Made by a program: the position numbers and the translations under genes. From Pedococcus bigeumensis (GTDB lineage Bacteria > Actinomycetota > Actinomycetes > Actinomycetales > Dermatophilaceae), in assembly GCF_006438965.1 (NCBI RefSeq), contig NZ_RCZM01000007.1, forward strand, positions 62,001 through 126,000: a stretch of 64,000 bases of DNA, read 5' to 3'. The notes under the pieces are model-generated. The model was given only the letters and a program-made list of their open reading frames with translations, was not told where the DNA came from and searched no databases. Within the stretch, counting starts at the first letter, position 1, and every line of letters starts with the position of its first letter. Positions 1 to 64,000 of this stretch are shown piece by piece.

Positions 1-342
1 GAGCGCAACAAGGCCGTGGAGTCGATCATCAAGAACGCCGACCTGCTCCTCGTCGAGCTCAACGCCCGCCGCGACGCCATCCACACCCTCTTCACCAACA
101 CCTCGGCGATGGCCCAGCAGATCACCGGTCTGGTGCGGGACAACCGCGCCGAGCTCAAGCCGGCCCTCGACCAGCTGACCAAGGTGCTCGCGGTGCTGCA
201 GAAGCACGAGAAGGACCTCGGCGACACGATCGCCGCCATGGGGCCGTTCACGCGGCTGTTCGCCAACGTGCTCGGCAACGGCCGCTGGTTCGACACCTAC
301 ATCGCGAACCTCACGACTCCTGTTGCCGCGGGAGGTAAGTGA
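1..342 (+). CDS. mceC: MCE family protein, C-terminal part (MceC position), cut by window start
   Basis: The reading frame is open from base 1 (Glu-Arg-Asn-Lys-Ala-Val), so the gene begins upstream of the window. The visible 113 residues are the helical C-terminal region of an MCE/MlaD-type protein, rich in Leu, Ala and charged heptads, ending in a Gly-rich tail. MCE proteins form hexameric lipid-binding shuttles or tubes anchored to the membrane and work with YrbE permeases and an Mkl ATPase in lipid or sterol uptake. Its place directly before MceD-, MceE- and MceF-like genes makes it the MceC subunit; that letter is inferred from order, since the diagnostic MCE domain lies outside the window. 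The stop overlaps the next start by 4 bp. Confidence 0.8.
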   Translation, partial: ERNKAVESIIKNADLLLVELNARRDAIHTLFTNTSAMAQQITGLVRDNRAELKPALDQLTKVLAVLQKHEKDLGDTIAAMGPFTRLFANVLGNGRWFDTYIANLTTPVAAGGK

Positions 343-1613
343 TGAAGCGCCTGTCCGCCCTGCGGCTGCCCTCCACCCCCAGGCTCGGACTGATCCCCAA
401 GATCGTCTCGGCACTGGTCGTGGTTGCCCTCGTCGCCGGTGCCTACGCGTTCTGGCCGCGCCACGACAACATCCACGTCACGGGTGACTTCAGCCGCGCG
501 GTGGGCCTGTTCCCCGGCTCCGACGTGCGCATCCTCGGCGTCGCGGTCGGCAAGGTCACCGACGTGACGCCGAAGGGCGACAAGGTCGAGGTGAAGTTCG
601 AGTTCGACCGCAAGTACAAGGTGCCCGCGAACGCCCAGGCGGCCGTGGTGGCCCCCTCGTTGGTGAGCGACCGCTACGTCCAGCTCCTCCCGGCATACAC
701 CGCTGGTCCGGTCATGAAGGACAACGCGCAGATCGGGCTGGACCGCACGGCGGTCCCGGTCGAGCTGGACCGCATCTCCTCCAGCCTGGACGACCTCCTC
801 GTGGCGCTCGGCCCCACCGGCGCCAACAAGAAGGGTGCCTTCGCCGACGTGCTCGACACCGGGGCCAAGAACCTCGGCGGGCAGGGCCAGAAGCTGCACG
901 ACACCAACCGCGACCTGAGCATGGCGCTCGAAACCCTCTCCGGTGGCCGCAACGACCTGTTCGGCACCGTCAAGAACCTCCAGGCCTTCACCACCATGCT
1001 CGCGACGAACGACAGCCAGGTGCGCCGCCTCAACGGCGACCTCGCCAGCGTCTCGGTCCAGCTCGACGGGGAGCGTGACGACCTCGCGGCGGCCCTGAAG
1101 AACCTCGCCGTGGCGTTGAGCGAGGTGAGCTCGTTCGTCCACGACAACCGGGCCGGCCTCACCACCAACCTCAAGCAGCTCGCGTCGGTCACCGGTACCG
1201 TCGCGGAGCAGCGCGACGCCCTCGCAGAGACCCTGACCAACGCCCCCGTGGCGGTCAGCAACCTGCAGAACGCCTACAACCCCGACACCGGCACGCTGGA
1301 CACCCGCGCCAACATCAACGAGAACCTCACGCTCCAGAACCTGCTGTGCAACCTGATCGTCGAAGGCGGTCAGCCGGCCTCGCTGTGCAACACCGTCAAG
1401 GGCGCGCTCAAGCCGATCAAGGACCTGATCGACCAGCTCGGGAAGCTCGGGGTCAAGGTGCCCATCGACATCCTCTCCGCGCTGCCGCAGTCGCAACTGT
1501 CCATGTCGTCCACCTCACCCGCGCCGTCCACCGCCACCGCAGACCAGACGGGGACGGTGCGCATGCGCGGCGCCGACCCGACCCTGGGCGGCCTCCTGGG
1601 AGGCACCCGATGA
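339..1613 (+). CDS. mceD: MCE family protein (MceD position)
   Basis: 424 residues. A single N-terminal membrane segment (about residues 22-43, IVSALVVVALVAGAYAFW) is followed by an MCE domain (about 50-130) with the usual V-x-G-x-F-S-x-A-x-G-L-x-P-G-S-D-V start and the V-G-K-V turn, then a long helical region and a Ser/Thr-rich C-terminus. It should be a subunit of the mixed MCE assembly that moves lipids across the actinobacterial envelope. It starts with ATG overlapping the previous stop (ATGA), so translation is likely coupled. Subunit letter is from gene order. Confidence 0.85.
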   Translation: MMKRLSALRLPSTPRLGLIPKIVSALVVVALVAGAYAFWPRHDNIHVTGDFSRAVGLFPGSDVRILGVAVGKVTDVTPKGDKVEVKFEFDRKYKVPANAQAAVVAPSLVSDRYVQLLPAYTAGPVMKDNAQIGLDRTAVPVELDRISSSLDDLLVALGPTGANKKGAFADVLDTGAKNLGGQGQKLHDTNRDLSMALETLSGGRNDLFGTVKNLQAFTTMLATNDSQVRRLNGDLASVSVQLDGERDDLAAALKNLAVALSEVSSFVHDNRAGLTTNLKQLASVTGTVAEQRDALAETLTNAPVAVSNLQNAYNPDTGTLDTRANINENLTLQNLLCNLIVEGGQPASLCNTVKGALKPIKDLIDQLGKLGVKVPIDILSALPQSQLSMSSTSPAPSTATADQTGTVRMRGADPTLGGLLGGTR

Positions 1614-2860
1614 ACACCGACACACTCCGCCGCCCCCGTATGCCGCGTGCCCACCACGTGATCGCCAGCGTCGCCGTCGGCGCTGTGCTGATGGGGGTGT
1701 CAGGCTGCCAGGGCGCCTTCGACCTCCCACTGCCCGGTGGTGCCGCCAACCGCGGTGACATCTTCCGGGTGACCGCCGAGTTCGCGGACGTGCTTGACCT
1801 GGTCCCGCAGTCGTCGGTCAAGGTCGACCAGGTGACGGTCGGCTCGGTCGAGAAGATCGAGCTCAACGGCTGGACGGCCCGCGTCACGCTGCGGCTGCCC
1901 AAGAACGTCAAGCTGCCCGACAACGCGGTGGCCGAGCTGAAGCAGACCTCCCTGCTGGGGGAGAAGTACGTCGAGCTCGCCGCCCCGACCGGAGCCACGC
2001 CCGAGGGCCGGCTCAGCGACGGCGACAACATCCCCCTCGCCCGCACCGGCCGCAACCCGGAGGTCGAGGAGGTGCTCAGCGCGCTGTCGCTGCTGCTCAA
2101 CGGTGGCGGCGTGGCCCAGCTCAAGATCATCGAGACCGAGCTCAACAACGCAGTGGGCGGCAACCAGGCCCAGATCAAAGACCTCATCAAGCAGCTCGAC
2201 ACCTTCATCGGCGGGCTGGACGCCCAGAAGTCCGAGATCGTCCGCGCCATCGACAACATCGACAAGCTCGCGGGCAAGCTCGCGGCCCAGAAGGACGACA
2301 TCGCCAAGGCGCTCGAGGCGCTCCCGGGGGGGCTCAAGGTCCTGGCCGACCAGCGCCAGCAGCTGGTGCAGATGCTCCAGGCGCTCAGTCGGTTGGGCGC
2401 GGTCGGCACCCAGGTGATCCAGCAGAGCAAGGCCGACACCGCGGCCAACCTCAAGGCGCTCGCCCCCATCCTGGGCCAGCTGACCAAGGCCGGCGACGAC
2501 CTGCCGAAATCGCTGCAGCTGCTGCTCACCTACCCCTTCTCCGACGCCACGACCGGTGCCATGAAGGGCGACTACACCAACATGTCGATCGACATGGACC
2601 TCAACTTCGAGCACCTCGCCGGCAACCTCGGCGTCCCGACCACGCCTCCGGGCGGTGGCGGTCTGCCCACGGGCCGGCCGACCGGTCTGCCGATCCCGAC
2701 CCTGCCGCTGCCTAGTCCCTCGATCCCGCACCTTCCCGTCACCCCTGGCAGCACCACGCCCGGGCCTCTCTGCCCGCCGGTCTGCCTCGCGCCGGCCAAG
2801 CAGTCCGGCTCGTCGGGTTCCGACGACTCCTGGCGCTCCCTCTACGGGGGTGCCGCATGA
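1610..2860 (+). CDS. mceE: MCE family lipoprotein (MceE/LprN position)
   Basis: 416 residues from the ATG at 1610, which overlaps the mceD stop (ATGA); an upstream in-frame extension exists but is read within mceD and is rejected. The N-terminus is a lipoprotein signal: Arg-rich start, hydrophobic stretch and lipobox LMGVSGC with the acylated Cys near residue 33. The MCE domain follows (about 48-125), then a helical coil region and a Pro/Gly/Thr-rich tail (about 345-400). In mycobacterial mce operons the fifth MCE gene is the lipoprotein, which fits. A copy of the GTATGCCGCGTG word sits in codons 10-14. Confidence 0.88.
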   Translation: MNTDTLRRPRMPRAHHVIASVAVGAVLMGVSGCQGAFDLPLPGGAANRGDIFRVTAEFADVLDLVPQSSVKVDQVTVGSVEKIELNGWTARVTLRLPKNVKLPDNAVAELKQTSLLGEKYVELAAPTGATPEGRLSDGDNIPLARTGRNPEVEEVLSALSLLLNGGGVAQLKIIETELNNAVGGNQAQIKDLIKQLDTFIGGLDAQKSEIVRAIDNIDKLAGKLAAQKDDIAKALEALPGGLKVLADQRQQLVQMLQALSRLGAVGTQVIQQSKADTAANLKALAPILGQLTKAGDDLPKSLQLLLTYPFSDATTGAMKGDYTNMSIDMDLNFEHLAGNLGVPTTPPGGGGLPTGRPTGLPIPTLPLPSPSIPHLPVTPGSTTPGPLCPPVCLAPAKQSGSSGSDDSWRSLYGGAA

Positions 2861-4128
2861 TCCGCCGCTCGGTCAAGATCCAGCTCCTCGCGTTCCTGCT
2901 CATCACCTTGGTGACGGTCTCGGTCCTGTCGGCCCGCTACGTCGGTCTGTACGACCGGGTGGCCGGCGGGCAGTACCACGTCGCCGCCGACTTCGCGCAG
3001 TCCGGAGGCATCTTCGTCGGGTCCGAGGTGTCCTACCGCGGCGTGACCGTGGGCCGGGTCGCCGACCTGCGGCTGTCGAAGGACGGCGTGGTCGTCGACG
3101 CGAAAATCCAACGGGGAGTAGTGATTCCGAAGGACACGAAGGTCGTCGTCGAGAACCGTTCGGCGGTCGGCGAGCAGTACCTCGACTTCCAGCCGCGGAC
3201 CGACAAGGGGCCCGCGCTCAAGGACGGCGACACCATCCCGCGCAAGGACACGGCCTACCCGTTGCGCGTCGACACCCTCCTGCTGGACCTCGACCAGACC
3301 GTCAACTCGGTCGACAAGGAGGACCTGCGCGTCGTCGTCGACGAGCTGGGCAAGGGCTTCGCCGACGGGGGACAGGACCTCCAGCGGCTGATCGACAGCG
3401 GGGACGCGCTGACCAAGTCGGCGACCGACGCGCTGCCCGAGACGATCAAGCTGATCGACGACGGCCGGATCGTCCTGGACACCCAGCGCGACACGTCCGG
3501 CGACGTCAAGGTCTTCGCCAAGAACTTCGCCGACCTGTCCGAGACACTGCAGGCGTCGGACGGCGACCTGCGCCTGATCCTCGACCGCGGCGTCGTCGCC
3601 TCCAAGGAGCTCGAGACCCTGATCAGGGACAACCAGGGCAACCTCGCGGCGCTGATCGCCAACCTGATCACCGTCGGTCAGGTGACGACCTCACGGGTCG
3701 CGGGCATCCAGCAGCTGCTGGTGACCTACCCCGACGTCGTCGCAGGCGGCTTCACCGTCGTCCCCGGTGACGGCAGCGCGCACTTCGGGCTCGCCCTGGC
3801 CAACGACCCGCCCGTCTGCACCCAGGGCTACCAGGGCACCAAGAAGCGGACCACCACCGAGCTCAGCAACCCCAAGGCCAACACCGCGGCCCGGTGCACG
3901 GCGCCTCGCGGCTCGACCACCAGCGTGCGCGGTGCCCAGAACGCGCCCGGGCCTTCGTCCGGCACCAACTCCACCGTCCCGTTCGCATTCGGCGACCAAC
4001 CCGTATCCCCGGGCATGGCTGCATCGTTGGGCATCACAACGCCACAGGTGTCTGTGCCTCTTCCTCCAGCCGGGGGTACGAGCGGCGAGGCTTCGTGGTT
4101 GTGGATCATGAAGGAGGCTGCTCGATGA
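2857..4128 (+). CDS. mceF: MCE family protein (MceF position)
   Basis: 423 residues. N-terminal membrane helix (about 9-28, LLAFLLITLVTVSVLSARYV), MCE domain (about 37-115, with the G-I-F-V-G-S-E-V and V-G-R-V motifs), an extended helical region, and a low-complexity Ser/Pro/Thr tail. Last of the MCE subunits in the operon. Starts at ATG overlapping the mceE stop by 4 bp; a good AAGGAGG lies before the next gene, inside its 3' end. Confidence 0.87.
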   Translation: MIRRSVKIQLLAFLLITLVTVSVLSARYVGLYDRVAGGQYHVAADFAQSGGIFVGSEVSYRGVTVGRVADLRLSKDGVVVDAKIQRGVVIPKDTKVVVENRSAVGEQYLDFQPRTDKGPALKDGDTIPRKDTAYPLRVDTLLLDLDQTVNSVDKEDLRVVVDELGKGFADGGQDLQRLIDSGDALTKSATDALPETIKLIDDGRIVLDTQRDTSGDVKVFAKNFADLSETLQASDGDLRLILDRGVVASKELETLIRDNQGNLAALIANLITVGQVTTSRVAGIQQLLVTYPDVVAGGFTVVPGDGSAHFGLALANDPPVCTQGYQGTKKRTTTELSNPKANTAARCTAPRGSTTSVRGAQNAPGPSSGTNSTVPFAFGDQPVSPGMAASLGITTPQVSVPLPPAGGTSGEASWLWIMKEAAR

Positions 4129-4727
4129 GCACCATCACCACCGACGCCGGGCGGACGGTGAAGGCAGACGAAGGCGAGTCGCGTCCCGACCCGCACGCTG
4201 CTGACACGGACCCCCAGCCGACCCCTGGCCGCGCCAGGGCCCTGCGCATCACGCCGACCATGGTGTGGGTCGTGGTCGCCATCGCCCTTGTCGCCAGCCT
4301 TGCGCTCGGCGCCACCCGGGGACGCGACTGGTATGCCGCGAGGCAGACCCAGGCGGCCAACGCCGCTGCCGTTGCCGCCGCCAAGCAGCTGGCCATCAAC
4401 TTCGTCACCGTCGACTACACCAAGGTCGACGCGGACATCGCCAGGGTGAAGGCCGGAGCCACGGGAGAGTTCCTCAAGAGCTACTCGACCTCCTCCGCCG
4501 ACCTCACCAAGGTGCTCGTCGCCAACCAGACGGTCTCCACGGTGCAGCGCACCGAGGCCGCCCTCGTGTCCGGCGACCAGGACTCCGCCGTCGCGCTGGT
4601 CGGTGTGGTCGCCCCGACCAAGAACACCGCCGTCCCCAACGGTGAGACCAAGACCTACCGGATGCGGCTGGACCTGCGCATGGTCGGCGACACGTGGAAG
4701 GTGGAGAACCTTGAGTTCGTCGGTTGA
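4125..4727 (+). CDS. Mce-associated membrane protein
   Basis: 200 residues from ATG 4125 (overlaps the mceF stop, preceded by AAGGAGG). A Pro/Asp-rich cytoplasmic N-terminus of about 45 residues, one transmembrane helix (about 46-63, VWVVVAIALVASLALGA), then an extracytoplasmic domain of about 130 residues resembling the Mce-associated (Mas/Mam, SnoaL-like/NTF2-fold) proteins that follow mceF in mycobacteria. Those proteins stabilise or assist MCE complexes; the precise role here is not shown by sequence. Confidence 0.75.
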   Translation: MSTITTDAGRTVKADEGESRPDPHAADTDPQPTPGRARALRITPTMVWVVVAIALVASLALGATRGRDWYAARQTQAANAAAVAAAKQLAINFVTVDYTKVDADIARVKAGATGEFLKSYSTSSADLTKVLVANQTVSTVQRTEAALVSGDQDSAVALVGVVAPTKNTAVPNGETKTYRMRLDLRMVGDTWKVENLEFVG

Positions 4728-5397
4728 TACGAAGGTGAAGTCCCGCCCCAGGGTGGCCGGTGAGCGCTCACGGGCCCGCACCGCCCCCCTGCCCCGCGAC
4801 ACCCAGACCGTGGCACCCGCCACCGAGCCGGTCGACCGCCCGCGCCCGCTGCGAAGCCGGCTCCGGCTCCCCAGCCTGCCCACGCGGCATACCTCGACGT
4901 CGGGGGAGCCGACCGCCGGCGCTCGGCGCCAGTGGGGCGCGGCCCTCGTCGCGCTCGTCGCCGTGCTCGCGGTCCTGGGCGCCGTCGTGGGCGTCAGCCT
5001 GCGCGGCTCCACGGCCCAGGCCGGCACCGACCGGGCGGCGGCCAGCCAGGCCCGCACCTCGATCGAGCAGATGCTCAGCTACAACTACAAGACGATCGAC
5101 GCCCAGGCAGCCCAGATCGAGGGCCTGCTCACCGGGTCGTTCAAGGGCGAGTTCACGGCAGCCATGGACAAGGACATCAAGCCGCTCGCGGTCAAGAACC
5201 AGACCGTCGTGCAGGCTCGGGTGTCCGACATCGGCGTGATGAGCTCCTCCGCGACCACCGTCAAGGTGCTGGCCTTCGTCAACCAGGCCCGGATCGGCAC
5301 CGACCAGAAGGACCCCGTGGTCGACCAGAACCGGGTCATCGCGACGATGTCCAAGGTCGGCGACCGCTGGTTGATCAGCAAGGTCGAGGCCTTCTAG
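4711..5397 (+). CDS. Mce-associated membrane protein, second copy
   Basis: 228 residues if started at TTG 4711, which overlaps the preceding gene by 17 bp and has AAGGTGGAG about 6 bp upstream; GTG 4735 is a weaker alternative. Arg/Pro-rich N-terminus, one transmembrane helix (about 73-94), then a domain with the same plan as the previous gene (A-R-T-S-I-E-Q-M-L-S-Y-N-Y-K-T start, ending in D-R-W-L-I-S-K-V-E), so the two probably arose by duplication. Last gene of the mce operon; a hairpin follows. It contains a CACGCGGCATACC copy at 4881-4893. Confidence 0.72.
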   Translation: MSSSVDTKVKSRPRVAGERSRARTAPLPRDTQTVAPATEPVDRPRPLRSRLRLPSLPTRHTSTSGEPTAGARRQWGAALVALVAVLAVLGAVVGVSLRGSTAQAGTDRAAASQARTSIEQMLSYNYKTIDAQAAQIEGLLTGSFKGEFTAAMDKDIKPLAVKNQTVVQARVSDIGVMSSSATTVKVLAFVNQARIGTDQKDPVVDQNRVIATMSKVGDRWLISKVEAF

Positions 5398-5441
5398 ACC
5401 GCCTGGTTGCTCGGGGTCGGTTGCCTCCAGCAGCCCCACCT

Positions 5442-5484
5442 GACCTGCGGCGATGTCCCCCTTGTGGGTGCATCGCCGTAGGTC
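5442..5484 (+). terminator. candidate terminator of the mce operon
   Basis: Imperfect hairpin 45 bp after the last mce stop: GACCTGCGGCGATG pairs with CATCGCCGTAGGTC with one mismatch, followed by TTTCGG. It separates the mce operon from the rpoB promoter region. Confidence 0.55.
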
Positions 5485-5510
5485 TTTCGGCGCCACACAC
5501 GGCGATTGTC

Positions 5511-5539
5511 TTGACGTGGGGGGTTTCGCGCGTCATTCT
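5511..5539 (+). promoter_or_regulatory. candidate rpoB promoter
   Basis: TTGACG (5511-5516) and CATTCT (5534-5539) separated by 17 bp. A second, weaker candidate is TTGGAC (5621) with TATGCT (5646-5651), 19-bp spacer. No start-site data, so both are tentative. Confidence 0.45.
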
Positions 5540-5821
5540 CGTCTGCGTCGGATCAGCCCGCGGCTTGTGGCCCGGGCCTGACCCCCGTCGACGGTCGTGG
5601 CGTGAGCCCGCTGGACACGGTTGGACGAGGCTGCCCACTTTCGTGTATGCTCTTCCTTTGCGCTGCCCTCTTTCTCCGATCCCGCCTCAGACCTCAGCCC
5701 TTCGTCGTGCCCTGCGGCACGAATTCGTGGCCCAGTCTCCTGCGGGGTCGGCACCGGCGGTCGGCGCTGCACCGGTTTCGAACCATCAGATTTAAGACAA
5801 GGCCCGTGGAAGGACCCCTCC
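5540..5821 (+). other. rpoB leader, no gene
   Basis: About 280 bp of untranslated leader before rpoB. I see a perfect 7-bp stem TCGTGCC-CTGC-GGCACGA (5705-5722) and a ribosome binding site GGAAGGA near 5808-5814. No small ORF or known riboswitch is recognisable. Confidence 0.5.
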
Positions 5822-9298
<3,477 letters not shown>

Positions 9299-9299
9299 C

Positions 9300-9342
9300 G
9301 GTATGCCGCGTGGGCACCGTCACGGTGACCACGCGGCATACC
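9300..9342. repeat. inverted pair of the GGTATGCCGCGTGG element
   Basis: Arms 9300-9313 and 9329-9342 are perfect reverse complements; the loop itself contains CACCGT/ACGGTG, making a nearly complete 43-bp palindrome. It begins 2 bp after the rpoB stop and precedes rpoC, which is normally co-transcribed. There is no U-tract. Confidence 0.9.
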
Positions 9343-9396
9343 TCCCCTCACGACCAACCCCTTAGTTTTAGCTAGAGACACGGAAGAAGGAACCAC

Positions 9397-13275
<3,879 letters not shown>

Positions 13276-13292
13276 GCAACCAGCACCACCGT

Positions 13293-13339
13293 CGAGGGCG
13301 GGTATGCCGCGTGGTCACCACGCGGCATACCCGCCCTCG
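13293..13339. repeat. inverted pair of the GGTATGCCGCGTGG element
   Basis: A perfect 47-bp palindrome (23-bp arms around C13316) with CGAGGGCGGGTATGCCGCGT on the left arm. A third, degenerate copy CGGCATATCCCGG follows at 13340. Sits 18 bp after the rpoC stop; here it could end the rpoBC transcript, because an independent rpsL promoter follows. Confidence 0.9.
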
Positions 13340-13403
13340 CGGCATATCCCGGCCGGCTGCGGCGTTGGACCGGATGCCGCGCACGGGGGCTGCCGTAACC
13401 GAT

Positions 13404-13432
13404 TTGGACCGCACCTGCGCAGGCGGTATCTT
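13404..13432 (+). promoter_or_regulatory. candidate rpsL (str operon) promoter
   Basis: TTGGAC (13404-13409), 17-bp spacer, TATCTT (13427-13432). This spacing and sequence suit a housekeeping sigma factor. It implies a leader of roughly 260 nt before rpsL. Confidence 0.6.
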
Positions 13433-13699
13433 TGAACACTGTGTCTGAGGTCTGCTCAGACATGCCGCTGGAGTTGGCGCCGACCAGCATGTTGATGTCG
13501 GCAGCTGGACCAGCACCCCTCTCGCCGGGCACTCCGCATTCGATCCGCACTGGGTCGCGCGTGGAGGGTGCAGGGGAGAGCGCCAAGCACGACACACCCG
13601 AGTACGGGGGTCGGGCAAGGCACCACACCAAGGAGTGCCCGAAGGTGGCCGACCAGGCCGCCCGACGACACAGAACATCAACTACGTACGGAGAACAGG
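13433..13699 (+). other. str operon leader RNA, candidate structured element
   Basis: No gene. GGGCACTCC (13527-13535) is perfectly complementary to GGAGTGCCC (13632-13640), enclosing 96 nt. Inside lies CGACACACCCGA and CGGGGGTCGGG (about 13589-13616), a segment that recurs in the rpsJ leader. GGAGAACAGG before the TTG start is the ribosome binding site. Confidence 0.5.
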
Positions 13700-14074
13700 T
13701 TGCCTACGATCAACCAGCTTGTGCGCAAGGGGCGTCAGGACAAGGTCACCAAGACCAAGACTCCTGCCCTCAAGGGCTCGCCCCAGCGCCGTGGAGTGTG
13801 CACGCGTGTGTACACCACCACCCCCAAGAAGCCGAACTCTGCCCTGCGCAAGGTGGCCCGCGTGCGCCTCACCAGCGGCATCGAGGTCACGGCCTACATC
13901 CCGGGCGTCGGCCACAACCTGCAGGAGCACTCGATCGTGCTCGTGCGTGGCGGTCGTGTGAAGGACCTGCCCGGTGTGCGCTACAAGATCGTCCGCGGCT
14001 CCCTCGACACCCAGGGTGTCAAGAACCGCAAGCAGGCTCGCTCCCGTTACGGCGCGAAGATGGAGAAGAAGTAA
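13700..14074 (+). CDS. rpsL: 30S ribosomal protein S12
   Basis: 124 residues from TTG 13700 (M-P-T-I-N-Q-L). Decoding-centre protein. The [12 protein letters not shown] segment and the [10 protein letters not shown] segment carry the Lys residues (about 43 and 88) whose substitution gives streptomycin resistance; both are wild type. The stop overlaps the rpsG start by one base (TAATG). Confidence 0.96.
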
Positions 14075-14544
14075 TGCCTCGCAAGGGACCCGCGCCCAAG
14101 CGCCCCCTCGTCGTCGACCCGGTCCACAACTCACCGTTGGTGACCCAGCTGGTCAACAAGATCCTCCTCGATGGCAAGAAGTCCATCGCCGAGACGATCG
14201 TCTACGGCGCCCTGGAGGGCGTCAAGGAGAAGACCGGCTCCGACCCCGTCGTCACCCTCAAGCGCGCGCTGGACAACATCCGTCCGACGCTCGAGGTCAA
14301 GTCGCGTCGTGTCGGTGGCGCCACCTACCAGGTGCCGATCGAGGTCAAGCCCAACCGCGCGACCACGCTGGCCCTGCGCTGGATGGTCGGCTACTCGCGT
14401 CAGCGTCGTGAGAAGACCATGACCGAGCGCCTCATGAACGAGATCCTCGATGCATCCAACGGCCTCGGCGCCGCAGTGAAGCGTCGCGAGGACACCCACA
14501 AGATGGCCGAGTCCAACAAGGCCTTCGCGCACTACCGCTGGTAA
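14074..14544 (+). CDS. rpsG: 30S ribosomal protein S7
   Basis: 156 residues from ATG 14074, the usual length. Starts [10 protein letters not shown] and ends A-F-A-H-Y-R-W, both hallmarks of S7. Binds the 3' domain of 16S rRNA and nucleates the 30S head. Coupled to rpsL by a one-base overlap. Confidence 0.96.
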
Positions 14545-14550
14545 CAGCGC

Positions 14551-14591
14551 CCGGTATGCCGCGTGCGCCAGGCGCGCACGCGGCATACCGG
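14551..14591. repeat. inverted pair of the GGTATGCCGCGTGC element
   Basis: Perfect 18-bp arms (14551-14568 and 14574-14591) around a 5-nt loop, lying 6 bp after the rpsG stop and before fusA. No U-tract. As in the rpoB-rpoC gap, it interrupts an operon rather than ending one. Confidence 0.9.
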
Positions 14592-14666
14592 AGGTGTGTG
14601 GTTGGCGGCCCTGCCGCCCCCGCACCGCAACGCACTTTTCGTAACGACCGAGATGAGACGATCACA

Positions 14667-16782
<2,116 letters not shown>

Positions 16783-16784
<2 letters not shown>

Positions 16785-16802
16785 CCGGTAGCATTACCGG
16801 TC
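16783..16802 (+). terminator. short hairpin at the fusA stop
   Basis: GACCGGTA-GCAT-TACCGGTC, a perfect 8-bp stem overlapping the end of fusA. No U-tract; it may be an attenuating or stabilising hairpin between fusA and tuf. Confidence 0.4.
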
Positions 16803-16919
16803 GCACCGCACGGAACGCACCACCAGAGCTCCACACCCCAGCACGACCCCACAATCCGCGCCACGTCCCATCTGGGCTTACGGCGTTCAACCAAAGAAGA
16901 GTCCTGAGGAGGACATCAA

Positions 16920-18116
16920 GTGGCGAAGGCAAAGTTCGAGCGGACTAAGCCGCACGTCAACATCGGCACCATTGGTCACATCGACCACGGTAAGACGACG
17001 CTGACGGCTGCGATTTCCAAGGTCCTGCACGACAAGTACCCGGACCTGAACCCGCAGTTCGCGTTCGACGACATCGACAAGGCACCCGAAGAGAAGCAGC
17101 GCGGTATCACGATCTCGATCGCGCACATCGAGTACCAGACGGAGAGCCGTCACTACGCCCACGTCGACTGCCCCGGTCACGCTGACTATGTGAAGAACAT
17201 GATCACGGGTGCGGCGCAGATGGACGGTGCGATCCTCGTGGTTGCAGCGACCGACGGCCCGATGCCGCAGACGAAGGAGCACGTCCTCCTGGCCCGCCAG
17301 GTCGGCGTTCCCTACATCGTCGTGGCGCTCAACAAGGCCGACATGGTCGACGACGAGGAGATCCTCGAGCTCGTCGAGATGGAGGTCCGCGAGCTGCTGT
17401 CCGACTACGAGTTCCCGGGCGACGACCTGCCGGTCGTCAAGGTCTCGGCGCTCAAGGCGCTCGAGGGCGACGCCGAGTGGGGCAACTCCGTGCTCGAGCT
17501 CATGGACGCTGTGGACAACCACATCCCGATCCCCGAGCGTGACGTCGACAAGCCGTTCCTCATGCCCGTCGAGGACGTGTTCACGATCACCGGTCGTGGC
17601 ACCGTCGTCACCGGTCGTATCGAGCGCGGCATCCTGAACGTCAACGCTGAGATCGAGATCGTCGGCATCCACACGGGTCCGCCGACCAAGACCACGGTCA
17701 CCGGCATCGAGATGTTCCGCAAGCTGCTCGACGAGGGTCGTGCGGGCGAGAACGTCGGCCTGCTCCTTCGTGGCACCAAGCGCGAGGACGTCGAGCGCGG
17801 GCAGGTCATCTGCAAGCCGGGCTCGATCACCCCGCACACGGACTTCGAGGCCAACGTCTACATCCTCTCCAAGGATGAGGGCGGCCGTCACACGCCGTTC
17901 TACGACAACTACCGCCCGCAGTTCTACTTCCGTACCACCGACGTGACCGGCGTCGTGCACCTCCCCGAGGGCACCGAGATGGTCATGCCCGGTGACAACA
18001 CGGAGATGAACGTCGAGCTCATCCAGCCGATCGCCATGGAGGAGGGCCTGCGCTTCGCCATTCGCGAGGGCGGCCGTACCGTCGGCGCCGGCCGCGTCAC
18101 CAAGATCACCAAGTAG
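16920..18116 (+). CDS. tuf: elongation factor Tu
   Basis: 398 residues from GTG 16920 with GAGGAGG upstream. GTPase delivering aminoacyl-tRNA. Motifs: GHIDHGKT P-loop, [13 protein letters not shown] and NKADM; C-terminal EF-Tu domains 2 and 3 are intact. It is last in the str operon and followed by a strong terminator. Confidence 0.97.
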
Positions 18117-18187
18117 TTCAGGAACACTGCGTTCTCGGACTACCCGGCGACTCGTCGCCACTGATCTGACGCACCAGCACCATTGGA

Positions 18188-18215
18188 GGGCCCCGCAGCT
18201 TCGGCTGCGGGGCCC
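18188..18215 (+). terminator. tuf terminator
   Basis: GGGCCCCGCAGC-TTCG-GCTGCGGGGCCC, a perfect 12-bp GC-rich stem with a stable tetraloop, followed by TTC. It lies 71 bp after tuf. Confidence 0.8.
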
Positions 18216-18247
18216 TTCGCTGTGCCCGGTATGCCGGGTGGCTTGTC

Positions 18248-18485
18248 GACGTGTTGCCGTGTGGTGGTCACGGGGCGGCGGTGTCCGGGGTTGGTGACGA
18301 CCTGTCGGCAACAAGTGCTGGGGCTGGGGGACGTGTTGCCGTGTGGTGGTCACGGGGCGGCGAATCCGGTGGTTCGTGACGACCTGTCGGCACCAAGTGC
18401 TGGGGCTGGGGGACGTGTTGCTGTGTGGTGGTCACGGGGCGGCGGTGTCCGGGGTTGGGTGACGACCTGTCGGCACCAAGTGCCG
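18248..18485. repeat. array of three 82-bp palindromic repeats
   Basis: Copies start at 18248, 18330 and 18412, exactly 82 bp apart. Each unit begins GACGTGTTGCYGTGTGGTGG, continues TCACGGGGCGGCG and ends GGTGACGACCTGTCGGCAMC-AAGTGC, so its ends and inner GGTCAC/GTGAC segments are inverted repeats. The array is flanked by two same-direction copies of GGTATGCCGGGTGG (18228 and 18490). A diverged two-copy array is at 34714. It fills the gap between tuf and a convergent GNAT gene. Confidence 0.85.
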
Positions 18486-18510
18486 GAGAGGTATGCCGGG
18501 TGGCCGGCTT

Positions 18511-19062
18511 CTAGGGGCGGGTGGCCGCGAAGTCGGCGGCGGTCAGCTCGTAGACCACCTCGCCGAGGTCGGCACCCGGGAGGGGATCGGCCCACTCCCT
18601 GATGTCGGTGCGGACGTGGCGCAGCCCGAGTCGCTGAAGGACGGCCCTGGAACGAACGTTCACGGCCATCGTCTCGGCCCAGACCAGGTCCAGTCCGACC
18701 GTCCCGAAGCCGTGCTCCAGCAGCCGCGTGGCACCTTCGGTGGCCAGGCCTCGGCCCCACGCGCGCTTGCGCAGCCGATACCCCAGCTCGGCCTGACCCT
18801 CCCCGGTCGGGGTCAGGCAGAACCACCCGACGAAGACCCCGTCCTCGAAGGCCGACCAGTAGCCCAGCCCCAGGGCGTCGTGCGCAGGGTCGGTGCGTCC
18901 AGGCATCCACACCTCGACCACCTCCTGCGGCTCGGTGCCCCGGCCCGTCAGAAACCCCATCACGTCGGGGTCGCCGTCGAGCTCGACCAGCAGGTCGCTG
19001 TCGTCGGCCTGCAGCGGCCGCAGCTCGAGCCGCGGCGTACGCAGGTGAGGCCGGGACATCAC
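18511..19062 (-). CDS. GNAT family N-acetyltransferase (RimJ/RimL-like)
   Basis: 183 residues from GTG 19062, or 182 from the adjacent ATG 19059. Begins L-R-T-P-R-L-E-L-R-P, a RimJ-type start, and carries the acetyl-CoA loop Y-R-L-R-K-R-A-W-G-R-G-L-A-T-E-G (about 95-110) and the N-V-R-S-R-A-V-L-Q-R-L-G motif (about 134-145). Acetylates an unknown amine, protein N-terminus or small molecule. The start overlaps the stop of the upstream flavoenzyme (GTGA), so the two are probably co-translated. Confidence 0.8.
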   Translation of the reverse strand: MMSRPHLRTPRLELRPLQADDSDLLVELDGDPDVMGFLTGRGTEPQEVVEVWMPGRTDPAHDALGLGYWSAFEDGVFVGWFCLTPTGEGQAELGYRLRKRAWGRGLATEGATRLLEHGFGTVGLDLVWAETMAVNVRSRAVLQRLGLRHVRTDIREWADPLPGADLGEVVYELTAADFAATRP

Positions 19063-20363
19063 GACGTCGTCTGCAACAGCTCAGGACCGATCTGCGACAC
19101 CGCGCCGACGCCCGACAGGCCCATCGTCAGGTCGAGCTCGGCCACGATGTTGGCCAGCACGTCGCGCACGCCGTCCCGACCGCCCAGGGCCAGGCCGTAG
19201 ATGTACGGCCTGCCGATCGCGACGGCATCGGCGCCGAGGGCGATCGCCTTGACGACGTCACTCCCCGTGCGGACCCCGCTGTCCAGGATCACCGGCAGGT
19301 CGGGGCCGGCAGCCGCACGCACCGACGGCAGGGCGTCAAGAGAGGCCACGGCGCCATCGACCTGGCGCCCACCGTGGTTGCTGACCACGAGTCCGCTGGC
19401 GCCAACCTCGACCGCTCGCCTGGCGTCGTCCGGGTGCAGGACCCCCTTGACCAGGAACGGCAGGTCGGTGCGGTCGCGCAGGGTGCCGAGCTGCTCCCAG
19501 GTGAGCCCCGGGTTCGAGTAGATGTCGAGGAAGGTCTCGACGGCCGCACGGGGCGTGGGGGAGCGGAGGTTGGTCCGCAGGTCGCCGGGGTGCTCGCGGC
19601 TGATCGACAGCAACGACCGCAGTGCGCCGACGGTGACCTTGACGTCGTCCTTGCCGCCACCTCCGGCTGCCTGAGCCGCCTTGTCGGCCACCCTGGCGCG
19701 GACGATCTCCTGGAACCGTGGGTCCGAGGTGTACTGCGCGATCCCGATGCCCTGGGAGAAGGGCAGCGACCCGAGGTTGAGGTCCTGCGGCCGCCAGCCG
19801 AGCATCGTCGTGTCGAGGGTGACGACGATCGCCTCGGCGCCGCTCGCGGCGGCGCGCGCCAGGAGGCTGTCGACGAGGGGCTCGTCGGTGGACCAGTAGA
19901 GCTGGAACCACCGGGGCGCCGACCCCATCGTGGCGGCCACGTCCTCCATCGACGAGCAGCCCTGGTTGGAGAGGATGTAGGGCAGGCCCAGCTCGGCAGC
20001 CGCCGCGCCGATCTCCAGGTCGCTGGTCCGGTGGACCAGGCCGGCTGCGCCGATCGGTGCCACCAGCAGGGGCGCAGGAAGCCGACGGCCGAGCAGCTCG
20101 ATGGAGAGGTTTCGCTCGGCCTGGCCCGGCAGCATCCGCGGCACGATCTGGTGGCGTTCGAAGGCGGCGCGGTTGGCGCGAACCGTCGCGCCCTCGCCCG
20201 CCCCACCCGCTACGTAGGCCCACGCACGAGGCGACATGGCGCTCGCGGCACGTCGCTCGAGCTCGGCGAAGTCCGCGGGGACGCTGGGTCGGTGGCCCAG
20301 CACCCCGGCGCGGTAGATCAGGCCCTGCCTGGTCCGACCCGGGCCCTGCGGCGGCGTCGTCAT
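19059..20363 (-). CDS. FMN-dependent alpha-hydroxy-acid oxidase, lactate 2-monooxygenase-like
   Basis: 434 residues from ATG 20363; a longer frame upstream is rejected. Has the alpha-hydroxy-acid dehydrogenase signature SNHGGRQVDG with the catalytic His (about residue 345), AYVAGGAGE near the N-terminus, FQLYWSTDE, and TLDTTMLGWRPQDL, which resembles the lactate 2-monooxygenase loop of Mycobacterium smegmatis. Probable reaction: oxidation of L-lactate or another 2-hydroxy acid by O2 with FMN. The exact substrate cannot be decided from sequence. Co-transcribed with the GNAT gene. Confidence 0.8.
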   Translation of the reverse strand: MTTPPQGPGRTRQGLIYRAGVLGHRPSVPADFAELERRAASAMSPRAWAYVAGGAGEGATVRANRAAFERHQIVPRMLPGQAERNLSIELLGRRLPAPLLVAPIGAAGLVHRTSDLEIGAAAAELGLPYILSNQGCSSMEDVAATMGSAPRWFQLYWSTDEPLVDSLLARAAASGAEAIVVTLDTTMLGWRPQDLNLGSLPFSQGIGIAQYTSDPRFQEIVRARVADKAAQAAGGGGKDDVKVTVGALRSLLSISREHPGDLRTNLRSPTPRAAVETFLDIYSNPGLTWEQLGTLRDRTDLPFLVKGVLHPDDARRAVEVGASGLVVSNHGGRQVDGAVASLDALPSVRAAAGPDLPVILDSGVRTGSDVVKAIALGADAVAIGRPYIYGLALGGRDGVRDVLANIVAELDLTMGLSGVGAVSQIGPELLQTTS

Positions 20364-20528
20364 GGGCCCGATCCTGCCAGTAGGCACACCTGCTCGCCTG
20401 TGAACCGCGCTGGCCTCCTGACAGCACCGTGACAGGTTCGCCACGGCTGGTTGCCAGCGCGGCGGCGCAGCCTCGGTGGAAGAGGGGCGCACCGCGGCGC
20501 CCCACAACCGAGAAGGAGTGCGCCCACG

Positions 20529-21107
20529 ATGCCCACCGTCAGCAAGTCCATGAAGATCGCCGCTGTAGGCGGGGTGGCGGCCATCGCGGCCGGACTCGGC
20601 GCCAGCGCAGCCATGGCGGACAGCAGCACGCCAACCCCGAGCGGAACCGCCACCACCGCACCGTCCCAGCCAGGTGCAGACGCCGGCCGTGGACCGGGCG
20701 GCCACGGTGGTCCGGCCGGACACCGAGGCGGACCCGGTGGCATGGACGCAGCCGCCCTCGCCACCAAGCTCGGTCTCACCGAGGCCAAGGTCAGCGCCGC
20801 CCTGGAGAAGGTCCGCGCCGCGCAGCAGCCTGCGACGCCCCCAGCGCAGGGCACCAAGCCGACCGACGCCGAACGCCAGGCCCGCGAGAAGGCGATGGTG
20901 ACGGCCCTCGCCAAGGAGCTCGGCGTCAGCCAGGCGAAGGTGCAGGCCGCGCTCGACGCGATCAAGGCCGACCGCGAGGCCAGCCACAAGACCGAGCTGT
21001 CCTCGCGCCTCGATGCCGCCGTGAAGGCAGGCACCCTGTCCGCCGCCGACAAGGCGTCGGTCCTCAAGGCGTTCGACGCCGGCGTCCTGGGCGGTGGGCG
21101 GCCCTAG
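20529..21107 (+). CDS. small secreted protein with two related helical segments
   Basis: 192 residues from ATG 20529 with GAGAAGGAGTG upstream. Signal peptide of about 30 residues (Lys, hydrophobic AAVGGVAAIAAGLGASAAMA, cleavage after A-M-A). Then a Thr/Pro/Gly/His-rich linker and two similar helical stretches, LATKLGLTEAKVSAALEKVR (about 78) and LAKELGVSQAKVQAALDAIK (about 122), each like a small DNA- or partner-binding helix pair. I do not recognise a named family. Divergent from the flavoenzyme gene, 165 bp between starts; a strong terminator follows. Confidence 0.75.
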   Translation: MPTVSKSMKIAAVGGVAAIAAGLGASAAMADSSTPTPSGTATTAPSQPGADAGRGPGGHGGPAGHRGGPGGMDAAALATKLGLTEAKVSAALEKVRAAQQPATPPAQGTKPTDAERQAREKAMVTALAKELGVSQAKVQAALDAIKADREASHKTELSSRLDAAVKAGTLSAADKASVLKAFDAGVLGGGRP

Positions 21108-21141
21108 CGCGGCCCTGGCGCGGCCCGAGCGCGACCCAGCC

Positions 21142-21184
21142 GGCCCCGGCCCCGTCCGTCCCCCCCACGGACGGGGCTGGGGCC
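21142..21184 (+). terminator. terminator after the small secreted protein
   Basis: 18-bp stem GGCCCCGGCCCCGTCCGT with ACGGACGGGGCTGGGGCC, one G-U pair, loop CCCCCCC. Located 35 bp after the stop. Confidence 0.75.
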
Positions 21185-21266
21185 TTGGCGCGCTCACGCC
21201 AGCCCGTCCGACCCTCGTCGTAGTCGCGCGGCCCCCAACCGCAGCGTTGCAGCGGCGGCTGGCACC

Positions 21267-21322
21267 CGGCATACCCGAGGGTGACGGCCGCTGCGCGACG
21301 CGCCACCGGTGCGGGTATGCCG
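21267..21322. repeat. outward-facing pair of GTATGCCG elements
   Basis: CGGCATACCCG (21267-21277) and CGGGTATGCCG (21312-21322) are perfect 11-bp inverted arms with a 34-nt loop. The arms are in the opposite order to most other pairs (GCATAC first). Located upstream of the rpsJ promoter region. Confidence 0.75.
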
Positions 21323-21339
21323 CGTGGCCCGGCCTCGAT

Positions 21340-21369
21340 TTGGTAGGTCACCGTCGGCTCTGGCACACT
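21340..21369 (+). promoter_or_regulatory. candidate S10 operon promoter
   Basis: TTGGTA (21340-21345), 18-bp spacer, CACACT (21364-21369). Weak by sequence but the only reasonable match in the region; it predicts a leader of about 260 nt. Confidence 0.35.
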
Positions 21370-21632
21370 GGACCGGTTGCTTGACGCGCGCCGTTGACCC
21401 ATGTCGACGCCGCCACCCCCGGTGCCACACCTCGAACCGCGCATACGTGCGCGGGGCGACACTCCAGGGAAGCGCAAGCCCCGGCTCTGCCGGTCAATCC
21501 GATCCGCACGACCGCGTGAAAACGCATGTCGTCCGGCCGCGAAGCGGGTGCGACACACCCGACCGCGGGGGTCGGAGAAGGCCACAAGAACCGGCCAAGC
21601 TAGATGTTCGGCGAGAGAGAGACGTAACGGAG
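21370..21632 (+). other. S10 operon leader RNA, candidate structured element
   Basis: No gene. Contains the hairpin CCGCGCA-TACG-TGCGCGG (about 21437-21454) and the segment GCGACACACCCGACCGCGGG followed by GGTCGGAGAAGGCC (21550-21583), which matches the rpsL leader (13589-13622). AACGGAG precedes the rpsJ start. Confidence 0.45.
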
Positions 21633-21941
21633 ATGGCGGGACAGAAGATCCGCATCCGCTTGAAGTCGTATGACCATGAGGTCATCGACAACTCGGCGCG
21701 CAAGATTGTCGACACGGTGACCCGTGCTGGCGCGACGGTAGTCGGCCCTGTGCCGCTGCCCACGGAGAAGAACGTCTTCGTGGTCATCCGTTCGCCCCAC
21801 AAGTACAAGGACAGCCGCGAGCACTTCGAGATGCGCACCCACAAGCGCTTGATCGACATCATCGACCCGACGCCGAAGGCCGTCGACTCGCTGATGCGTC
21901 TCGACCTGCCGGCAGACGTCAACATCGAGATCAAGCTCTGA
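21633..21941 (+). CDS. rpsJ: 30S ribosomal protein S10
   Basis: 102 residues from ATG 21633 ([15 protein letters not shown]), the standard start; the longer open frame upstream is leader sequence. Head protein of the 30S subunit and, in other bacteria, the NusE transcription factor. First gene of the S10 operon. Confidence 0.97.
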
Positions 21942-21951
21942 GGCTGGCGAA

Positions 21952-22608
21952 ATGACCACCACTGCTACCAAGACCGTGAAGGGTGTACTGGGCAAGAAGC
22001 TCGGTATGACCCAGGTGTGGGATGCCGAGAACCGGCTCATCCCCGTCACCGTCATCGAGGCGGGCCCCTGCGTTGTGACGCAGGTCCGGGCCGCTGCGAA
22101 GGACGGCTACGACGCCGTCCAGATCGCCTTCGGCGCCATCGACCCCCGCAAGGTGACCAAGCCCCTGACCGGGCACTTCGAGAAGGCCGGCGTGACCCCG
22201 CGTCGCCACCTCGTGGAGCTCCGTACCGCTGACGCCGCCGAGTACACGCTCGGCCAGGAAGTCACGGTCGAGACCTTCGAGGCCGGCCAGGAGATCGACG
22301 TCACCGGAACCACCAAGGGCAAGGGCTTTGCCGGCGTCATGAAGCGTCACGGCTTCCACGGCGTCAGCTCCTCCCACGGTTCCCACAAGAACCACCGCAA
22401 GCCTGGCTCGATCGGTGGCTGTGCCACCCCGGGTCGCGTGTTCAAGGGCATGCGCATGGCTGGCCGGATGGGTGGCGAGCGTCAGACCACCCAGAACCTC
22501 ACGATCCACGCCGTGGACGTGGAGCGGGGCCTGTTGCTGATCAAGGGTGCCGTTCCCGGCCCCCGCAACGGCACTGTCCTCGTCCGCACGGCCGCGAAGG
22601 GAGCCTGA
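21952..22608 (+). CDS. rplC: 50S ribosomal protein L3
   Basis: 218 residues from ATG 21952. Contains [12 protein letters not shown] at the N-terminus and the conserved [15 protein letters not shown] loop that reaches the peptidyl-transferase centre. Lies 10 bp after rpsJ and 5 bp before rplD. Confidence 0.96.
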
Positions 22609-22613
22609 GCCAG

Positions 22614-23657
22614 ATGGCAACCACAACTGTCGCTGCTGACCTGCCCGCCGAGATCTTCGACGTCCAGGTCAACGTTCCGCTGATCCACCAGGTCGTCGTG
22701 GCCCAGCTGGCCGCCGCGCGTCAGGGCACGCACTCCACCAAGACCCGCGGCGAAGTCCGCGGTGGTGGCCGCAAGCCCTACCGCCAGAAGGGCACCGGCC
22801 GCGCCCGTCAGGGCTCGACCCGCGCCCCGCAGTTCGCCGGCGGTGGCGTCGTCCACGGCCCGCAGCCGCGTGACTACAGCCAGCGGACCCCCAAGAAGAT
22901 GAAGGCTGCCGCCCTGCGCGGTGCCCTCTCCGATCGGGCCCGCCACGACCGCGTGCACGTCGTCGAGTCCCTTGTGACCGGCACTGCGCCGTCCACCAAG
23001 GACGCGCTCGCGCTGCTCGCCGGTCTGACCGACCGCCCGAACCTGCTCGTCGTGCTCGACCGCAGCGACCTCGTGTCGCTGAAGTCGGTCCGCAACCTCG
23101 ACGGTGTGCACGTGCTCGCCGCCGACCAGCTCAACACGTATGACGTGCTGTGCGCGGACGATGTCGTGTTCACCAAGGCTGCCCTGGAGGCGTTCGTCAC
23201 CAAGGCCCAGCCCGTGGGTGGCGTGATCGAGGTCGAGATCGTCGACGACGCTCCCGCCAAGGCCGACAAGCCGGCCAAGGCTGCCAAGACTGAGAAGTCC
23301 GAGGCCACGGCCGACAAGCCTGCCAAGGCTGAGAAGCCGGCCAAGGCCGAGAAGCCCGCCAAGGCTGACAAGCCCGCCAAGGCTGACAAGCCCGCCAAGG
23401 CTGAGAAGTCCGACGAGGCCACCGACGGTGGCTTCGGCGCCGACTCGGCTGCCGCCCTCGAGGACGGCTCCGCTCCGGAGGGCTTCGAGGTCAAGGGCAA
23501 CAAGGACTCGATGAAGTTCCACGTCCCCGGCTCCCGCTGGTACGACGCGACCGTCGCTGAGGTCTGGTTCCGCACTGCGGATGCCGCCGAAGCTGCCGGT
23601 TTCGTCCCCGCCGGTGGCGCTGCCGCCCAGGACGTGGATGAGGAGGAGACCAAGTGA
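22614..23657 (+). CDS. rplD: 50S ribosomal protein L4 with long tail and extra C-terminal domain
   Basis: 347 residues, well over the usual 205-220. Residues 1-211 are normal L4, including the extended loop ([18 protein letters not shown]) that lines the exit tunnel. Residues about 213-270 are Ala/Lys/Pro/Asp/Glu repeats of the type P-A-K-A-(D/E)-K. Residues about 283-335 are a compact domain with [22 protein letters not shown] and A-E-A-A-G-F, nearly the same as the C-terminus of L17 in this window. I see no frameshift; the frame runs to a GTGA overlap with rplW. Confidence 0.95.
23258..23411 (+). repeat. low-complexity Ala-Lys-Pro repeat inside rplD
   Basis: Tandem imperfect 18-bp units (AAGGCYGASAAGCCSGCC) encoding A-(E/D)-K-P-A-K; four or more consecutive units are almost identical in DNA, so the segment may vary in length between strains. 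Confidence 0.8.
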
Positions 23658-23965
23658 GCACCCAGTCTGCTCTGTACGGCAAGGACCCGCGCGACATTCT
23701 GATCGCACCGGTCGTTTCCGAGAAGTCGTACTCGCTGCTCGACCAGGGCAAGTACACCTTCATCGTCGACCCGCGGGCGAACAAGACGGAGATCAAGATC
23801 GCCGTCGAGCGCGTCTTCAACGTCAAGGTTGACTCCGTCCACACCCTCAACCGTGTCGGCAAGACCCGCCGCACCCGGTTCGGCATCGGCAAGCGCAAGG
23901 ACACCAAGCGTGCGATCGTCACCCTCCGCGAGGGCTCGATTGACATCTTCGGTGCCGGCGCCTGA
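23654..23965 (+). CDS. rplW: 50S ribosomal protein L23
   Basis: 103 residues from GTG 23654, overlapping the rplD stop (GTGA). Contains [11 protein letters not shown] and the [12 protein letters not shown] motif. Located at the tunnel exit, docking site for trigger factor and SRP. Confidence 0.96.
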
Positions 23966-24000
23966 CGGAATCGCTGAAGAGACGTAAGGGATTACGAACT

Positions 24001-24831
24001 ATGGGTATCCGCAAGTACAAGCCGACCACGCCTGGCCGCCGAGGCTCCAGCGTCGCCGACTTCGTCGAGGTCACGCGCTCCACGCCTGAGAAGTCGCTGG
24101 TGCGCCCCCTCACGAAGTCCGGTGGCCGCAACAGCAACGGCCGGATCACCACCCGTCACATCGGTGGTGGACACAAGCGCGCCTACCGCGTCATCGACTT
24201 CCGTCGCCATGACAAGGACGGCGTGCCGGCCAAGGTCGCTCACATCGAGTACGACCCCAACCGCACTGCGCGCATCGCGCTGCTGCACTACGCCGACGGT
24301 GAGAAGCGCTACATCCTGGCCCCCAAGGGCCTGGAGCAGGGCGCCAACATCGAGAACGGCCCCGCGGCCGACATCAAGGCCGGCAACAGCCTGCCGCTGC
24401 GCAACATCCCGACCGGTACGGTCATCCACGCTGTCGAGCTCAAGCCCGGTGGTGGCGCGAAGATCGCCCGTTCCGCTGGTGTGCGTGTGCAGCTCGTCGC
24501 CAAGGACGGCCCCTACGCCCAGCTGCGTATGCCGTCCGGTGAGATCCGCAACGTCGACCTGCGCTGCCGCGCGACGGTCGGCGAGGTCGGCAACGCCGAG
24601 CAGTCCAACATCAACTGGGGCAAGGCCGGCCGGATGAGGTGGAAGGGCAAGCGCCCGACCGTCCGTGGTGTCGCCATGAACCCGGTCGACCACCCGCACG
24701 GTGGTGGCGAGGGTAAGACGTCCGGTGGACGTCACCCCGTCAGCCCGTGGGGTCAGGCCGAAGGCCGTACCCGCCGTCCTGGCAAGCCGAGCGACAAGAT
24801 GATCGTTCGCCGCCGTCGTAAGAAGCGCTGA
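24001..24831 (+). CDS. rplB: 50S ribosomal protein L2
   Basis: 276 residues from ATG 24001. Contains [13 protein letters not shown] near the N-terminus and the conserved [15 protein letters not shown] segment with the functionally important His. Peptidyl-transferase and subunit-bridge protein. Confidence 0.97.
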
Positions 24832-24849
24832 GAAGGAGCCTGAGAAACC

Positions 24850-25131
24850 ATGCCTCGTAGCTTGAAGAAGGGCCCCTTCATCGACGGCCACCTTCAGAAG
24901 AAGGTCGACGTCCAGAACGAAGCGGGCACCAAGAACGTCATCAAGACCTGGTCGCGTCGGTCGGTCGTGAGCCCCGACATGCTGGGTCACACCCTCGCCG
25001 TGCACGACGGTCGCAAGCACGTCCCGGTGTTCGTCACCGAGTCGATGGTTGGCCACAAGCTCGGTGAGTTCGCACCGACCCGCACGTTCAAGGGTCACGT
25101 GAAGGACGACAAGAAGGGGCGTCGTCGCTGA
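24850..25131 (+). CDS. rpsS: 30S ribosomal protein S19
   Basis: 93 residues from ATG 24850, starting [12 protein letters not shown]. Standard length. Stop overlaps the rplV start (TGATG). Confidence 0.97.
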
Positions 25132-25532
25132 TGGCCGCCTCTACCGAGAACAAGGACAACGTGATGGAAGCCAAGGCGAGTGCGCGGCACGTCCGCGTCA
25201 CGCCCCAGAAGGCCCGCCGCATGGTGGACCTGATCCGTGGCAAGCAGGCCGTCGAGGCCATTGCTGTGCTCCGGTTCGCGCCGCAGTACGCGTCTGACCC
25301 GGTGCAGAAGGTGCTCGAGAGCGCCATCGCCAACCTCCGGGTCAAGGCGGACAAGGCCTCTGAGGCATTCGACGAGACCAACCTGGTCATCAGCGAAGCC
25401 TTCGTCGACGAAGGTCCGACCATGAAGCGGTTCCGCCCGCGGGCCCAGGGCCGCGCGGCACGCATCAACAAGCGGACCAGCCACATCACCGTGGTCGTCA
25501 CGCCGAAGACCACCAAGGGAGGCACCCGCTAA
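25131..25532 (+). CDS. rplV: 50S ribosomal protein L22
   Basis: 133 residues from ATG 25131. Core from [13 protein letters not shown] to R-T-S-H-I-T-V-V-V, including the beta-hairpin loop region at the tunnel constriction ([12 protein letters not shown]). ATG 25164 would give a shorter form starting at the core. Stop overlaps rpsC start (TAATG). Confidence 0.96.
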
Positions 25533-26356
25533 TGGGTCAGAAGGTCAACCCGCACGGCTTCCGCCTCGGTATCACCACCGAGCACAAGAGCCGCTGGTTC
25601 GCTGACTCCACCAAGGAGGGTCAGCGGTACCGCGACTACGTCAAGGAAGACGTCGCCATCCGCAAGCTCATGTCCGAGGGCATGGAGCGGGCCGGCATCT
25701 CCCGCGTCGAGATCGAGCGCACCCGTGACCGCGTCCGTGTGGACATCCACACGGCCCGTCCCGGAATCGTCATCGGTCGTCGTGGCGCCGAGGCCGACCG
25801 CATCCGCGGCGAGCTCGAGAAGCTCACCGGCAAGCAGGTCCAGCTGAACATCCTCGAGGTCAAGAACCCCGAGGTCGACAGCCAGCTCGTTGCACAGGGC
25901 ATCGCCGAGCAGCTTTCTGCTCGTGTGTCGTTCCGTCGTGCGATGCGCAAGGGCATGCAGTCCGCCACCCGCGCCGGCGCCAAGGGCATCCGTGTCCAGG
26001 TCTCCGGTCGCCTCGGCGGCGCCGAGATGTCTCGCACCGAGTTCTACCGCGAGGGTCGCGTCCCGCTGCACACCCTGCGTGCGCAGATCGACTACGGCTT
26101 CTACGAGGCCCGCACCACCTTCGGCCGCATCGGCGTCAAGGTGTGGATCTACAAGGGCGACGTCACCGCTCGCGAGCTGGCCCAGCAGCAGGCTGCTGCG
26201 CCGCGCCCGAGCCGTGGCCCGCGTCGTGAGGGTGCCGACCGTCCGGCCCGCGCTCGTCGCGAGCGTCCGGAGGGCACCGCCACCGAGACCGCTGCTGAGG
26301 CTCCCGCCGCTGAGGCGACCGCAGCCGCAGCCAGCACTGAGGGAGAGCAGTCCTGA
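25532..26356 (+). CDS. rpsC: 30S ribosomal protein S3
   Basis: 274 residues from ATG 25532. N-terminal [15 protein letters not shown] domain with G-R-R-G-A-E, and the [12 protein letters not shown] motif. The last 55 or so residues are an Arg/Ala/Glu-rich tail common in actinobacterial S3. mRNA entry and helicase site of the 30S. Confidence 0.96.
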
Positions 26357-26357
26357 C

Positions 26358-26777
26358 ATGTTGATTCCTCGTCGAGTCAAGCACCGCAAGCAGCACCACC
26401 CGGGTCGCTCGGGCGCTGCGAAGGGTGGCACCAAGATCGCGTTCGGCGACTACGGCATCCAGGCCCTCGAGCCCGCCTACGTCACCAACCGTCAGATCGA
26501 GTCCGCTCGTATTGCGATGACGCGTTACATGAAGCGTGGTGGAAAGGTGTGGATCAACATCTACCCCGACCGCCCGCTGACCAAGAAGCCGGCCGAGACC
26601 CGCATGGGTTCCGGTAAGGGCTCCCCCGAGTGGTGGATCGCCAACATCAAGCCTGGTCGCGTGATGTTCGAGGTGAACGGTGTGACCGAAGAGGTCGCCC
26701 GTGAGGCCATGCGTCTGGCGATGCACAAGCTCCCCATGAAGTGCCGCTTCGTTCGGCGTGAAGGTGGTGACATCTGA
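26358..26777 (+). CDS. rplP: 50S ribosomal protein L16
   Basis: 139 residues from ATG 26358 ([13 protein letters not shown]), the standard start; the open frame extending upstream into rpsC is a shadow. Contains G-K-G-S-P-E-W-W and R-M-G-S-G-K-G. Stop overlaps rpmC (TGATG). Confidence 0.97.
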
Positions 26778-27031
26778 TGGCAGTCGGATCCAAGGACCTG
26801 GTGTCGGAGAACCTTCGTGGTCTCGACGACGACCGTCTGGTCGACGAGCTCCGCAAGGCCAAGGAGGAGCTGTTCAACCTCCGGTTCCAGTCGGCCACCG
26901 GCCAGCTGGACAACCACGGCCGCCTGCGCGCCGTCCGCAAGGACATCGCCCGCATCTACACCGAGCTGCGTGAGCGCGAGCTCGGGATCGGGCAGAGCCC
27001 GAGTGTCGAAGCCAAGGAGGAGTCGGCATGA
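26777..27031 (+). CDS. rpmC: 50S ribosomal protein L29
   Basis: 84 residues. Two-helix protein with [14 protein letters not shown] and the [12 protein letters not shown] motif. Slightly longer than average owing to a C-terminal acidic tail. Overlaps rplP by one base and rpsQ by four (ATGA). Confidence 0.95.
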
Positions 27032-27318
27032 CCAAGAACGTGAAGGATGAGGCCGTGACGGCTGAAGACCGTAACTACCGCAAGACCCGCCAGGGTTACG
27101 TGGTCAGCGACAAGATGGACAAGACCGTCGTGGTCGAGGTCGAGGACCGCGTCAAGCACGCGCTCTACGGCAAGGTCCTGCGTCGCTCCAGCAAGGTCAA
27201 GGCCCACGACGAGGACAACGCCGCCGGTATCGGTGACCGCGTCTCGATCATGGAGACCCGCCCACTCTCAGCCACCAAGCGCTGGCGCGTGGTGGAGATC
27301 CTCGAGAAGGCCAAGTAG
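27028..27318 (+). CDS. rpsQ: 30S ribosomal protein S17
   Basis: 96 residues from ATG 27028. Contains [15 protein letters not shown] and the [13 protein letters not shown] loop. Last gene before a 150-bp gap that carries an inverted repeat. Confidence 0.96.
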
Positions 27319-27350
27319 TTCAAAGGCGCAGTAACACCTCAGCATCCGCC

Positions 27351-27395
27351 GCCCACGCGGCATACCGGAGAAACCACCGGGTATGCCGCGCGGGC
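27351..27395. repeat. outward-facing pair of the GGTATGCCGCG element
   Basis: GCCCACGCGGCATACC (27351-27366) pairs with GGTATGCCGCGCGGGC (27380-27395) at 15 of 16 positions. Lies between rpsQ and rplN, the junction of the S10 and spc operons. The remaining gap to 27469 shows GACAGGAG before rplN but no clear promoter. Confidence 0.85.
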
Positions 27396-27469
27396 ACGGA
27401 AAACAAGCCCCCCACAGTTCGGCAAGGCTCACCTTGCGTGAGAACCAGCTCGACGACAGGAGTTAGACA

Positions 27470-27838
27470 GTGATCCAGCAGGAGTCGCGACTGCGTGTCG
27501 CCGACAACACTGGTGCCAAGGAGATCCTTTGCATCCGTGTTCTCGGTGGCTCGGGTCGTCGTTACGCCGGCATTGGTGACGTCATCGTCGCCGCCGTCAA
27601 GGACGCCATTCCCGGCGGCAACGTCAAGAAGGGCGACGTCGTCAAGGCCGTCATCGTGCGCACCACCAAGGAGCGCCGTCGCGGCGACGGGTCGTACATC
27701 AAGTTCGACGAGAACGCCGCCGTCATCCTCAAGGCCGACGGGGACCCCCGAGGCACGCGCATCTTCGGCCCTGTGGGCCGCGAGCTGCGTGAGAAGAAGT
27801 TCATGAAGATCATCTCGTTGGCGCCGGAGGTGCTCTGA
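27470..27838 (+). CDS. rplN: 50S ribosomal protein L14
   Basis: 122 residues from GTG 27470 with ACAGGAG upstream ([16 protein letters not shown]). Standard length and ends I-S-L-A-P-E-V-L. First gene of the spc operon. Confidence 0.97.
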
Positions 27839-27841
27839 CCC

Positions 27842-28201
27842 ATGGCTGACAAGAAGAAGATGAAGATCAAGAAGGGTGACACCGTCAAGGTGCTCACTGG
27901 CAAGGACCGCAACAGCATCGGCAAGGTCATCGCCGTGTACCCCGAGACCGAGCGCGTGCTCGTCGAGGGTGTCAACCGGGTGACCCGCCACACCAAGGCA
28001 GGTCAGTCCGCTCGCGGCACCCGCACCGGTGGCCTGGTCGTCCAGGAAGCTGCGATCCACGTGAGCAACGTGGCGGTCGTTGACCCCGATGACAAGAAGC
28101 TCGCGACCCGGATCAAGACCCGCGTCGAGACTGTCGAGCGCAACGGTCGCACCAAGACCGTCCGCACCCGTGTCGCGGTGCGCTCGGGCAAGGACCTGTG
28201 A
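27842..28201 (+). CDS. rplX: 50S ribosomal protein L24
   Basis: 119 residues from ATG 27842. KOW motif [14 protein letters not shown] and the R-V-L-V-E-G-V-N segment. Early assembly protein near the tunnel exit. Stop overlaps the possible GTG start of rplE. Confidence 0.96.
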
Positions 28202-28797
28202 GAGCCATGACCGAAACAGAAACCATGACCCAGACTGAAGTTTCCGCAGCGGTCACGCCGCGCCTCAAGCAGCGCTACGCGGACGAGATCAAGGGCGAGC
28301 TGCTCAAGCAGTTCGGCTACGACAACGTCATGCAGGTGCCCGGCGTCGTCAAGGTCGTCGTCAACATGGGTGTTGGTGACGCCGCCAAGGACGCCAAGCT
28401 CATCGAGGGCGCGATCAAGGACCTCTCGGCCATCACCGGCCAGAAGCCCATCGTCACCAAGGCCCGCAAGTCCATCGCGCAGTTCAAGCTTCGCGAGGGC
28501 ATGCCGATCGGTGCGCACACCACGCTGCGCGGCGACCGGATGTGGGAGTTCCTCGACCGTCTCGTGTCGGTGGGCCTGCCTCGTATCCGTGACTTCCGCG
28601 GCCTGTCGCCCAAGCAGTTCGACGGCAACGGCAACTACACCTTCGGCCTCACGGAGCAGTCGATGTTCCACGAGATCGACCAGGACCGTATCGACCGCGT
28701 GCGGGGCATGGACATCACTGTGGTGACCACCGCCCGCAATGACGACGAGGGCCGCGCACTGCTCAAGGCGCTCGGCTTCCCCTTCAAGGAGAACTGA
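28198..28797 (+). CDS. rplE: 50S ribosomal protein L5
   Basis: 199 residues from GTG 28198 (GTGA overlap with rplX, AAGGAC just upstream) or 196 from ATG 28207; the overlap style fits its neighbours. Contains [18 protein letters not shown] and [15 protein letters not shown]. Binds 5S rRNA in the central protuberance. Confidence 0.95.
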
Positions 28798-28798
28798 C

Positions 28799-28984
28799 AT
28801 GGCGAAGACCGCCCTGGTCAACAAGGCCAACAAGAAGCCGAAGTTCAAGGTGCGTGGCTACACCCGTTGTCAGCGCTGCGGCCGACCGCACTCGGTCTAC
28901 CGCAAGTTCGGGCTCTGCCGCATCTGCCTTCGCGAGATGGCACACCGCGGCGAGCTGCCCGGCGTCACCAAGAGCTCCTGGTAA
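28799..28984 (+). CDS. rpsZ: 30S ribosomal protein S14, zinc type (S14Z)
   Basis: 61 residues from ATG 28799. The short zinc-binding form with Cys24, Cys27, Cys40 and Cys43, rather than the 101-residue zinc-free form that many actinobacteria keep elsewhere for zinc-poor conditions. Ends P-G-V-T-K-S-S-W. Confidence 0.96.
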
Positions 28985-29062
28985 TACCCACCGATTTCAT
29001 CCTTACATCGCAGGTCGCTGCATGAGCAGTGAAACCACGGTGAGAGAGGGCCGGAGAAGCCC

Positions 29063-29461
29063 ATGACCATGACTGACCCGATTGCGGACATGTTGACCCG
29101 CGTCAGGAACGCCAACTCGGCGCACCACGACGCAGTCTCCATGCCGTTTTCCAAGCTGAAGTCCCACATTGCCGAGATCCTCCAGGCGGAGGGCTACATC
29201 GCCTCCTGGAAGGTCGAGGACGCCGAGGTCGGCAAGACGCTGACCATCGAGCTGAAGTACGGCCCCAACCGTGAGCGTTCCATCGCTGGCGTGCGCCGTG
29301 TCTCCAAGCCCGGTCTGCGCGTCTACGCCAAGTCGACGAACCTGCCCAAGGTTCTCGGCGGTCTCGGTGTGGCCATCCTTTCCACCTCGTCTGGTCTCCT
29401 CACGGACCGCCAGGCCAAGTCCAAGGGCGTGGGCGGGGAAGTCCTCGCCTACGTCTGGTAA
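29063..29461 (+). CDS. rpsH: 30S ribosomal protein S8
   Basis: 132 residues from ATG 29063 ([13 protein letters not shown]); ATG 29069 is two codons later. Ends G-G-E-V-L-A-Y-V-W as in the family. In Escherichia coli S8 represses spc translation; no such site is claimed here. GGAGAAG upstream. Confidence 0.96.
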
Positions 29462-29472
29462 GGGGACTCGAC

Positions 29473-30009
29473 ATGTCGCGTATTGGACGACTCCCAGTCG
29501 CCATCCCCAGCGGTGTCGACATCACCATCGACGGCCAGACCGTCAAGGTGAAGGGCCCCAAGGGCGAGCTCAGCCACGTCGTGGCCGAGCCGATCAAGGT
29601 CGAGAAGGGTGACGCGGACCTCGAGGTCAAGCGCCCCAACGACGAGCGCCAGTCCCGTGCCCTGCACGGCCTGACCCGGTCGCTCATCAACAACATGGTG
29701 CTCGGTGTGACCGAGGGCTATGAGAAGAAGATGGAGATCCACGGCACGGGTTACCGCGTGGTCAACAAGGGCGGGGACCTCGAGTTCGCGCTCGGCTACA
29801 GCCACTCGATCACCGTCAAGGCCCCTGAGGGCATCTCCTTCGCTGTCGAGAACCCGACCCGCTTCGCGGTCCAGGGCATCGACAAGCAGCTCGTTGGCGA
29901 GGTTGCCGCAAACATCCGCAAGCTACGCAAGCCCGACCCGTACAAGGGCAAGGGCGTTCGCTATGCGGGCGAGCAGATCCGTCGCAAGGTCGGAAAGGCC
30001 GGTAAGTAA
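29473..30009 (+). CDS. rplF: 50S ribosomal protein L6
   Basis: 178 residues from ATG 29473 ([12 protein letters not shown]). C-terminal [11 protein letters not shown] motif intact. Sits near the GTPase-associated centre. Confidence 0.97.
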
Positions 30010-30012
30010 GCC

Positions 30013-30387
30013 ATGGCAATGATCGTCAAGCGCGCCAAGGGCAAGTCCGCTGCACGCGGCCGTCGCCACCTGCGCCTGCGCAAGAAGGTGACCGGTACGA
30101 CCGTTCGTCCGCGCCTGGTCGTGTCGCGCTCCTCGCGCCACGTCTTCGTGCAGGTCGTCGATGACACCCTCGGCAAGACCGTGGCGTCGGCTTCCACCAT
30201 GGAGGCAGACCTGCGTTCGTTCGAGGGTGACAAGACCGCCAAGGCCCGCAAGGTGGGCGAGCTGCTCGCCGAGCGCGCCAAGAGCGCCGGTGTCGAGGCT
30301 GTCGTCTTCGACCGCGGTGGCAACAAGTACCACGGTCGCATCGCCGCCATCGCCGAGGGCGCCCGCGAGGGTGGTCTGGCCCTGTGA
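30013..30387 (+). CDS. rplR: 50S ribosomal protein L18
   Basis: 124 residues from ATG 30013. [12 protein letters not shown] core and [11 protein letters not shown] motif; 5S rRNA binding protein. Three bases after rplF. Confidence 0.96.
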
Positions 30388-30427
30388 GCACCGTGACCGC
30401 AACTGTTATTGAGATGAGGAACATCTG

Positions 30428-31081
30428 ATGCCCGGACCCCAGCGTCGAGGCACTGGTGCCGCTGCTGGCGGCGACGCAGCTCGTGGCGAGCGCGGCGACC
30501 GCCGTGGTGGCCGCGACAACCGTCAAGGTGGCCGCGACCAGGCCGAGAAGAGCGCCTACGTCGAGCGCGTCGTGACCATCAACCGCGTTTCCAAGGTCGT
30601 CAAGGGTGGACGTCGCTTCAGCTTCACCGCCCTCGTGGTCGTGGGCGACGGCGACGGAACCGTCGGTGTCGGCTACGGCAAGGCCAAGGAAGTCCCCGCG
30701 GCGATCGCCAAGGGTGTCGAGGAGGCCAAGAAGGAGTTCTTCAAGGTCCCCCGCATCCAGGGCACCATCCCGCACCCCGTGCAGGGTGAGGCCGCTGCCG
30801 GCGTCGTCATGCTGCGTCCCGCCGCCCCCGGTACCGGTGTCATCGCCGGTGGTCCGGTGCGCGCGGTCCTGGAGTGCGCAGGCATCCACGACGTGCTGAG
30901 CAAGTCGCTCGGCTCGGACAACGCCATCAACGTCGTCCACGCGACCGTCGCGGCCCTCCGGGGTCTCGAGCGTCCGGAGGAAGTGGCTGCCCGCCGCGGC
31001 CTCCCGGTCGACCGCGTCGCCCCGGCCGCCATGCTGCGGGCCCAGGCTGCCGGCCGCGAAGCCGCCAAGGCAGGTGCCTGA
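30428..31081 (+). CDS. rpsE: 30S ribosomal protein S5
   Basis: 217 residues from ATG 30428. An N-terminal Gly/Arg/Asp-rich extension of about 40 residues ([12 protein letters not shown]) precedes the S5 core, as in many actinobacteria. Core motifs [12 protein letters not shown] and G-G-P-V-R-A-V-L-E. Overlaps rpmD by one base. Confidence 0.96.
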
Positions 31082-31260
31082 TGCGTCTCAAGGTGACCCA
31101 GACCCGTTCCGAGATCGGTGGCAAGCAGAACCAGCGTGACACGCTGCGAAGCCTCGGTCTGAAGCGCATTGGCGACGTCGTCGTCAAGGAGGACCGTCCC
31201 GAGATCCGCGGGATGGTCAAGACGGTGACGCACCTCGTTGCCGTCGAGGAGGTTGACTGA
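31081..31260 (+). CDS. rpmD: 50S ribosomal protein L30
   Basis: 59 residues from ATG 31081, the standard length ([11 protein letters not shown] to H-L-V-A-V-E-E). The open frame upstream lies in rpsE and is a shadow. Confidence 0.96.
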
Positions 31261-31262
31261 CC

Positions 31263-31748
31263 ATGGCAGAGAAGAAGGCCGCCAAGGCCGCTGCCGCACC
31301 CGAGGGCACGACCCTCAAGGTGCACCACCTGCGTCCGGCTCCCGGCGCCAAGACCGCAAGGACCCGGGTGGGTCGCGGTGAGGGCTCCAAGGGCAAGACC
31401 GCCGGTCGTGGCACCAAGGGCACCAAGGCCCGCTACCAGGTTCCGGAGCGCTTCGAAGGTGGCGCCATGCCGCTGCACATGCGTCTCCCGAAGCTGCGTG
31501 GCTTCAAGAACCCGTTCCGCGTGGAGTTCCAGGTCGTCAACCTGGACAAGCTGTCCGCCCTGTTCCCCGAGGGTGGCGATGTGACCATCGCCGACCTCGT
31601 GGCCAAGGGTGCGGTTCGCGACAACTCCCCGGTCAAGGTGCTCGGCACCGGCGAGATCACCGTCAAGGTCAACGTGACCGCTGACAAGTTCTCGGCGACC
31701 GCCAAGGAGAAGATCGAGGCCGCTGGCGGCTCGGTCACCTCCGCCTGA
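31263..31748 (+). CDS. rplO: 50S ribosomal protein L15
   Basis: 161 residues from ATG 31263. A short Lys/Ala N-terminal extension, then [13 protein letters not shown] and the G-R-G-x-K-G-x-K-A-R motif. Ends the ribosomal part of the spc operon; an inverted repeat and a new promoter follow. Confidence 0.96.
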
Positions 31749-31764
31749 CCGCATCAAGACACCA

Positions 31765-31810
31765 GGGTATGCCGCGGGCTCACCGCTCAAGGTGAGCTCG
31801 CGGCATACCC
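31765..31810. repeat. inverted pair of the GGGTATGCCGCGGGC element, possible terminator
   Basis: 20-bp arms (31765-31784 and 31791-31810) with a single G-U mismatch and a 6-nt loop, followed by CCATTTG. It lies 16 bp after rplO and before the secY promoter, so a terminator role is plausible here. Confidence 0.85.
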
Positions 31811-31866
31811 CATTTGTTCGCCAAGCACGTTTCAGCCCGGCCCCAACATGCCTCGGGACCACGCCT

Positions 31867-31898
31867 TTGACACCCCTCGCTGGCGCTCGGGGTAACCT
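31867..31898 (+). promoter_or_regulatory. candidate secY promoter
   Basis: Perfect TTGACA (31867-31872) followed by TAACCT (31893-31898) with a long 20-bp spacer; the -10 is uncertain. Leader about 55 nt with AGGAGG at 31952-31957. Confidence 0.4.
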
Positions 31899-31961
31899 TC
31901 GTAGGATTGCCTGACCGTCATCACCGCGAGGCCGGATCGGCCCGCGTCACCAGGAGGACCT

Positions 31962-33275
31962 GTGCTCACCGCCTTCACCCGTGCGTTCAAGACGCCGGAC
32001 CTGCGCAGGAAGCTGCTGTTCACGCTCGCCATCGTCATCATCTTCCGGCTGGGCTCGCACGTTCCCGTCCCGGGCGTGAGCTACACGGCCGTGCAGGCCT
32101 GTATCAAGAACGCCGACGCGACCACCGGTGTGCTCGGCCTGGCCAACCTGTTCAGCGGCGGGGCACTGCTCCAGCTGTCGATCTTCGCGCTCGGGATCAT
32201 GCCGTACATCACGGCGAGCATCATCGTGCAGCTGCTCACCGTGGTCATCCCGCGGTTCGAGGCCCTCAAGAAGGAGGGCCAGCAGGGCCAGACGAAGATG
32301 ACGCAGTACACGCGCTACCTCACCATCGGTCTGGCGATCCTCCAGTCCTCCACGCTCATCACGTTCGCCCAGAACCCCTCGGCGCTGTTCGGCCCGCGCT
32401 GCACCAGCATCCTGCCCAACGACTCGATCCCGACCCTGGTCATCATGGTGCTAACCATGACCGCCGGCACCGGTGTCGTCATGTGGCTCGGTGAGCTCGT
32501 CACCGACAAGGGCATCGGAAACGGCATGTCGCTGCTGATCTTCACGTCCATCGCCAGCTCGTTCCCGAGCTCGCTCTGGGCGATCCAGCAGCAGGACGGC
32601 CGCTGGGACGTGTTCATCGGCGTCATCCTGCTCGGCTTCCTCATCATCGCCCTGGTCGTGTTCGTCGAGCAGAGCCAGCGCCGGATCCCGGTGCAGTACG
32701 CCAAGCGCCAGGTCGGTCGCCAGATGTACGGCGGCACGTCCACGTACATCCCGCTCAAGGTCAACATGGCCGGCGTGATCCCCGTGATCTTCGCCTCGTC
32801 CCTGCTCGCGCTGCCCTCGTTGCTGGCACAGTTCAACAAGTCGACCACCGGCGACCAGGCCGGCTGGGTGACATGGATCGAGCAGCACCTCGTCCGGGGT
32901 GACCACCCCATCTACATGATCATCTACATCTCGTTGATCCTGTTCTTCACGTTCTTCTACGTGTCGATCACGTTCAACCCGGTGGAGGTGGCCGACAACA
33001 TGAAGCGCTACGGCGGCTTCATCCCAGGTATCCGCGCCGGGCGACCCACGGCCGAGTACCTCGACTACGTGCTCACCCGCATCACGGTTCCAGGGGCCAT
33101 CTACCTCGGCCTCGTCTCGCTGATCCCGCTCATCGCACTGGTACTCGTCGGCGCCAACCAGAACTTCCCGTTCGGTGGCACCTCCATCCTGATCATCGTC
33201 GGCGTCGGCCTTGAGACGGTGAAACAGATCGAGTCGCAGCTGCAGCAGCGCCATTACGAAGGGTTCCTCCGCTGA
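31962..33275 (+). CDS. secY: preprotein translocase subunit SecY
   Basis: 437 residues from GTG 31962 with CAGGAGGAC upstream. Ten membrane helices expected; visible are the first helix ([16 protein letters not shown]), the plug region after it (L-F-S-G-G-A-L-L-Q), and the cytoplasmic loops with R-R-I-P-V-Q-Y-A and G-I-R-A-G-R-P-T. Core of the Sec channel. One-base overlap with adk. Confidence 0.96.
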
Positions 33276-33850
33276 TGCGCCTCATCATCCTCGGCCCGCC
33301 GGGTGCCGGTAAGGGCACCCAGGCCGCCAAGATCGCCTCGACGTTCGGCATCCCCGCGATCTCCACGGGTGACATCTTCCGCGCCAACATCAAGAACGAG
33401 ACCCCCCTCGGCCTGCAGGTCAAGGAGGTGCTCGCGTCCGGTGGCTACGTCACCGACGAGATCACCAACGAGATCGTCCGCGACCGGCTCTTCGAGGACG
33501 ACGCGGAGCAGGGCTTCCTGCTCGACGGCTTCCCACGCACCGCGGCCCAGGTCGAGACGCTCGATGCGATCCTGGCCGAGCACGGCCACGCGCTCGAGGC
33601 CGTCCTCGAGCTCACCGTCGACAGCGAGGCCGTCGTCCAGCGGCTGCTCAAGCGGGCCGAGATCGAGGGCCGTGAGGACGACACCGAAGAAGTGATCCGC
33701 GAGCGCCAGGCGATCTACCGTCGCGAGACGGCACCGCTCACCGACGTCTACTCCGACCGTGGCCTGCTGGTGCAGGTCGACGGGATGGGTTCGGTCGACG
33801 AGGTCTTCGACCGGATCTCCGCCGCCCTCGCCGGGGTTGCTCGATCCTGA
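33275..33850 (+). CDS. adk: adenylate kinase
   Basis: 191 residues from ATG 33275, the short form. P-loop GPPGAGKGT at residues 8-16, D-G-F-P-R-T at the AMP site, and a small lid (no zinc Cys). Converts AMP + ATP to 2 ADP. Overlaps secY by one base; its stop overlaps map by one base. Confidence 0.96.
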
Positions 33851-34692
33851 TGTTCGGCCGGTCCCGCATCGAGACCAAGACCCCCGACCAGATCCTGCGG
33901 ATGCGCAAGGCTGGGCTGGTGGTCGGTCAGACCCTGCAGCTGATGGCCCAGACGGTCCGTCCGGGCATGACCACCAAGGCGCTCGACGAGCTCGCGGAGG
34001 AGCACATCCGTGGCTGCGGGGCGACCCCGTCGTTCCTGGGCTACCACGGCTTCACCGGCTCGCTCTGCACGTCGGTCAACGAGGAGGTCGTGCACGGCAT
34101 CCCGGGTTCGCGGGTGCTGACCGAGGGCGACCTGATCTCGATCGACTGCGGCGCCATCGTCGACGGCTGGCACGGTGACGCCGCCATCTCGGTCATCGTC
34201 GGCGGTCGCGACGCCGGGCGTCCGCAGGACCTCGCGCTCATCGACGCCACCGAGGACTCCATGTGGGCTGGCATCGCCGCGCTCAGCGTGGGGGAGTCGT
34301 TGTATGCCGTGGGTGCCGGTGTCGAGGACAGCATCGTCGCCTCGGGCGACCGGGACGGTCACGACTACGGGATCGTCGAGGAGTACGTCGGCCATGGCAT
34401 CGGGACCGAGATGCACATGGACCCGCAGGTGCCGAACTACCGCGTCCGCGACCGGGGGCCGACGGTCCGCTCCGGCGTGACCGTGGCGATCGAGCCGATG
34501 GTGACGCTCGGGTCCGCTGAGACCCGTGTCCTCCGGGACGACTGGACGGTCGTGACGACCGACCAGTCCCGCGCAGCGCACTGGGAGAACACCGTCGCGG
34601 TCACCGACGATGGGCTCTGGGTGCTGACCGCCCTCGACGGCGGCAAGGAACGGCTGGAAGCCGCCGGCGCGGCATACGCCCCCCTGTCCTGA
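33850..34692 (+). CDS. map: type I methionine aminopeptidase
   Basis: 280 residues from ATG 33850. Metal ligands are in S-I-D-C-G-A-I-V-D-G-W-H-G-D (two Asp), G-H-G-I-G-T (His), E-P-M (Glu) and the late W-E-N-T (Glu). N-S-V-type substrate region reads S-V-N-E-E-V-V-H-G. Removes the initiator Met. Last gene of secY-adk-map. Confidence 0.96.
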   Translation: MFGRSRIETKTPDQILRMRKAGLVVGQTLQLMAQTVRPGMTTKALDELAEEHIRGCGATPSFLGYHGFTGSLCTSVNEEVVHGIPGSRVLTEGDLISIDCGAIVDGWHGDAAISVIVGGRDAGRPQDLALIDATEDSMWAGIAALSVGESLYAVGAGVEDSIVASGDRDGHDYGIVEEYVGHGIGTEMHMDPQVPNYRVRDRGPTVRSGVTVAIEPMVTLGSAETRVLRDDWTVVTTDQSRAAHWENTVAVTDDGLWVLTALDGGKERLEAAGAAYAPLS

Positions 34693-34713
34693 CCCACCCC
34701 TCCGGCGGCCCGG

Positions 34714-34867
34714 CGACTTGTCGCTGCGTGGTGGTCACCGGGCCGTGGATTCGGCGTCTGGTGACGATCTGTGAGCAACAGGTCCGGCGGCCCGGCGACT
34801 TGTTGCTGCGTGGTGGTCACCGGGCCGTGGATCCGGCGTCCGGTGACCTGCTCTGAGCAACAAGTCG
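34714..34867. repeat. array of two 82-bp palindromic repeats
   Basis: Copies start at 34714 and 34796, again exactly 82 bp apart. The second is the clearest: CGACTTGTTGCT and AGCAACAAGTCG are outer arms, GGTCACCGG and CCGGTGACC inner arms. It shares GTGGTGGTCAC and the overall plan with the array at 18248. It follows map and fills part of the 391-bp gap before infA. Confidence 0.85.
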
Positions 34868-34886
34868 GGGTGTCGGGACACCACGC

Positions 34887-34954
34887 ACTTCTGGCCAGCT
34901 GTGGCGGCTCTGGGGGCGAAATGGGTCCGACATGCGCCACGACCGGCCAGAAGT
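34887..34954. repeat. imperfect inverted repeat next to the 82-bp array
   Basis: ACTTCTGGCCAGCTGTGGCG (34887-34906) and CGCCACGACCGGCCAGAAGT (34935-34954) pair at 17 of 20 positions across a 28-nt loop. It is not a copy of the 82-bp unit but is built the same way. Confidence 0.7.
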
Positions 34955-34971
34955 CGGGGGGCTGAGCACGA

Positions 34972-35001
34972 TTTCGTGCTCACGCCGTCCTGGCGTAGAC
35001 T
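34972..35001 (+). promoter_or_regulatory. candidate infA promoter
   Basis: TTTCGT (34972-34977), 18-bp spacer, TAGACT (34996-35001). It lies just after the repeats and 83 bp before infA. Confidence 0.4.
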
Positions 35002-35083
35002 GGTCTGTCGGTGCGCGACCTCGCGTGCCGTATTCGTGTGCGCGCCCCAACCGGGGGTGCCACGGCGACAGATTGTGGAGGAT

Positions 35084-35305
35084 ATGGCCAAGAAGGACGG
35101 TGTCATCGAGATCGAGGGCACGATCGTCGAGGCTCTCCCGAACGCGATGTTCCGGGTCGAGCTCACGAACGGTCACAAGGTTCTCGCTCACATCTCGGGC
35201 AAGATGCGCCAGCACTACATCCGGATCCTCCCCGAGGACCGCGTGGTGGTGGAGCTCAGCCCGTACGACCTGACCCGTGGCCGGATCGTCTTCCGCTACC
35301 GCTAG
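35084..35305 (+). CDS. infA: translation initiation factor IF-1
   Basis: 73 residues from ATG 35084 with TGGAGG upstream ([12 protein letters not shown]); the longer open frame is leader. Whole protein is one OB fold ending R-I-V-F-R-Y-R. Binds the 30S A site during initiation. Confidence 0.97.
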
Positions 35306-35383
35306 CCCGCACGACCAGCAACACCCCGCTAGACCTGTCGATCCGCCCGGATCGCCAGTGCCAGATCGACTGAAGCAGAGGCT

Positions 35384-35497
35384 ATGAAGGTTCAGCCGAG
35401 CGTCAAGAAGATCTGCGACAAGTGCAAGGTGATCCGCCGTCACGGCCGGGTCATGGTGATCTGCGAGAACCTGCGCCACAAGCAGCGCCAGGGCTGA
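35384..35497 (+). CDS. rpmJ: 50S ribosomal protein L36
   Basis: 37 residues from ATG 35384. Zinc-binding form with Cys11, Cys14, Cys27 and His32 ([14 protein letters not shown]). Placed between infA and rpsM as in most bacteria. Confidence 0.96.
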
Positions 35498-35733
35498 CCA
35501 GCTCCACCTGAGGCCCGGCAACGGGACTCGCCCAGCACGACTCGCATCTCTTCGAGAAGCGCAGACAAGTGAATCGACCGCAGTACCCGGCCCCTGAGAG
35601 CAGCGTCGTCGACGCAGCCCAGGACGTCACCCCCGGCCCGGAGGCCGAGGACCGGTGCCCCCAGGAAAGCTTGGGGACCAAGCCCGGAACGGTACTGCTC
35701 CAGACCTCCGGGGAAACAAAGGAAACACACAAG
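35498..35733 (+). other. rpsM (alpha operon) leader, no gene
   Basis: 236 bp without a gene although flanked by co-directional ribosomal genes. Contains CCCCA-GGAAAGCT-TGGGG (about 35659-35676) and GAAACAAAGGAAAC before the start. Length and place are consistent with a translational control region of the S4 type, but I cannot fold it or match a known family. Confidence 0.4.
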
Positions 35734-36111
35734 ATGGCACGTCTTGTTGGTGTGGATCTCCCGCGCGAGAAGCGCGTCGAGATCGCTCTCACCTACATCT
35801 TCGGAGTGGGTCGTACCCGCTCCCAGCAGGCGCTGGCCGCGACGGGTGTCAACCCGAACACGCGCGTCCGCGACCTGACCGACACCGAGCTGGTCGCCCT
35901 GCGCGACCACCTCGAGGCGAACGTCAAGATCGAGGGTGACCTCCGTCGCGAGATCGCCGCCGACATCCGCCGCAAGGTCGAGATCGGCTCCTACGAGGGC
36001 ATCCGCCACCGCCGCGGCCTGCCCGTGCGCGGACAGCGCACCAAGACCAACGCGCGCACCCGCAAGGGCCCGAAGCGCACCGTCGCCGGCAAGAAGAAGG
36101 TTGGTAAGTAA
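35734..36111 (+). CDS. rpsM: 30S ribosomal protein S13
   Basis: 125 residues from ATG 35734 ([11 protein letters not shown]), standard. C-terminal basic tail [14 protein letters not shown]. Overlaps rpsK by one base. Confidence 0.97.
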
Positions 36112-36515
36112 TGCCTCCCAAGGCTCGCACTGCCGGCGCCAAGAAGGTGCGCCGCAAGGAAAAGAAGAACATCGCCCACGGGCACGCTCACATCAAGAGC
36201 ACCTTCAACAACACCATCATCTCGATCACGGACCCCGCTGGTGCGGTCATTGCCTGGGCCTCCGCCGGCCAGGTCGGCTTCAAGGGTTCGCGCAAGTCCA
36301 CCCCGTTCGCTGCGCAGATGGCCGCTGAGGCTGCCGCCCGTCGCGCGATGGAGCACGGCATGCGCAAGGTCGATGTCTTCGTCAAGGGTCCGGGTTCTGG
36401 TCGCGAGACCGCCATCCGCTCCCTGACCGCGACCGGCTTGGAGGTCGGCGCCATCAGCGACGTCACCCCCTCACCGCACAACGGTGTCCGTCCGCCCAAG
36501 CGCCGCCGCGTCTGA
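36111..36515 (+). CDS. rpsK: 30S ribosomal protein S11
   Basis: 134 residues from ATG 36111. Motifs [13 protein letters not shown] and [16 protein letters not shown] at the end. Platform protein of the 30S. Confidence 0.97.
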
Positions 36516-36550
36516 GCCGTCGGTAAAGAACAGGGAGATAGAGAAAACTC

Positions 36551-37159
36551 ATGGCTCGTTACACCGGCCCCATCACCAAGAAGTCGCGTCGCCTCAAGGT
36601 CGACCTCGTCGGCGGCGACAAGAACTTCGAGCTCCGTCCCTTCCCGCCCGGCCAGCACGGCCGTCGCCGGATGCAGGAGAAGGAGTACCTCACCCAGCTG
36701 CAGGAGAAGCAGAAGGCCCGCTTCACCTACGGCGTCATGGAGAAGCAGTTCCGCGGTTACTACAAGGAGGCCTCACGGCGTTCTGGTAAGACCGGTGAGA
36801 CCCTGCTGCAGATCCTCGAGTCCCGCCTGGACAACGTGGTCTACCGCGCCGGCCTGGCCCGCACTCGTCGTGCGGCTCGCCAGCTCGTCACGCACGGCCA
36901 CTTCGAGGTCAACGGCGTGCGAGTGGACGTTCCGTCCTACCGCGTCGAGCAGTTCGACATCATCACCGTTCGCAAGCAGTCCGTGAACACCTTCCCGATC
37001 GAGCTGGCTCGCCAGACCTTCGGCGAGCGCCCCACCCCGGCCTGGCTCCAGGTCGTCCCGGGCACGCTGCAGATCATGATCCACCAGCTCCCGGAGCGTG
37101 CGCAGATCGACACGATCCTCACGGAGCAGCTGATCGTCGAGCTCTACTCGAAGAACTAA
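36551..37159 (+). CDS. rpsD: 30S ribosomal protein S4
   Basis: 202 residues from ATG 36551. S4 RNA-binding motif R-L-D-N-V-V-Y-R-A-G-L-A-R-T-R-R-A-A-R-Q (about 93-112). No zinc Cys cluster at the N-terminus. Typical alpha-operon position before rpoA. Confidence 0.97.
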   Translation: MARYTGPITKKSRRLKVDLVGGDKNFELRPFPPGQHGRRRMQEKEYLTQLQEKQKARFTYGVMEKQFRGYYKEASRRSGKTGETLLQILESRLDNVVYRAGLARTRRAARQLVTHGHFEVNGVRVDVPSYRVEQFDIITVRKQSVNTFPIELARQTFGERPTPAWLQVVPGTLQIMIHQLPERAQIDTILTEQLIVELYSKN

Positions 37160-37165
37160 GGGCAT

Positions 37166-37201
37166 GAGGTATGCCGCGTGGGTGACCACGCGGCATACCT
37201 C
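37166..37201. repeat. inverted pair of the GAGGTATGCCGCGTGG element
   Basis: Perfect 16-bp arms (37166-37181 and 37186-37201) around GTGA. Six bases after the rpsD stop and about 100 bp before rpoA. No U-tract. Confidence 0.9.
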
Positions 37202-37305
37202 GCCTTGGGTCGTGCCCGCAGACAGAGGTGGGCACGACGGACCGGGACAGCCGGTCCACATTCTCGGCGTCATATAGCGGTCGCCGACGAGAAAGGAAAC
37301 ACCCC

Positions 37306-38340
37306 GTGCTCATTGCACAGCGCCCCTCCCTCAGCGAAGACGTGGTTGCAGACAACCGCAGCCGCTTCGTCATCGAGCCGCTCGAGCCTGGCTTCGGCTA
37401 CACGCTCGGCAACTCCATGCGCCGCACGCTCCTCTCGAGCATCCCCGGCGCAGCCGTGACCAGCATCCGCATCGACGGTGTGCTGCACGAGTTCTCCACG
37501 ATCCCGGGGGTCAAGGAGGACGTCACCGAGATCATCCTCAACATCAAGGGCCTGGTCGTCTCCTCGGAGCACGACGAGCCGGTCGTCATGTACCTGCGCA
37601 AGCAGGGCGCGGGCGCCGTCACCGCCGCGGACATCGCGCCGCCGGCCGGTGTCGAGGTGCACAACCCCGACCTGCACATCGCCACGCTCAACGGCAAGGG
37701 CAAGATCGAGATGGAGCTGACCGTCGAGCGCGGTCGCGGCTACGTCTCGGCCAACCAGAACAAGTCCGGTGACCAGGAGATCGGCCGCATCCCGGTCGAC
37801 TCCATCTACTCGCCCGTGCTGGCCGTGACCTACAAGGTCGAGGCCACCCGTGTCGAGCAGCGGACCGACTTCGACAAGCTCATCGTCGACGTCGAGACCA
37901 AGAACTCGATGGCTCCCCGTGACGCCATGGCCTCGGCCGGCAAGACCCTGGTCGAGCTGTTCGGCCTGGCCCGCGAGCTCAACGTCGAGGCCGAGGGCAT
38001 CGACATGGGCCCGTCGCCGACCGACGCCGCCCTGGCTGCCGACCTGGCGCTGCCGATCGAGGACCTCGACCTCACCGTCCGGTCCTACAACTGCCTCAAG
38101 CGCGAGGGCATCCACACCGTGGGTGAGCTCGTGGGTCGCAGCGAGGCCGACCTGCTCGACATCCGCAACTTCGGTGCGAAGTCGATCGACGAGGTCAAGG
38201 CCAAGCTCGTGGGCATGGGTCTGGCGCTCAAGGACAGCCCGCCCGGGTTCGACCCGTCCGCCATCGCCGACAACTACGGCGACTACGACGACGACTTCGC
38301 TGACGACGGCCGCGCGCTGGCCGAAGACGAGCAGCTCTGA
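37306..38340 (+). CDS. rpoA: DNA-directed RNA polymerase subunit alpha
   Basis: 344 residues from GTG 37306 with GAAAGGA upstream. N-terminal dimerisation domain ([15 protein letters not shown]), then C-terminal domain (about 245-315) with the [11 protein letters not shown] and [11 protein letters not shown] helices contacting UP elements and activators. Acidic C-terminal tail as in actinobacteria. Confidence 0.97.
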
Positions 38341-38352
38341 CCAACCGCCGCT

Positions 38353-38386
38353 GACTGTTCGGCACCGCCCGTGGTGCCGAACAGTC
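38353..38386 (+). terminator. hairpin between rpoA and rplQ
   Basis: GACTGTTCGGCACC-GCCCGT-GGTGCCGAACAGTC, a perfect 14-bp stem, followed by ACAC rather than T residues. May attenuate between rpoA and rplQ or protect mRNA. Confidence 0.55.
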
Positions 38387-38409
38387 ACACACCAAGGAGA
38401 ACCTGAACC

Positions 38410-39126
38410 ATGCCTACCCCCACCAAGGGTCCCCGTCTCGGCGGCGGTCCGGCTCACGAGCGGCTGATCCTGGCCAACCTGGCCCAGTCGCTGTTCGAGC
38501 ACGACTCGATCACCACCACCGAGGCCAAGGCCAAGCGCCTTCGCCCGCTCGCCGAGCGTCTCGTGACGTTCGCCAAGCGCGGTGACCTCCACGCGCGTCG
38601 TCGCGTCCTGTCGGTCATCTCCGACAAGGGTGTCGTGCACCGTCTCTTCACCGAGATCGCGCCCGACATGGCCGAGCGTCCCGGCGGCTACACCCGCATC
38701 ACCAAGATCGGCGCCCGCAAGGGTGACAACGCCCCCATGGCCGTGATCGAGCTCGTCCGCGAGCCGTTGGCCAAGAAGGCGACCGTCAAGGAGGCGGAGG
38801 CTGCCACCAGGCGGTCCGCCAAGCAGGCCGAGGCCAAGGAGGCCGCGGTCGAGACCAAGGCCGCCGAGGACAAGGCTTCCGAAGACGTGGCCAAGGCTGA
38901 CAACGCGACCGACACCACCGAGGCAGCCGTCGAGCTGCCCAAGGGTGCCATCGCCGCGAACGAGGACGGCTCCTCGCCCGACGACGCCTACGTCGTCAAG
39001 GGCAACGCCGACTCCGGCAAGTACCACGAGGCCGATGGCCAGTGGTTCGAGCAGACCCACGCCGAGTTCTGGTTCAAGTCCGCCGATGACGCTGAGGCCG
39101 CTGGCTTCACCAAGGCCGGCGCCTGA
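38410..39126 (+). CDS. rplQ: 50S ribosomal protein L17 with extra C-terminal domain
   Basis: 238 residues, against about 120 for minimal L17. Residues 1-118 are canonical ([12 protein letters not shown] to M-A-V-I-E-L-V). Residues about 119-180 are Ala/Lys/Glu-rich. Residues about 185-238 form the same domain as the L4 tail: [23 protein letters not shown] and A-E-A-A-G-F. Last gene of the alpha operon; a bidirectional terminator follows. Confidence 0.95.
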
Positions 39127-39150
39127 CCCAGGCCAGCCACCCGGCACACC

Positions 39151-39190
39151 GAAAGGGCCGTTCACCGCTCACGTGGTGAACGGCCCTTTC
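39151..39190. terminator. bidirectional terminator between rplQ and the MFS gene
   Basis: GAAAGGGCCGTTCACC-GCTCACGT-GGTGAACGGCCCTTTC, a perfect 16-bp stem with A/T-rich outer ends on both sides. It serves two convergent genes. Confidence 0.88.
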
Positions 39191-39211
39191 GGGTGCTCTC
39201 GGCGGGGACGC

Positions 39212-40399
39212 TCAGGCGGAGGTATGCCGCGCGGCCGGCTCGGCACGGAAGACACCGGCCAAGGGCAGGATCAGCAGGACCAGGACCATGGGGACGGCGA
39301 ACCCGAGGCGCAGGTTGTCCTGACCGACAGCGCCCGTCAGGACCGCGCCGAGGAGCCCACCGACATAGTTGAACTGGTTGAACCGGGCGATGACCGCGTC
39401 GACGCGGGCTCGACGGCTGGCCTCGTCGACTCCCGTGCCCGCCACCACTGCGGCAGCCGAGAAGCTCAACGGTGCAATGACGGCCACCGAGGCGCCGACG
39501 ATGGTGAATCCGACCACGGCCAACGGCCAGGTGGGGGAGAAGACGACCACGGCGAGGCCGAGGCACGCCACAACGGCGCCCACGCGGAGCAGGCGCACCG
39601 ACCCGAACCGGTCGACGAGCCCGTCGCCGACCAGGCGGGTGGCGCCGCTCGCGAGGAGGTAGGGCAAAGTCGCCATGGGCAGCAGCCAGCCGGGTGCGCC
39701 GTGGGCGGCCTTGAGGAACACCGGTCCCCACGTCGTTGCCGCGGTGTCGACCATGTAGAACAGCACCATGGCGGCTCCGATGAGGCCGATCCGGCGCCAG
39801 GGGATGTCGACGGCGACCGTCGGGGGCGCATCGGCACCGGCGGTCTGTTCCGGCGGGAGCAGGGGCGCCCGCAGCATCACGAGGGCGACCACGGCGAGCG
39901 GGAGCAGGCTGGCCGTGATGCTGAGGTTGCTCGCGGCGATGGCGATGACGCTGCCCACGATGCCGCCCAAGGTCCAGGCGCCGTGGAAGGACGGCAGGAT
40001 CGTGCGACCCCAGCGGTGCTCCAGTGCCACGGCCTGCATGTTGGACGCGGCATCCACGCCGCCGAGACCGAGGCCGTAGACCGCCAGGCCGGCGATGGCA
40101 ACGGGCCTGGTCGGCGCCACGGCGACCAGCGCCAGTCCGATCGCGATGAGGGTGAAGGCGACCCGCAGGACGTGGGCGCTCCCACCGCGCTTGGCGCCTG
40201 CCTCGGCAAGCACCGAACCGGCTCCGGCCAGCAGCACGACCATCAGCAACAGTGCGGTGACGAACAGCTCCGAGAGGTCCCACCGTTCCTGGAAGCGCGG
40301 TAACCGGGTGGTGACGGAGATGAAGAGCAGGCCCTGCACCGCGAACGCGCCGGCGATCCCGAGGCGGTGGCTGCGCAGGATCGTCGCGTCGGTGGTCAT
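39212..40399 (-). CDS. MFS transporter
   Basis: 395 residues from ATG 40399; GTG 40405 would add two. About twelve hydrophobic segments, including A-G-A-F-A-V-Q-G-L-L-F-I-S-V near the N-terminus and V-Y-G-L-G-L-G-G-V-D-A-A-S-N in the middle, a plan seen in FucP/YfiS-type MFS proteins. Substrate unknown. It sits in opposite orientation between rplQ and truA, which are usually adjacent. Its last codons (A-A-R-H-T) include a GGTATGCCGCGCGG element. Confidence 0.78.
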   Translation of the reverse strand: MTTDATILRSHRLGIAGAFAVQGLLFISVTTRLPRFQERWDLSELFVTALLLMVVLLAGAGSVLAEAGAKRGGSAHVLRVAFTLIAIGLALVAVAPTRPVAIAGLAVYGLGLGGVDAASNMQAVALEHRWGRTILPSFHGAWTLGGIVGSVIAIAASNLSITASLLPLAVVALVMLRAPLLPPEQTAGADAPPTVAVDIPWRRIGLIGAAMVLFYMVDTAATTWGPVFLKAAHGAPGWLLPMATLPYLLASGATRLVGDGLVDRFGSVRLLRVGAVVACLGLAVVVFSPTWPLAVVGFTIVGASVAVIAPLSFSAAAVVAGTGVDEASRRARVDAVIARFNQFNYVGGLLGAVLTGAVGQDNLRLGFAVPMVLVLLILPLAGVFRAEPAARHTSA

Positions 40400-40507
40400 C
40401 GTCACGTCGCCACTCTCGCAGAGCAGCGCTCGCGATGGGTCGCAGACGCTCGTTCTGCCCTGGACCGCGGCCGCAGCGCTGGCAGTGCAGCTCGCTAGGG
40501 TGGCGCC

Positions 40508-41392
40508 ATGGAGCGGGACGGGCAGCGTGGGGAGCCGGTCACGCCGCTGCGGATCCGCCTCGACTTCGGCTACGACGGCACTGACTTCTCCGGCTGGGCA
40601 ACCCAGCCCGGGCTGCGGACGGTCGAGGGCACCCTGTCCGCCGCCCTGACCACCATCCTGCGGGCCGACCAGCCAGTGCGGCTGACGGTGGCCGGCCGGA
40701 CCGACGCGGGCGTCCATGCACGGGGTCAGGTCGCCCACCTGGACCCCGACCCAGCCGCCTGGGCGGCGCTGCCCGGACGCTCCTCACGCACGCCCGAGCA
40801 GGCGGCCCTCAGCCGGCTGCGCGGCATCCTCCCGGCCGACATCGGCGTGCGCGCCGTTGCGGTAGCCGCCGATGGCTTCGAGGCACGGTTCGCGGCCCTG
40901 CAGCGCCGCTATCTATACCGGCTGGCCGACCAACCTCAGCTGGCTGACCCGCTACGTCGGCGGGAGACTGTCATCCTCAAGCGCGACCGTGACCGTGCGC
41001 TCGACGTCGACGCAATGCATGCCGCAGCGCAGAAGCTGTTGGGGCTCAACGACTTCGGGGCGTTCTGCAAGCGGCGTGAGGGTGCCACGACGGTGCGCAC
41101 CCTGCTCGACTACTCGTGGCGCCGCGGGCCTGACGGCGCCCTCGAGGCGACCGTGGTGGCTGACGCGTTCTGCCACTCGATGGTGCGCTCGCTCGTCGGC
41201 GCGGTCGTGCCGGTGGGAGAAGGGCGCAGGGGGGTCGACTGGCCCGCCGAGGTCATGCGCGCTGCGGTGCGGGACGCCGCGGTCGTGGTGATGCCCCCGC
41301 ACGGCCTCTCGTTGGAGGAGGTCGTCTACCCCGACGACGCGGGGCTGGCCGTCCGCGCCAGGGAGTCGCGGGTCCGGCGCACCCTCGGCTGA
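40508..41392 (+). CDS. truA: tRNA pseudouridine(38-40) synthase
   Basis: 294 residues from ATG 40508. Catalytic Asp66 in A-G-R-T-D-A-G-V-H-A; further family motifs R-R-Y-L-Y-R and F-C-H-S-M-V-R-S-L-V-G. Isomerises U38-U40 in tRNA anticodon stems. Probably has its own promoter in the 108-bp gap shared with the divergent MFS gene. Confidence 0.93.
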   Translation: MERDGQRGEPVTPLRIRLDFGYDGTDFSGWATQPGLRTVEGTLSAALTTILRADQPVRLTVAGRTDAGVHARGQVAHLDPDPAAWAALPGRSSRTPEQAALSRLRGILPADIGVRAVAVAADGFEARFAALQRRYLYRLADQPQLADPLRRRETVILKRDRDRALDVDAMHAAAQKLLGLNDFGAFCKRREGATTVRTLLDYSWRRGPDGALEATVVADAFCHSMVRSLVGAVVPVGEGRRGVDWPAEVMRAAVRDAAVVVMPPHGLSLEEVVYPDDAGLAVRARESRVRRTLG

Positions 41393-41409
41393 GCAGCGGT
41401 GTCTGTTTC

Positions 41410-41961
41410 CTACGCGTCCACGGGCAGCGGCGGCCCGACGACCTCGAGCCCGTACCTGGGTCCAACGGCATTCCAGCGCGGGATCTCGTCCGCCATGGGT
41501 CGCCCGTCCGCGCCAGGGAGCCGGAGCTCCAGCGCGGGCAGCCCCACCTCGTCGTAGAGCCCGAAGATGTGGCCCGGGTCGGCCAGGCCGAGGAAGCGCA
41601 CCGGTCGGTCGCCCGTGATGCGGAAGGCGTGGGGGAGCATCGGCGGCAGCCAGATGAAGTCACCCTCGGTCAGGTGGAAGACCTCGTCGCCGGCTCGGTA
41701 GGTCATGGTCCCGTCGAGGAGGAAGAACGCCTCGGCTTCGCGGTGGTGACGATGCAGGGGAGTCGCGATCCCAGGAGGCTGGGTGACCAGGGCGACGCCG
41801 AGCGTTCCGTCGGACTCCTCCGCGGTCAGCAGGTGCTCGAACAACGAGCCCATCGCCCAGGTTCCGCGTCCCGTGCCCCTGGGTCGGAAGACGGCCCGCG
41901 GCAGGGCTGCCACCTCCGCGGCGGGGCGAGGTGTGGTGGCGGTGGACTGCGTCTCGGTCAT
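41410..41961 (-). CDS. cupin domain protein (quercetinase/pirin-like single cupin)
   Basis: 183 residues from ATG 41961, chosen because GGGAGGAA lies 6 bp upstream; an ATG at 41985 lacks such a site. Single cupin barrel with metal motif H-R-H-H-R-E-A-E-A-F-F-L-L-D-G (two His, Glu) and the second motif P-P-M-L-P-H-A-F-R (His). Likely a metal-dependent dioxygenase or small-molecule binding protein. Divergent from a TetR gene that probably controls it. Confidence 0.72.
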   Translation of the reverse strand: MTETQSTATTPRPAAEVAALPRAVFRPRGTGRGTWAMGSLFEHLLTAEESDGTLGVALVTQPPGIATPLHRHHREAEAFFLLDGTMTYRAGDEVFHLTEGDFIWLPPMLPHAFRITGDRPVRFLGLADPGHIFGLYDEVGLPALELRLPGADGRPMADEIPRWNAVGPRYGLEVVGPPLPVDA

Positions 41962-41994
41962 GGTGTTTCCTCCCGAACGATTCATCCGAAGCAG

Positions 41995-42006
41995 ATTCGG
42001 GCGAAT
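41995..42006. promoter_or_regulatory. candidate TetR operator
   Basis: ATTCG-GG-CGAAT, a perfect 12-bp palindrome in the 63-bp gap between the divergent cupin and TetR genes. A related half ATTCATCCGAA lies beside it. Confidence 0.5.
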
Positions 42007-42024
42007 ATTGGTACGGTAGGCCCA

Positions 42025-42672
42025 ATGAACGACACCGTCAAGCCTCGGCGCTACACCTCGCCCGTCCGCGCCGAGCGAGCTGCCCGCACCCGTCGGCAGG
42101 TCCTGGCCGCGGCGCGAGACCTGTTGTCGGACAACGGATATGACGCCACCACCGTGGCGCAGATCGCTGCGCGGGCGAGGGTGTCCGTCGACACCGTCTA
42201 CAGCAGCGTGGGGCGCAAGCCCGAGCTCGTGGTGGCCGTCATCGACATGGTGCTGGGCTCCTCGAACGAGCCGATCCCGGCGGCGGAGCGCGACTACGTC
42301 CGCGCGATCCGTGCGGCAACCACCGGCCGCCAGAAGCTGGAGTTGTATGCCGAGTCCCTCCGGACCCTGGTTCCCCGCACCGCCCCACTCCTCGAGGCGT
42401 TGCGGCGGGCGGGGGAGGCCGACCCCGAGGCGGCCAGGGCCTGGTCGATGGTGATGGACCGTCGAGCCGCGAACATGATGCTGATGGCTGCCGACCTGAG
42501 GGCCACGGGCGACCTGCGAGCCGACCTCACCGACCGCGAGGTCGCCGACATCATCTGGTCGACGAACTCACCCGACTACTGGCTGCTGCTGCACTCGCGG
42601 GGATGGACCGCGAAGCGCTACGCGGAGCTGCTGGACGACCTGTGGTACCGCCTGCTCCTCGAACGCGAGTAG
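42025..42672 (+). CDS. TetR/AcrR family transcriptional regulator
   Basis: 215 residues from ATG 42025. N-terminal helix-turn-helix (about 19-65): R-R-Q-V-L-A-A-A-R-D-L-L-S-D-N-G-Y-D-A-T-T-V and A-R-V-S-V-D-T-V-Y. The C-terminal ligand domain is not diagnostic. Likely represses the cupin gene and itself. The upstream open frame is a shadow of the cupin gene. Confidence 0.85.
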   Translation: MNDTVKPRRYTSPVRAERAARTRRQVLAAARDLLSDNGYDATTVAQIAARARVSVDTVYSSVGRKPELVVAVIDMVLGSSNEPIPAAERDYVRAIRAATTGRQKLELYAESLRTLVPRTAPLLEALRRAGEADPEAARAWSMVMDRRAANMMLMAADLRATGDLRADLTDREVADIIWSTNSPDYWLLLHSRGWTAKRYAELLDDLWYRLLLERE

Positions 42673-42709
42673 CCCTCGACGCGCCCGGCCGAGTCCGGCG
42701 TCGCGAGGG
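42673..42709. terminator. candidate terminator between TetR and a convergent gene
   Basis: CCCTCGACGC pairs with GCGTCG-CG-AGGG (2-nt bulge), with an inner CCGG/CCGG. Only weak support. Confidence 0.4.
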
Positions 42710-42729
42710 CCGTGGGTGCGGGCGAGCGG

Positions 42730-43629
42730 TCAGCTGATGGCGGCGTAGCCGAGCGAGTCGTGGATGGCGAGGCCGGCGAAGGCGGGCGAGGCGGCGAAGG
42801 CGTCCCGCACCTGGGCGAGCTGGCTGTCCATCTGGGCCAGCGTCATGCCGTGGAACGTCTGCTTGACCTCGGTCGGGTCGGTGCCGAGGAAGTTCGTCTC
42901 CTGGCCTATCCGGACCGGGCGACCGAGCTGTCCGCCTGCCGCGACCTCCGCCGACGCCAGGGCGATCGTGCCGTCGGGGCCATCCGCGTGGTTGCGGTAG
43001 GCCATGACTGCCACGGCCTCGGTGCGCCGCATGATCTCACGGTCCAGCGTCGAGCCGTTGGCGGCGATCTCGTCGAACCAGAACGGGATGTCGGCCTCGA
43101 TCGGCGCGCCTGCCGCAGCGGTGTGCAGCCTGTCGAGGGTGGCGAGGTACTTCGTGATGACGGCCTTGCGATTCTTGGTCCAGGCGGCCGTCGTGTAGGG
43201 CTCGATGTCGACATGGACCCCGGTGAACAGCCCCGTGGCCAGTGCCGGCTGCAGCCAGTTGGTGACCACCCAGGCCGGGTTGTCGACCCAGCCGGGATCG
43301 CCGCCGAGGGCATCCACGCGGATCCCCGCGGCATCGGCCAGGGCGACTAGCTGCTGGAGCTCGGCGAGCTTCGGCGAGCTGTCCACGTGCGGGGGGACGG
43401 CGGCATACAGCTGGCCGATCTCGCGGGACGTGGCGAGAGTGACGACCGACTGCGGGTCGGAGGTGTCCCAGACCCACATGGCTCGCTCGGCGGCCGGTCG
43501 AGCCGCGCGGTCCACCGCCTCGGCGGACGCGGCCATCGCCTGGCCTGCCACCGTCACGCCCACGGCACCGAGGATCGCCACGAGGGCGACCATAGCCACG
43601 AGGCGGGCGGGTGAGGTGGAGCGGGGCAC
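42730..43629 (-). CDS. secreted protein of unknown function, TIM-barrel-like
   Basis: 299 residues from GTG 43629 with AAAGGA upstream. Signal peptide about residues 1-35 (L-V-A-M-V-A-L-V-A-I-L-G-A-V-G-V-T-V, cleavage near A-M-A-A-S-A). The mature part reads like an alpha/beta barrel: R-A-M-W-V-W-D-T, G-V-H-V-D-I-E-P-Y (possible acid pair), A-D-I-P-F-W-F-D-E and V-A-V-M-A-Y-R-N-H. Such motifs occur in glycoside-hydrolase-like folds, but I cannot assign a family or substrate. Confidence 0.7.
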   Translation of the reverse strand: MPRSTSPARLVAMVALVAILGAVGVTVAGQAMAASAEAVDRAARPAAERAMWVWDTSDPQSVVTLATSREIGQLYAAVPPHVDSSPKLAELQQLVALADAAGIRVDALGGDPGWVDNPAWVVTNWLQPALATGLFTGVHVDIEPYTTAAWTKNRKAVITKYLATLDRLHTAAAGAPIEADIPFWFDEIAANGSTLDREIMRRTEAVAVMAYRNHADGPDGTIALASAEVAAGGQLGRPVRIGQETNFLGTDPTEVKQTFHGMTLAQMDSQLAQVRDAFAASPAFAGLAIHDSLGYAAIS

Positions 43630-43692
43630 GGAATGTCCTTTCGGGGTGACTTGTCCATGGTCGCGGGTCCAGACCCGTGCTCCCTGCCAACT

Positions 43693-43720
43693 TTGACAAG
43701 CCTTTACCAAGGTCTAGTCC
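43693..43720 (+). promoter_or_regulatory. candidate promoter of the ABC-F gene
   Basis: Perfect TTGACA (43693-43698), 16-bp spacer, TAGTCC (43715-43720). Gives a leader of about 65 nt containing a hairpin at 43763-43784. Confidence 0.35.
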
Positions 43721-43790
43721 CTTCGTCCGGCCTCGCCTGTCCAGACAACTGAGATGACGCGGAAGGGTCGCGTGACGCACCCTTGACCCC

Positions 43791-45527
43791 GTGGGACACC
43801 TCGACATCAACACCGTGAACTTCAGCCTGCCCGACGGCAGGCAGCTGCTGAGCGACGTCTCGCTGCGCGTGGGGGAGGGCGCGAAGGTCGCGCTCATCGG
43901 TCCCAACGGCACCGGCAAGACGACGCTCGGCCGGATCATCGCCGGCGACCTGGCCGCCCACGAGGGGGCCGTCACCCGCTCCGGCGGGCTCGGCGTGATG
44001 CGCCAGTTCGTCGGGCAGGTGCGCGACGAGTCGACGGTGCGCGACCTGCTTCTGTCGGTGGCGCCCGACCCGCTGCGCAACGCCGCGGCCGAGATCGACC
44101 GCACCGAGATGCTGATGATGGAGCGCGACAGCGAGGCCGACCAGATGGCCTACGCGCACGCACTGGTCACGTGGGGCGACGTGGGCGGCTACGACTACGA
44201 GACCCTCTGGGATGTCTGCACCGTGGCGGCCCTCGGTATGCCGTTCGACAACGCCCAGTGGCGCAAGGTCACCACCCTCTCGGGCGGCGAGCAGAAGCGG
44301 GTGGTCCTCGAGGCGCTGCTGCGTGGTCCCGAGGAGGTGCTGCTGCTCGACGAGCCGGACAACTACCTCGACGTGCCGGCCAAGCGGTGGCTGGAGGACC
44401 AGCTCATCGCCTCGCCCAAGACGGTGCTCTTCGTCAGCCACGACCGGGAGCTGCTCAACCGGGTGGCCACCAGGGTCGCCACCCTCGAGCCCGGGGGCGC
44501 CGGATCGACCCTGTGGGTGCACCCCGGCAGGTTCTCGACCTACCAGCAGGCCCGCGAGGACCGGAACTCGCGCCTCGAGGAGCTGCGCCGTCGCTGGGAC
44601 GAGGAGCACCAGAAGATCATCGACCTGGTCCAGATGCTCAAGGTCAAGGCCAAGTACAACGACGGCATGGCGCCTCGGTACCACGCCGCCCAGACCCGGC
44701 TGCGCAAGTTCGAGGAGGTCGGCCCCCCGCAGGAGACTCCGTTGCGCCAGAAGGTCAACATGCGGCTCAAGGGCGGTCGCACGGCCAAGCGCGCCGTCAT
44801 CGCCGAACGCCTGGAGCTGAGCGCAGGAGCTCCCGCCGCGGGTGCCGATCGGCCCGCAGGCCCCTCGGCCAATGGGGCCCTGATGAAGCCGTTCGACCTC
44901 GAGATCTGGTTCGGCGAACGCGTCGCTGTGCTGGGCAGCAACGGCTCCGGCAAGTCGCACTTCCTCCGCCTCGTCGCATGTGGTGGCAGCGACCCCGATG
45001 CCGAGCACCGTCCGGTCGGGGACCTCCAGCCGACGCCGGTGACCCACACGGGTCGGCTCCGGCTGGGCTCACGGGTCCGTCCCGGGTGGTTCGCCCAGAC
45101 CCATGAGCAGCCCGCCCTGCTCGGCCGCACCCTGCTGGAGATCCTGCACCGCGGCGACGAGCACCGGACCGGACGGCCCCGCGAAGAGGCGGCCCGCGTG
45201 CTGGACCGCTACGGCCTGGCCCGCGCGAGCGAGCAGACCTTCGAGTCGCTCTCGGGTGGCCAGCAGGCGCGGTTCCAGATCCTGCTGCTCGAGCTGTCCG
45301 GAGCGACCTGCCTGCTGCTGGACGAGCCGACCGACAACCTCGACCTGCACTCCGCCGAAGCCCTGGAGCAGGGGCTCGAGGCCTTCGAGGGAACCGTCAT
45401 CGCGGTCACCCACGACCGGTGGTTCGCCCGGGGCTTCGACCGCTTCCTGGTGTTCGGTGCCGACGGTCGCGTGTACGAGTCGGACGAACCGGTGTGGGAC
45501 GAAGGCCGGGTCGCCCGCGCTCGCTGA
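43791..45527 (+). CDS. ABC-F family ATPase
   Basis: 578 residues from GTG 43791. Two ATPase domains and no membrane segments. Domain 1: P-loop G-P-N-G-T-G-K-T-T (about 38-46), signature L-S-G-G-E-Q-K-R, Walker B L-L-L-D-E-P-D-N-Y-L-D. A charged coiled linker (about 250-330) matches the P-site tRNA-interacting region of ABC-F proteins. Domain 2: G-S-N-G-S-G-K-S, L-S-G-G-Q-Q-A-R and L-L-L-D-E-P-T-D-N-L-D. Such proteins act on the ribosome as translation factors or antibiotic-protection factors; which applies is not decided by sequence. Confidence 0.88.
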   Translation: MGHLDINTVNFSLPDGRQLLSDVSLRVGEGAKVALIGPNGTGKTTLGRIIAGDLAAHEGAVTRSGGLGVMRQFVGQVRDESTVRDLLLSVAPDPLRNAAAEIDRTEMLMMERDSEADQMAYAHALVTWGDVGGYDYETLWDVCTVAALGMPFDNAQWRKVTTLSGGEQKRVVLEALLRGPEEVLLLDEPDNYLDVPAKRWLEDQLIASPKTVLFVSHDRELLNRVATRVATLEPGGAGSTLWVHPGRFSTYQQAREDRNSRLEELRRRWDEEHQKIIDLVQMLKVKAKYNDGMAPRYHAAQTRLRKFEEVGPPQETPLRQKVNMRLKGGRTAKRAVIAERLELSAGAPAAGADRPAGPSANGALMKPFDLEIWFGERVAVLGSNGSGKSHFLRLVACGGSDPDAEHRPVGDLQPTPVTHTGRLRLGSRVRPGWFAQTHEQPALLGRTLLEILHRGDEHRTGRPREEAARVLDRYGLARASEQTFESLSGGQQARFQILLLELSGATCLLLDEPTDNLDLHSAEALEQGLEAFEGTVIAVTHDRWFARGFDRFLVFGADGRVYESDEPVWDEGRVARAR

Positions 45528-45536
45528 GGTCTGGGT

Positions 45537-45580
45537 CTTTGAAGGATCCGCCACGCCCGAACGTGGCGGATCCTTCAAAG
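45537..45580. terminator. bidirectional-looking terminator after the ABC-F gene
   Basis: CTTTGAAGGATCCGCCACG-CCCGAA-CGTGGCGGATCCTTCAAAG: perfect 19-bp arms with A/T-rich outer ends. Nine bases after the stop. Confidence 0.9.
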
Positions 45581-45679
45581 ACCGCGCATCGACGGTAGAT
45601 CTCGACGCGCGCTCAAGGGCGAGCGGGAATACATTGCCAAGGTTCCCCCTCCTTGCTGGCTGACCAGGACGGTGCTGTC

Positions 45680-48600
45680 ATGGCGCGACCCAAGTCCCTT
45701 GTTGCTGCCCTCAGTGGCGTAGCCATCATCGCCGCCGGAGTGGGGTTGCCCCTCGCGGCTGCACCCGCCGGAGCGGCGGACCCGCCGCCACGGACCGCCT
45801 CCCTCGCGGGCTCGCTCCAGGACGAGCTCGGGTGCCCGGAGGACTGGAAGCCCGAGTGCGCGGCCACGGACCTGACCCAGGTCGGCAACACCACGGCATA
45901 CGCCAGGACCTTCTCGCTGCCCGCGGGCAGCTACGAGTTCAAGATCGTCATCAACCACTCGTGGGACGAGAACTACGGCGCCGCCGGCGCCTCCAACGGT
46001 GCCAACATCCCGCTCGTCCTCAAGGGCCCGGCCACGGTCGAGTTCTCCTACGACGACGTGACGCACCAGGTCGGGATCCGGCCCACCGTGCTGTCCGGAC
46101 CCGCGACCAAGGCGGACCGGGCGTATGCCGGTGACTCACTGCGGGCGGGCCTGACCAAGGAGCGCTACTACTTCGTCATGACCGACCGGTTCGCCAACGG
46201 CGACCCGTCGAACGACGCGGGCGGTCTCACGGGCAACCGCCTGCAGACCGGCCTGGACCGCACGGACAACGGTTTCTACCACGGTGGCGACCTCAAGGGG
46301 ATCTCCCAGAAGCTGGACTACATCAAGAACCTCGGGACCACCTCCATCTGGCTGACCCCCTCGTTCAAGAACAAGCCCGTACAGGGGACCGCGCCCAACG
46401 AGAGCTCGGGCTACCACGGCTACTGGATCACCGACTTCACCCAGGTCGACCCGCATCTGGGCACCAACGCGGACCTCACGGCGCTGATCAGCGCCGCCCA
46501 CGCCAAGGGCATGAAGGTCTTCTTCGACATCATCACGAACCACACGGCCGACGTCATCAACTACTCCGAGGGGCAGTACACCTACCGAGACAAGGGGACG
46601 TTCCCCTACAAGGACGCCGGCGGCACCGTCTTCGACGACAAGGCGTTTGCCGAGAAGCCCAACTTCCCCGCGATGGACCCAGCCACGTCGTTCCCCTACC
46701 ACCCGGTGTTCACCAACCCGGGTGACTCCACGGCCAAGGTGCCGGCCTGGCTGAACGACCCGACCAACTACCACAACCGCGGTGACTCGACCTTCGCCGG
46801 GGAGTCCGCTGAGTACGGCGACTTCGTCGGCCTCGACGACCTGTTCACCGAGCAGCAGGACGTCGAGAAGGGCATGGAGGACATCTACAAGGCGTGGGTG
46901 GACTTCGGCGTCGACGGGTTCCGCATCGACACGGTCAAGCACGTCAACATGGAGTTCTGGCAGTCGTTCAACCCGGCGATGCTCGCGCAGGCCCGCCACG
47001 ACGGCAACGACGACTTCTTCATGTTCGGCGAGGTCTACGACGCTCGCCCCTCCTTCATGTCGCAGTACACGACGACGGGCAAGCTGCCCGCGACCCTGGA
47101 CTTCGGGTTCCAGGCGCAGTCGGTCAACTGGGTGCAGGGCAAGTCCGGCACGGACCTGCGTGACCTCTACGCCGACGACGACTACTACACCGACAGCGAC
47201 TCCAACGCCTACGAGCTGCCGACCTTCCTCGGCAACCACGACATGGGCCGAGTGGCGATGATGCTCAAGGGCGCCAGTGCTGACGACGCCGATCTGATGC
47301 GGCGGGTCAAGCTTGCCGACTCGCTGATGTTCCTCACCCGTGGCCAGCCGATCACCTACTACGGCGACGAGCAGGGCTTCATGGGATCGGGCGGGGACAA
47401 GGCCGCCCGGCAGGACATGTTCGCCACCCAGGTGCCGAGCTATGCCACCGAGCAGGTGCTGGGTGACACCCCTGGCGCCAAGGACCGGTTCAACACCGCT
47501 GCGCCGCTCTACCAGCACATCAAGGCGCTGTCCGCGTTGCGGGCCGCAAACCCGGCGCTCGCCGACGGCGCGCAGATCCACCGCTACGCGAGCAGCAGCG
47601 CGGGCATCTTCGCGTTCTCCCGCATCGACAAGGGCAAGAACGTCGAGTACGTCGTCGCCCTCAACAACGCGGACGCTGCGAAGCCGGCCACGTTCGCGAC
47701 CTACGGCCACAACCAGACGTTCGCGCCGGTTTACGGCGCGACGACGTCAGCCCGGTCCGGCAAGGACGGCCGGCTCACCGTGAGCGTCCCCGCCCAGTCG
47801 GTGTCGGTGTGGAAGGCCACGTCACCGATGGACAAGCCGAGGTCCGCCCCGGCGGTCTACCTCACGTCGCCCGGAGCCGGCGACGTCGTCGGCGGTCGCG
47901 CCGAGATCGGTGCGGCCATCCCCGACAACACCTTCGCCCAGGTGTCGTTCCTTGCCCGTCCGGTCGGCACGACGGCCTGGACCAAGCTCGGCACGGACGA
48001 CAACGCGCCCTACCGGGTCTTCCACGACGTCAGCGATGCGACCGTGTGGCCCAAGGGCACCCTCGTGGAGTACCGCGCCGTGGCCAAGGACATCGCGGGT
48101 CACGTGTCGGCCTCCTCGTCCTACGGGATTGTGGGGGACCCGAAGGCCAGCGGCGGCGGCGGTGGTGGCGTGGGTCCGGTGACCCAGCCTGACGCCGTCA
48201 GCGTGCCCGGTGACCACAACTCGGAGATGGGCTGTGCGGCCGACTGGTCGCCCGACTGCCCGCAGGCCCAGCTGACCCTCGACCCCAAGGACCAGATCTG
48301 GAAGGGCAGCTACACCCTGCCGACCGCGCCGTACGCCTACAAGGCCGCGATCAACAAGAAGTGGGACGAGAACTACGGAGCGGGCGCTGTCCCGAACGGT
48401 GACAACATCAGCTACACGGCCCCCGCGGCGAAGCCCGTGAACTTCTACTACGACCACGGGACCCACTGGGTCACCTCCGACGCGCAGGGCCCGATCATCA
48501 CCGCCCCGGGCTCCTTCCAGTCCGAGCTGGGGTGCCCGGCCGACTGGGCACCGGACTGCATGCGGCCCTGGCTGCAGGATCCCGACGGTGACGGCACCTA

Positions 48601-51475
48601 CACCTGGTCCAGCGACCAGCTCCCTGCCGGAACGTACGACTTCAAGGTCGCGCACGGCCTCAACTGGGACGTGAACTACGGAGCCGGCGGGGCTCCCGGC
48701 GGCGCCAACATCACCGTGACGGTCCCGTCCGACGGCATGGTGGTCTCGATCTCGTACGTCCTGTCGACGCACGTGGCCACCGCCAAGGCCGTCAGGGCGG
48801 GTGCCGCACCAGACCTCACCAAGCAGCGCGCCGTGTGGGTGGGCAAGGACCTCATCGCGTGGCCGGCGGCCATGGTCCCCGACGGCGCCACCCCTGCGCT
48901 GCTCAAGTGGCGGCTCGCCTGGTCGGCCACCGGTGGCCTGACCGTCGACGCCGAGGACATCACCGGCGGCTCGTCCGCGCCGCTGCGCTATGACCCTGAA
49001 GGGCTGTCGCCTGCTGTGCTGGCCGCCCACCCCGAGCTCGCGGGCTACCTCGCCCTACGGCTCGACCGGAAGACGGCCGGCAAGGTGCCGGACATCCTCA
49101 AGGGCCAGATCGCGGTCGGCATGTACGACTCGCTGAGCCGGCTGCTCGACGCCACCGGCGTGCAGATCCCCTACGTCCTCGACGACCTGTATGCCGCGGA
49201 CGCAGGCAAGCGTGCCTACGGCGTCACCTTCGGTGGACGGTCACCGTCGTACCGGGTCTGGGCGCCGACCGCACAGCAGGTGGACCTGCTCACCTGGGCC
49301 CCTGGGGCCGCCGGTGATGCGCCGGCCAGCGCCGCCACGCGCACGCACCTCACCCGGGCGTCGGACGGTTCGTGGTCCGGCTCGGCCGGCGTTCGGAACG
49401 CGCGTTACCTGTACGAGGTGACCGTCTACGTGCCCAGCACGGGCAAGGTCGAGACCACCCAGGTGACCGACCCGTACTCCGTTGCCCTGACGCTGGACTC
49501 GACCAGGTCGGTGGCCGTGGACCTCAAGGACACGGCATACCAGCCGTCGCTCTGGCGGACCGCGAAATCGCCGGTGCTGAAGCAGGACGTCGACTCGACG
49601 ATCTACGAGCTCCAGGTCCGCGACTTCTCCGTGAACGACCCGACGGTGAGCGCCGAGAACCGCGGTTCGTACCTCGCGTTCGCGGAGAACGGCAACGGCA
49701 CCAAGCACCTCAAGGCGCTCGCGTCGGCGGGGCTCAACACGGTGCACCTGCTGCCGACCTTCGACATCGCCTCGATCCCAGAGGACCCGGCGAAGCAGGC
49801 GACGCCTGGGTGCGACCTGAAGTCGTTCGCGCCGGACAGCGACCAGCAGCAGGCCTGCATCGAGCCGATCCGGGCCAAGGACGCCTTCAACTGGGGCTAC
49901 GACCCGTGGCACTGGATGGCGCCCGAGGGCTCCTACGCATCGACGGCAGCCAAGGCCGACGGCGGAGCGCGGGTCGCCGAGTTCCGGACCATGGTCGGTG
50001 CGATCCACCAGGACGGCCTGCGCGTCGTGCTCGACCAGGTGTTCAACCACACGCCGACGTCTGGCCAGGCACCTACGAGCGTGCTCGACAAGGTCGTGCC
50101 CGGCTACTACCAGCGGCTCAACGCCTCGGGTGCGGTCGAGACCTCGACCTGCTGCCAGAACGTCGCCACCGAGCACGCCATGGCCCAGAAGGCGATGGTC
50201 GACGCGGTGGTGCTGTGGGCCCGCGACTACAAGGTGGACGGGTTCAGGTTCGACCTGATGGGCCACCACTCGAAGGCCAACATGCTGGCCGTGCGGGCTG
50301 CCCTCGACCAGCTCACCCTGAAGAAGGACGGGGTCGACGGCAAGTCGGTCTACCTCTACGGGGAGGGCTGGAACTTCGGCGAGGTGGCCAACAACGCGCG
50401 GTTCGAGCAGGCCACCCAGGGCCAGCTCGGTGGGACCCACATCGGCACGTTCTCGGACCGGCTGCGTGACGCAGTCCGAGGTGGCGGACCGTTCGACGAC
50501 GACCCCCGCAAGCAGGGCTTCGGCAGCGGCGAGTCCACCGACGCGAACGGGGTGCCGTTCGCCGGCTATGACCCGGCCACGTCGCTGAAGCACGACACCG
50601 ACCTGGTCGAGCTCGGGCTGGCCGGCAACCTGAGGTCGTTCTCGTTGCGGCTCAACCAGAATGGCACGGTCGTGACGGGCAAGGACGTGGACTACAACGG
50701 TTCGCCGGCCGGCTATGCCGACCAGCCCGACGAGGTGATCTCATACGTCGACGCCCACGACAACGAGACGCTGTTCGACAGCCTGACCTACAAGCTGCCG
50801 GTCGCCACCTCGATGTCGGACCGCGTTCGGATGAACACGATGTCGCTGGCCACGACGGCGCTGTCGCAGACCCCGTCGTTCTGGCACGCCGGGGCCGACC
50901 TGCTCCGCTCGAAGTCGTTGGACCGCAACAGCTATGACAGCTCGGACTGGTTCAACACCCTCGACTGGACCGGTGCCGACAACGGCTTCGGGCACGGCCT
51001 CCCGCTCAAGGCGGACAACGAGGCGAAGTGGCCCATCCAGAAGCCGCTGCTCGCCAACGCTGCCCTCAGGCCCGCCGCGGCCGACGTGCAGGCGGCCACC
51101 GTCCAGGCGCAGGACCTGTTGCGGCTGCGGTTCTCGACGAAGCTGTTCCGTCTGGGCTCGGCCTCGGCCATCAACGCCAAGGTCTCGTTCCCCGCGAGCG
51201 GGACGGCCGACGCCCATGCCGGAGTGATCGCCATGCGGATCGACGACACCGTGGGTGTCGACGCCGACCCGCAGCTCAAGGGCTTGGTCGTCGTGTTCAA
51301 CGCGTCGCCGACCGCCGTGACCCAGAAGGTCCCCGGACTGGCCGGTGCCGCGCTCGCGCTCGCACCGGTGCAGCAGGGCGGGTCGGACGCCGTGGTCAAG
51401 ACCGCGACGTGGAACGCCGCAGCCGGGACCGCGACCGTCCCGCCGCGCACCGTGGCGGTGTTCTTCCAGCACTGA
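45680..51475 (+). CDS. pulA: secreted alpha-amylase/pullulanase (GH13), bifunctional
   Basis: 1931 residues from ATG 45680; TTG 45653 is a possible but worse start. Signal peptide (about 1-34). X25-type starch-related module (about 40-135, W-D-E-N-Y-G). GH13 alpha-amylase domain (about 157-713): nucleophile Asp417 in G-F-R-I-D-T, acid Glu451 in F-G-E-V-Y, Asp521 in L-G-N-H-D-M. Fn3-like linker and Gly run, then two more X25 modules (about 839-934 and 938-1037). C-terminal pullulanase half: CBM48-like segment (about 1185), Y-D-P-W-H-W, D-Q-V-F-N-H, Asp1525 in F-R-F-D-L-M, Glu1562 in Y-G-E-G-W, Asp1694 in A-H-D-N-E. Likely degrades starch, glycogen or pullulan outside the cell. Confidence 0.93.
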   Translation: MARPKSLVAALSGVAIIAAGVGLPLAAAPAGAADPPPRTASLAGSLQDELGCPEDWKPECAATDLTQVGNTTAYARTFSLPAGSYEFKIVINHSWDENYGAAGASNGANIPLVLKGPATVEFSYDDVTHQVGIRPTVLSGPATKADRAYAGDSLRAGLTKERYYFVMTDRFANGDPSNDAGGLTGNRLQTGLDRTDNGFYHGGDLKGISQKLDYIKNLGTTSIWLTPSFKNKPVQGTAPNESSGYHGYWITDFTQVDPHLGTNADLTALISAAHAKGMKVFFDIITNHTADVINYSEGQYTYRDKGTFPYKDAGGTVFDDKAFAEKPNFPAMDPATSFPYHPVFTNPGDSTAKVPAWLNDPTNYHNRGDSTFAGESAEYGDFVGLDDLFTEQQDVEKGMEDIYKAWVDFGVDGFRIDTVKHVNMEFWQSFNPAMLAQARHDGNDDFFMFGEVYDARPSFMSQYTTTGKLPATLDFGFQAQSVNWVQGKSGTDLRDLYADDDYYTDSDSNAYELPTFLGNHDMGRVAMMLKGASADDADLMRRVKLADSLMFLTRGQPITYYGDEQGFMGSGGDKAARQDMFATQVPSYATEQVLGDTPGAKDRFNTAAPLYQHIKALSALRAANPALADGAQIHRYASSSAGIFAFSRIDKGKNVEYVVALNNADAAKPATFATYGHNQTFAPVYGATTSARSGKDGRLTVSVPAQSVSVWKATSPMDKPRSAPAVYLTSPGAGDVVGGRAEIGAAIPDNTFAQVSFLARPVGTTAWTKLGTDDNAPYRVFHDVSDATVWPKGTLVEYRAVAKDIAGHVSASSSYGIVGDPKASGGGGGGVGPVTQPDAVSVPGDHNSEMGCAADWSPDCPQAQLTLDPKDQIWKGSYTLPTAPYAYKAAINKKWDENYGAGAVPNGDNISYTAPAAKPVNFYYDHGTHWVTSDAQGPIITAPGSFQSELGCPADWAPDCMRPWLQDPDGDGTYTWSSDQLPAGTYDFKVAHGLNWDVNYGAGGAPGGANITVTVPSDGMVVSISYVLSTHVATAKAVRAGAAPDLTKQRAVWVGKDLIAWPAAMVPDGATPALLKWRLAWSATGGLTVDAEDITGGSSAPLRYDPEGLSPAVLAAHPELAGYLALRLDRKTAGKVPDILKGQIAVGMYDSLSRLLDATGVQIPYVLDDLYAADAGKRAYGVTFGGRSPSYRVWAPTAQQVDLLTWAPGAAGDAPASAATRTHLTRASDGSWSGSAGVRNARYLYEVTVYVPSTGKVETTQVTDPYSVALTLDSTRSVAVDLKDTAYQPSLWRTAKSPVLKQDVDSTIYELQVRDFSVNDPTVSAENRGSYLAFAENGNGTKHLKALASAGLNTVHLLPTFDIASIPEDPAKQATPGCDLKSFAPDSDQQQACIEPIRAKDAFNWGYDPWHWMAPEGSYASTAAKADGGARVAEFRTMVGAIHQDGLRVVLDQVFNHTPTSGQAPTSVLDKVVPGYYQRLNASGAVETSTCCQNVATEHAMAQKAMVDAVVLWARDYKVDGFRFDLMGHHSKANMLAVRAALDQLTLKKDGVDGKSVYLYGEGWNFGEVANNARFEQATQGQLGGTHIGTFSDRLRDAVRGGGPFDDDPRKQGFGSGESTDANGVPFAGYDPATSLKHDTDLVELGLAGNLRSFSLRLNQNGTVVTGKDVDYNGSPAGYADQPDEVISYVDAHDNETLFDSLTYKLPVATSMSDRVRMNTMSLATTALSQTPSFWHAGADLLRSKSLDRNSYDSSDWFNTLDWTGADNGFGHGLPLKADNEAKWPIQKPLLANAALRPAAADVQAATVQAQDLLRLRFSTKLFRLGSASAINAKVSFPASGTADAHAGVIAMRIDDTVGVDADPQLKGLVVVFNASPTAVTQKVPGLAGAALALAPVQQGGSDAVVKTATWNAAAGTATVPPRTVAVFFQH

Positions 51476-51487
51476 CGCCTCAGCCTC

Positions 51488-51521
51488 GACCAGGAACCTT
51501 TGCTAGCAAGGGTTCCTGGTC
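51488..51521. terminator. palindrome between pulA and the convergent MarR gene
   Basis: GACCAGGAACC and GGTTCCTGGTC enclose TTTGCTAGCAAG, giving an almost continuous 34-bp palindrome centred on GCTAGC. A second hairpin GGACAGG-TTGCAG-CCTGTCC follows at 51525-51544, and CCTTTGCTAGCA recurs at 51557. Confidence 0.75.
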
Positions 51522-51584
51522 GGAGGACAGGTTGCAGCCTGTCCACGAACGAGTTTCCTTTGCTAGCAGAGGGTAGGGAACGGG

Positions 51585-52088
51585 TCAGGTCTCGAGGCCG
51601 AGGACGACCTTGCGGAGCAGGGTGTTGAGCTGGACCTTCTCGGCCTCGCTGAGGACGTTGATGGTCTGCTTCTCCCGGACCACGGCCAGCTCGAGGGCCT
51701 GCTTCCACACGGCGCGGCCCGCCTGGGTCGGGCGGACGATGATGCGGCGCCGGTCGAGCGGGTCGATCTCGCGCGTCAGGTAGGCCAGCTCGACCAGCCG
51801 GTCCAGCCGGGAGGTCATCGCGGCCCGCGTGACGTGGCAGGCCTCGGCGAGCTGGGCCGGGGTGGTCTCGTTGGGTTCGGGCTGGATCAGCAGGGTGTGC
51901 AGCGTGTCGTACTCGGCCGGCCCCAGGCCGAGCTCGTCGAACGCGGCCGCGTTGGTCCGCTTGACGTGGCGGTTGATGGCGCCGATCCGCACCAGCACCC
52001 CTTCGACCTCGGGGTCGAAGCCCTTGAAGGTGCGACGCCATCGCTCCACGTGCTGGTCGACCCAGTCCTGCTGTTGTTCCTTGGCCAT
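51585..52088 (-). CDS. MarR family transcriptional regulator
   Basis: 167 residues from ATG 52088. Winged-helix core: L-A-E-A-C-H-V-T-R-A-A-M-T-S-R-L-D-R-L-V-E (recognition helix, about 83-103) and the wing D-P-L-D-R-R-R-I-I-V-R-P-T. Divergent from an MFS gene whose promoter lies in the 76-bp gap, so the probable role is ligand-responsive repression of that exporter. Confidence 0.88.
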   Translation of the reverse strand: MAKEQQQDWVDQHVERWRRTFKGFDPEVEGVLVRIGAINRHVKRTNAAAFDELGLGPAEYDTLHTLLIQPEPNETTPAQLAEACHVTRAAMTSRLDRLVELAYLTREIDPLDRRRIIVRPTQAGRAVWKQALELAVVREKQTINVLSEAEKVQLNTLLRKVVLGLET

Positions 52089-52129
52089 GGGCTGAGTGTG
52101 CCAGATGTGGATACCGTCTGAGAATTAGA

Positions 52130-52158
52130 TGACAGATAGTTAGACGTCGTACTACTAT
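52130..52158 (+). promoter_or_regulatory. promoter and operator region of the MFS gene
   Basis: TGACAG (52130-52135), 17-bp spacer, TACTAT (52153-52158), only 6 bp before the MFS start codon, so the mRNA would be leaderless. The imperfect palindrome AATTAGATGACAGATAGTT (52123-52141; 13 of 19 positions symmetrical) overlaps the -35 and is a plausible MarR site. Confidence 0.55.
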
Positions 52159-52164
52159 CGTCGG

Positions 52165-53415
52165 ATGGATACCAGAACGACACCTTCCTCGGGCTTCCGA
52201 CTCCTGGCCGCGGGCCAGGGACTCTCGTGGTTCGGCGACGCGTTCGCTCCGATCGCGCTCGCCGTCGCCGTGGTGGCAGGGGGTGGCAGCGCCAGCGAGC
52301 TCGGACTCGTCCTCGCCGCGACCATGACGGCTCGCCTGGCGGGCACCCTGCTCGGTGGGGTGTGGGCCGACCGACTCGCGCCGGGCCGGATCATGGTGGT
52401 CAGCGATCTCGTGCGGGCAGCGAGCGCCTTGGCCACCGCCGGATACTTCGCTACCGGGCAGGACAGCCTCGCCCTGCTGTGCGGGCTGGCGGCCGTGACC
52501 GGCGGCGCGGCTGCATTCTTCGGACCGGCCTTCGTCTCGCTGCGGCCACTGCTCGTCGCGGTCGACCGGCGTCACGCGGCGAACGCCACCCTCAACATCC
52601 TGCAGAACTCGGCCTTCATCCTCGGCCCGGCGGCCGCCGGCGTCTTCGTCGCCTGGGCAGGTGCGCCCTGGGCCTTCGTCGTCAACGCCGTCTCCTTCCT
52701 CGTGTCGGCAGCCATCGTCGCCGCGATCCGTGTCGAGGCACCGCGCGCTCCCCGGGTCGGCATGCTCGCGGAGCTGCGCGAGGGCTGGCACGAGGTGACC
52801 AACCGCTCGTGGCTGCTCGCCGGGCTGCTGGCCGCCACGGCATACCACGCTGCCTTTGGTGCCGTCGTCGTCCTGATCGACGTGATCGTCGTGCGCGACC
52901 TCGGCGGTCCGACCGCACTCGGCTGGATCTCGGCGGCCTCTGGCGCTGGGGGGCTGGTCGGCGGACTGCTCGCGCTGCGGCTGCCGCCGAGCCGCCCGCT
53001 GTTCGTCGGCTGGCCGTGCGTGGCCCTGATGTCACTGTTCGCAGCGGCGTTCGCGTGGCCGGGGGACCTCGTGGTGATCGTCGGTGCGGCCGTGGTGGCC
53101 TTCGGTGGGCTGATGTACTTCTCGGTCTGCTGGGACACGGCGCTGCAGGACGGCGTCCCGCACGCGGTGCTCGCGCGGGTGTCGTCCTGGGACATCCTCA
53201 CGTCGTTCGTGGCGATCCCCGCGGGGAACGCCCTCGCCGGACCCCTCGCTCACACCTTCGGCACCGCACGGGTGATCGTCGTGGCGGCGGTGGTGATGGC
53301 GCTCGCCTCCTTCGCCCCGATGCTGGTCCGCGGCTCACGCGAGCTGCGCCGGTCCACCAGCGTCCCGGCGGCCGAACCTGCTGCGGCCGAACCTGCTGTG
53401 GCCGCGCACGGGTGA
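52165..53415 (+). CDS. MFS transporter (DHA3-like)
   Basis: 416 residues from ATG 52165. About twelve membrane segments; start G-Q-G-L-S-W-F-G-D-A-F-A-P-I-A-L-A and loop G-G-V-W-A-D-R-L-A-P-G-R resemble drug- and siderophore-type exporters. C-terminal Ala/Glu-rich tail. Paired with a divergent MarR regulator; substrate unknown. Confidence 0.85.
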   Translation: MDTRTTPSSGFRLLAAGQGLSWFGDAFAPIALAVAVVAGGGSASELGLVLAATMTARLAGTLLGGVWADRLAPGRIMVVSDLVRAASALATAGYFATGQDSLALLCGLAAVTGGAAAFFGPAFVSLRPLLVAVDRRHAANATLNILQNSAFILGPAAAGVFVAWAGAPWAFVVNAVSFLVSAAIVAAIRVEAPRAPRVGMLAELREGWHEVTNRSWLLAGLLAATAYHAAFGAVVVLIDVIVVRDLGGPTALGWISAASGAGGLVGGLLALRLPPSRPLFVGWPCVALMSLFAAAFAWPGDLVVIVGAAVVAFGGLMYFSVCWDTALQDGVPHAVLARVSSWDILTSFVAIPAGNALAGPLAHTFGTARVIVVAAVVMALASFAPMLVRGSRELRRSTSVPAAEPAAAEPAVAAHG

Positions 53416-53439
53416 GGTCGTGGGCGGGCGACCATGGTC

Positions 53440-53487
53440 GCGCCCTGCTCCTCGTTCGCCCTGCTGAGGCGAGCGAGGAGCAGGCGC
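53440..53487. terminator. terminator between two convergent MFS genes
   Basis: GCGCCCTGCTCCTCGTTCGCC pairs with GGCGAGCGAGGAGCAGGCGC (one G-U, one bulge) around a 7-nt loop. Confidence 0.75.
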
Positions 53488-53519
53488 CTGCACGGGACCG
53501 TGCTCGTCCGTTGACGGGG

Positions 53520-54812
53520 CTAGGCGGTGGCAGGGTCCTCGACGTCCTCGACAGCCAGGTCCTCAACGGGCTGGCTGCGTCCACGACGCCAGGCCGGGAG
53601 GAAGCAGACGAAGCCCACGGTGCTGATGGCCCCGGCGACGACCATGGCGGTCGCGATCGAAGTCTGCGCAGCCAGCAGGCCCAGGAGGGGGCCGGTCACG
53701 GCGCCGCCCGCCTGCATGACCAGTGAGCCCAGCGACAGGATCGTGGCGCGGTTCTTGGCGCTCGCCTCGCGGTGCATGAGCCCCATGTAGGCGGGGCTCG
53801 CGGCGCCGTGCAGCGAGTAGGTCACGAGGTAGGCCGCGATGAGTGCGGCTGGTCCCAGGACGAGTCCCATCGCGACCACGCCGAGGCCGTTGAGCACGCG
53901 ACCGAGCACCGCGGCGGGCACCAGCCCGAAGCGGTCGGCGGCGCGACCTCCCAGCCACGACCCCACCGAGAAGAGCGCCCAGCCTCCTGCCGCCGCGGGG
54001 CCCATCCAGGCGCCGGCTCTGGCCTCCGAGCCGAGCAGGTCGGACAGCCGGAGGGGCATCAGCGTCTCGTAGGCCATCATCCCGATGACCCAGAAGAGCT
54101 CGACTGCGACGAGCCCGGCCAGCACCCGGTTGCGAGTCACCAGACGGATCCCGTCGCGCACCACGACGGGGGTCTCGCGGACGGAGTCGGCCAGCCGAGC
54201 CCGCATCCCGTCGTCGCTGCGTGGGGTCTCGCGCAGCAGCACGGAGGTCGCGACCAGGTGGACGACGCACAACGCCACGAAGACCTGGATCGGCAGGAGC
54301 AGCGCGCTCGAGTCGCGGAACGGGTGCCAGGCGACCAGGCCACCGGACACCAGGGCGCCGCCGCCCATGCCGAGCCCGACCAGCACGCCCTGGGCCGACA
54401 TGGCGCGGTGGACGTCGGCGCCTGGCTCGCGCTCGTGCACGGTGTCGACGTACCAGGCTTCCAGGGGACCGGAGTCGAGCGCCCGGTAGACCCCCATGAG
54501 GCCCGCGGACAGGGCGAACTGCCAGAACGAGTGGGCGAAGAGGAAGGCCACGCCGGCGCCGATGTTGACCATTCCGGCGACGAGCAGGAGGGGACGCCGC
54601 CCCAACGCGTCGGCGAACCCGCTGGTCGGCAGCTCGAGCAGGAAGACCATGATCCCCTGGGCGGTCATGTAGAGGGTGATCTGCTGGACGGTGAGGCCGC
54701 GCTCGCGGGCCACGAGGGTGAAGATGCCGACGACGAAGCCGACCGGCAGCCACCGGGTCGTGCTGAGGATGAGGAAGACCCGCTTGGCGGCAGTGGGGGA
54801 GAGGGTGGTCAT
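53520..54812 (-). CDS. MFS transporter
   Basis: 430 residues from ATG 54812, which overlaps the stop of the ArsR-type gene (ATGA). About twelve membrane segments with F-A-D-A-L-G-R-R-P-L-L in the first cytoplasmic loop (the MFS A-motif) and an acidic C-terminal tail (E-D-L-A-V-E-D-V-E-D). Co-transcribed with its upstream regulator, so probably an exporter that the regulator controls. Confidence 0.85.
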   Translation of the reverse strand: MTTLSPTAAKRVFLILSTTRWLPVGFVVGIFTLVARERGLTVQQITLYMTAQGIMVFLLELPTSGFADALGRRPLLLVAGMVNIGAGVAFLFAHSFWQFALSAGLMGVYRALDSGPLEAWYVDTVHEREPGADVHRAMSAQGVLVGLGMGGGALVSGGLVAWHPFRDSSALLLPIQVFVALCVVHLVATSVLLRETPRSDDGMRARLADSVRETPVVVRDGIRLVTRNRVLAGLVAVELFWVIGMMAYETLMPLRLSDLLGSEARAGAWMGPAAAGGWALFSVGSWLGGRAADRFGLVPAAVLGRVLNGLGVVAMGLVLGPAALIAAYLVTYSLHGAASPAYMGLMHREASAKNRATILSLGSLVMQAGGAVTGPLLGLLAAQTSIATAMVVAGAISTVGFVCFLPAWRRGRSQPVEDLAVEDVEDPATA

Positions 54813-55420
54813 GACTTGTCCTTGCCGGTGGGCACCCGGCCCAGGTCGAGTGGGTAGATGGCCGAGTAGACCGCCAGCCGCCGGGCTTCGGGGTTGCCCT
54901 GGCCGACGCGGCGGTACTTCAGCAGCAGCTCGTCGATCTCACCCTTGAGCGTCTCCACCTGTTCGGGCGTCGCGATGATGAAGTTGTCGCTCATCCCTGC
55001 GGCGTCGCGCCACGCGAGCGGCCAGGTCGTCTCGACGTCGAGCCACTTGTCGAACTGCTCGGCGAAGTGGCGCGAGTAGTCGCGAACCAGCCAGTTCAGG
55101 GCGGTCTCTGAGTCCTCGTCGCCGTCGAAGTCGCTTGCGTCCCAGGTGTGGAAGTCGGTCGCTGCCTGCCAGAGCCGCCGCTTGCCCTCGCCGTCACCGG
55201 TGTCGGAGACCAGGCCCACGGCCTCGAGCTTGCGCAGGTGGTAGGACGTCGCGCCCGAGTTGGTCTGCAGGCGCGTGGCCAGGTCGGTGGCCGTCGCCGG
55301 GCCGTCGACGCGCAGGGCGCTGAGCAGCCGGGCACGCAGCGGGTGGGCGAGGACCTTGAGCGCGGCAGCGTCCAGGCGGAGCCCGGTCATGTCGCCGATC
55401 TGGGTGCGAGTAGTGGCCAT
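54809..55420 (-). CDS. ArsR-type winged-helix regulator
   Basis: 203 residues from ATG 55420; TATTGT lies 6 bp upstream, so the transcript is probably leaderless, and the longer upstream frame is rejected. Helix-turn-helix at about 15-75: L-A-H-P-L-R-A-R-L-L-S-A-L-R and T-N-S-G-A-T-S-Y-H-L-R-K-L-E-A-V-G-L-V. The C-terminal part (about 80-203) has an R-R-L-W-Q-A segment and Trp-rich helices that may bind a ligand. Its promoter is overlaid by five TGCACA repeats. Confidence 0.8.
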   Translation of the reverse strand: MATTRTQIGDMTGLRLDAAALKVLAHPLRARLLSALRVDGPATATDLATRLQTNSGATSYHLRKLEAVGLVSDTGDGEGKRRLWQAATDFHTWDASDFDGDEDSETALNWLVRDYSRHFAEQFDKWLDVETTWPLAWRDAAGMSDNFIIATPEQVETLKGEIDELLLKYRRVGQGNPEARRLAVYSAIYPLDLGRVPTGKDKS

Positions 55421-55423
55421 GCG

Positions 55424-55493
55424 TGCACAATACCTTTGCACACTATCAATGCACAAGTTCTCTGCACAAGAAATGTGCACCGGTGTTTGTGCA
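55424..55493. repeat. iteron-like array of TGCACA repeats at the ArsR-type promoter
   Basis: TGCACA starts at 55424, 55437, 55450 and 55463, and TGCACC at 55476: five copies at exactly 13-bp steps. A sixth, TGCAGG, is at 55490 (14 bp on). The copies cover the -10 (complement of 55427-55432) and -35 (complement of 55451-55456) of the regulator gene. Confidence 0.85.
55427..55456 (-). promoter_or_regulatory. promoter of the ArsR-type/MFS operon
   Basis: On the minus strand, TTGTGC (55456-55451), 18-bp spacer, TATTGT (55432-55427), then 6 bp to the start codon. Confidence 0.6.
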
Positions 55494-55568
55494 GGTCAGA
55501 GCCCGTTCTCGGCCCCGGTGGCGGCGATTTGGGGAGCATCGCGGTTCGCCGTAACATTGAGGACGTTG

Positions 55569-55637
55569 TGCCGTGCGCCCTCGGAAGGCGCTCACCCATC
55601 GGTCCGCAAGGGCCGCGCGCCTCGGGCGCACACGGCA
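55569..55637 (+). other. rplM leader stem
   Basis: TGCCGTGCGCCC (55569-55580) is complementary to GGGCGCACACGGCA (55624-55637) apart from a 2-nt insertion, enclosing 43 nt with smaller GC stems. It could be a ribosomal-protein leader or an ordinary stem. The 3' arm includes a CGGCATAC word. Confidence 0.45.
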
Positions 55638-55683
55638 TACGAGTCCATCATCATCACTTCACCAGCAGTAAAGGGCCATTACC

Positions 55684-56127
55684 TTGCGCACCTTCACCCC
55701 CAAGCCGGCCGAGGTCACTCGCACCTGGCACGTCATCGACGCCACGGACATCGTCCTGGGTCGTCTGGCGAGCCAGACCGCGATCCTCCTGCGCGGCAAG
55801 CACAAGACCACGTTCGCGCCGCACGTTGACGGTGGCGACTTCGTCATCATCATCAACGCCGAGAAGGTCGCCCTCACCGGCGCCAAGCTCGAGCAGAAGA
55901 AGGCCTACCGCCACTCCGGCTTCCCGGGCGGCCTCAAGAGCACGTCCTACACCGAGCTGCTCGCCAAGAGCCCGGCCAAGGCCGTGGAGAAGGCCGTTCG
56001 CGGCATGCTCCCGCACACCACGCTCGGTCGTGAGCAGCTGACCCACCTCAAGGTCTACGCCGGATCCGAGCACCCGCACAGCGCCCAGAAGCCCGTCCCG
56101 TTCGAGATCACCCAGGTCTCCCAGTAA
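55684..56127 (+). CDS. rplM: 50S ribosomal protein L13
   Basis: 147 residues from TTG 55684 (M-R-T-F-T-P-K-P), with AAAGGG upstream. Core [16 protein letters not shown] and M-L-P-H-T-T-L-G-R. Pairs with rpsI as in most bacteria. Confidence 0.96.
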
Positions 56128-56136
56128 GGATTTGTT

Positions 56137-56640
56137 GTGACTGACATCAACACTGAGACCCCTGTCGAGGGTGACGAGGTCGAGCTGACCGAGTACACCT
56201 CCGAGTCCGAGGGCCCCGTTTCCGACGAGCCCACGCGTCGCGCCAGCGCGACCGCGCCCGGTGCTGCCACCGGCCGACGCAAGCAGGCCATCGCCCGCGT
56301 GCGCATCGTCCCCGGCACCGGCGACTGGAAGATCAACGGGCGCACGCTCGAGCAGTACTTCCCGAACAAGGTCCACCAGCAGATCGTCAACGAGCCGCTC
56401 ACGCTGCTCGAGCTCGACGGTGCGTACGACATCCTCGTGCGCGTCCATGGTGGTGGCCCCTCCGGCCAGGCCGGCGCGGTCCGCCTCGGCGTGGCCCGCT
56501 CGCTCAACGGGATCGACGAGGAGCTGAACCGTCCGGCGCTCAAGAAGGCCGGCTTCCTCAAGCGCGACTCGCGCGTCCCCGAGCGCAAGAAGGCTGGTCT
56601 CAAGAAGGCCCGCAAGGCACCCCAGTACAGCAAGCGCTGA
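56137..56640 (+). CDS. rpsI: 30S ribosomal protein S9
   Basis: 167 residues from GTG 56137 with TAAGGA upstream. The first 40 residues are the acidic/Thr-rich extension typical of actinobacteria; the core starts [12 protein letters not shown] and ends K-A-P-Q-Y-S-K-R, whose terminal Lys-Arg touches P-site tRNA. Confidence 0.96.
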
Positions 56641-56666
56641 TCCTGGCTCCTGCCAGCAGCACAACC

Positions 56667-56700
56667 GAAGGCGGCACCCGACAACTCGGGTGCCGCCTTC
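56667..56700 (+). terminator. rplM-rpsI terminator
   Basis: GAAGGCGGCACCCGA-CAAC-TCGGGTGCCGCCTTC, a perfect 15-bp stem 26 bp after rpsI. Confidence 0.85.
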
Positions 56701-56804
56701 GGCGTCTGCAGGAGTAGGTTCGGCCCAGTTGCGTCCGTGCGCCCGGACCAGATCGACGAGGTATGCCGGGTGCGCACCCTGATCGTCGGAAAGGCTTCCC
56801 CTTC

Positions 56805-58160
56805 ATGCCCACCACGGCACGACTCTTCGGTACCGATGGCGTTCGCGGGCTCGCGAACGTCGACATCACGGCCGAGCTGGCGCTGCGGCTCAGCGTGGCT
56901 GCTGCCCACGTCCTGGGTGACACCGCCCGCCGCGCCGGCCGCCGTCCCAAGGCCGTCGTCGGACGTGACCCGCGGGCCTCGGGCGAGTTCCTGTCCGCAG
57001 CGGTCATCGCCGGCCTCGCGTCAGCAGGTGTCGACGTCTACCACGCGAACGTCCTGCCGACACCGGCCATCGCGTTCCTCACGGGGGACACCCACGCCGA
57101 CTTCGGCGTGATGCTGTCGGCCTCGCACAACGCGATGCCCGACAACGGGATCAAGTTCTTCGCCGCCGGTGGCCACAAGCTGGACGACCAGATCGAGGAC
57201 GAGATCGCGGCGCGGCTGGACCAGCACTGGGAGCGGCCCACGGGTGCCGACATCGGCCGCGTCGTCACCATGCCCGACGGGCACACCCGCTACATCTCCC
57301 ACCTGCTCACCGTGCTGCCCAACCGCTTGGACGGGGTCAAGGTCGTCATCGACGGCGCCCACGGTGCGGCCAGCTCGGTCTCGCCGGAGGTGTTCCGCCT
57401 GGCCGGCGCCGAGGTCTACGAGATCGGCACCGAGCCCGACGGCCTCAACATCAACGACGGCTACGGGTCGACCCATCTCGACCACCTCAAGGCTGCAGTC
57501 GCGGCCAGGGGTGCCGACCTCGGCATCGCCCACGACGGCGACGCCGACCGCTGCCTCGCGGTGGACGCCAGCGGCACCGAGGTCGACGGTGACCAGATCA
57601 TGGCGATCCTGGCCCTGGACATGAAGGAGCGCGGCACCCTCGTCCAGGACACCCTCGTCGCCACCGTGATGAGCAACCTCGGACTGATCCAGGCGATGGA
57701 GCGCGAAGGCGTCTCCGTGCGCCAGACGGCCGTCGGCGACCGCTACGTCCTCGAGGAGATGCGGGCTTCCTCGCTGTCCCTGGGCGGGGAGCAGAGCGGC
57801 CACGTGATCTTCCTCGACCACGGCACGACGGGTGATGGCGTGCTCACCGGGCTCATGCTGGCCGCCCGGGTCAAGGCGACCGGCAAGCCGCTGTCCGAGC
57901 TGGCCACCGTGATGCGCCGGCTCCCGCAGGTGCTGATCAACGTCAAGGGCGTCGACAAGTCTCGCGTCGAGTCCGACGAAGAGCTCCAGCAGGCCGTCAA
58001 GGCCGAGGAGGAGGCCCTCGCAGGCACCGGGCGGGTGCTGCTGCGCAAGTCCGGAACCGAACCGGTCGTCCGCGTCATGGTCGAGGCGGGCGAGCAGGAG
58101 CAGGCCCAGGCCGTCGCCGACCGCCTCGTCGAGGTCGTGCGGGCGCGCCTGTCCCTCTGA
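56805..58160 (+). CDS. glmM: phosphoglucosamine mutase
   Basis: 451 residues from ATG 56805. Begins [11 protein letters not shown]; the phosphorylated serine is Ser107 in S-A-S-H-N; metal loop D-G-D-A-D-R; sugar-binding G-E-Q-S-G-H; phosphate-binding R-K-S-G-T-E-P. Converts glucosamine-6-P to glucosamine-1-P for peptidoglycan. Its place after rplM-rpsI is typical for actinobacteria. A single GTATGCCGGG word precedes it. Confidence 0.95.
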
Positions 58161-58190
58161 GGCCACCACAGGGCGTGCAAGCGTTGCTGG

Positions 58191-59390
58191 CTAAGCGGAT
58201 TCGTCGAGAAGGCTGACGATGTGACGGGCGATCTCAAAGGCACTGGTCGCGGCGGGGGACGGGGCGTTGAGGACATGGACCACCGACCCGGACCGCTCGA
58301 TGAGGAAGTCGTCGACGAGCGACCCATCGCGCTTCATGGCCTGGGCGCGCACTCCCGCCGGGGCCGGCACGAGGTCGTCGTCCTGCACGTCGGGGACGAG
58401 GCGACGCAGGCTCTCGGCGAACCGGTGACGGGACAGCGAGCGGGCGATCTCGGCCGACCCAGCGCGGTAGTGTCGCGCGGCGAGCCGCCAGAAGCCGGGA
58501 TAGGTCAAGGTGTCCCGTAGCTCGGCGAGCCTGACCGTGCGCCAGTCGTACCCCTCTCGCGCGAAGGCGAGCACCGCGTTGGGACCGGCGTGGATGTGCC
58601 CACCGATGCCGCGGGTGAGGTGCACGCCGAGGAACGGGAAGTCGGGGTCGGGCACCGGGTAGACGAGGTTGCGGACCAGGTGGGTGGCCTCGGGCCGCAG
58701 CTCGAAGTACTCACCGCGGAACGGGATGATGCGCGCGGACGGCTGGTGTCCCAGGCGGCGGGCGACCTCGTCGCAGTGCAGCCCGGCGCAGGCGACGACG
58801 TGGTCAGCGGCGATGTCTCCGGCGGTGGTGTGCACGACGGTCGTGGGCCCGGAGCGGACCGCGCCGAGCACCTCGGCACCGAGCAGCAGAGTGGCGCCCG
58901 CCTGCTCGAGACGCCGGACGAGTGCGGCGCACACGGCCCTGTAGTCGATGATCCCGGTCGCCGGCACGTGCAGCGCCGCGACGGCACTGACGTGCGGTTC
59001 GTGCTCCTTGGCCTGCTCGCCGGTGAGCCGGGTGACCTCGAGGCCGTTGGCGAGCCCCCGCTCCTGCAGCCGCGTGAGCCCCGGCAGCTCGTCCTCGCGG
59101 GTGGCCACGACGAGCTTGCCGCAGATCTCGTGGGCGATGCCCTCCTCCTGGGCGAAGGCGACCATCGCTGCCGCGCCGGTGCGGCACATCAGCGCCTTCT
59201 TCGAGCCCGGCGCGTAGTAGAGACCGGAGTGGATCACCCCGCTGTTGCGCCCGGTCTGGTGGGCGGCCCAGTGGCCCTCCTTCTCCACCAGCGTGACGTG
59301 GGCGTCCGGGTGCTCGCGGCACAGCCGTTCGGCGACGGAGAGCCCGATGATCCCGCCGCCGATGACGAGGTAGCGCACCGGCGTCGGCAT
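58191..59390 (-). CDS. lhgO: L-2-hydroxyglutarate oxidase (LhgO-like FAD oxidase)
   Basis: 399 residues from ATG 59390. FAD-binding G-G-G-I-I-G-L-S at the N-terminus (about 10-17), R-N-S-G-V-I-H-S-G-L-Y-Y typical of LhgO, and V-V-A-C-A-G-L-H. The C-terminal half holds G-V-H-L-T-R-G-I-G-G and A-G-P-N-A-V-L-A. Oxidises L-2-hydroxyglutarate to 2-oxoglutarate. Convergent with glmM, 30 bp apart. Confidence 0.88.
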   Translation of the reverse strand: MPTPVRYLVIGGGIIGLSVAERLCREHPDAHVTLVEKEGHWAAHQTGRNSGVIHSGLYYAPGSKKALMCRTGAAAMVAFAQEEGIAHEICGKLVVATREDELPGLTRLQERGLANGLEVTRLTGEQAKEHEPHVSAVAALHVPATGIIDYRAVCAALVRRLEQAGATLLLGAEVLGAVRSGPTTVVHTTAGDIAADHVVACAGLHCDEVARRLGHQPSARIIPFRGEYFELRPEATHLVRNLVYPVPDPDFPFLGVHLTRGIGGHIHAGPNAVLAFAREGYDWRTVRLAELRDTLTYPGFWRLAARHYRAGSAEIARSLSRHRFAESLRRLVPDVQDDDLVPAPAGVRAQAMKRDGSLVDDFLIERSGSVVHVLNAPSPAATSAFEIARHIVSLLDESA

Positions 59391-59538
59391 GGGGCCAGCG
59401 TAGATCGGGTGGGACTGGTGCGTGTCGGAGTGGGCAGAATCGCCCCGCGTCGGAATGCACGTGGCCGGGGCGCAGTTGTCAGGTCCGGTGGGTGAGTCGA
59501 GGATGTCACCAACCGTCACTCAACCAAAGGCGAGCGCC

Positions 59539-59961
59539 ATGCCCCACGAGTCACTGACCGAACCGCTCTACTCCATCGCCGCGACGGCCCAGGGTGGTCG
59601 CGCTGGCCACGTCTCGAGCGAGGACGGCGTCATCCACCTCAAGCTGGGCAAGCCCGGCAGCAAGGCGAACCCCAAGGCCAACCCCGAGACCCTCTTCGCC
59701 GCCGGCTATGCCGCCTGTTTCGGCAATGCCCTCAACTCGGTGGCGACCGCGATGGGCCTGGACACGTCGGACTCGACCGTCACGGCGACCGTGACTCTCG
59801 GGAAGACGGACACCGGAGTCGGTCTCGCAGTCGCGCTCGTCGCCACCGTGCCGTCGCTCGACCGCGGCACCGCACAACAGCTGGTCGACGCGGCGCACGA
59901 GCGATGCCCCTACTCCAAGGCCACGCGCGGCAACATCGACGTCACGGTCGCACTGGCCTGA
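59539..59961 (+). CDS. ohr: organic hydroperoxide resistance protein (Ohr/OsmC family)
   Basis: 140 residues from ATG 59539 with AAAGGCGAG upstream; ATG 59503 would add 12 residues. The two peroxidatic cysteines are Cys60 (G-Y-A-A-C-F) and Cys123 (E-R-C-P-Y-S-K), the Ohr arrangement. Reduces organic hydroperoxides with thiol recycling. Convergent with the carbonic anhydrase gene with 2 bp between stops. Confidence 0.9.
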   Translation: MPHESLTEPLYSIAATAQGGRAGHVSSEDGVIHLKLGKPGSKANPKANPETLFAAGYAACFGNALNSVATAMGLDTSDSTVTATVTLGKTDTGVGLAVALVATVPSLDRGTAQQLVDAAHERCPYSKATRGNIDVTVALA

Positions 59962-59963
59962 GG

Positions 59964-60493
59964 TCAGACGACCTGGTCGAGCAGGCCGGTGTCGACGTCA
60001 TACATGAAGCCGCCGACCGCGACCTGGTCACCGATGAGGGGGTGCGACCGGACGGCGCGCACGTCGGCGAGCAGCGCCTCGTGCTGGTTGTCGATGACGT
60101 GGAAGCCCTGCCACGAGGCGTCCTGACCAGCCGACGCGCCGACCCGCTCACGCAGCTCGGCCTCGGTGTTGCTGGCCATGGCGCACCGGGTGTGGGGGAC
60201 GATGAGGATGCGCTCGACCCCGAGCAGGTGGACGCCCAGGACGAGCGCCTCGAGCGCGTTGGCGGTGACGCGGCCACCCGGGTTGCGGAAGATCTTGGCG
60301 TCACCGGGGGACAGGCCGAGCATGCGCAACGGGTCGATGCGCGAGTCCATGCAGGTGACCACGGCGACGCCGCGGTGCGCGATGCCGTCGAAGCCGCCCA
60401 GCGTGAACCGGGCGGCGAACGCCTGGTTGGCGGCCAACAGGTCGTCGAATCCCTTGGCGGGAGTGGCGCCTTCGTTCACAGCAGCATTGTCGG

Positions 60494-60497
<4 letters not shown>
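59964..60497 (-). CDS. beta-class carbonic anhydrase
   Basis: 177 residues from GTG 60497, which overlaps the fumarase stop by 4 bp (GTGA). Zinc ligands in [10 protein letters not shown] (Cys, Asp-Arg pair) and P-H-T-R-C (His, Cys). Small plant-type/Mycobacterium-type class. Interconverts CO2 and bicarbonate. Confidence 0.9.
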
Positions 60498-62173
<1,676 letters not shown>

Positions 62174-62199
62174 CGGGTCGTCGTGCTCCTGTCGTAGGT

Positions 62200-63126
62200 C
62201 TACAGCTCGTCGAGGCTGGGGGCATAGGCGCCGGCCTTGCCGACCGTGATCCCGCTGGTCGCCACACCGCGGTCCACGGCGGGGCGCACCTGATCCAGTG
62301 TCGCCCCCGCGAGGCGCGTGCGCGCATCCGGGTCGCCCAGCAGACCCGAGGCCAGCAGGCCGGAGATGAGGCCGGCCATGAAGGAGTCGCCGGCGCCGAC
62401 GGTGTCGACGACCCGCTCGGCTGCGGTGGGTGCGCTGCCCTCCTCCCCGGTCGCGGTCACGCGGAAGACGACGCCGTGCTCGCCGCGGGTGACCACGGAG
62501 AGCGAGGCGCCCAGCGAGCCCCAGTAGGCCATGACCTGGGAGGGCGACTGGCCGGCATACAGGAGCTCGAGGTCGTCCTCGCTGGCCTTGACCACGTCGG
62601 AGAGGGCGATGATGCCCTCGACGTGGTCGCGCACGACGTCGAGGTCGCCCATGATCCCCGGGCGGATGTTGGGGTCGTAGGAGACGGTGCCTCGGTCGCG
62701 CACCGCCCGCAGTGCCTCGAGCGTGCGTGCGGCGCCCGGCTCGAGGACCGCTCCGATCGAACCGGTGTGCACGTGGCCGGTCCCGTCGGGCAGGTCGATG
62801 TGGGGGAGGTTCCAGTAGAGGTCGAACTCGTAGGTCGCGGCACCCGTGGCGTCGAGACGGGCCCGTGCCGTGGAGGTGGGGTCCTGGCCGTGGCTGGTGC
62901 TGAGCACCGTGACGCCGTGCCGCGTGAGGTGGGCGGTGATGCGGTCCCCGCGGGGGTCCTGCCCCAGCGACGTGGCGAAGTCCACCGGCTGGTCGAGCCG
63001 GGCCAGCCCGATCGCGACGTTGGCCGGGCTGCCGCCGACGTGCTCGACGGACTCGCCGTCGGGGTCGGTCACGATGTCGACGAGGGCCTCGCCGATGACG
63101 AGGATGCGGGGACGGGGGCGAGTCAT
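62200..63126 (-). CDS. PfkB family sugar kinase (fructokinase-like)
   Basis: 308 residues from ATG 63126, overlapping the glpX stop (ATGA). PfkB signatures: [14 protein letters not shown] near residue 31 and [12 protein letters not shown] at about 244 with the catalytic Asp. Sugar specificity is not determined; fructose is most likely by similarity of family style. Co-translated with glpX. Confidence 0.85.
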
Positions 63127-64000
63127 GACGACGGCACGCCTGGCCCGGCGTGGTCGAAGTCCACCGAGGAGTAGGCCCGCAGCTTGGCGAGCTGGTGGTG
63201 GCTCTCGATGAGGCGGATGGTGCCGGACTTCGAGCGCATCACGAGCGAGTGGGTGGTCGCACCACCGGCGCGGTAGCGGACGCCCTTGAGCAGCTCGCCG
63301 TCGGTGATGCCGGTGGCCACGAAGAAGCAGTTCTCGCCGGTGACGAGGTCGTTGGTGGACAGCACCCGGTCGAGGTCGTGCCCGGCGTCGATCGCGCGCT
63401 GGCGCTCGTCGTCGTCCTGGGGCCACAGCCGACCCTGGATGACGCCGCCGAGGCACTTGATCGCGCAGGCGGTGATGATCCCCTCCGGGGTCCCGCCGAT
63501 GCCGAGCAGCAGGTCGATGCCGGTGTCGTCACGAGCCGCCATGATCGCGCCGGCCACGTCCCCGTCGGAGATGAACCGCAGCCGGGCGCCGGCGTCGCGC
63601 ACCTCGGCAGCCAGCTTCTGGTGGCGCGGACGATCGAGCATGACGACGGTGACGTCCTCGACGGTCTCCTTCTTGGCCTTGGCGATTCGCTTGATGTTCT
63701 CGGCGACGGGGAGGCGGATGTCGACCACGTCGGCGGCCTCCGGGCCGGTGACGAGCTTGTCCATGTAGAAGACGGCGCTGGGGTCGTACATCGACCCGCG
63801 GTCCGACACGGCCAGCACCGAGACGGCGTTGGACTGGCCCTTGGCGGTGAGCGTCGTTCCGTCGATGGGGTCGACCGCCACGTCGCACTCGGGACCGATG
63901 CCGTCGCCGACCTGTTCGCCGTTGTAGAGCATCGGGGCGTCGTCCTTCTCGCCCTCACCGATGACCACGACGCCCTGCATCGACACCGTGCTGATCAGCG
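63123..64000 (-). CDS. glpX: class II fructose-1,6-bisphosphatase, N-terminus cut by the window end
   Basis: The frame runs off the window edge at 64000: the visible residues just before the GTG at 63986 (L-I-S-T-V-S-M-Q) continue the family's L-H-T-V-S-M-D, so about 45 residues are missing. Motifs: [18 protein letters not shown] (metal site), G-I-G-G-T-P-E-G. Converts fructose-1,6-bisphosphate to fructose-6-phosphate. The likely sole gluconeogenic phosphatase in actinobacteria. Confidence 0.9.

Follow-up and report, generated by a model that had tools for sequence, protein, structure and literature searches.

The octamer GTATGCCG, found throughout a 64-kb stretch of actinobacterial DNA (hereafter the window, meaning the whole stretch analysed), is very probably the core of a DNA uptake sequence, which would be recognised by a receptor borne on a Tad/Flp pilus, enriched by molecular drive and diversified into one-base dialects. 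On a broader reading of the genome sequences, which we consider likely, the word belongs to an uptake-sequence system that would have originated independently in Actinomycetota, with a Tad/Flp pilus as its reader in place of a type IVa pilus. Its dialects, four or more in number, would serve as barriers to mating throughout one family and in part of a second, and mobile elements would be countering the system by integrating in the pilus ATPase gene. The uptake-sequence interpretation, already raised in the initial annotation, is supported by the excess and strictness of the word, its codon cost, its inverted pairs, strand neutrality and even spacing, as well as by its scarcity in mobile DNA, its dialects and the company of comEA/comEC and a Tad locus; the function itself we infer.

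The window contains 36 copies, 20 as GTATGCCG and 16 as CGGCATAC, from which it differs, the word being non-palindromic. The expectation for GTATGCCG is 0.9, 1.0 and 1.6 under Markov models of order 1, 2 and 3, respectively, confirming the over-representation first counted by eye. Among window 8-mers with at least 8 copies the word has the top excess score, and GTATGCC is followed by G in 36/36 cases. Nor is the genome-wide count Markov-like: the 4.22-Mb genome of this DNA (G000) carries 2551 copies (1264 + 1287 by strand) against 74 (35 + 39) for a reversed-word control. A 464-kb sample of the genome, used for the variant, coding, codon, strand and spacing counts, holds 265 copies where 12.3 are expected. 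There, 21 of the 24 one-base variants stay within 1.5 times expectation, with a milder excess for CTATGCCG (18 vs. 5.0), TTATGCCG (4 vs. 0.6) and GGATGCCG (82 vs. 45.3). Spacing is more even than random (CV 0.75 vs. 0.94; 0 of 2000 simulations as low), and the proposed check for strand bias revealed none by GC-skew sign of the stretch (74/78 and 58/55), on which ground a replication-polar word was rejected.

The excess extends well beyond the window, to which the initial annotation had considered it might be restricted: all ten congeners searched show it, with 625-3986 copies, as do over half of the family genomes (Dermatophilaceae/Intrasporangiaceae-like), GTATGCCG exceeding 100 copies/Mb in 41 of 71. 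The family assignment comes from RpoB, whose listed matches include Humibacillus xanthopallidus (86%), itself a carrier of 2908 copies, and Janibacter limosus (84%). Outside the family, this density was exceeded in none of 250 relatives from the class; together with the Markov excess and the variant counts, these genomes dispose of chance or composition as an explanation. Eight more family genomes, one of them doubtful, carry a one-base variant in place of GTATGCCG, giving 49 word-positive and 22 word-negative genomes. The dialects, each measured against its reversed control, are exemplified by GGATGCCG in G036 (3949 vs. 289), GTACGCCG in G049 (3903 vs. 310) and GTATGCGG in G030 (1204 vs. 107), and GGATGCCG recurs in a second family. 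GTACGCCG is also the ordinary spelling of Tyr-Ala, with a high background in many actinobacteria (for example, 770 in 2.5 Mb of G108, from another family); the doubtful case is G034, where it was not in excess in a 20-kb sample. On a tree of Tad-1 TadA, dialect labels are more clustered than shuffled ones, while the GTACGCCG group by itself is unexceptional, 49 of 500 shuffles giving a value as low.

As for the DNA-uptake genes, for which comEA and comEC had been suggested as a check, Pfam searches identified both ComEA (HHH_3 + SLBB) and ComEC in this genome. A comEC match is present in 46 of the 49 word-positive genomes, the three without one being G039, G042 and G043 (58, 81 and 95% complete), and in 111 of all 117 genomes searched; the gene is therefore not discriminating and was dropped as such. 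PilT (TIGR01420) scored above cut-off in one of 71 family genomes (G035), with strong matches below it in G015 and G055 and none in G000, so that no machine of the ComP type is to be expected, and this candidate was likewise abandoned. The pilus that reads the word is probably Tad/Flp. This genome has three Tad loci, of which Tad-1 resembles a locus that Micrococcus luteus requires for transformation, and TadA of the Tad-1 type (split copies counted) occurs in 48/49 word-positive vs. 13/22 word-negative family genomes, or 47/48 vs. 14/23 if G034 is counted as negative. The corresponding Fisher P values (5e-5, 3e-4) overstate the significance, since neither genomes nor genera are independent. 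The word and the competence-type Tad locus are associated, not one-to-one: Tad-1 is not sufficient, as the 13 word-negative genomes with TadA demonstrate, and not strictly necessary, since G056 has 1624 copies and no Tad-1 TadA match.

Mobile DNA is poor in the word. A 37.9-kb island of this genome, whose start was chosen after the copies were seen, holds 2 copies vs. 22.9 expected, and elements, or parts of them, lying inside tadA in three relatives hold 1 vs. 12.5, 3 vs. 11.2 and 0 vs. 3.7; pooled with the island, this amounts to 6 copies vs. 50.3. Integration of mobile elements in known competence genes is also described in passages of an earlier article (PMC4774983). In the present set, serine-recombinase elements lie within the Tad-1 tadA of five genomes.

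The best-surviving alternative, which we regard as unlikely, is a chromosome-maintenance word read by an intracellular protein in replication, repair, segregation, compaction or methylation. Even spacing, genome-wide presence and codon cost are compatible with it, and scarcity in young islands suits any slowly accumulating word. Chi and KOPS, however, are orientation-biased words, whereas GTATGCCG shows no such bias by GC skew. HIP1 of cyanobacteria is a strict, very frequent palindromic 8-mer of coding and non-coding DNA; GTATGCCG resembles it in strictness and frequency, but is non-palindromic and has dialects. Single-base dialects between related genera also argue against a maintenance role, as does the finding that, of the 10 family genomes in which no Tad-1 ATPase was matched, 9 also lack the word.

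Gene calls, made with our own simple caller, place 18 window copies between genes and 18 within them, as the initial annotation had approximately counted. It had also described the intergenic copies as pairing in inverted repeats, which holds for 14 of the 18, in 7 pairs, the other four being single. The intergenic features (pairs unstranded as a whole) are:

9301..9341, inverted pair (9301+, 9334-), 2 nt behind the rpoB stop; fold -44.3 kcal/mol
13302..13330, inverted pair (13302+, 13323-), behind the next long gene; perfect 23-bp arms; fold -53.0 kcal/mol
14554..14588, inverted pair (14554+, 14581-)
18229..18236, plus strand, single word
18491..18498, plus strand, single word
21267..21322, inverted pair in outward order (21267-, 21315+)
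27358..27388, inverted pair in outward order (27358-, 27381+)
31767..31808, inverted pair (31767+, 31801-)
37169..37198, inverted pair (37169+, 37191-)
55633..55640, minus strand, single word
56761..56768, plus strand, single word

Here rpoB is named from a relative annotated as RNA polymerase beta, and the gene before the pair at 13302..13330 is rpoC by position only. In the 464-kb sample, 40 of 76 intergenic copies form 20 inverted pairs, 15 of which lie no more than 39 nt behind a stop codon, with folds from -19.5 to -53.0 kcal/mol. Among congeners, both arms are altered jointly at several intergenic pairs (to GTGTGCCG or GTATGGCG), and because the arms changed together, it is the hairpin rather than the word that is kept there. 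These observations favour a word that is primarily the arm of a transcription-terminator hairpin, its single copies being decayed or half hairpins, a reading that we nevertheless consider very improbable: 187 of the 265 sampled copies (about 71%) are coding, with 76 intergenic and 2 at edges, only 2 coding pairs occur, and no particular letters are required of a terminator, whereas the 8-mer is strict and is paid for in rare codons. Termination may instead be an additional role of the paired copies.

The copies within genes, three of whose initial coordinates were off by one (4886, 44235 and 45895, corrected to 4885, 44236 and 45894; the other genic positions stand), are as follows:

691..698, minus strand, Ala-Tyr
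1638..1645, plus strand, Met-Pro
4331..4338, plus strand, Tyr-Ala; same in 7/9 aligned congeners
4885..4892, minus strand, Arg-His
24527..24534, plus strand, Met-Pro
34302..34309, plus strand, Tyr-Ala
34670..34677, minus strand, Ala-Tyr
39222..39229, plus strand, Arg-His; gene on the opposite strand
42345..42352, plus strand, Tyr-Ala
43401..43408, minus strand, Tyr-Ala
44236..44243, plus strand, Met-Pro
45894..45901, minus strand, Ala-Tyr
46123..46130, plus strand, Tyr-Ala
49189..49196, plus strand, Tyr-Ala
49533..49540, minus strand, Ala-Tyr
52838..52845, minus strand, Ala-Tyr
61631..61638, plus strand, Ala-Tyr
62553..62560, minus strand, Tyr-Ala

The claimed reading as Tyr-Ala (7) or Ala-Tyr (6) at 13 of these sites was recovered, and so was the claimed use of rare codons: in the 464-kb sample, GTA(T/C)GCCG read as Tyr-Ala has TAT:TAC at 98:16, though TAT makes up 10% of Tyr codons, and, of 42 ATA codons in the sample, 18 fall inside the word. 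Conservation at orthologous sites, another check proposed at the outset, was compared in nine of the ten congeners (the contig of G002 ends there) and held in part: TAT in the word is retained at 0.76 vs. 0.39 (p 0.008, five alignable sites), while retention of GCA is not significant (0.50 vs. 0.42, p 0.12), and ATA is represented by one site.

A dispersed mobile repeat of the REP or MITE kind is scarcely credible, for although the intergenic consensus extends to GGTATGCCGCGTGG, a weak G/C-rich extension, and the 13-mer GTATGCCGCGTGG occurs in 166 genome copies, the coding copies have only the 8 bases and codon context in common and vary beyond, and the flank profile of the 265 copies reveals no longer unit; the dispersed-repeat option of the initial annotation was discarded accordingly. 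A codon-pair or mutational bias of high-GC genomes, which could appeal to the background of GTACGCCG, is equally hard to credit, given the rare codons taken by GTATGCCG, its invariant terminal G in the window, a density between genes 3.7 times the coding density in the sample, and the relatives outside the family.

For uptake and its receptor, for drive and termination, and for what the Tad locus does, we infer a chain of steps that would begin at the cell surface with a receptor, most probably a minor pilin of the Tad/Flp competence pilus, preferring DNA that bears the 8-mer. The pilus would pull this DNA inward, ComEA and ComEC would carry it across the membrane, and homologous recombination would install it. 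Because word-bearing fragments would enter more often, molecular drive would cause the word to accumulate at any site where the encoded protein permits it, regardless of orientation and about every 1.7 kb, and pairs behind genes would additionally be retained as terminator hairpins. Lineage-specific changes of the receptor would then give rise to the one-base dialects GGATGCCG, GTACGCCG and GTATGCGG.

Similar systems are described in Gram-negative bacteria. For the DUS of Neisseriaceae, eight dialects are given, and the four genomes quoted contain between 2245 and 3603 copies each (PMC3630211). Shared with that system, which relies on ComP and a type IVa pilus, are a short non-palindromic word, thousands of genic and intergenic copies, and dialects a few bases apart in related genera; word, phylum and envelope differ, and Tad/Flp loci are found here, with PilT rarely above cut-off. 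The USS of H. influenzae is reported as 65% coding, evenly spaced and without orientation bias (PMC1939737). The Pasteurellaceae word is thus like the present one in being mostly coding, evenly spaced and unbiased, and unlike it in its unrelated sequence and in its Gram-negative type IV pilus machinery. Moreover, USS carries a long AT-rich flank, in contrast to the G/C-rich extension found here. Within Actinomycetota, the sections available on M. luteus describe tad loci and comEA/comEC in the absence of other type IV pilus genes, with two tad loci needed for transformation (PMC4322843). Two loci of this genome are laid out like those of M. luteus, with pilin N-termini alike by eye only, and a third Tad locus sets it apart; the term "uptake sequence" is absent from the main text of the M. 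luteus papers searched.

According to a passage of a 2025 paper, Neisseriaceae and Pasteurellaceae are the only families known to distinguish self from foreign DNA by a word at binding (PMC12616744), and for mycobacteria a passage elsewhere has no uptake sequence reported (PMC10526031). Among the matches listed, titles and abstract openings contain no report of one in Actinomycetota, and the titles listed in a literature text search for GTATGCCG concern other topics. An uptake-sequence system with dialects outside those two families is the best reading of the genomes compared here. If true, it would add to those two an unrelated third case, found in monoderm bacteria and relying on another pilus, which would mean that self-tagging evolves repeatedly, and it would furnish a fresh natural set of dialects for locating the receptor by co-variation. 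Many members of the family would then be predicted to be naturally transformable, now or formerly, and the addition of GTATGCCG to donor DNA could make them genetically tractable.

The octamer GTATGCCG (the word), counted in either orientation, occurs 36 times in the window (20 and 16 copies on the two strands), against 0.9–1.6 expected under Markov models of orders 1–3, and has the top excess score among the 8-mers with at least 8 copies. The base following GTATGCC was G in 36/36 window cases. The initial annotation had counted about 18 coding and about 18 intergenic copies by eye and read 13 of the former as Tyr-Ala or Ala-Tyr; gene calls made in this analysis gave the same split, and 13 of the 18 coding copies are so read. 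Throughout the genome holding the window (G000, 4.22 Mb in 13 contigs), the word was found 1264 + 1287 times, in comparison with 35 + 39 for the control, the same word reversed, while the 13-mer GTATGCCGCGTGG was present in 78 + 88 copies and its control in none. The anatomy of the word was described in a 464-kb sample of G000, comprising the window and 20 stretches of 20 kb, which contains 265 copies against 12.3 expected (order 3). In this sample, 21 of the 24 one-base variants stayed at or below 1.5 times the order-2 expectation, and CTATGCCG (18 vs 5.0), TTATGCCG (4 vs 0.6) and GGATGCCG (82 vs 45.3) were above it.

Among the sampled copies, 187 are coding, 76 intergenic and 2 at gene edges; since 90% of the sample is coding, the intergenic density of the word is 3.7 times the coding one. 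Coding copies are read as Tyr-Ala (98), Ala-Tyr (52), Gly-Ile (18), Met-Pro (12), Arg-His (6) and Val-Cys (1). When GTA(T/C)GCCG encodes Tyr-Ala, TAT is used 98 times and TAC 16, though TAT makes up 10% of Tyr codons, and 18 of the 42 ATA codons in the sample lie inside the word. The flanks of coding copies are weakly constrained, and the intergenic consensus is longer (GGTATGCCGCGTGG). Orientation is neutral in the sample (74/78 and 58/55 in stretches of positive and negative GC skew, classed by skew sign alone), and the spacing of copies is more even than random (CV 0.751 vs 0.936 ± 0.058; 0/2000 simulations as low). Conservation at orthologous sites, evaluated in ten genomes of the genus, held for TAT, retained at aligned Tyr codons in 0.76 of cells in the word (5 sites) vs 0.39 elsewhere (33 sites; p 0.008), and not for GCA, whose retention inside and outside the word did not differ significantly (p 0.12).

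Twenty inverted pairs within 60 nt account for 40 of the 76 intergenic copies in the sample, and 15 of the pairs start at most 39 nt downstream of a stop codon. Their predicted folding energies lie between -19.5 and -53.0 kcal/mol; two more inverted pairs are coding. In some congeners the two arms of a pair have changed jointly: the pair at 14554/14581 has GTGTGCCG in both arms in the congeners G006 and G010, and that at 37169/37191 has GTATGGCG in both arms in the congeners G006 and G007. We infer a second role for the paired copies, as putative terminators. Such a role was long ago proposed for the Neisseria and Haemophilus words; PMC1939737 reports that proposal and casts doubt on it. Between two genes, at window positions 45534-45583, a perfect 22-bp inverted repeat with a 6-nt loop lacks the word.

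The closest named RpoB proteins among the matches listed were those of Humibacillus xanthopallidus (86%) and of Janibacter limosus (84%), by which G000 probably belongs to Dermatophilaceae/Intrasporangiaceae, below called the family. Humibacillus carries 2908 copies of the word (control 406), J. limosus 32 (control 25) and six further named actinobacteria 25–106. More than 100 copies per Mb were found in 41 of 71 family genomes (52 genera, G000 included), in none of the 46 genomes of the order outside the family, and in none of the 250 class genomes outside it in a scan of 256, where the maximum was about 52 per Mb. Another over-represented word, CCCCCTTCG/CGAAGGGGG, was seen in two word-negative members of the family, with 25 copies vs 1.9 expected in 40 kb of G046 (L127, L128) and 8 vs 0.6 in 23.7 kb of J. 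limosus (L061).

One-base variants of the word define dialects. All 24 were scored in samples of 9.5–40 kb from 30 genomes: 24 family members (the word-bearing G025 plus 23 of the 30 that are poor in the word) and 6 from other families. An outstanding variant (score at least 7) was identified in seven, namely GGATGCCG in G036, G026 and G011, GTACGCCG in G033, G049 and G057, and GTATGCGG in G030; none of the 24 scored 4 or more in the remaining word-poor samples. Genome-wide, the ratios of variant to reversed control for GGATGCCG were 3949/289 (G036), 3816/392 (G026) and 1336/310 (G011). Two genomes outside the family, both of f19, gave 4491/159 (G106) and 1548/184 (G090). G053 carries two spellings, GGATGCCG (2195/207) and GTATGCCG (1217/97). 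For GTACGCCG the values were 3903/310 (G049), 2618/161 (G057), 2216/143 (G033) and 1359/167 (G034). This variant is how Tyr-Ala is ordinarily spelled, and its background is high, as in G108 of another family (770/74 in 2.5 Mb); because of that background, and since no excess was seen in its 20-kb sample, G034 is doubtful. G063 (1125/171) was scored negative. GTATGCGG reached 1204/107 in G030 and, small counts excepted, exceeded 3.5 times its control in no other of 117 genomes. At single loci, Agromyces sp. ISL-38 (L045) has 14 copies of GGATGCCG vs 2.6 expected in 15.6 kb, hinting that this dialect reaches into Microbacteriaceae. A mild GGATGCCG excess occurs at several other named loci (e.g. 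Tersicoccus, 9 vs 2.6), and Nocardioides daeguensis (L050) has GTACGCCG 13 times vs 2.2. A tandem array at G088:C1:28082-30104 repeats GTATGCGG about every 61 bp and is unrelated to the dialect.

Regarding uptake machinery, comEC was matched in 111 of the 117 genomes searched and in 46 of the 49 word-positive family genomes, the three without a match being 58, 81 and 95% complete. The word-rich G005 has its match in two pieces (G005:C1:1517076-1517881), possibly a frameshift or assembly error. By Pfam, ComEA of G000 contains HHH_3 and SLBB, and ComEC contains Competence and Lactamase_B; a phosphoribosyltransferase is the sole domain match of a third protein, which we call ComFC-like. Of the 71 family genomes, one has a PilT score above the cut-off of the PilT protein family, and two others have strong matches that fall short of it. 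G000 has three Tad-type ATPase loci, including Tad-1:

L138:177-4793, Tad-1: tadA-B-C, a Flp-sized pilin, two TadE and one TadG-like protein (TadE twice and Tad by Pfam, the remaining names our own).

By eye, Tad-1 resembles tad-1 of Micrococcus luteus in layout and pilin N-termini (PMC4322843, PMC6370729), and a second locus (L139) resembles tad-2. In M. luteus, transformation was lost on deletion of almost any gene in either locus (PMC4322843). With split or partial copies scored as present, Tad-1-type TadA, the ATPase, was found in 48/49 word-positive vs 13/22 word-negative family genomes (Fisher 5e-5), or 36/37 vs 8/15 by genus (3e-4); moving G034 to the negatives gave 47/48 vs 14/23 (9e-5), and leaving out split or partial copies gave P 1.4e-4, all values ignoring relatedness. 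G056 lacks a match despite 1624 copies of the word. On a tree of 40 TadA, dialect labels change 13 times vs a shuffled mean of 20.6 (0/200 shuffles as low).

In five genomes, the word-bearing G004, G009 and G017 and the wordless G038 and G111, Tad-1 tadA is in two pieces (loci L224-L230, L232, L233), the break falling near residues 206-234, in the ATP-binding loop (GGTQAGKTT) or directly after it. The halves lie 11-79 kb apart in the four cases with both on one contig. A large serine recombinase adjoins a junction in all five; four have Resolvase and Recombinase Pfam domains, and that of G009 was judged from its N-terminus. These are large serine-recombinase elements integrated in the gene, apparently at two neighbouring attachment sites. 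In G027 and G031 tadA was matched in part only. Downstream of tadC, foreign-looking genes (by eye) occur in G036 (L192), G057 (L199), G030 (L202) and G106 (L195), and pilin genes, including the expected minor pilins, were not found in these stretches, with weak matches in G057 and G030. Mobile elements in comYC, comK, comFA and comM are regarded in PMC4774983 as counter-attacks on transformation; the pattern seen here supports, without proving, a role of Tad-1 in taking up DNA. Copies of the word are few in the G017 element (1 vs 12.5 expected) and in the fetched element ends of G004 (3 vs 11.2) and G009 (0 vs 3.7). The island G000 C7:402101-440000 has 2 vs 22.9, its start having been set after the copies in L141 were seen, which flatters the count. 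This island (L141, L031) has lower G+C (0.639) and encodes a 1856-aa protein and other large proteins.

The best-supported reading of these sequence patterns is that the word is a DNA uptake sequence. Fragments bearing it would be preferentially taken up, with ComEA or a minor pilin from either Tad-1 or Tad-2 as the candidate receptor, and recombination of the incoming fragments would spread it in both orientations where protein sequence permits. Uptake would explain jointly why the word is strict, strand-neutral and evenly spaced, why it has dialects and is scarce in mobile DNA, and why it is linked to Tad-1. An intracellular role would account for some of these observations, but not readily for the dialects and the Tad-1 link. 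Self-recognition by uptake words is known only in Neisseriaceae and Pasteurellaceae, according to a 2025 paper (PMC12616744), and no earlier report from Actinomycetota appeared among the papers listed from the open-licence literature, whose scope leaves out most subscription journals and preprints. The G000 system would work in the same way as the DNA uptake sequence (DUS) and uptake signal sequence (USS) of those two families, but is placed in neither, as it differs in word, in phylum and probably in pilus.
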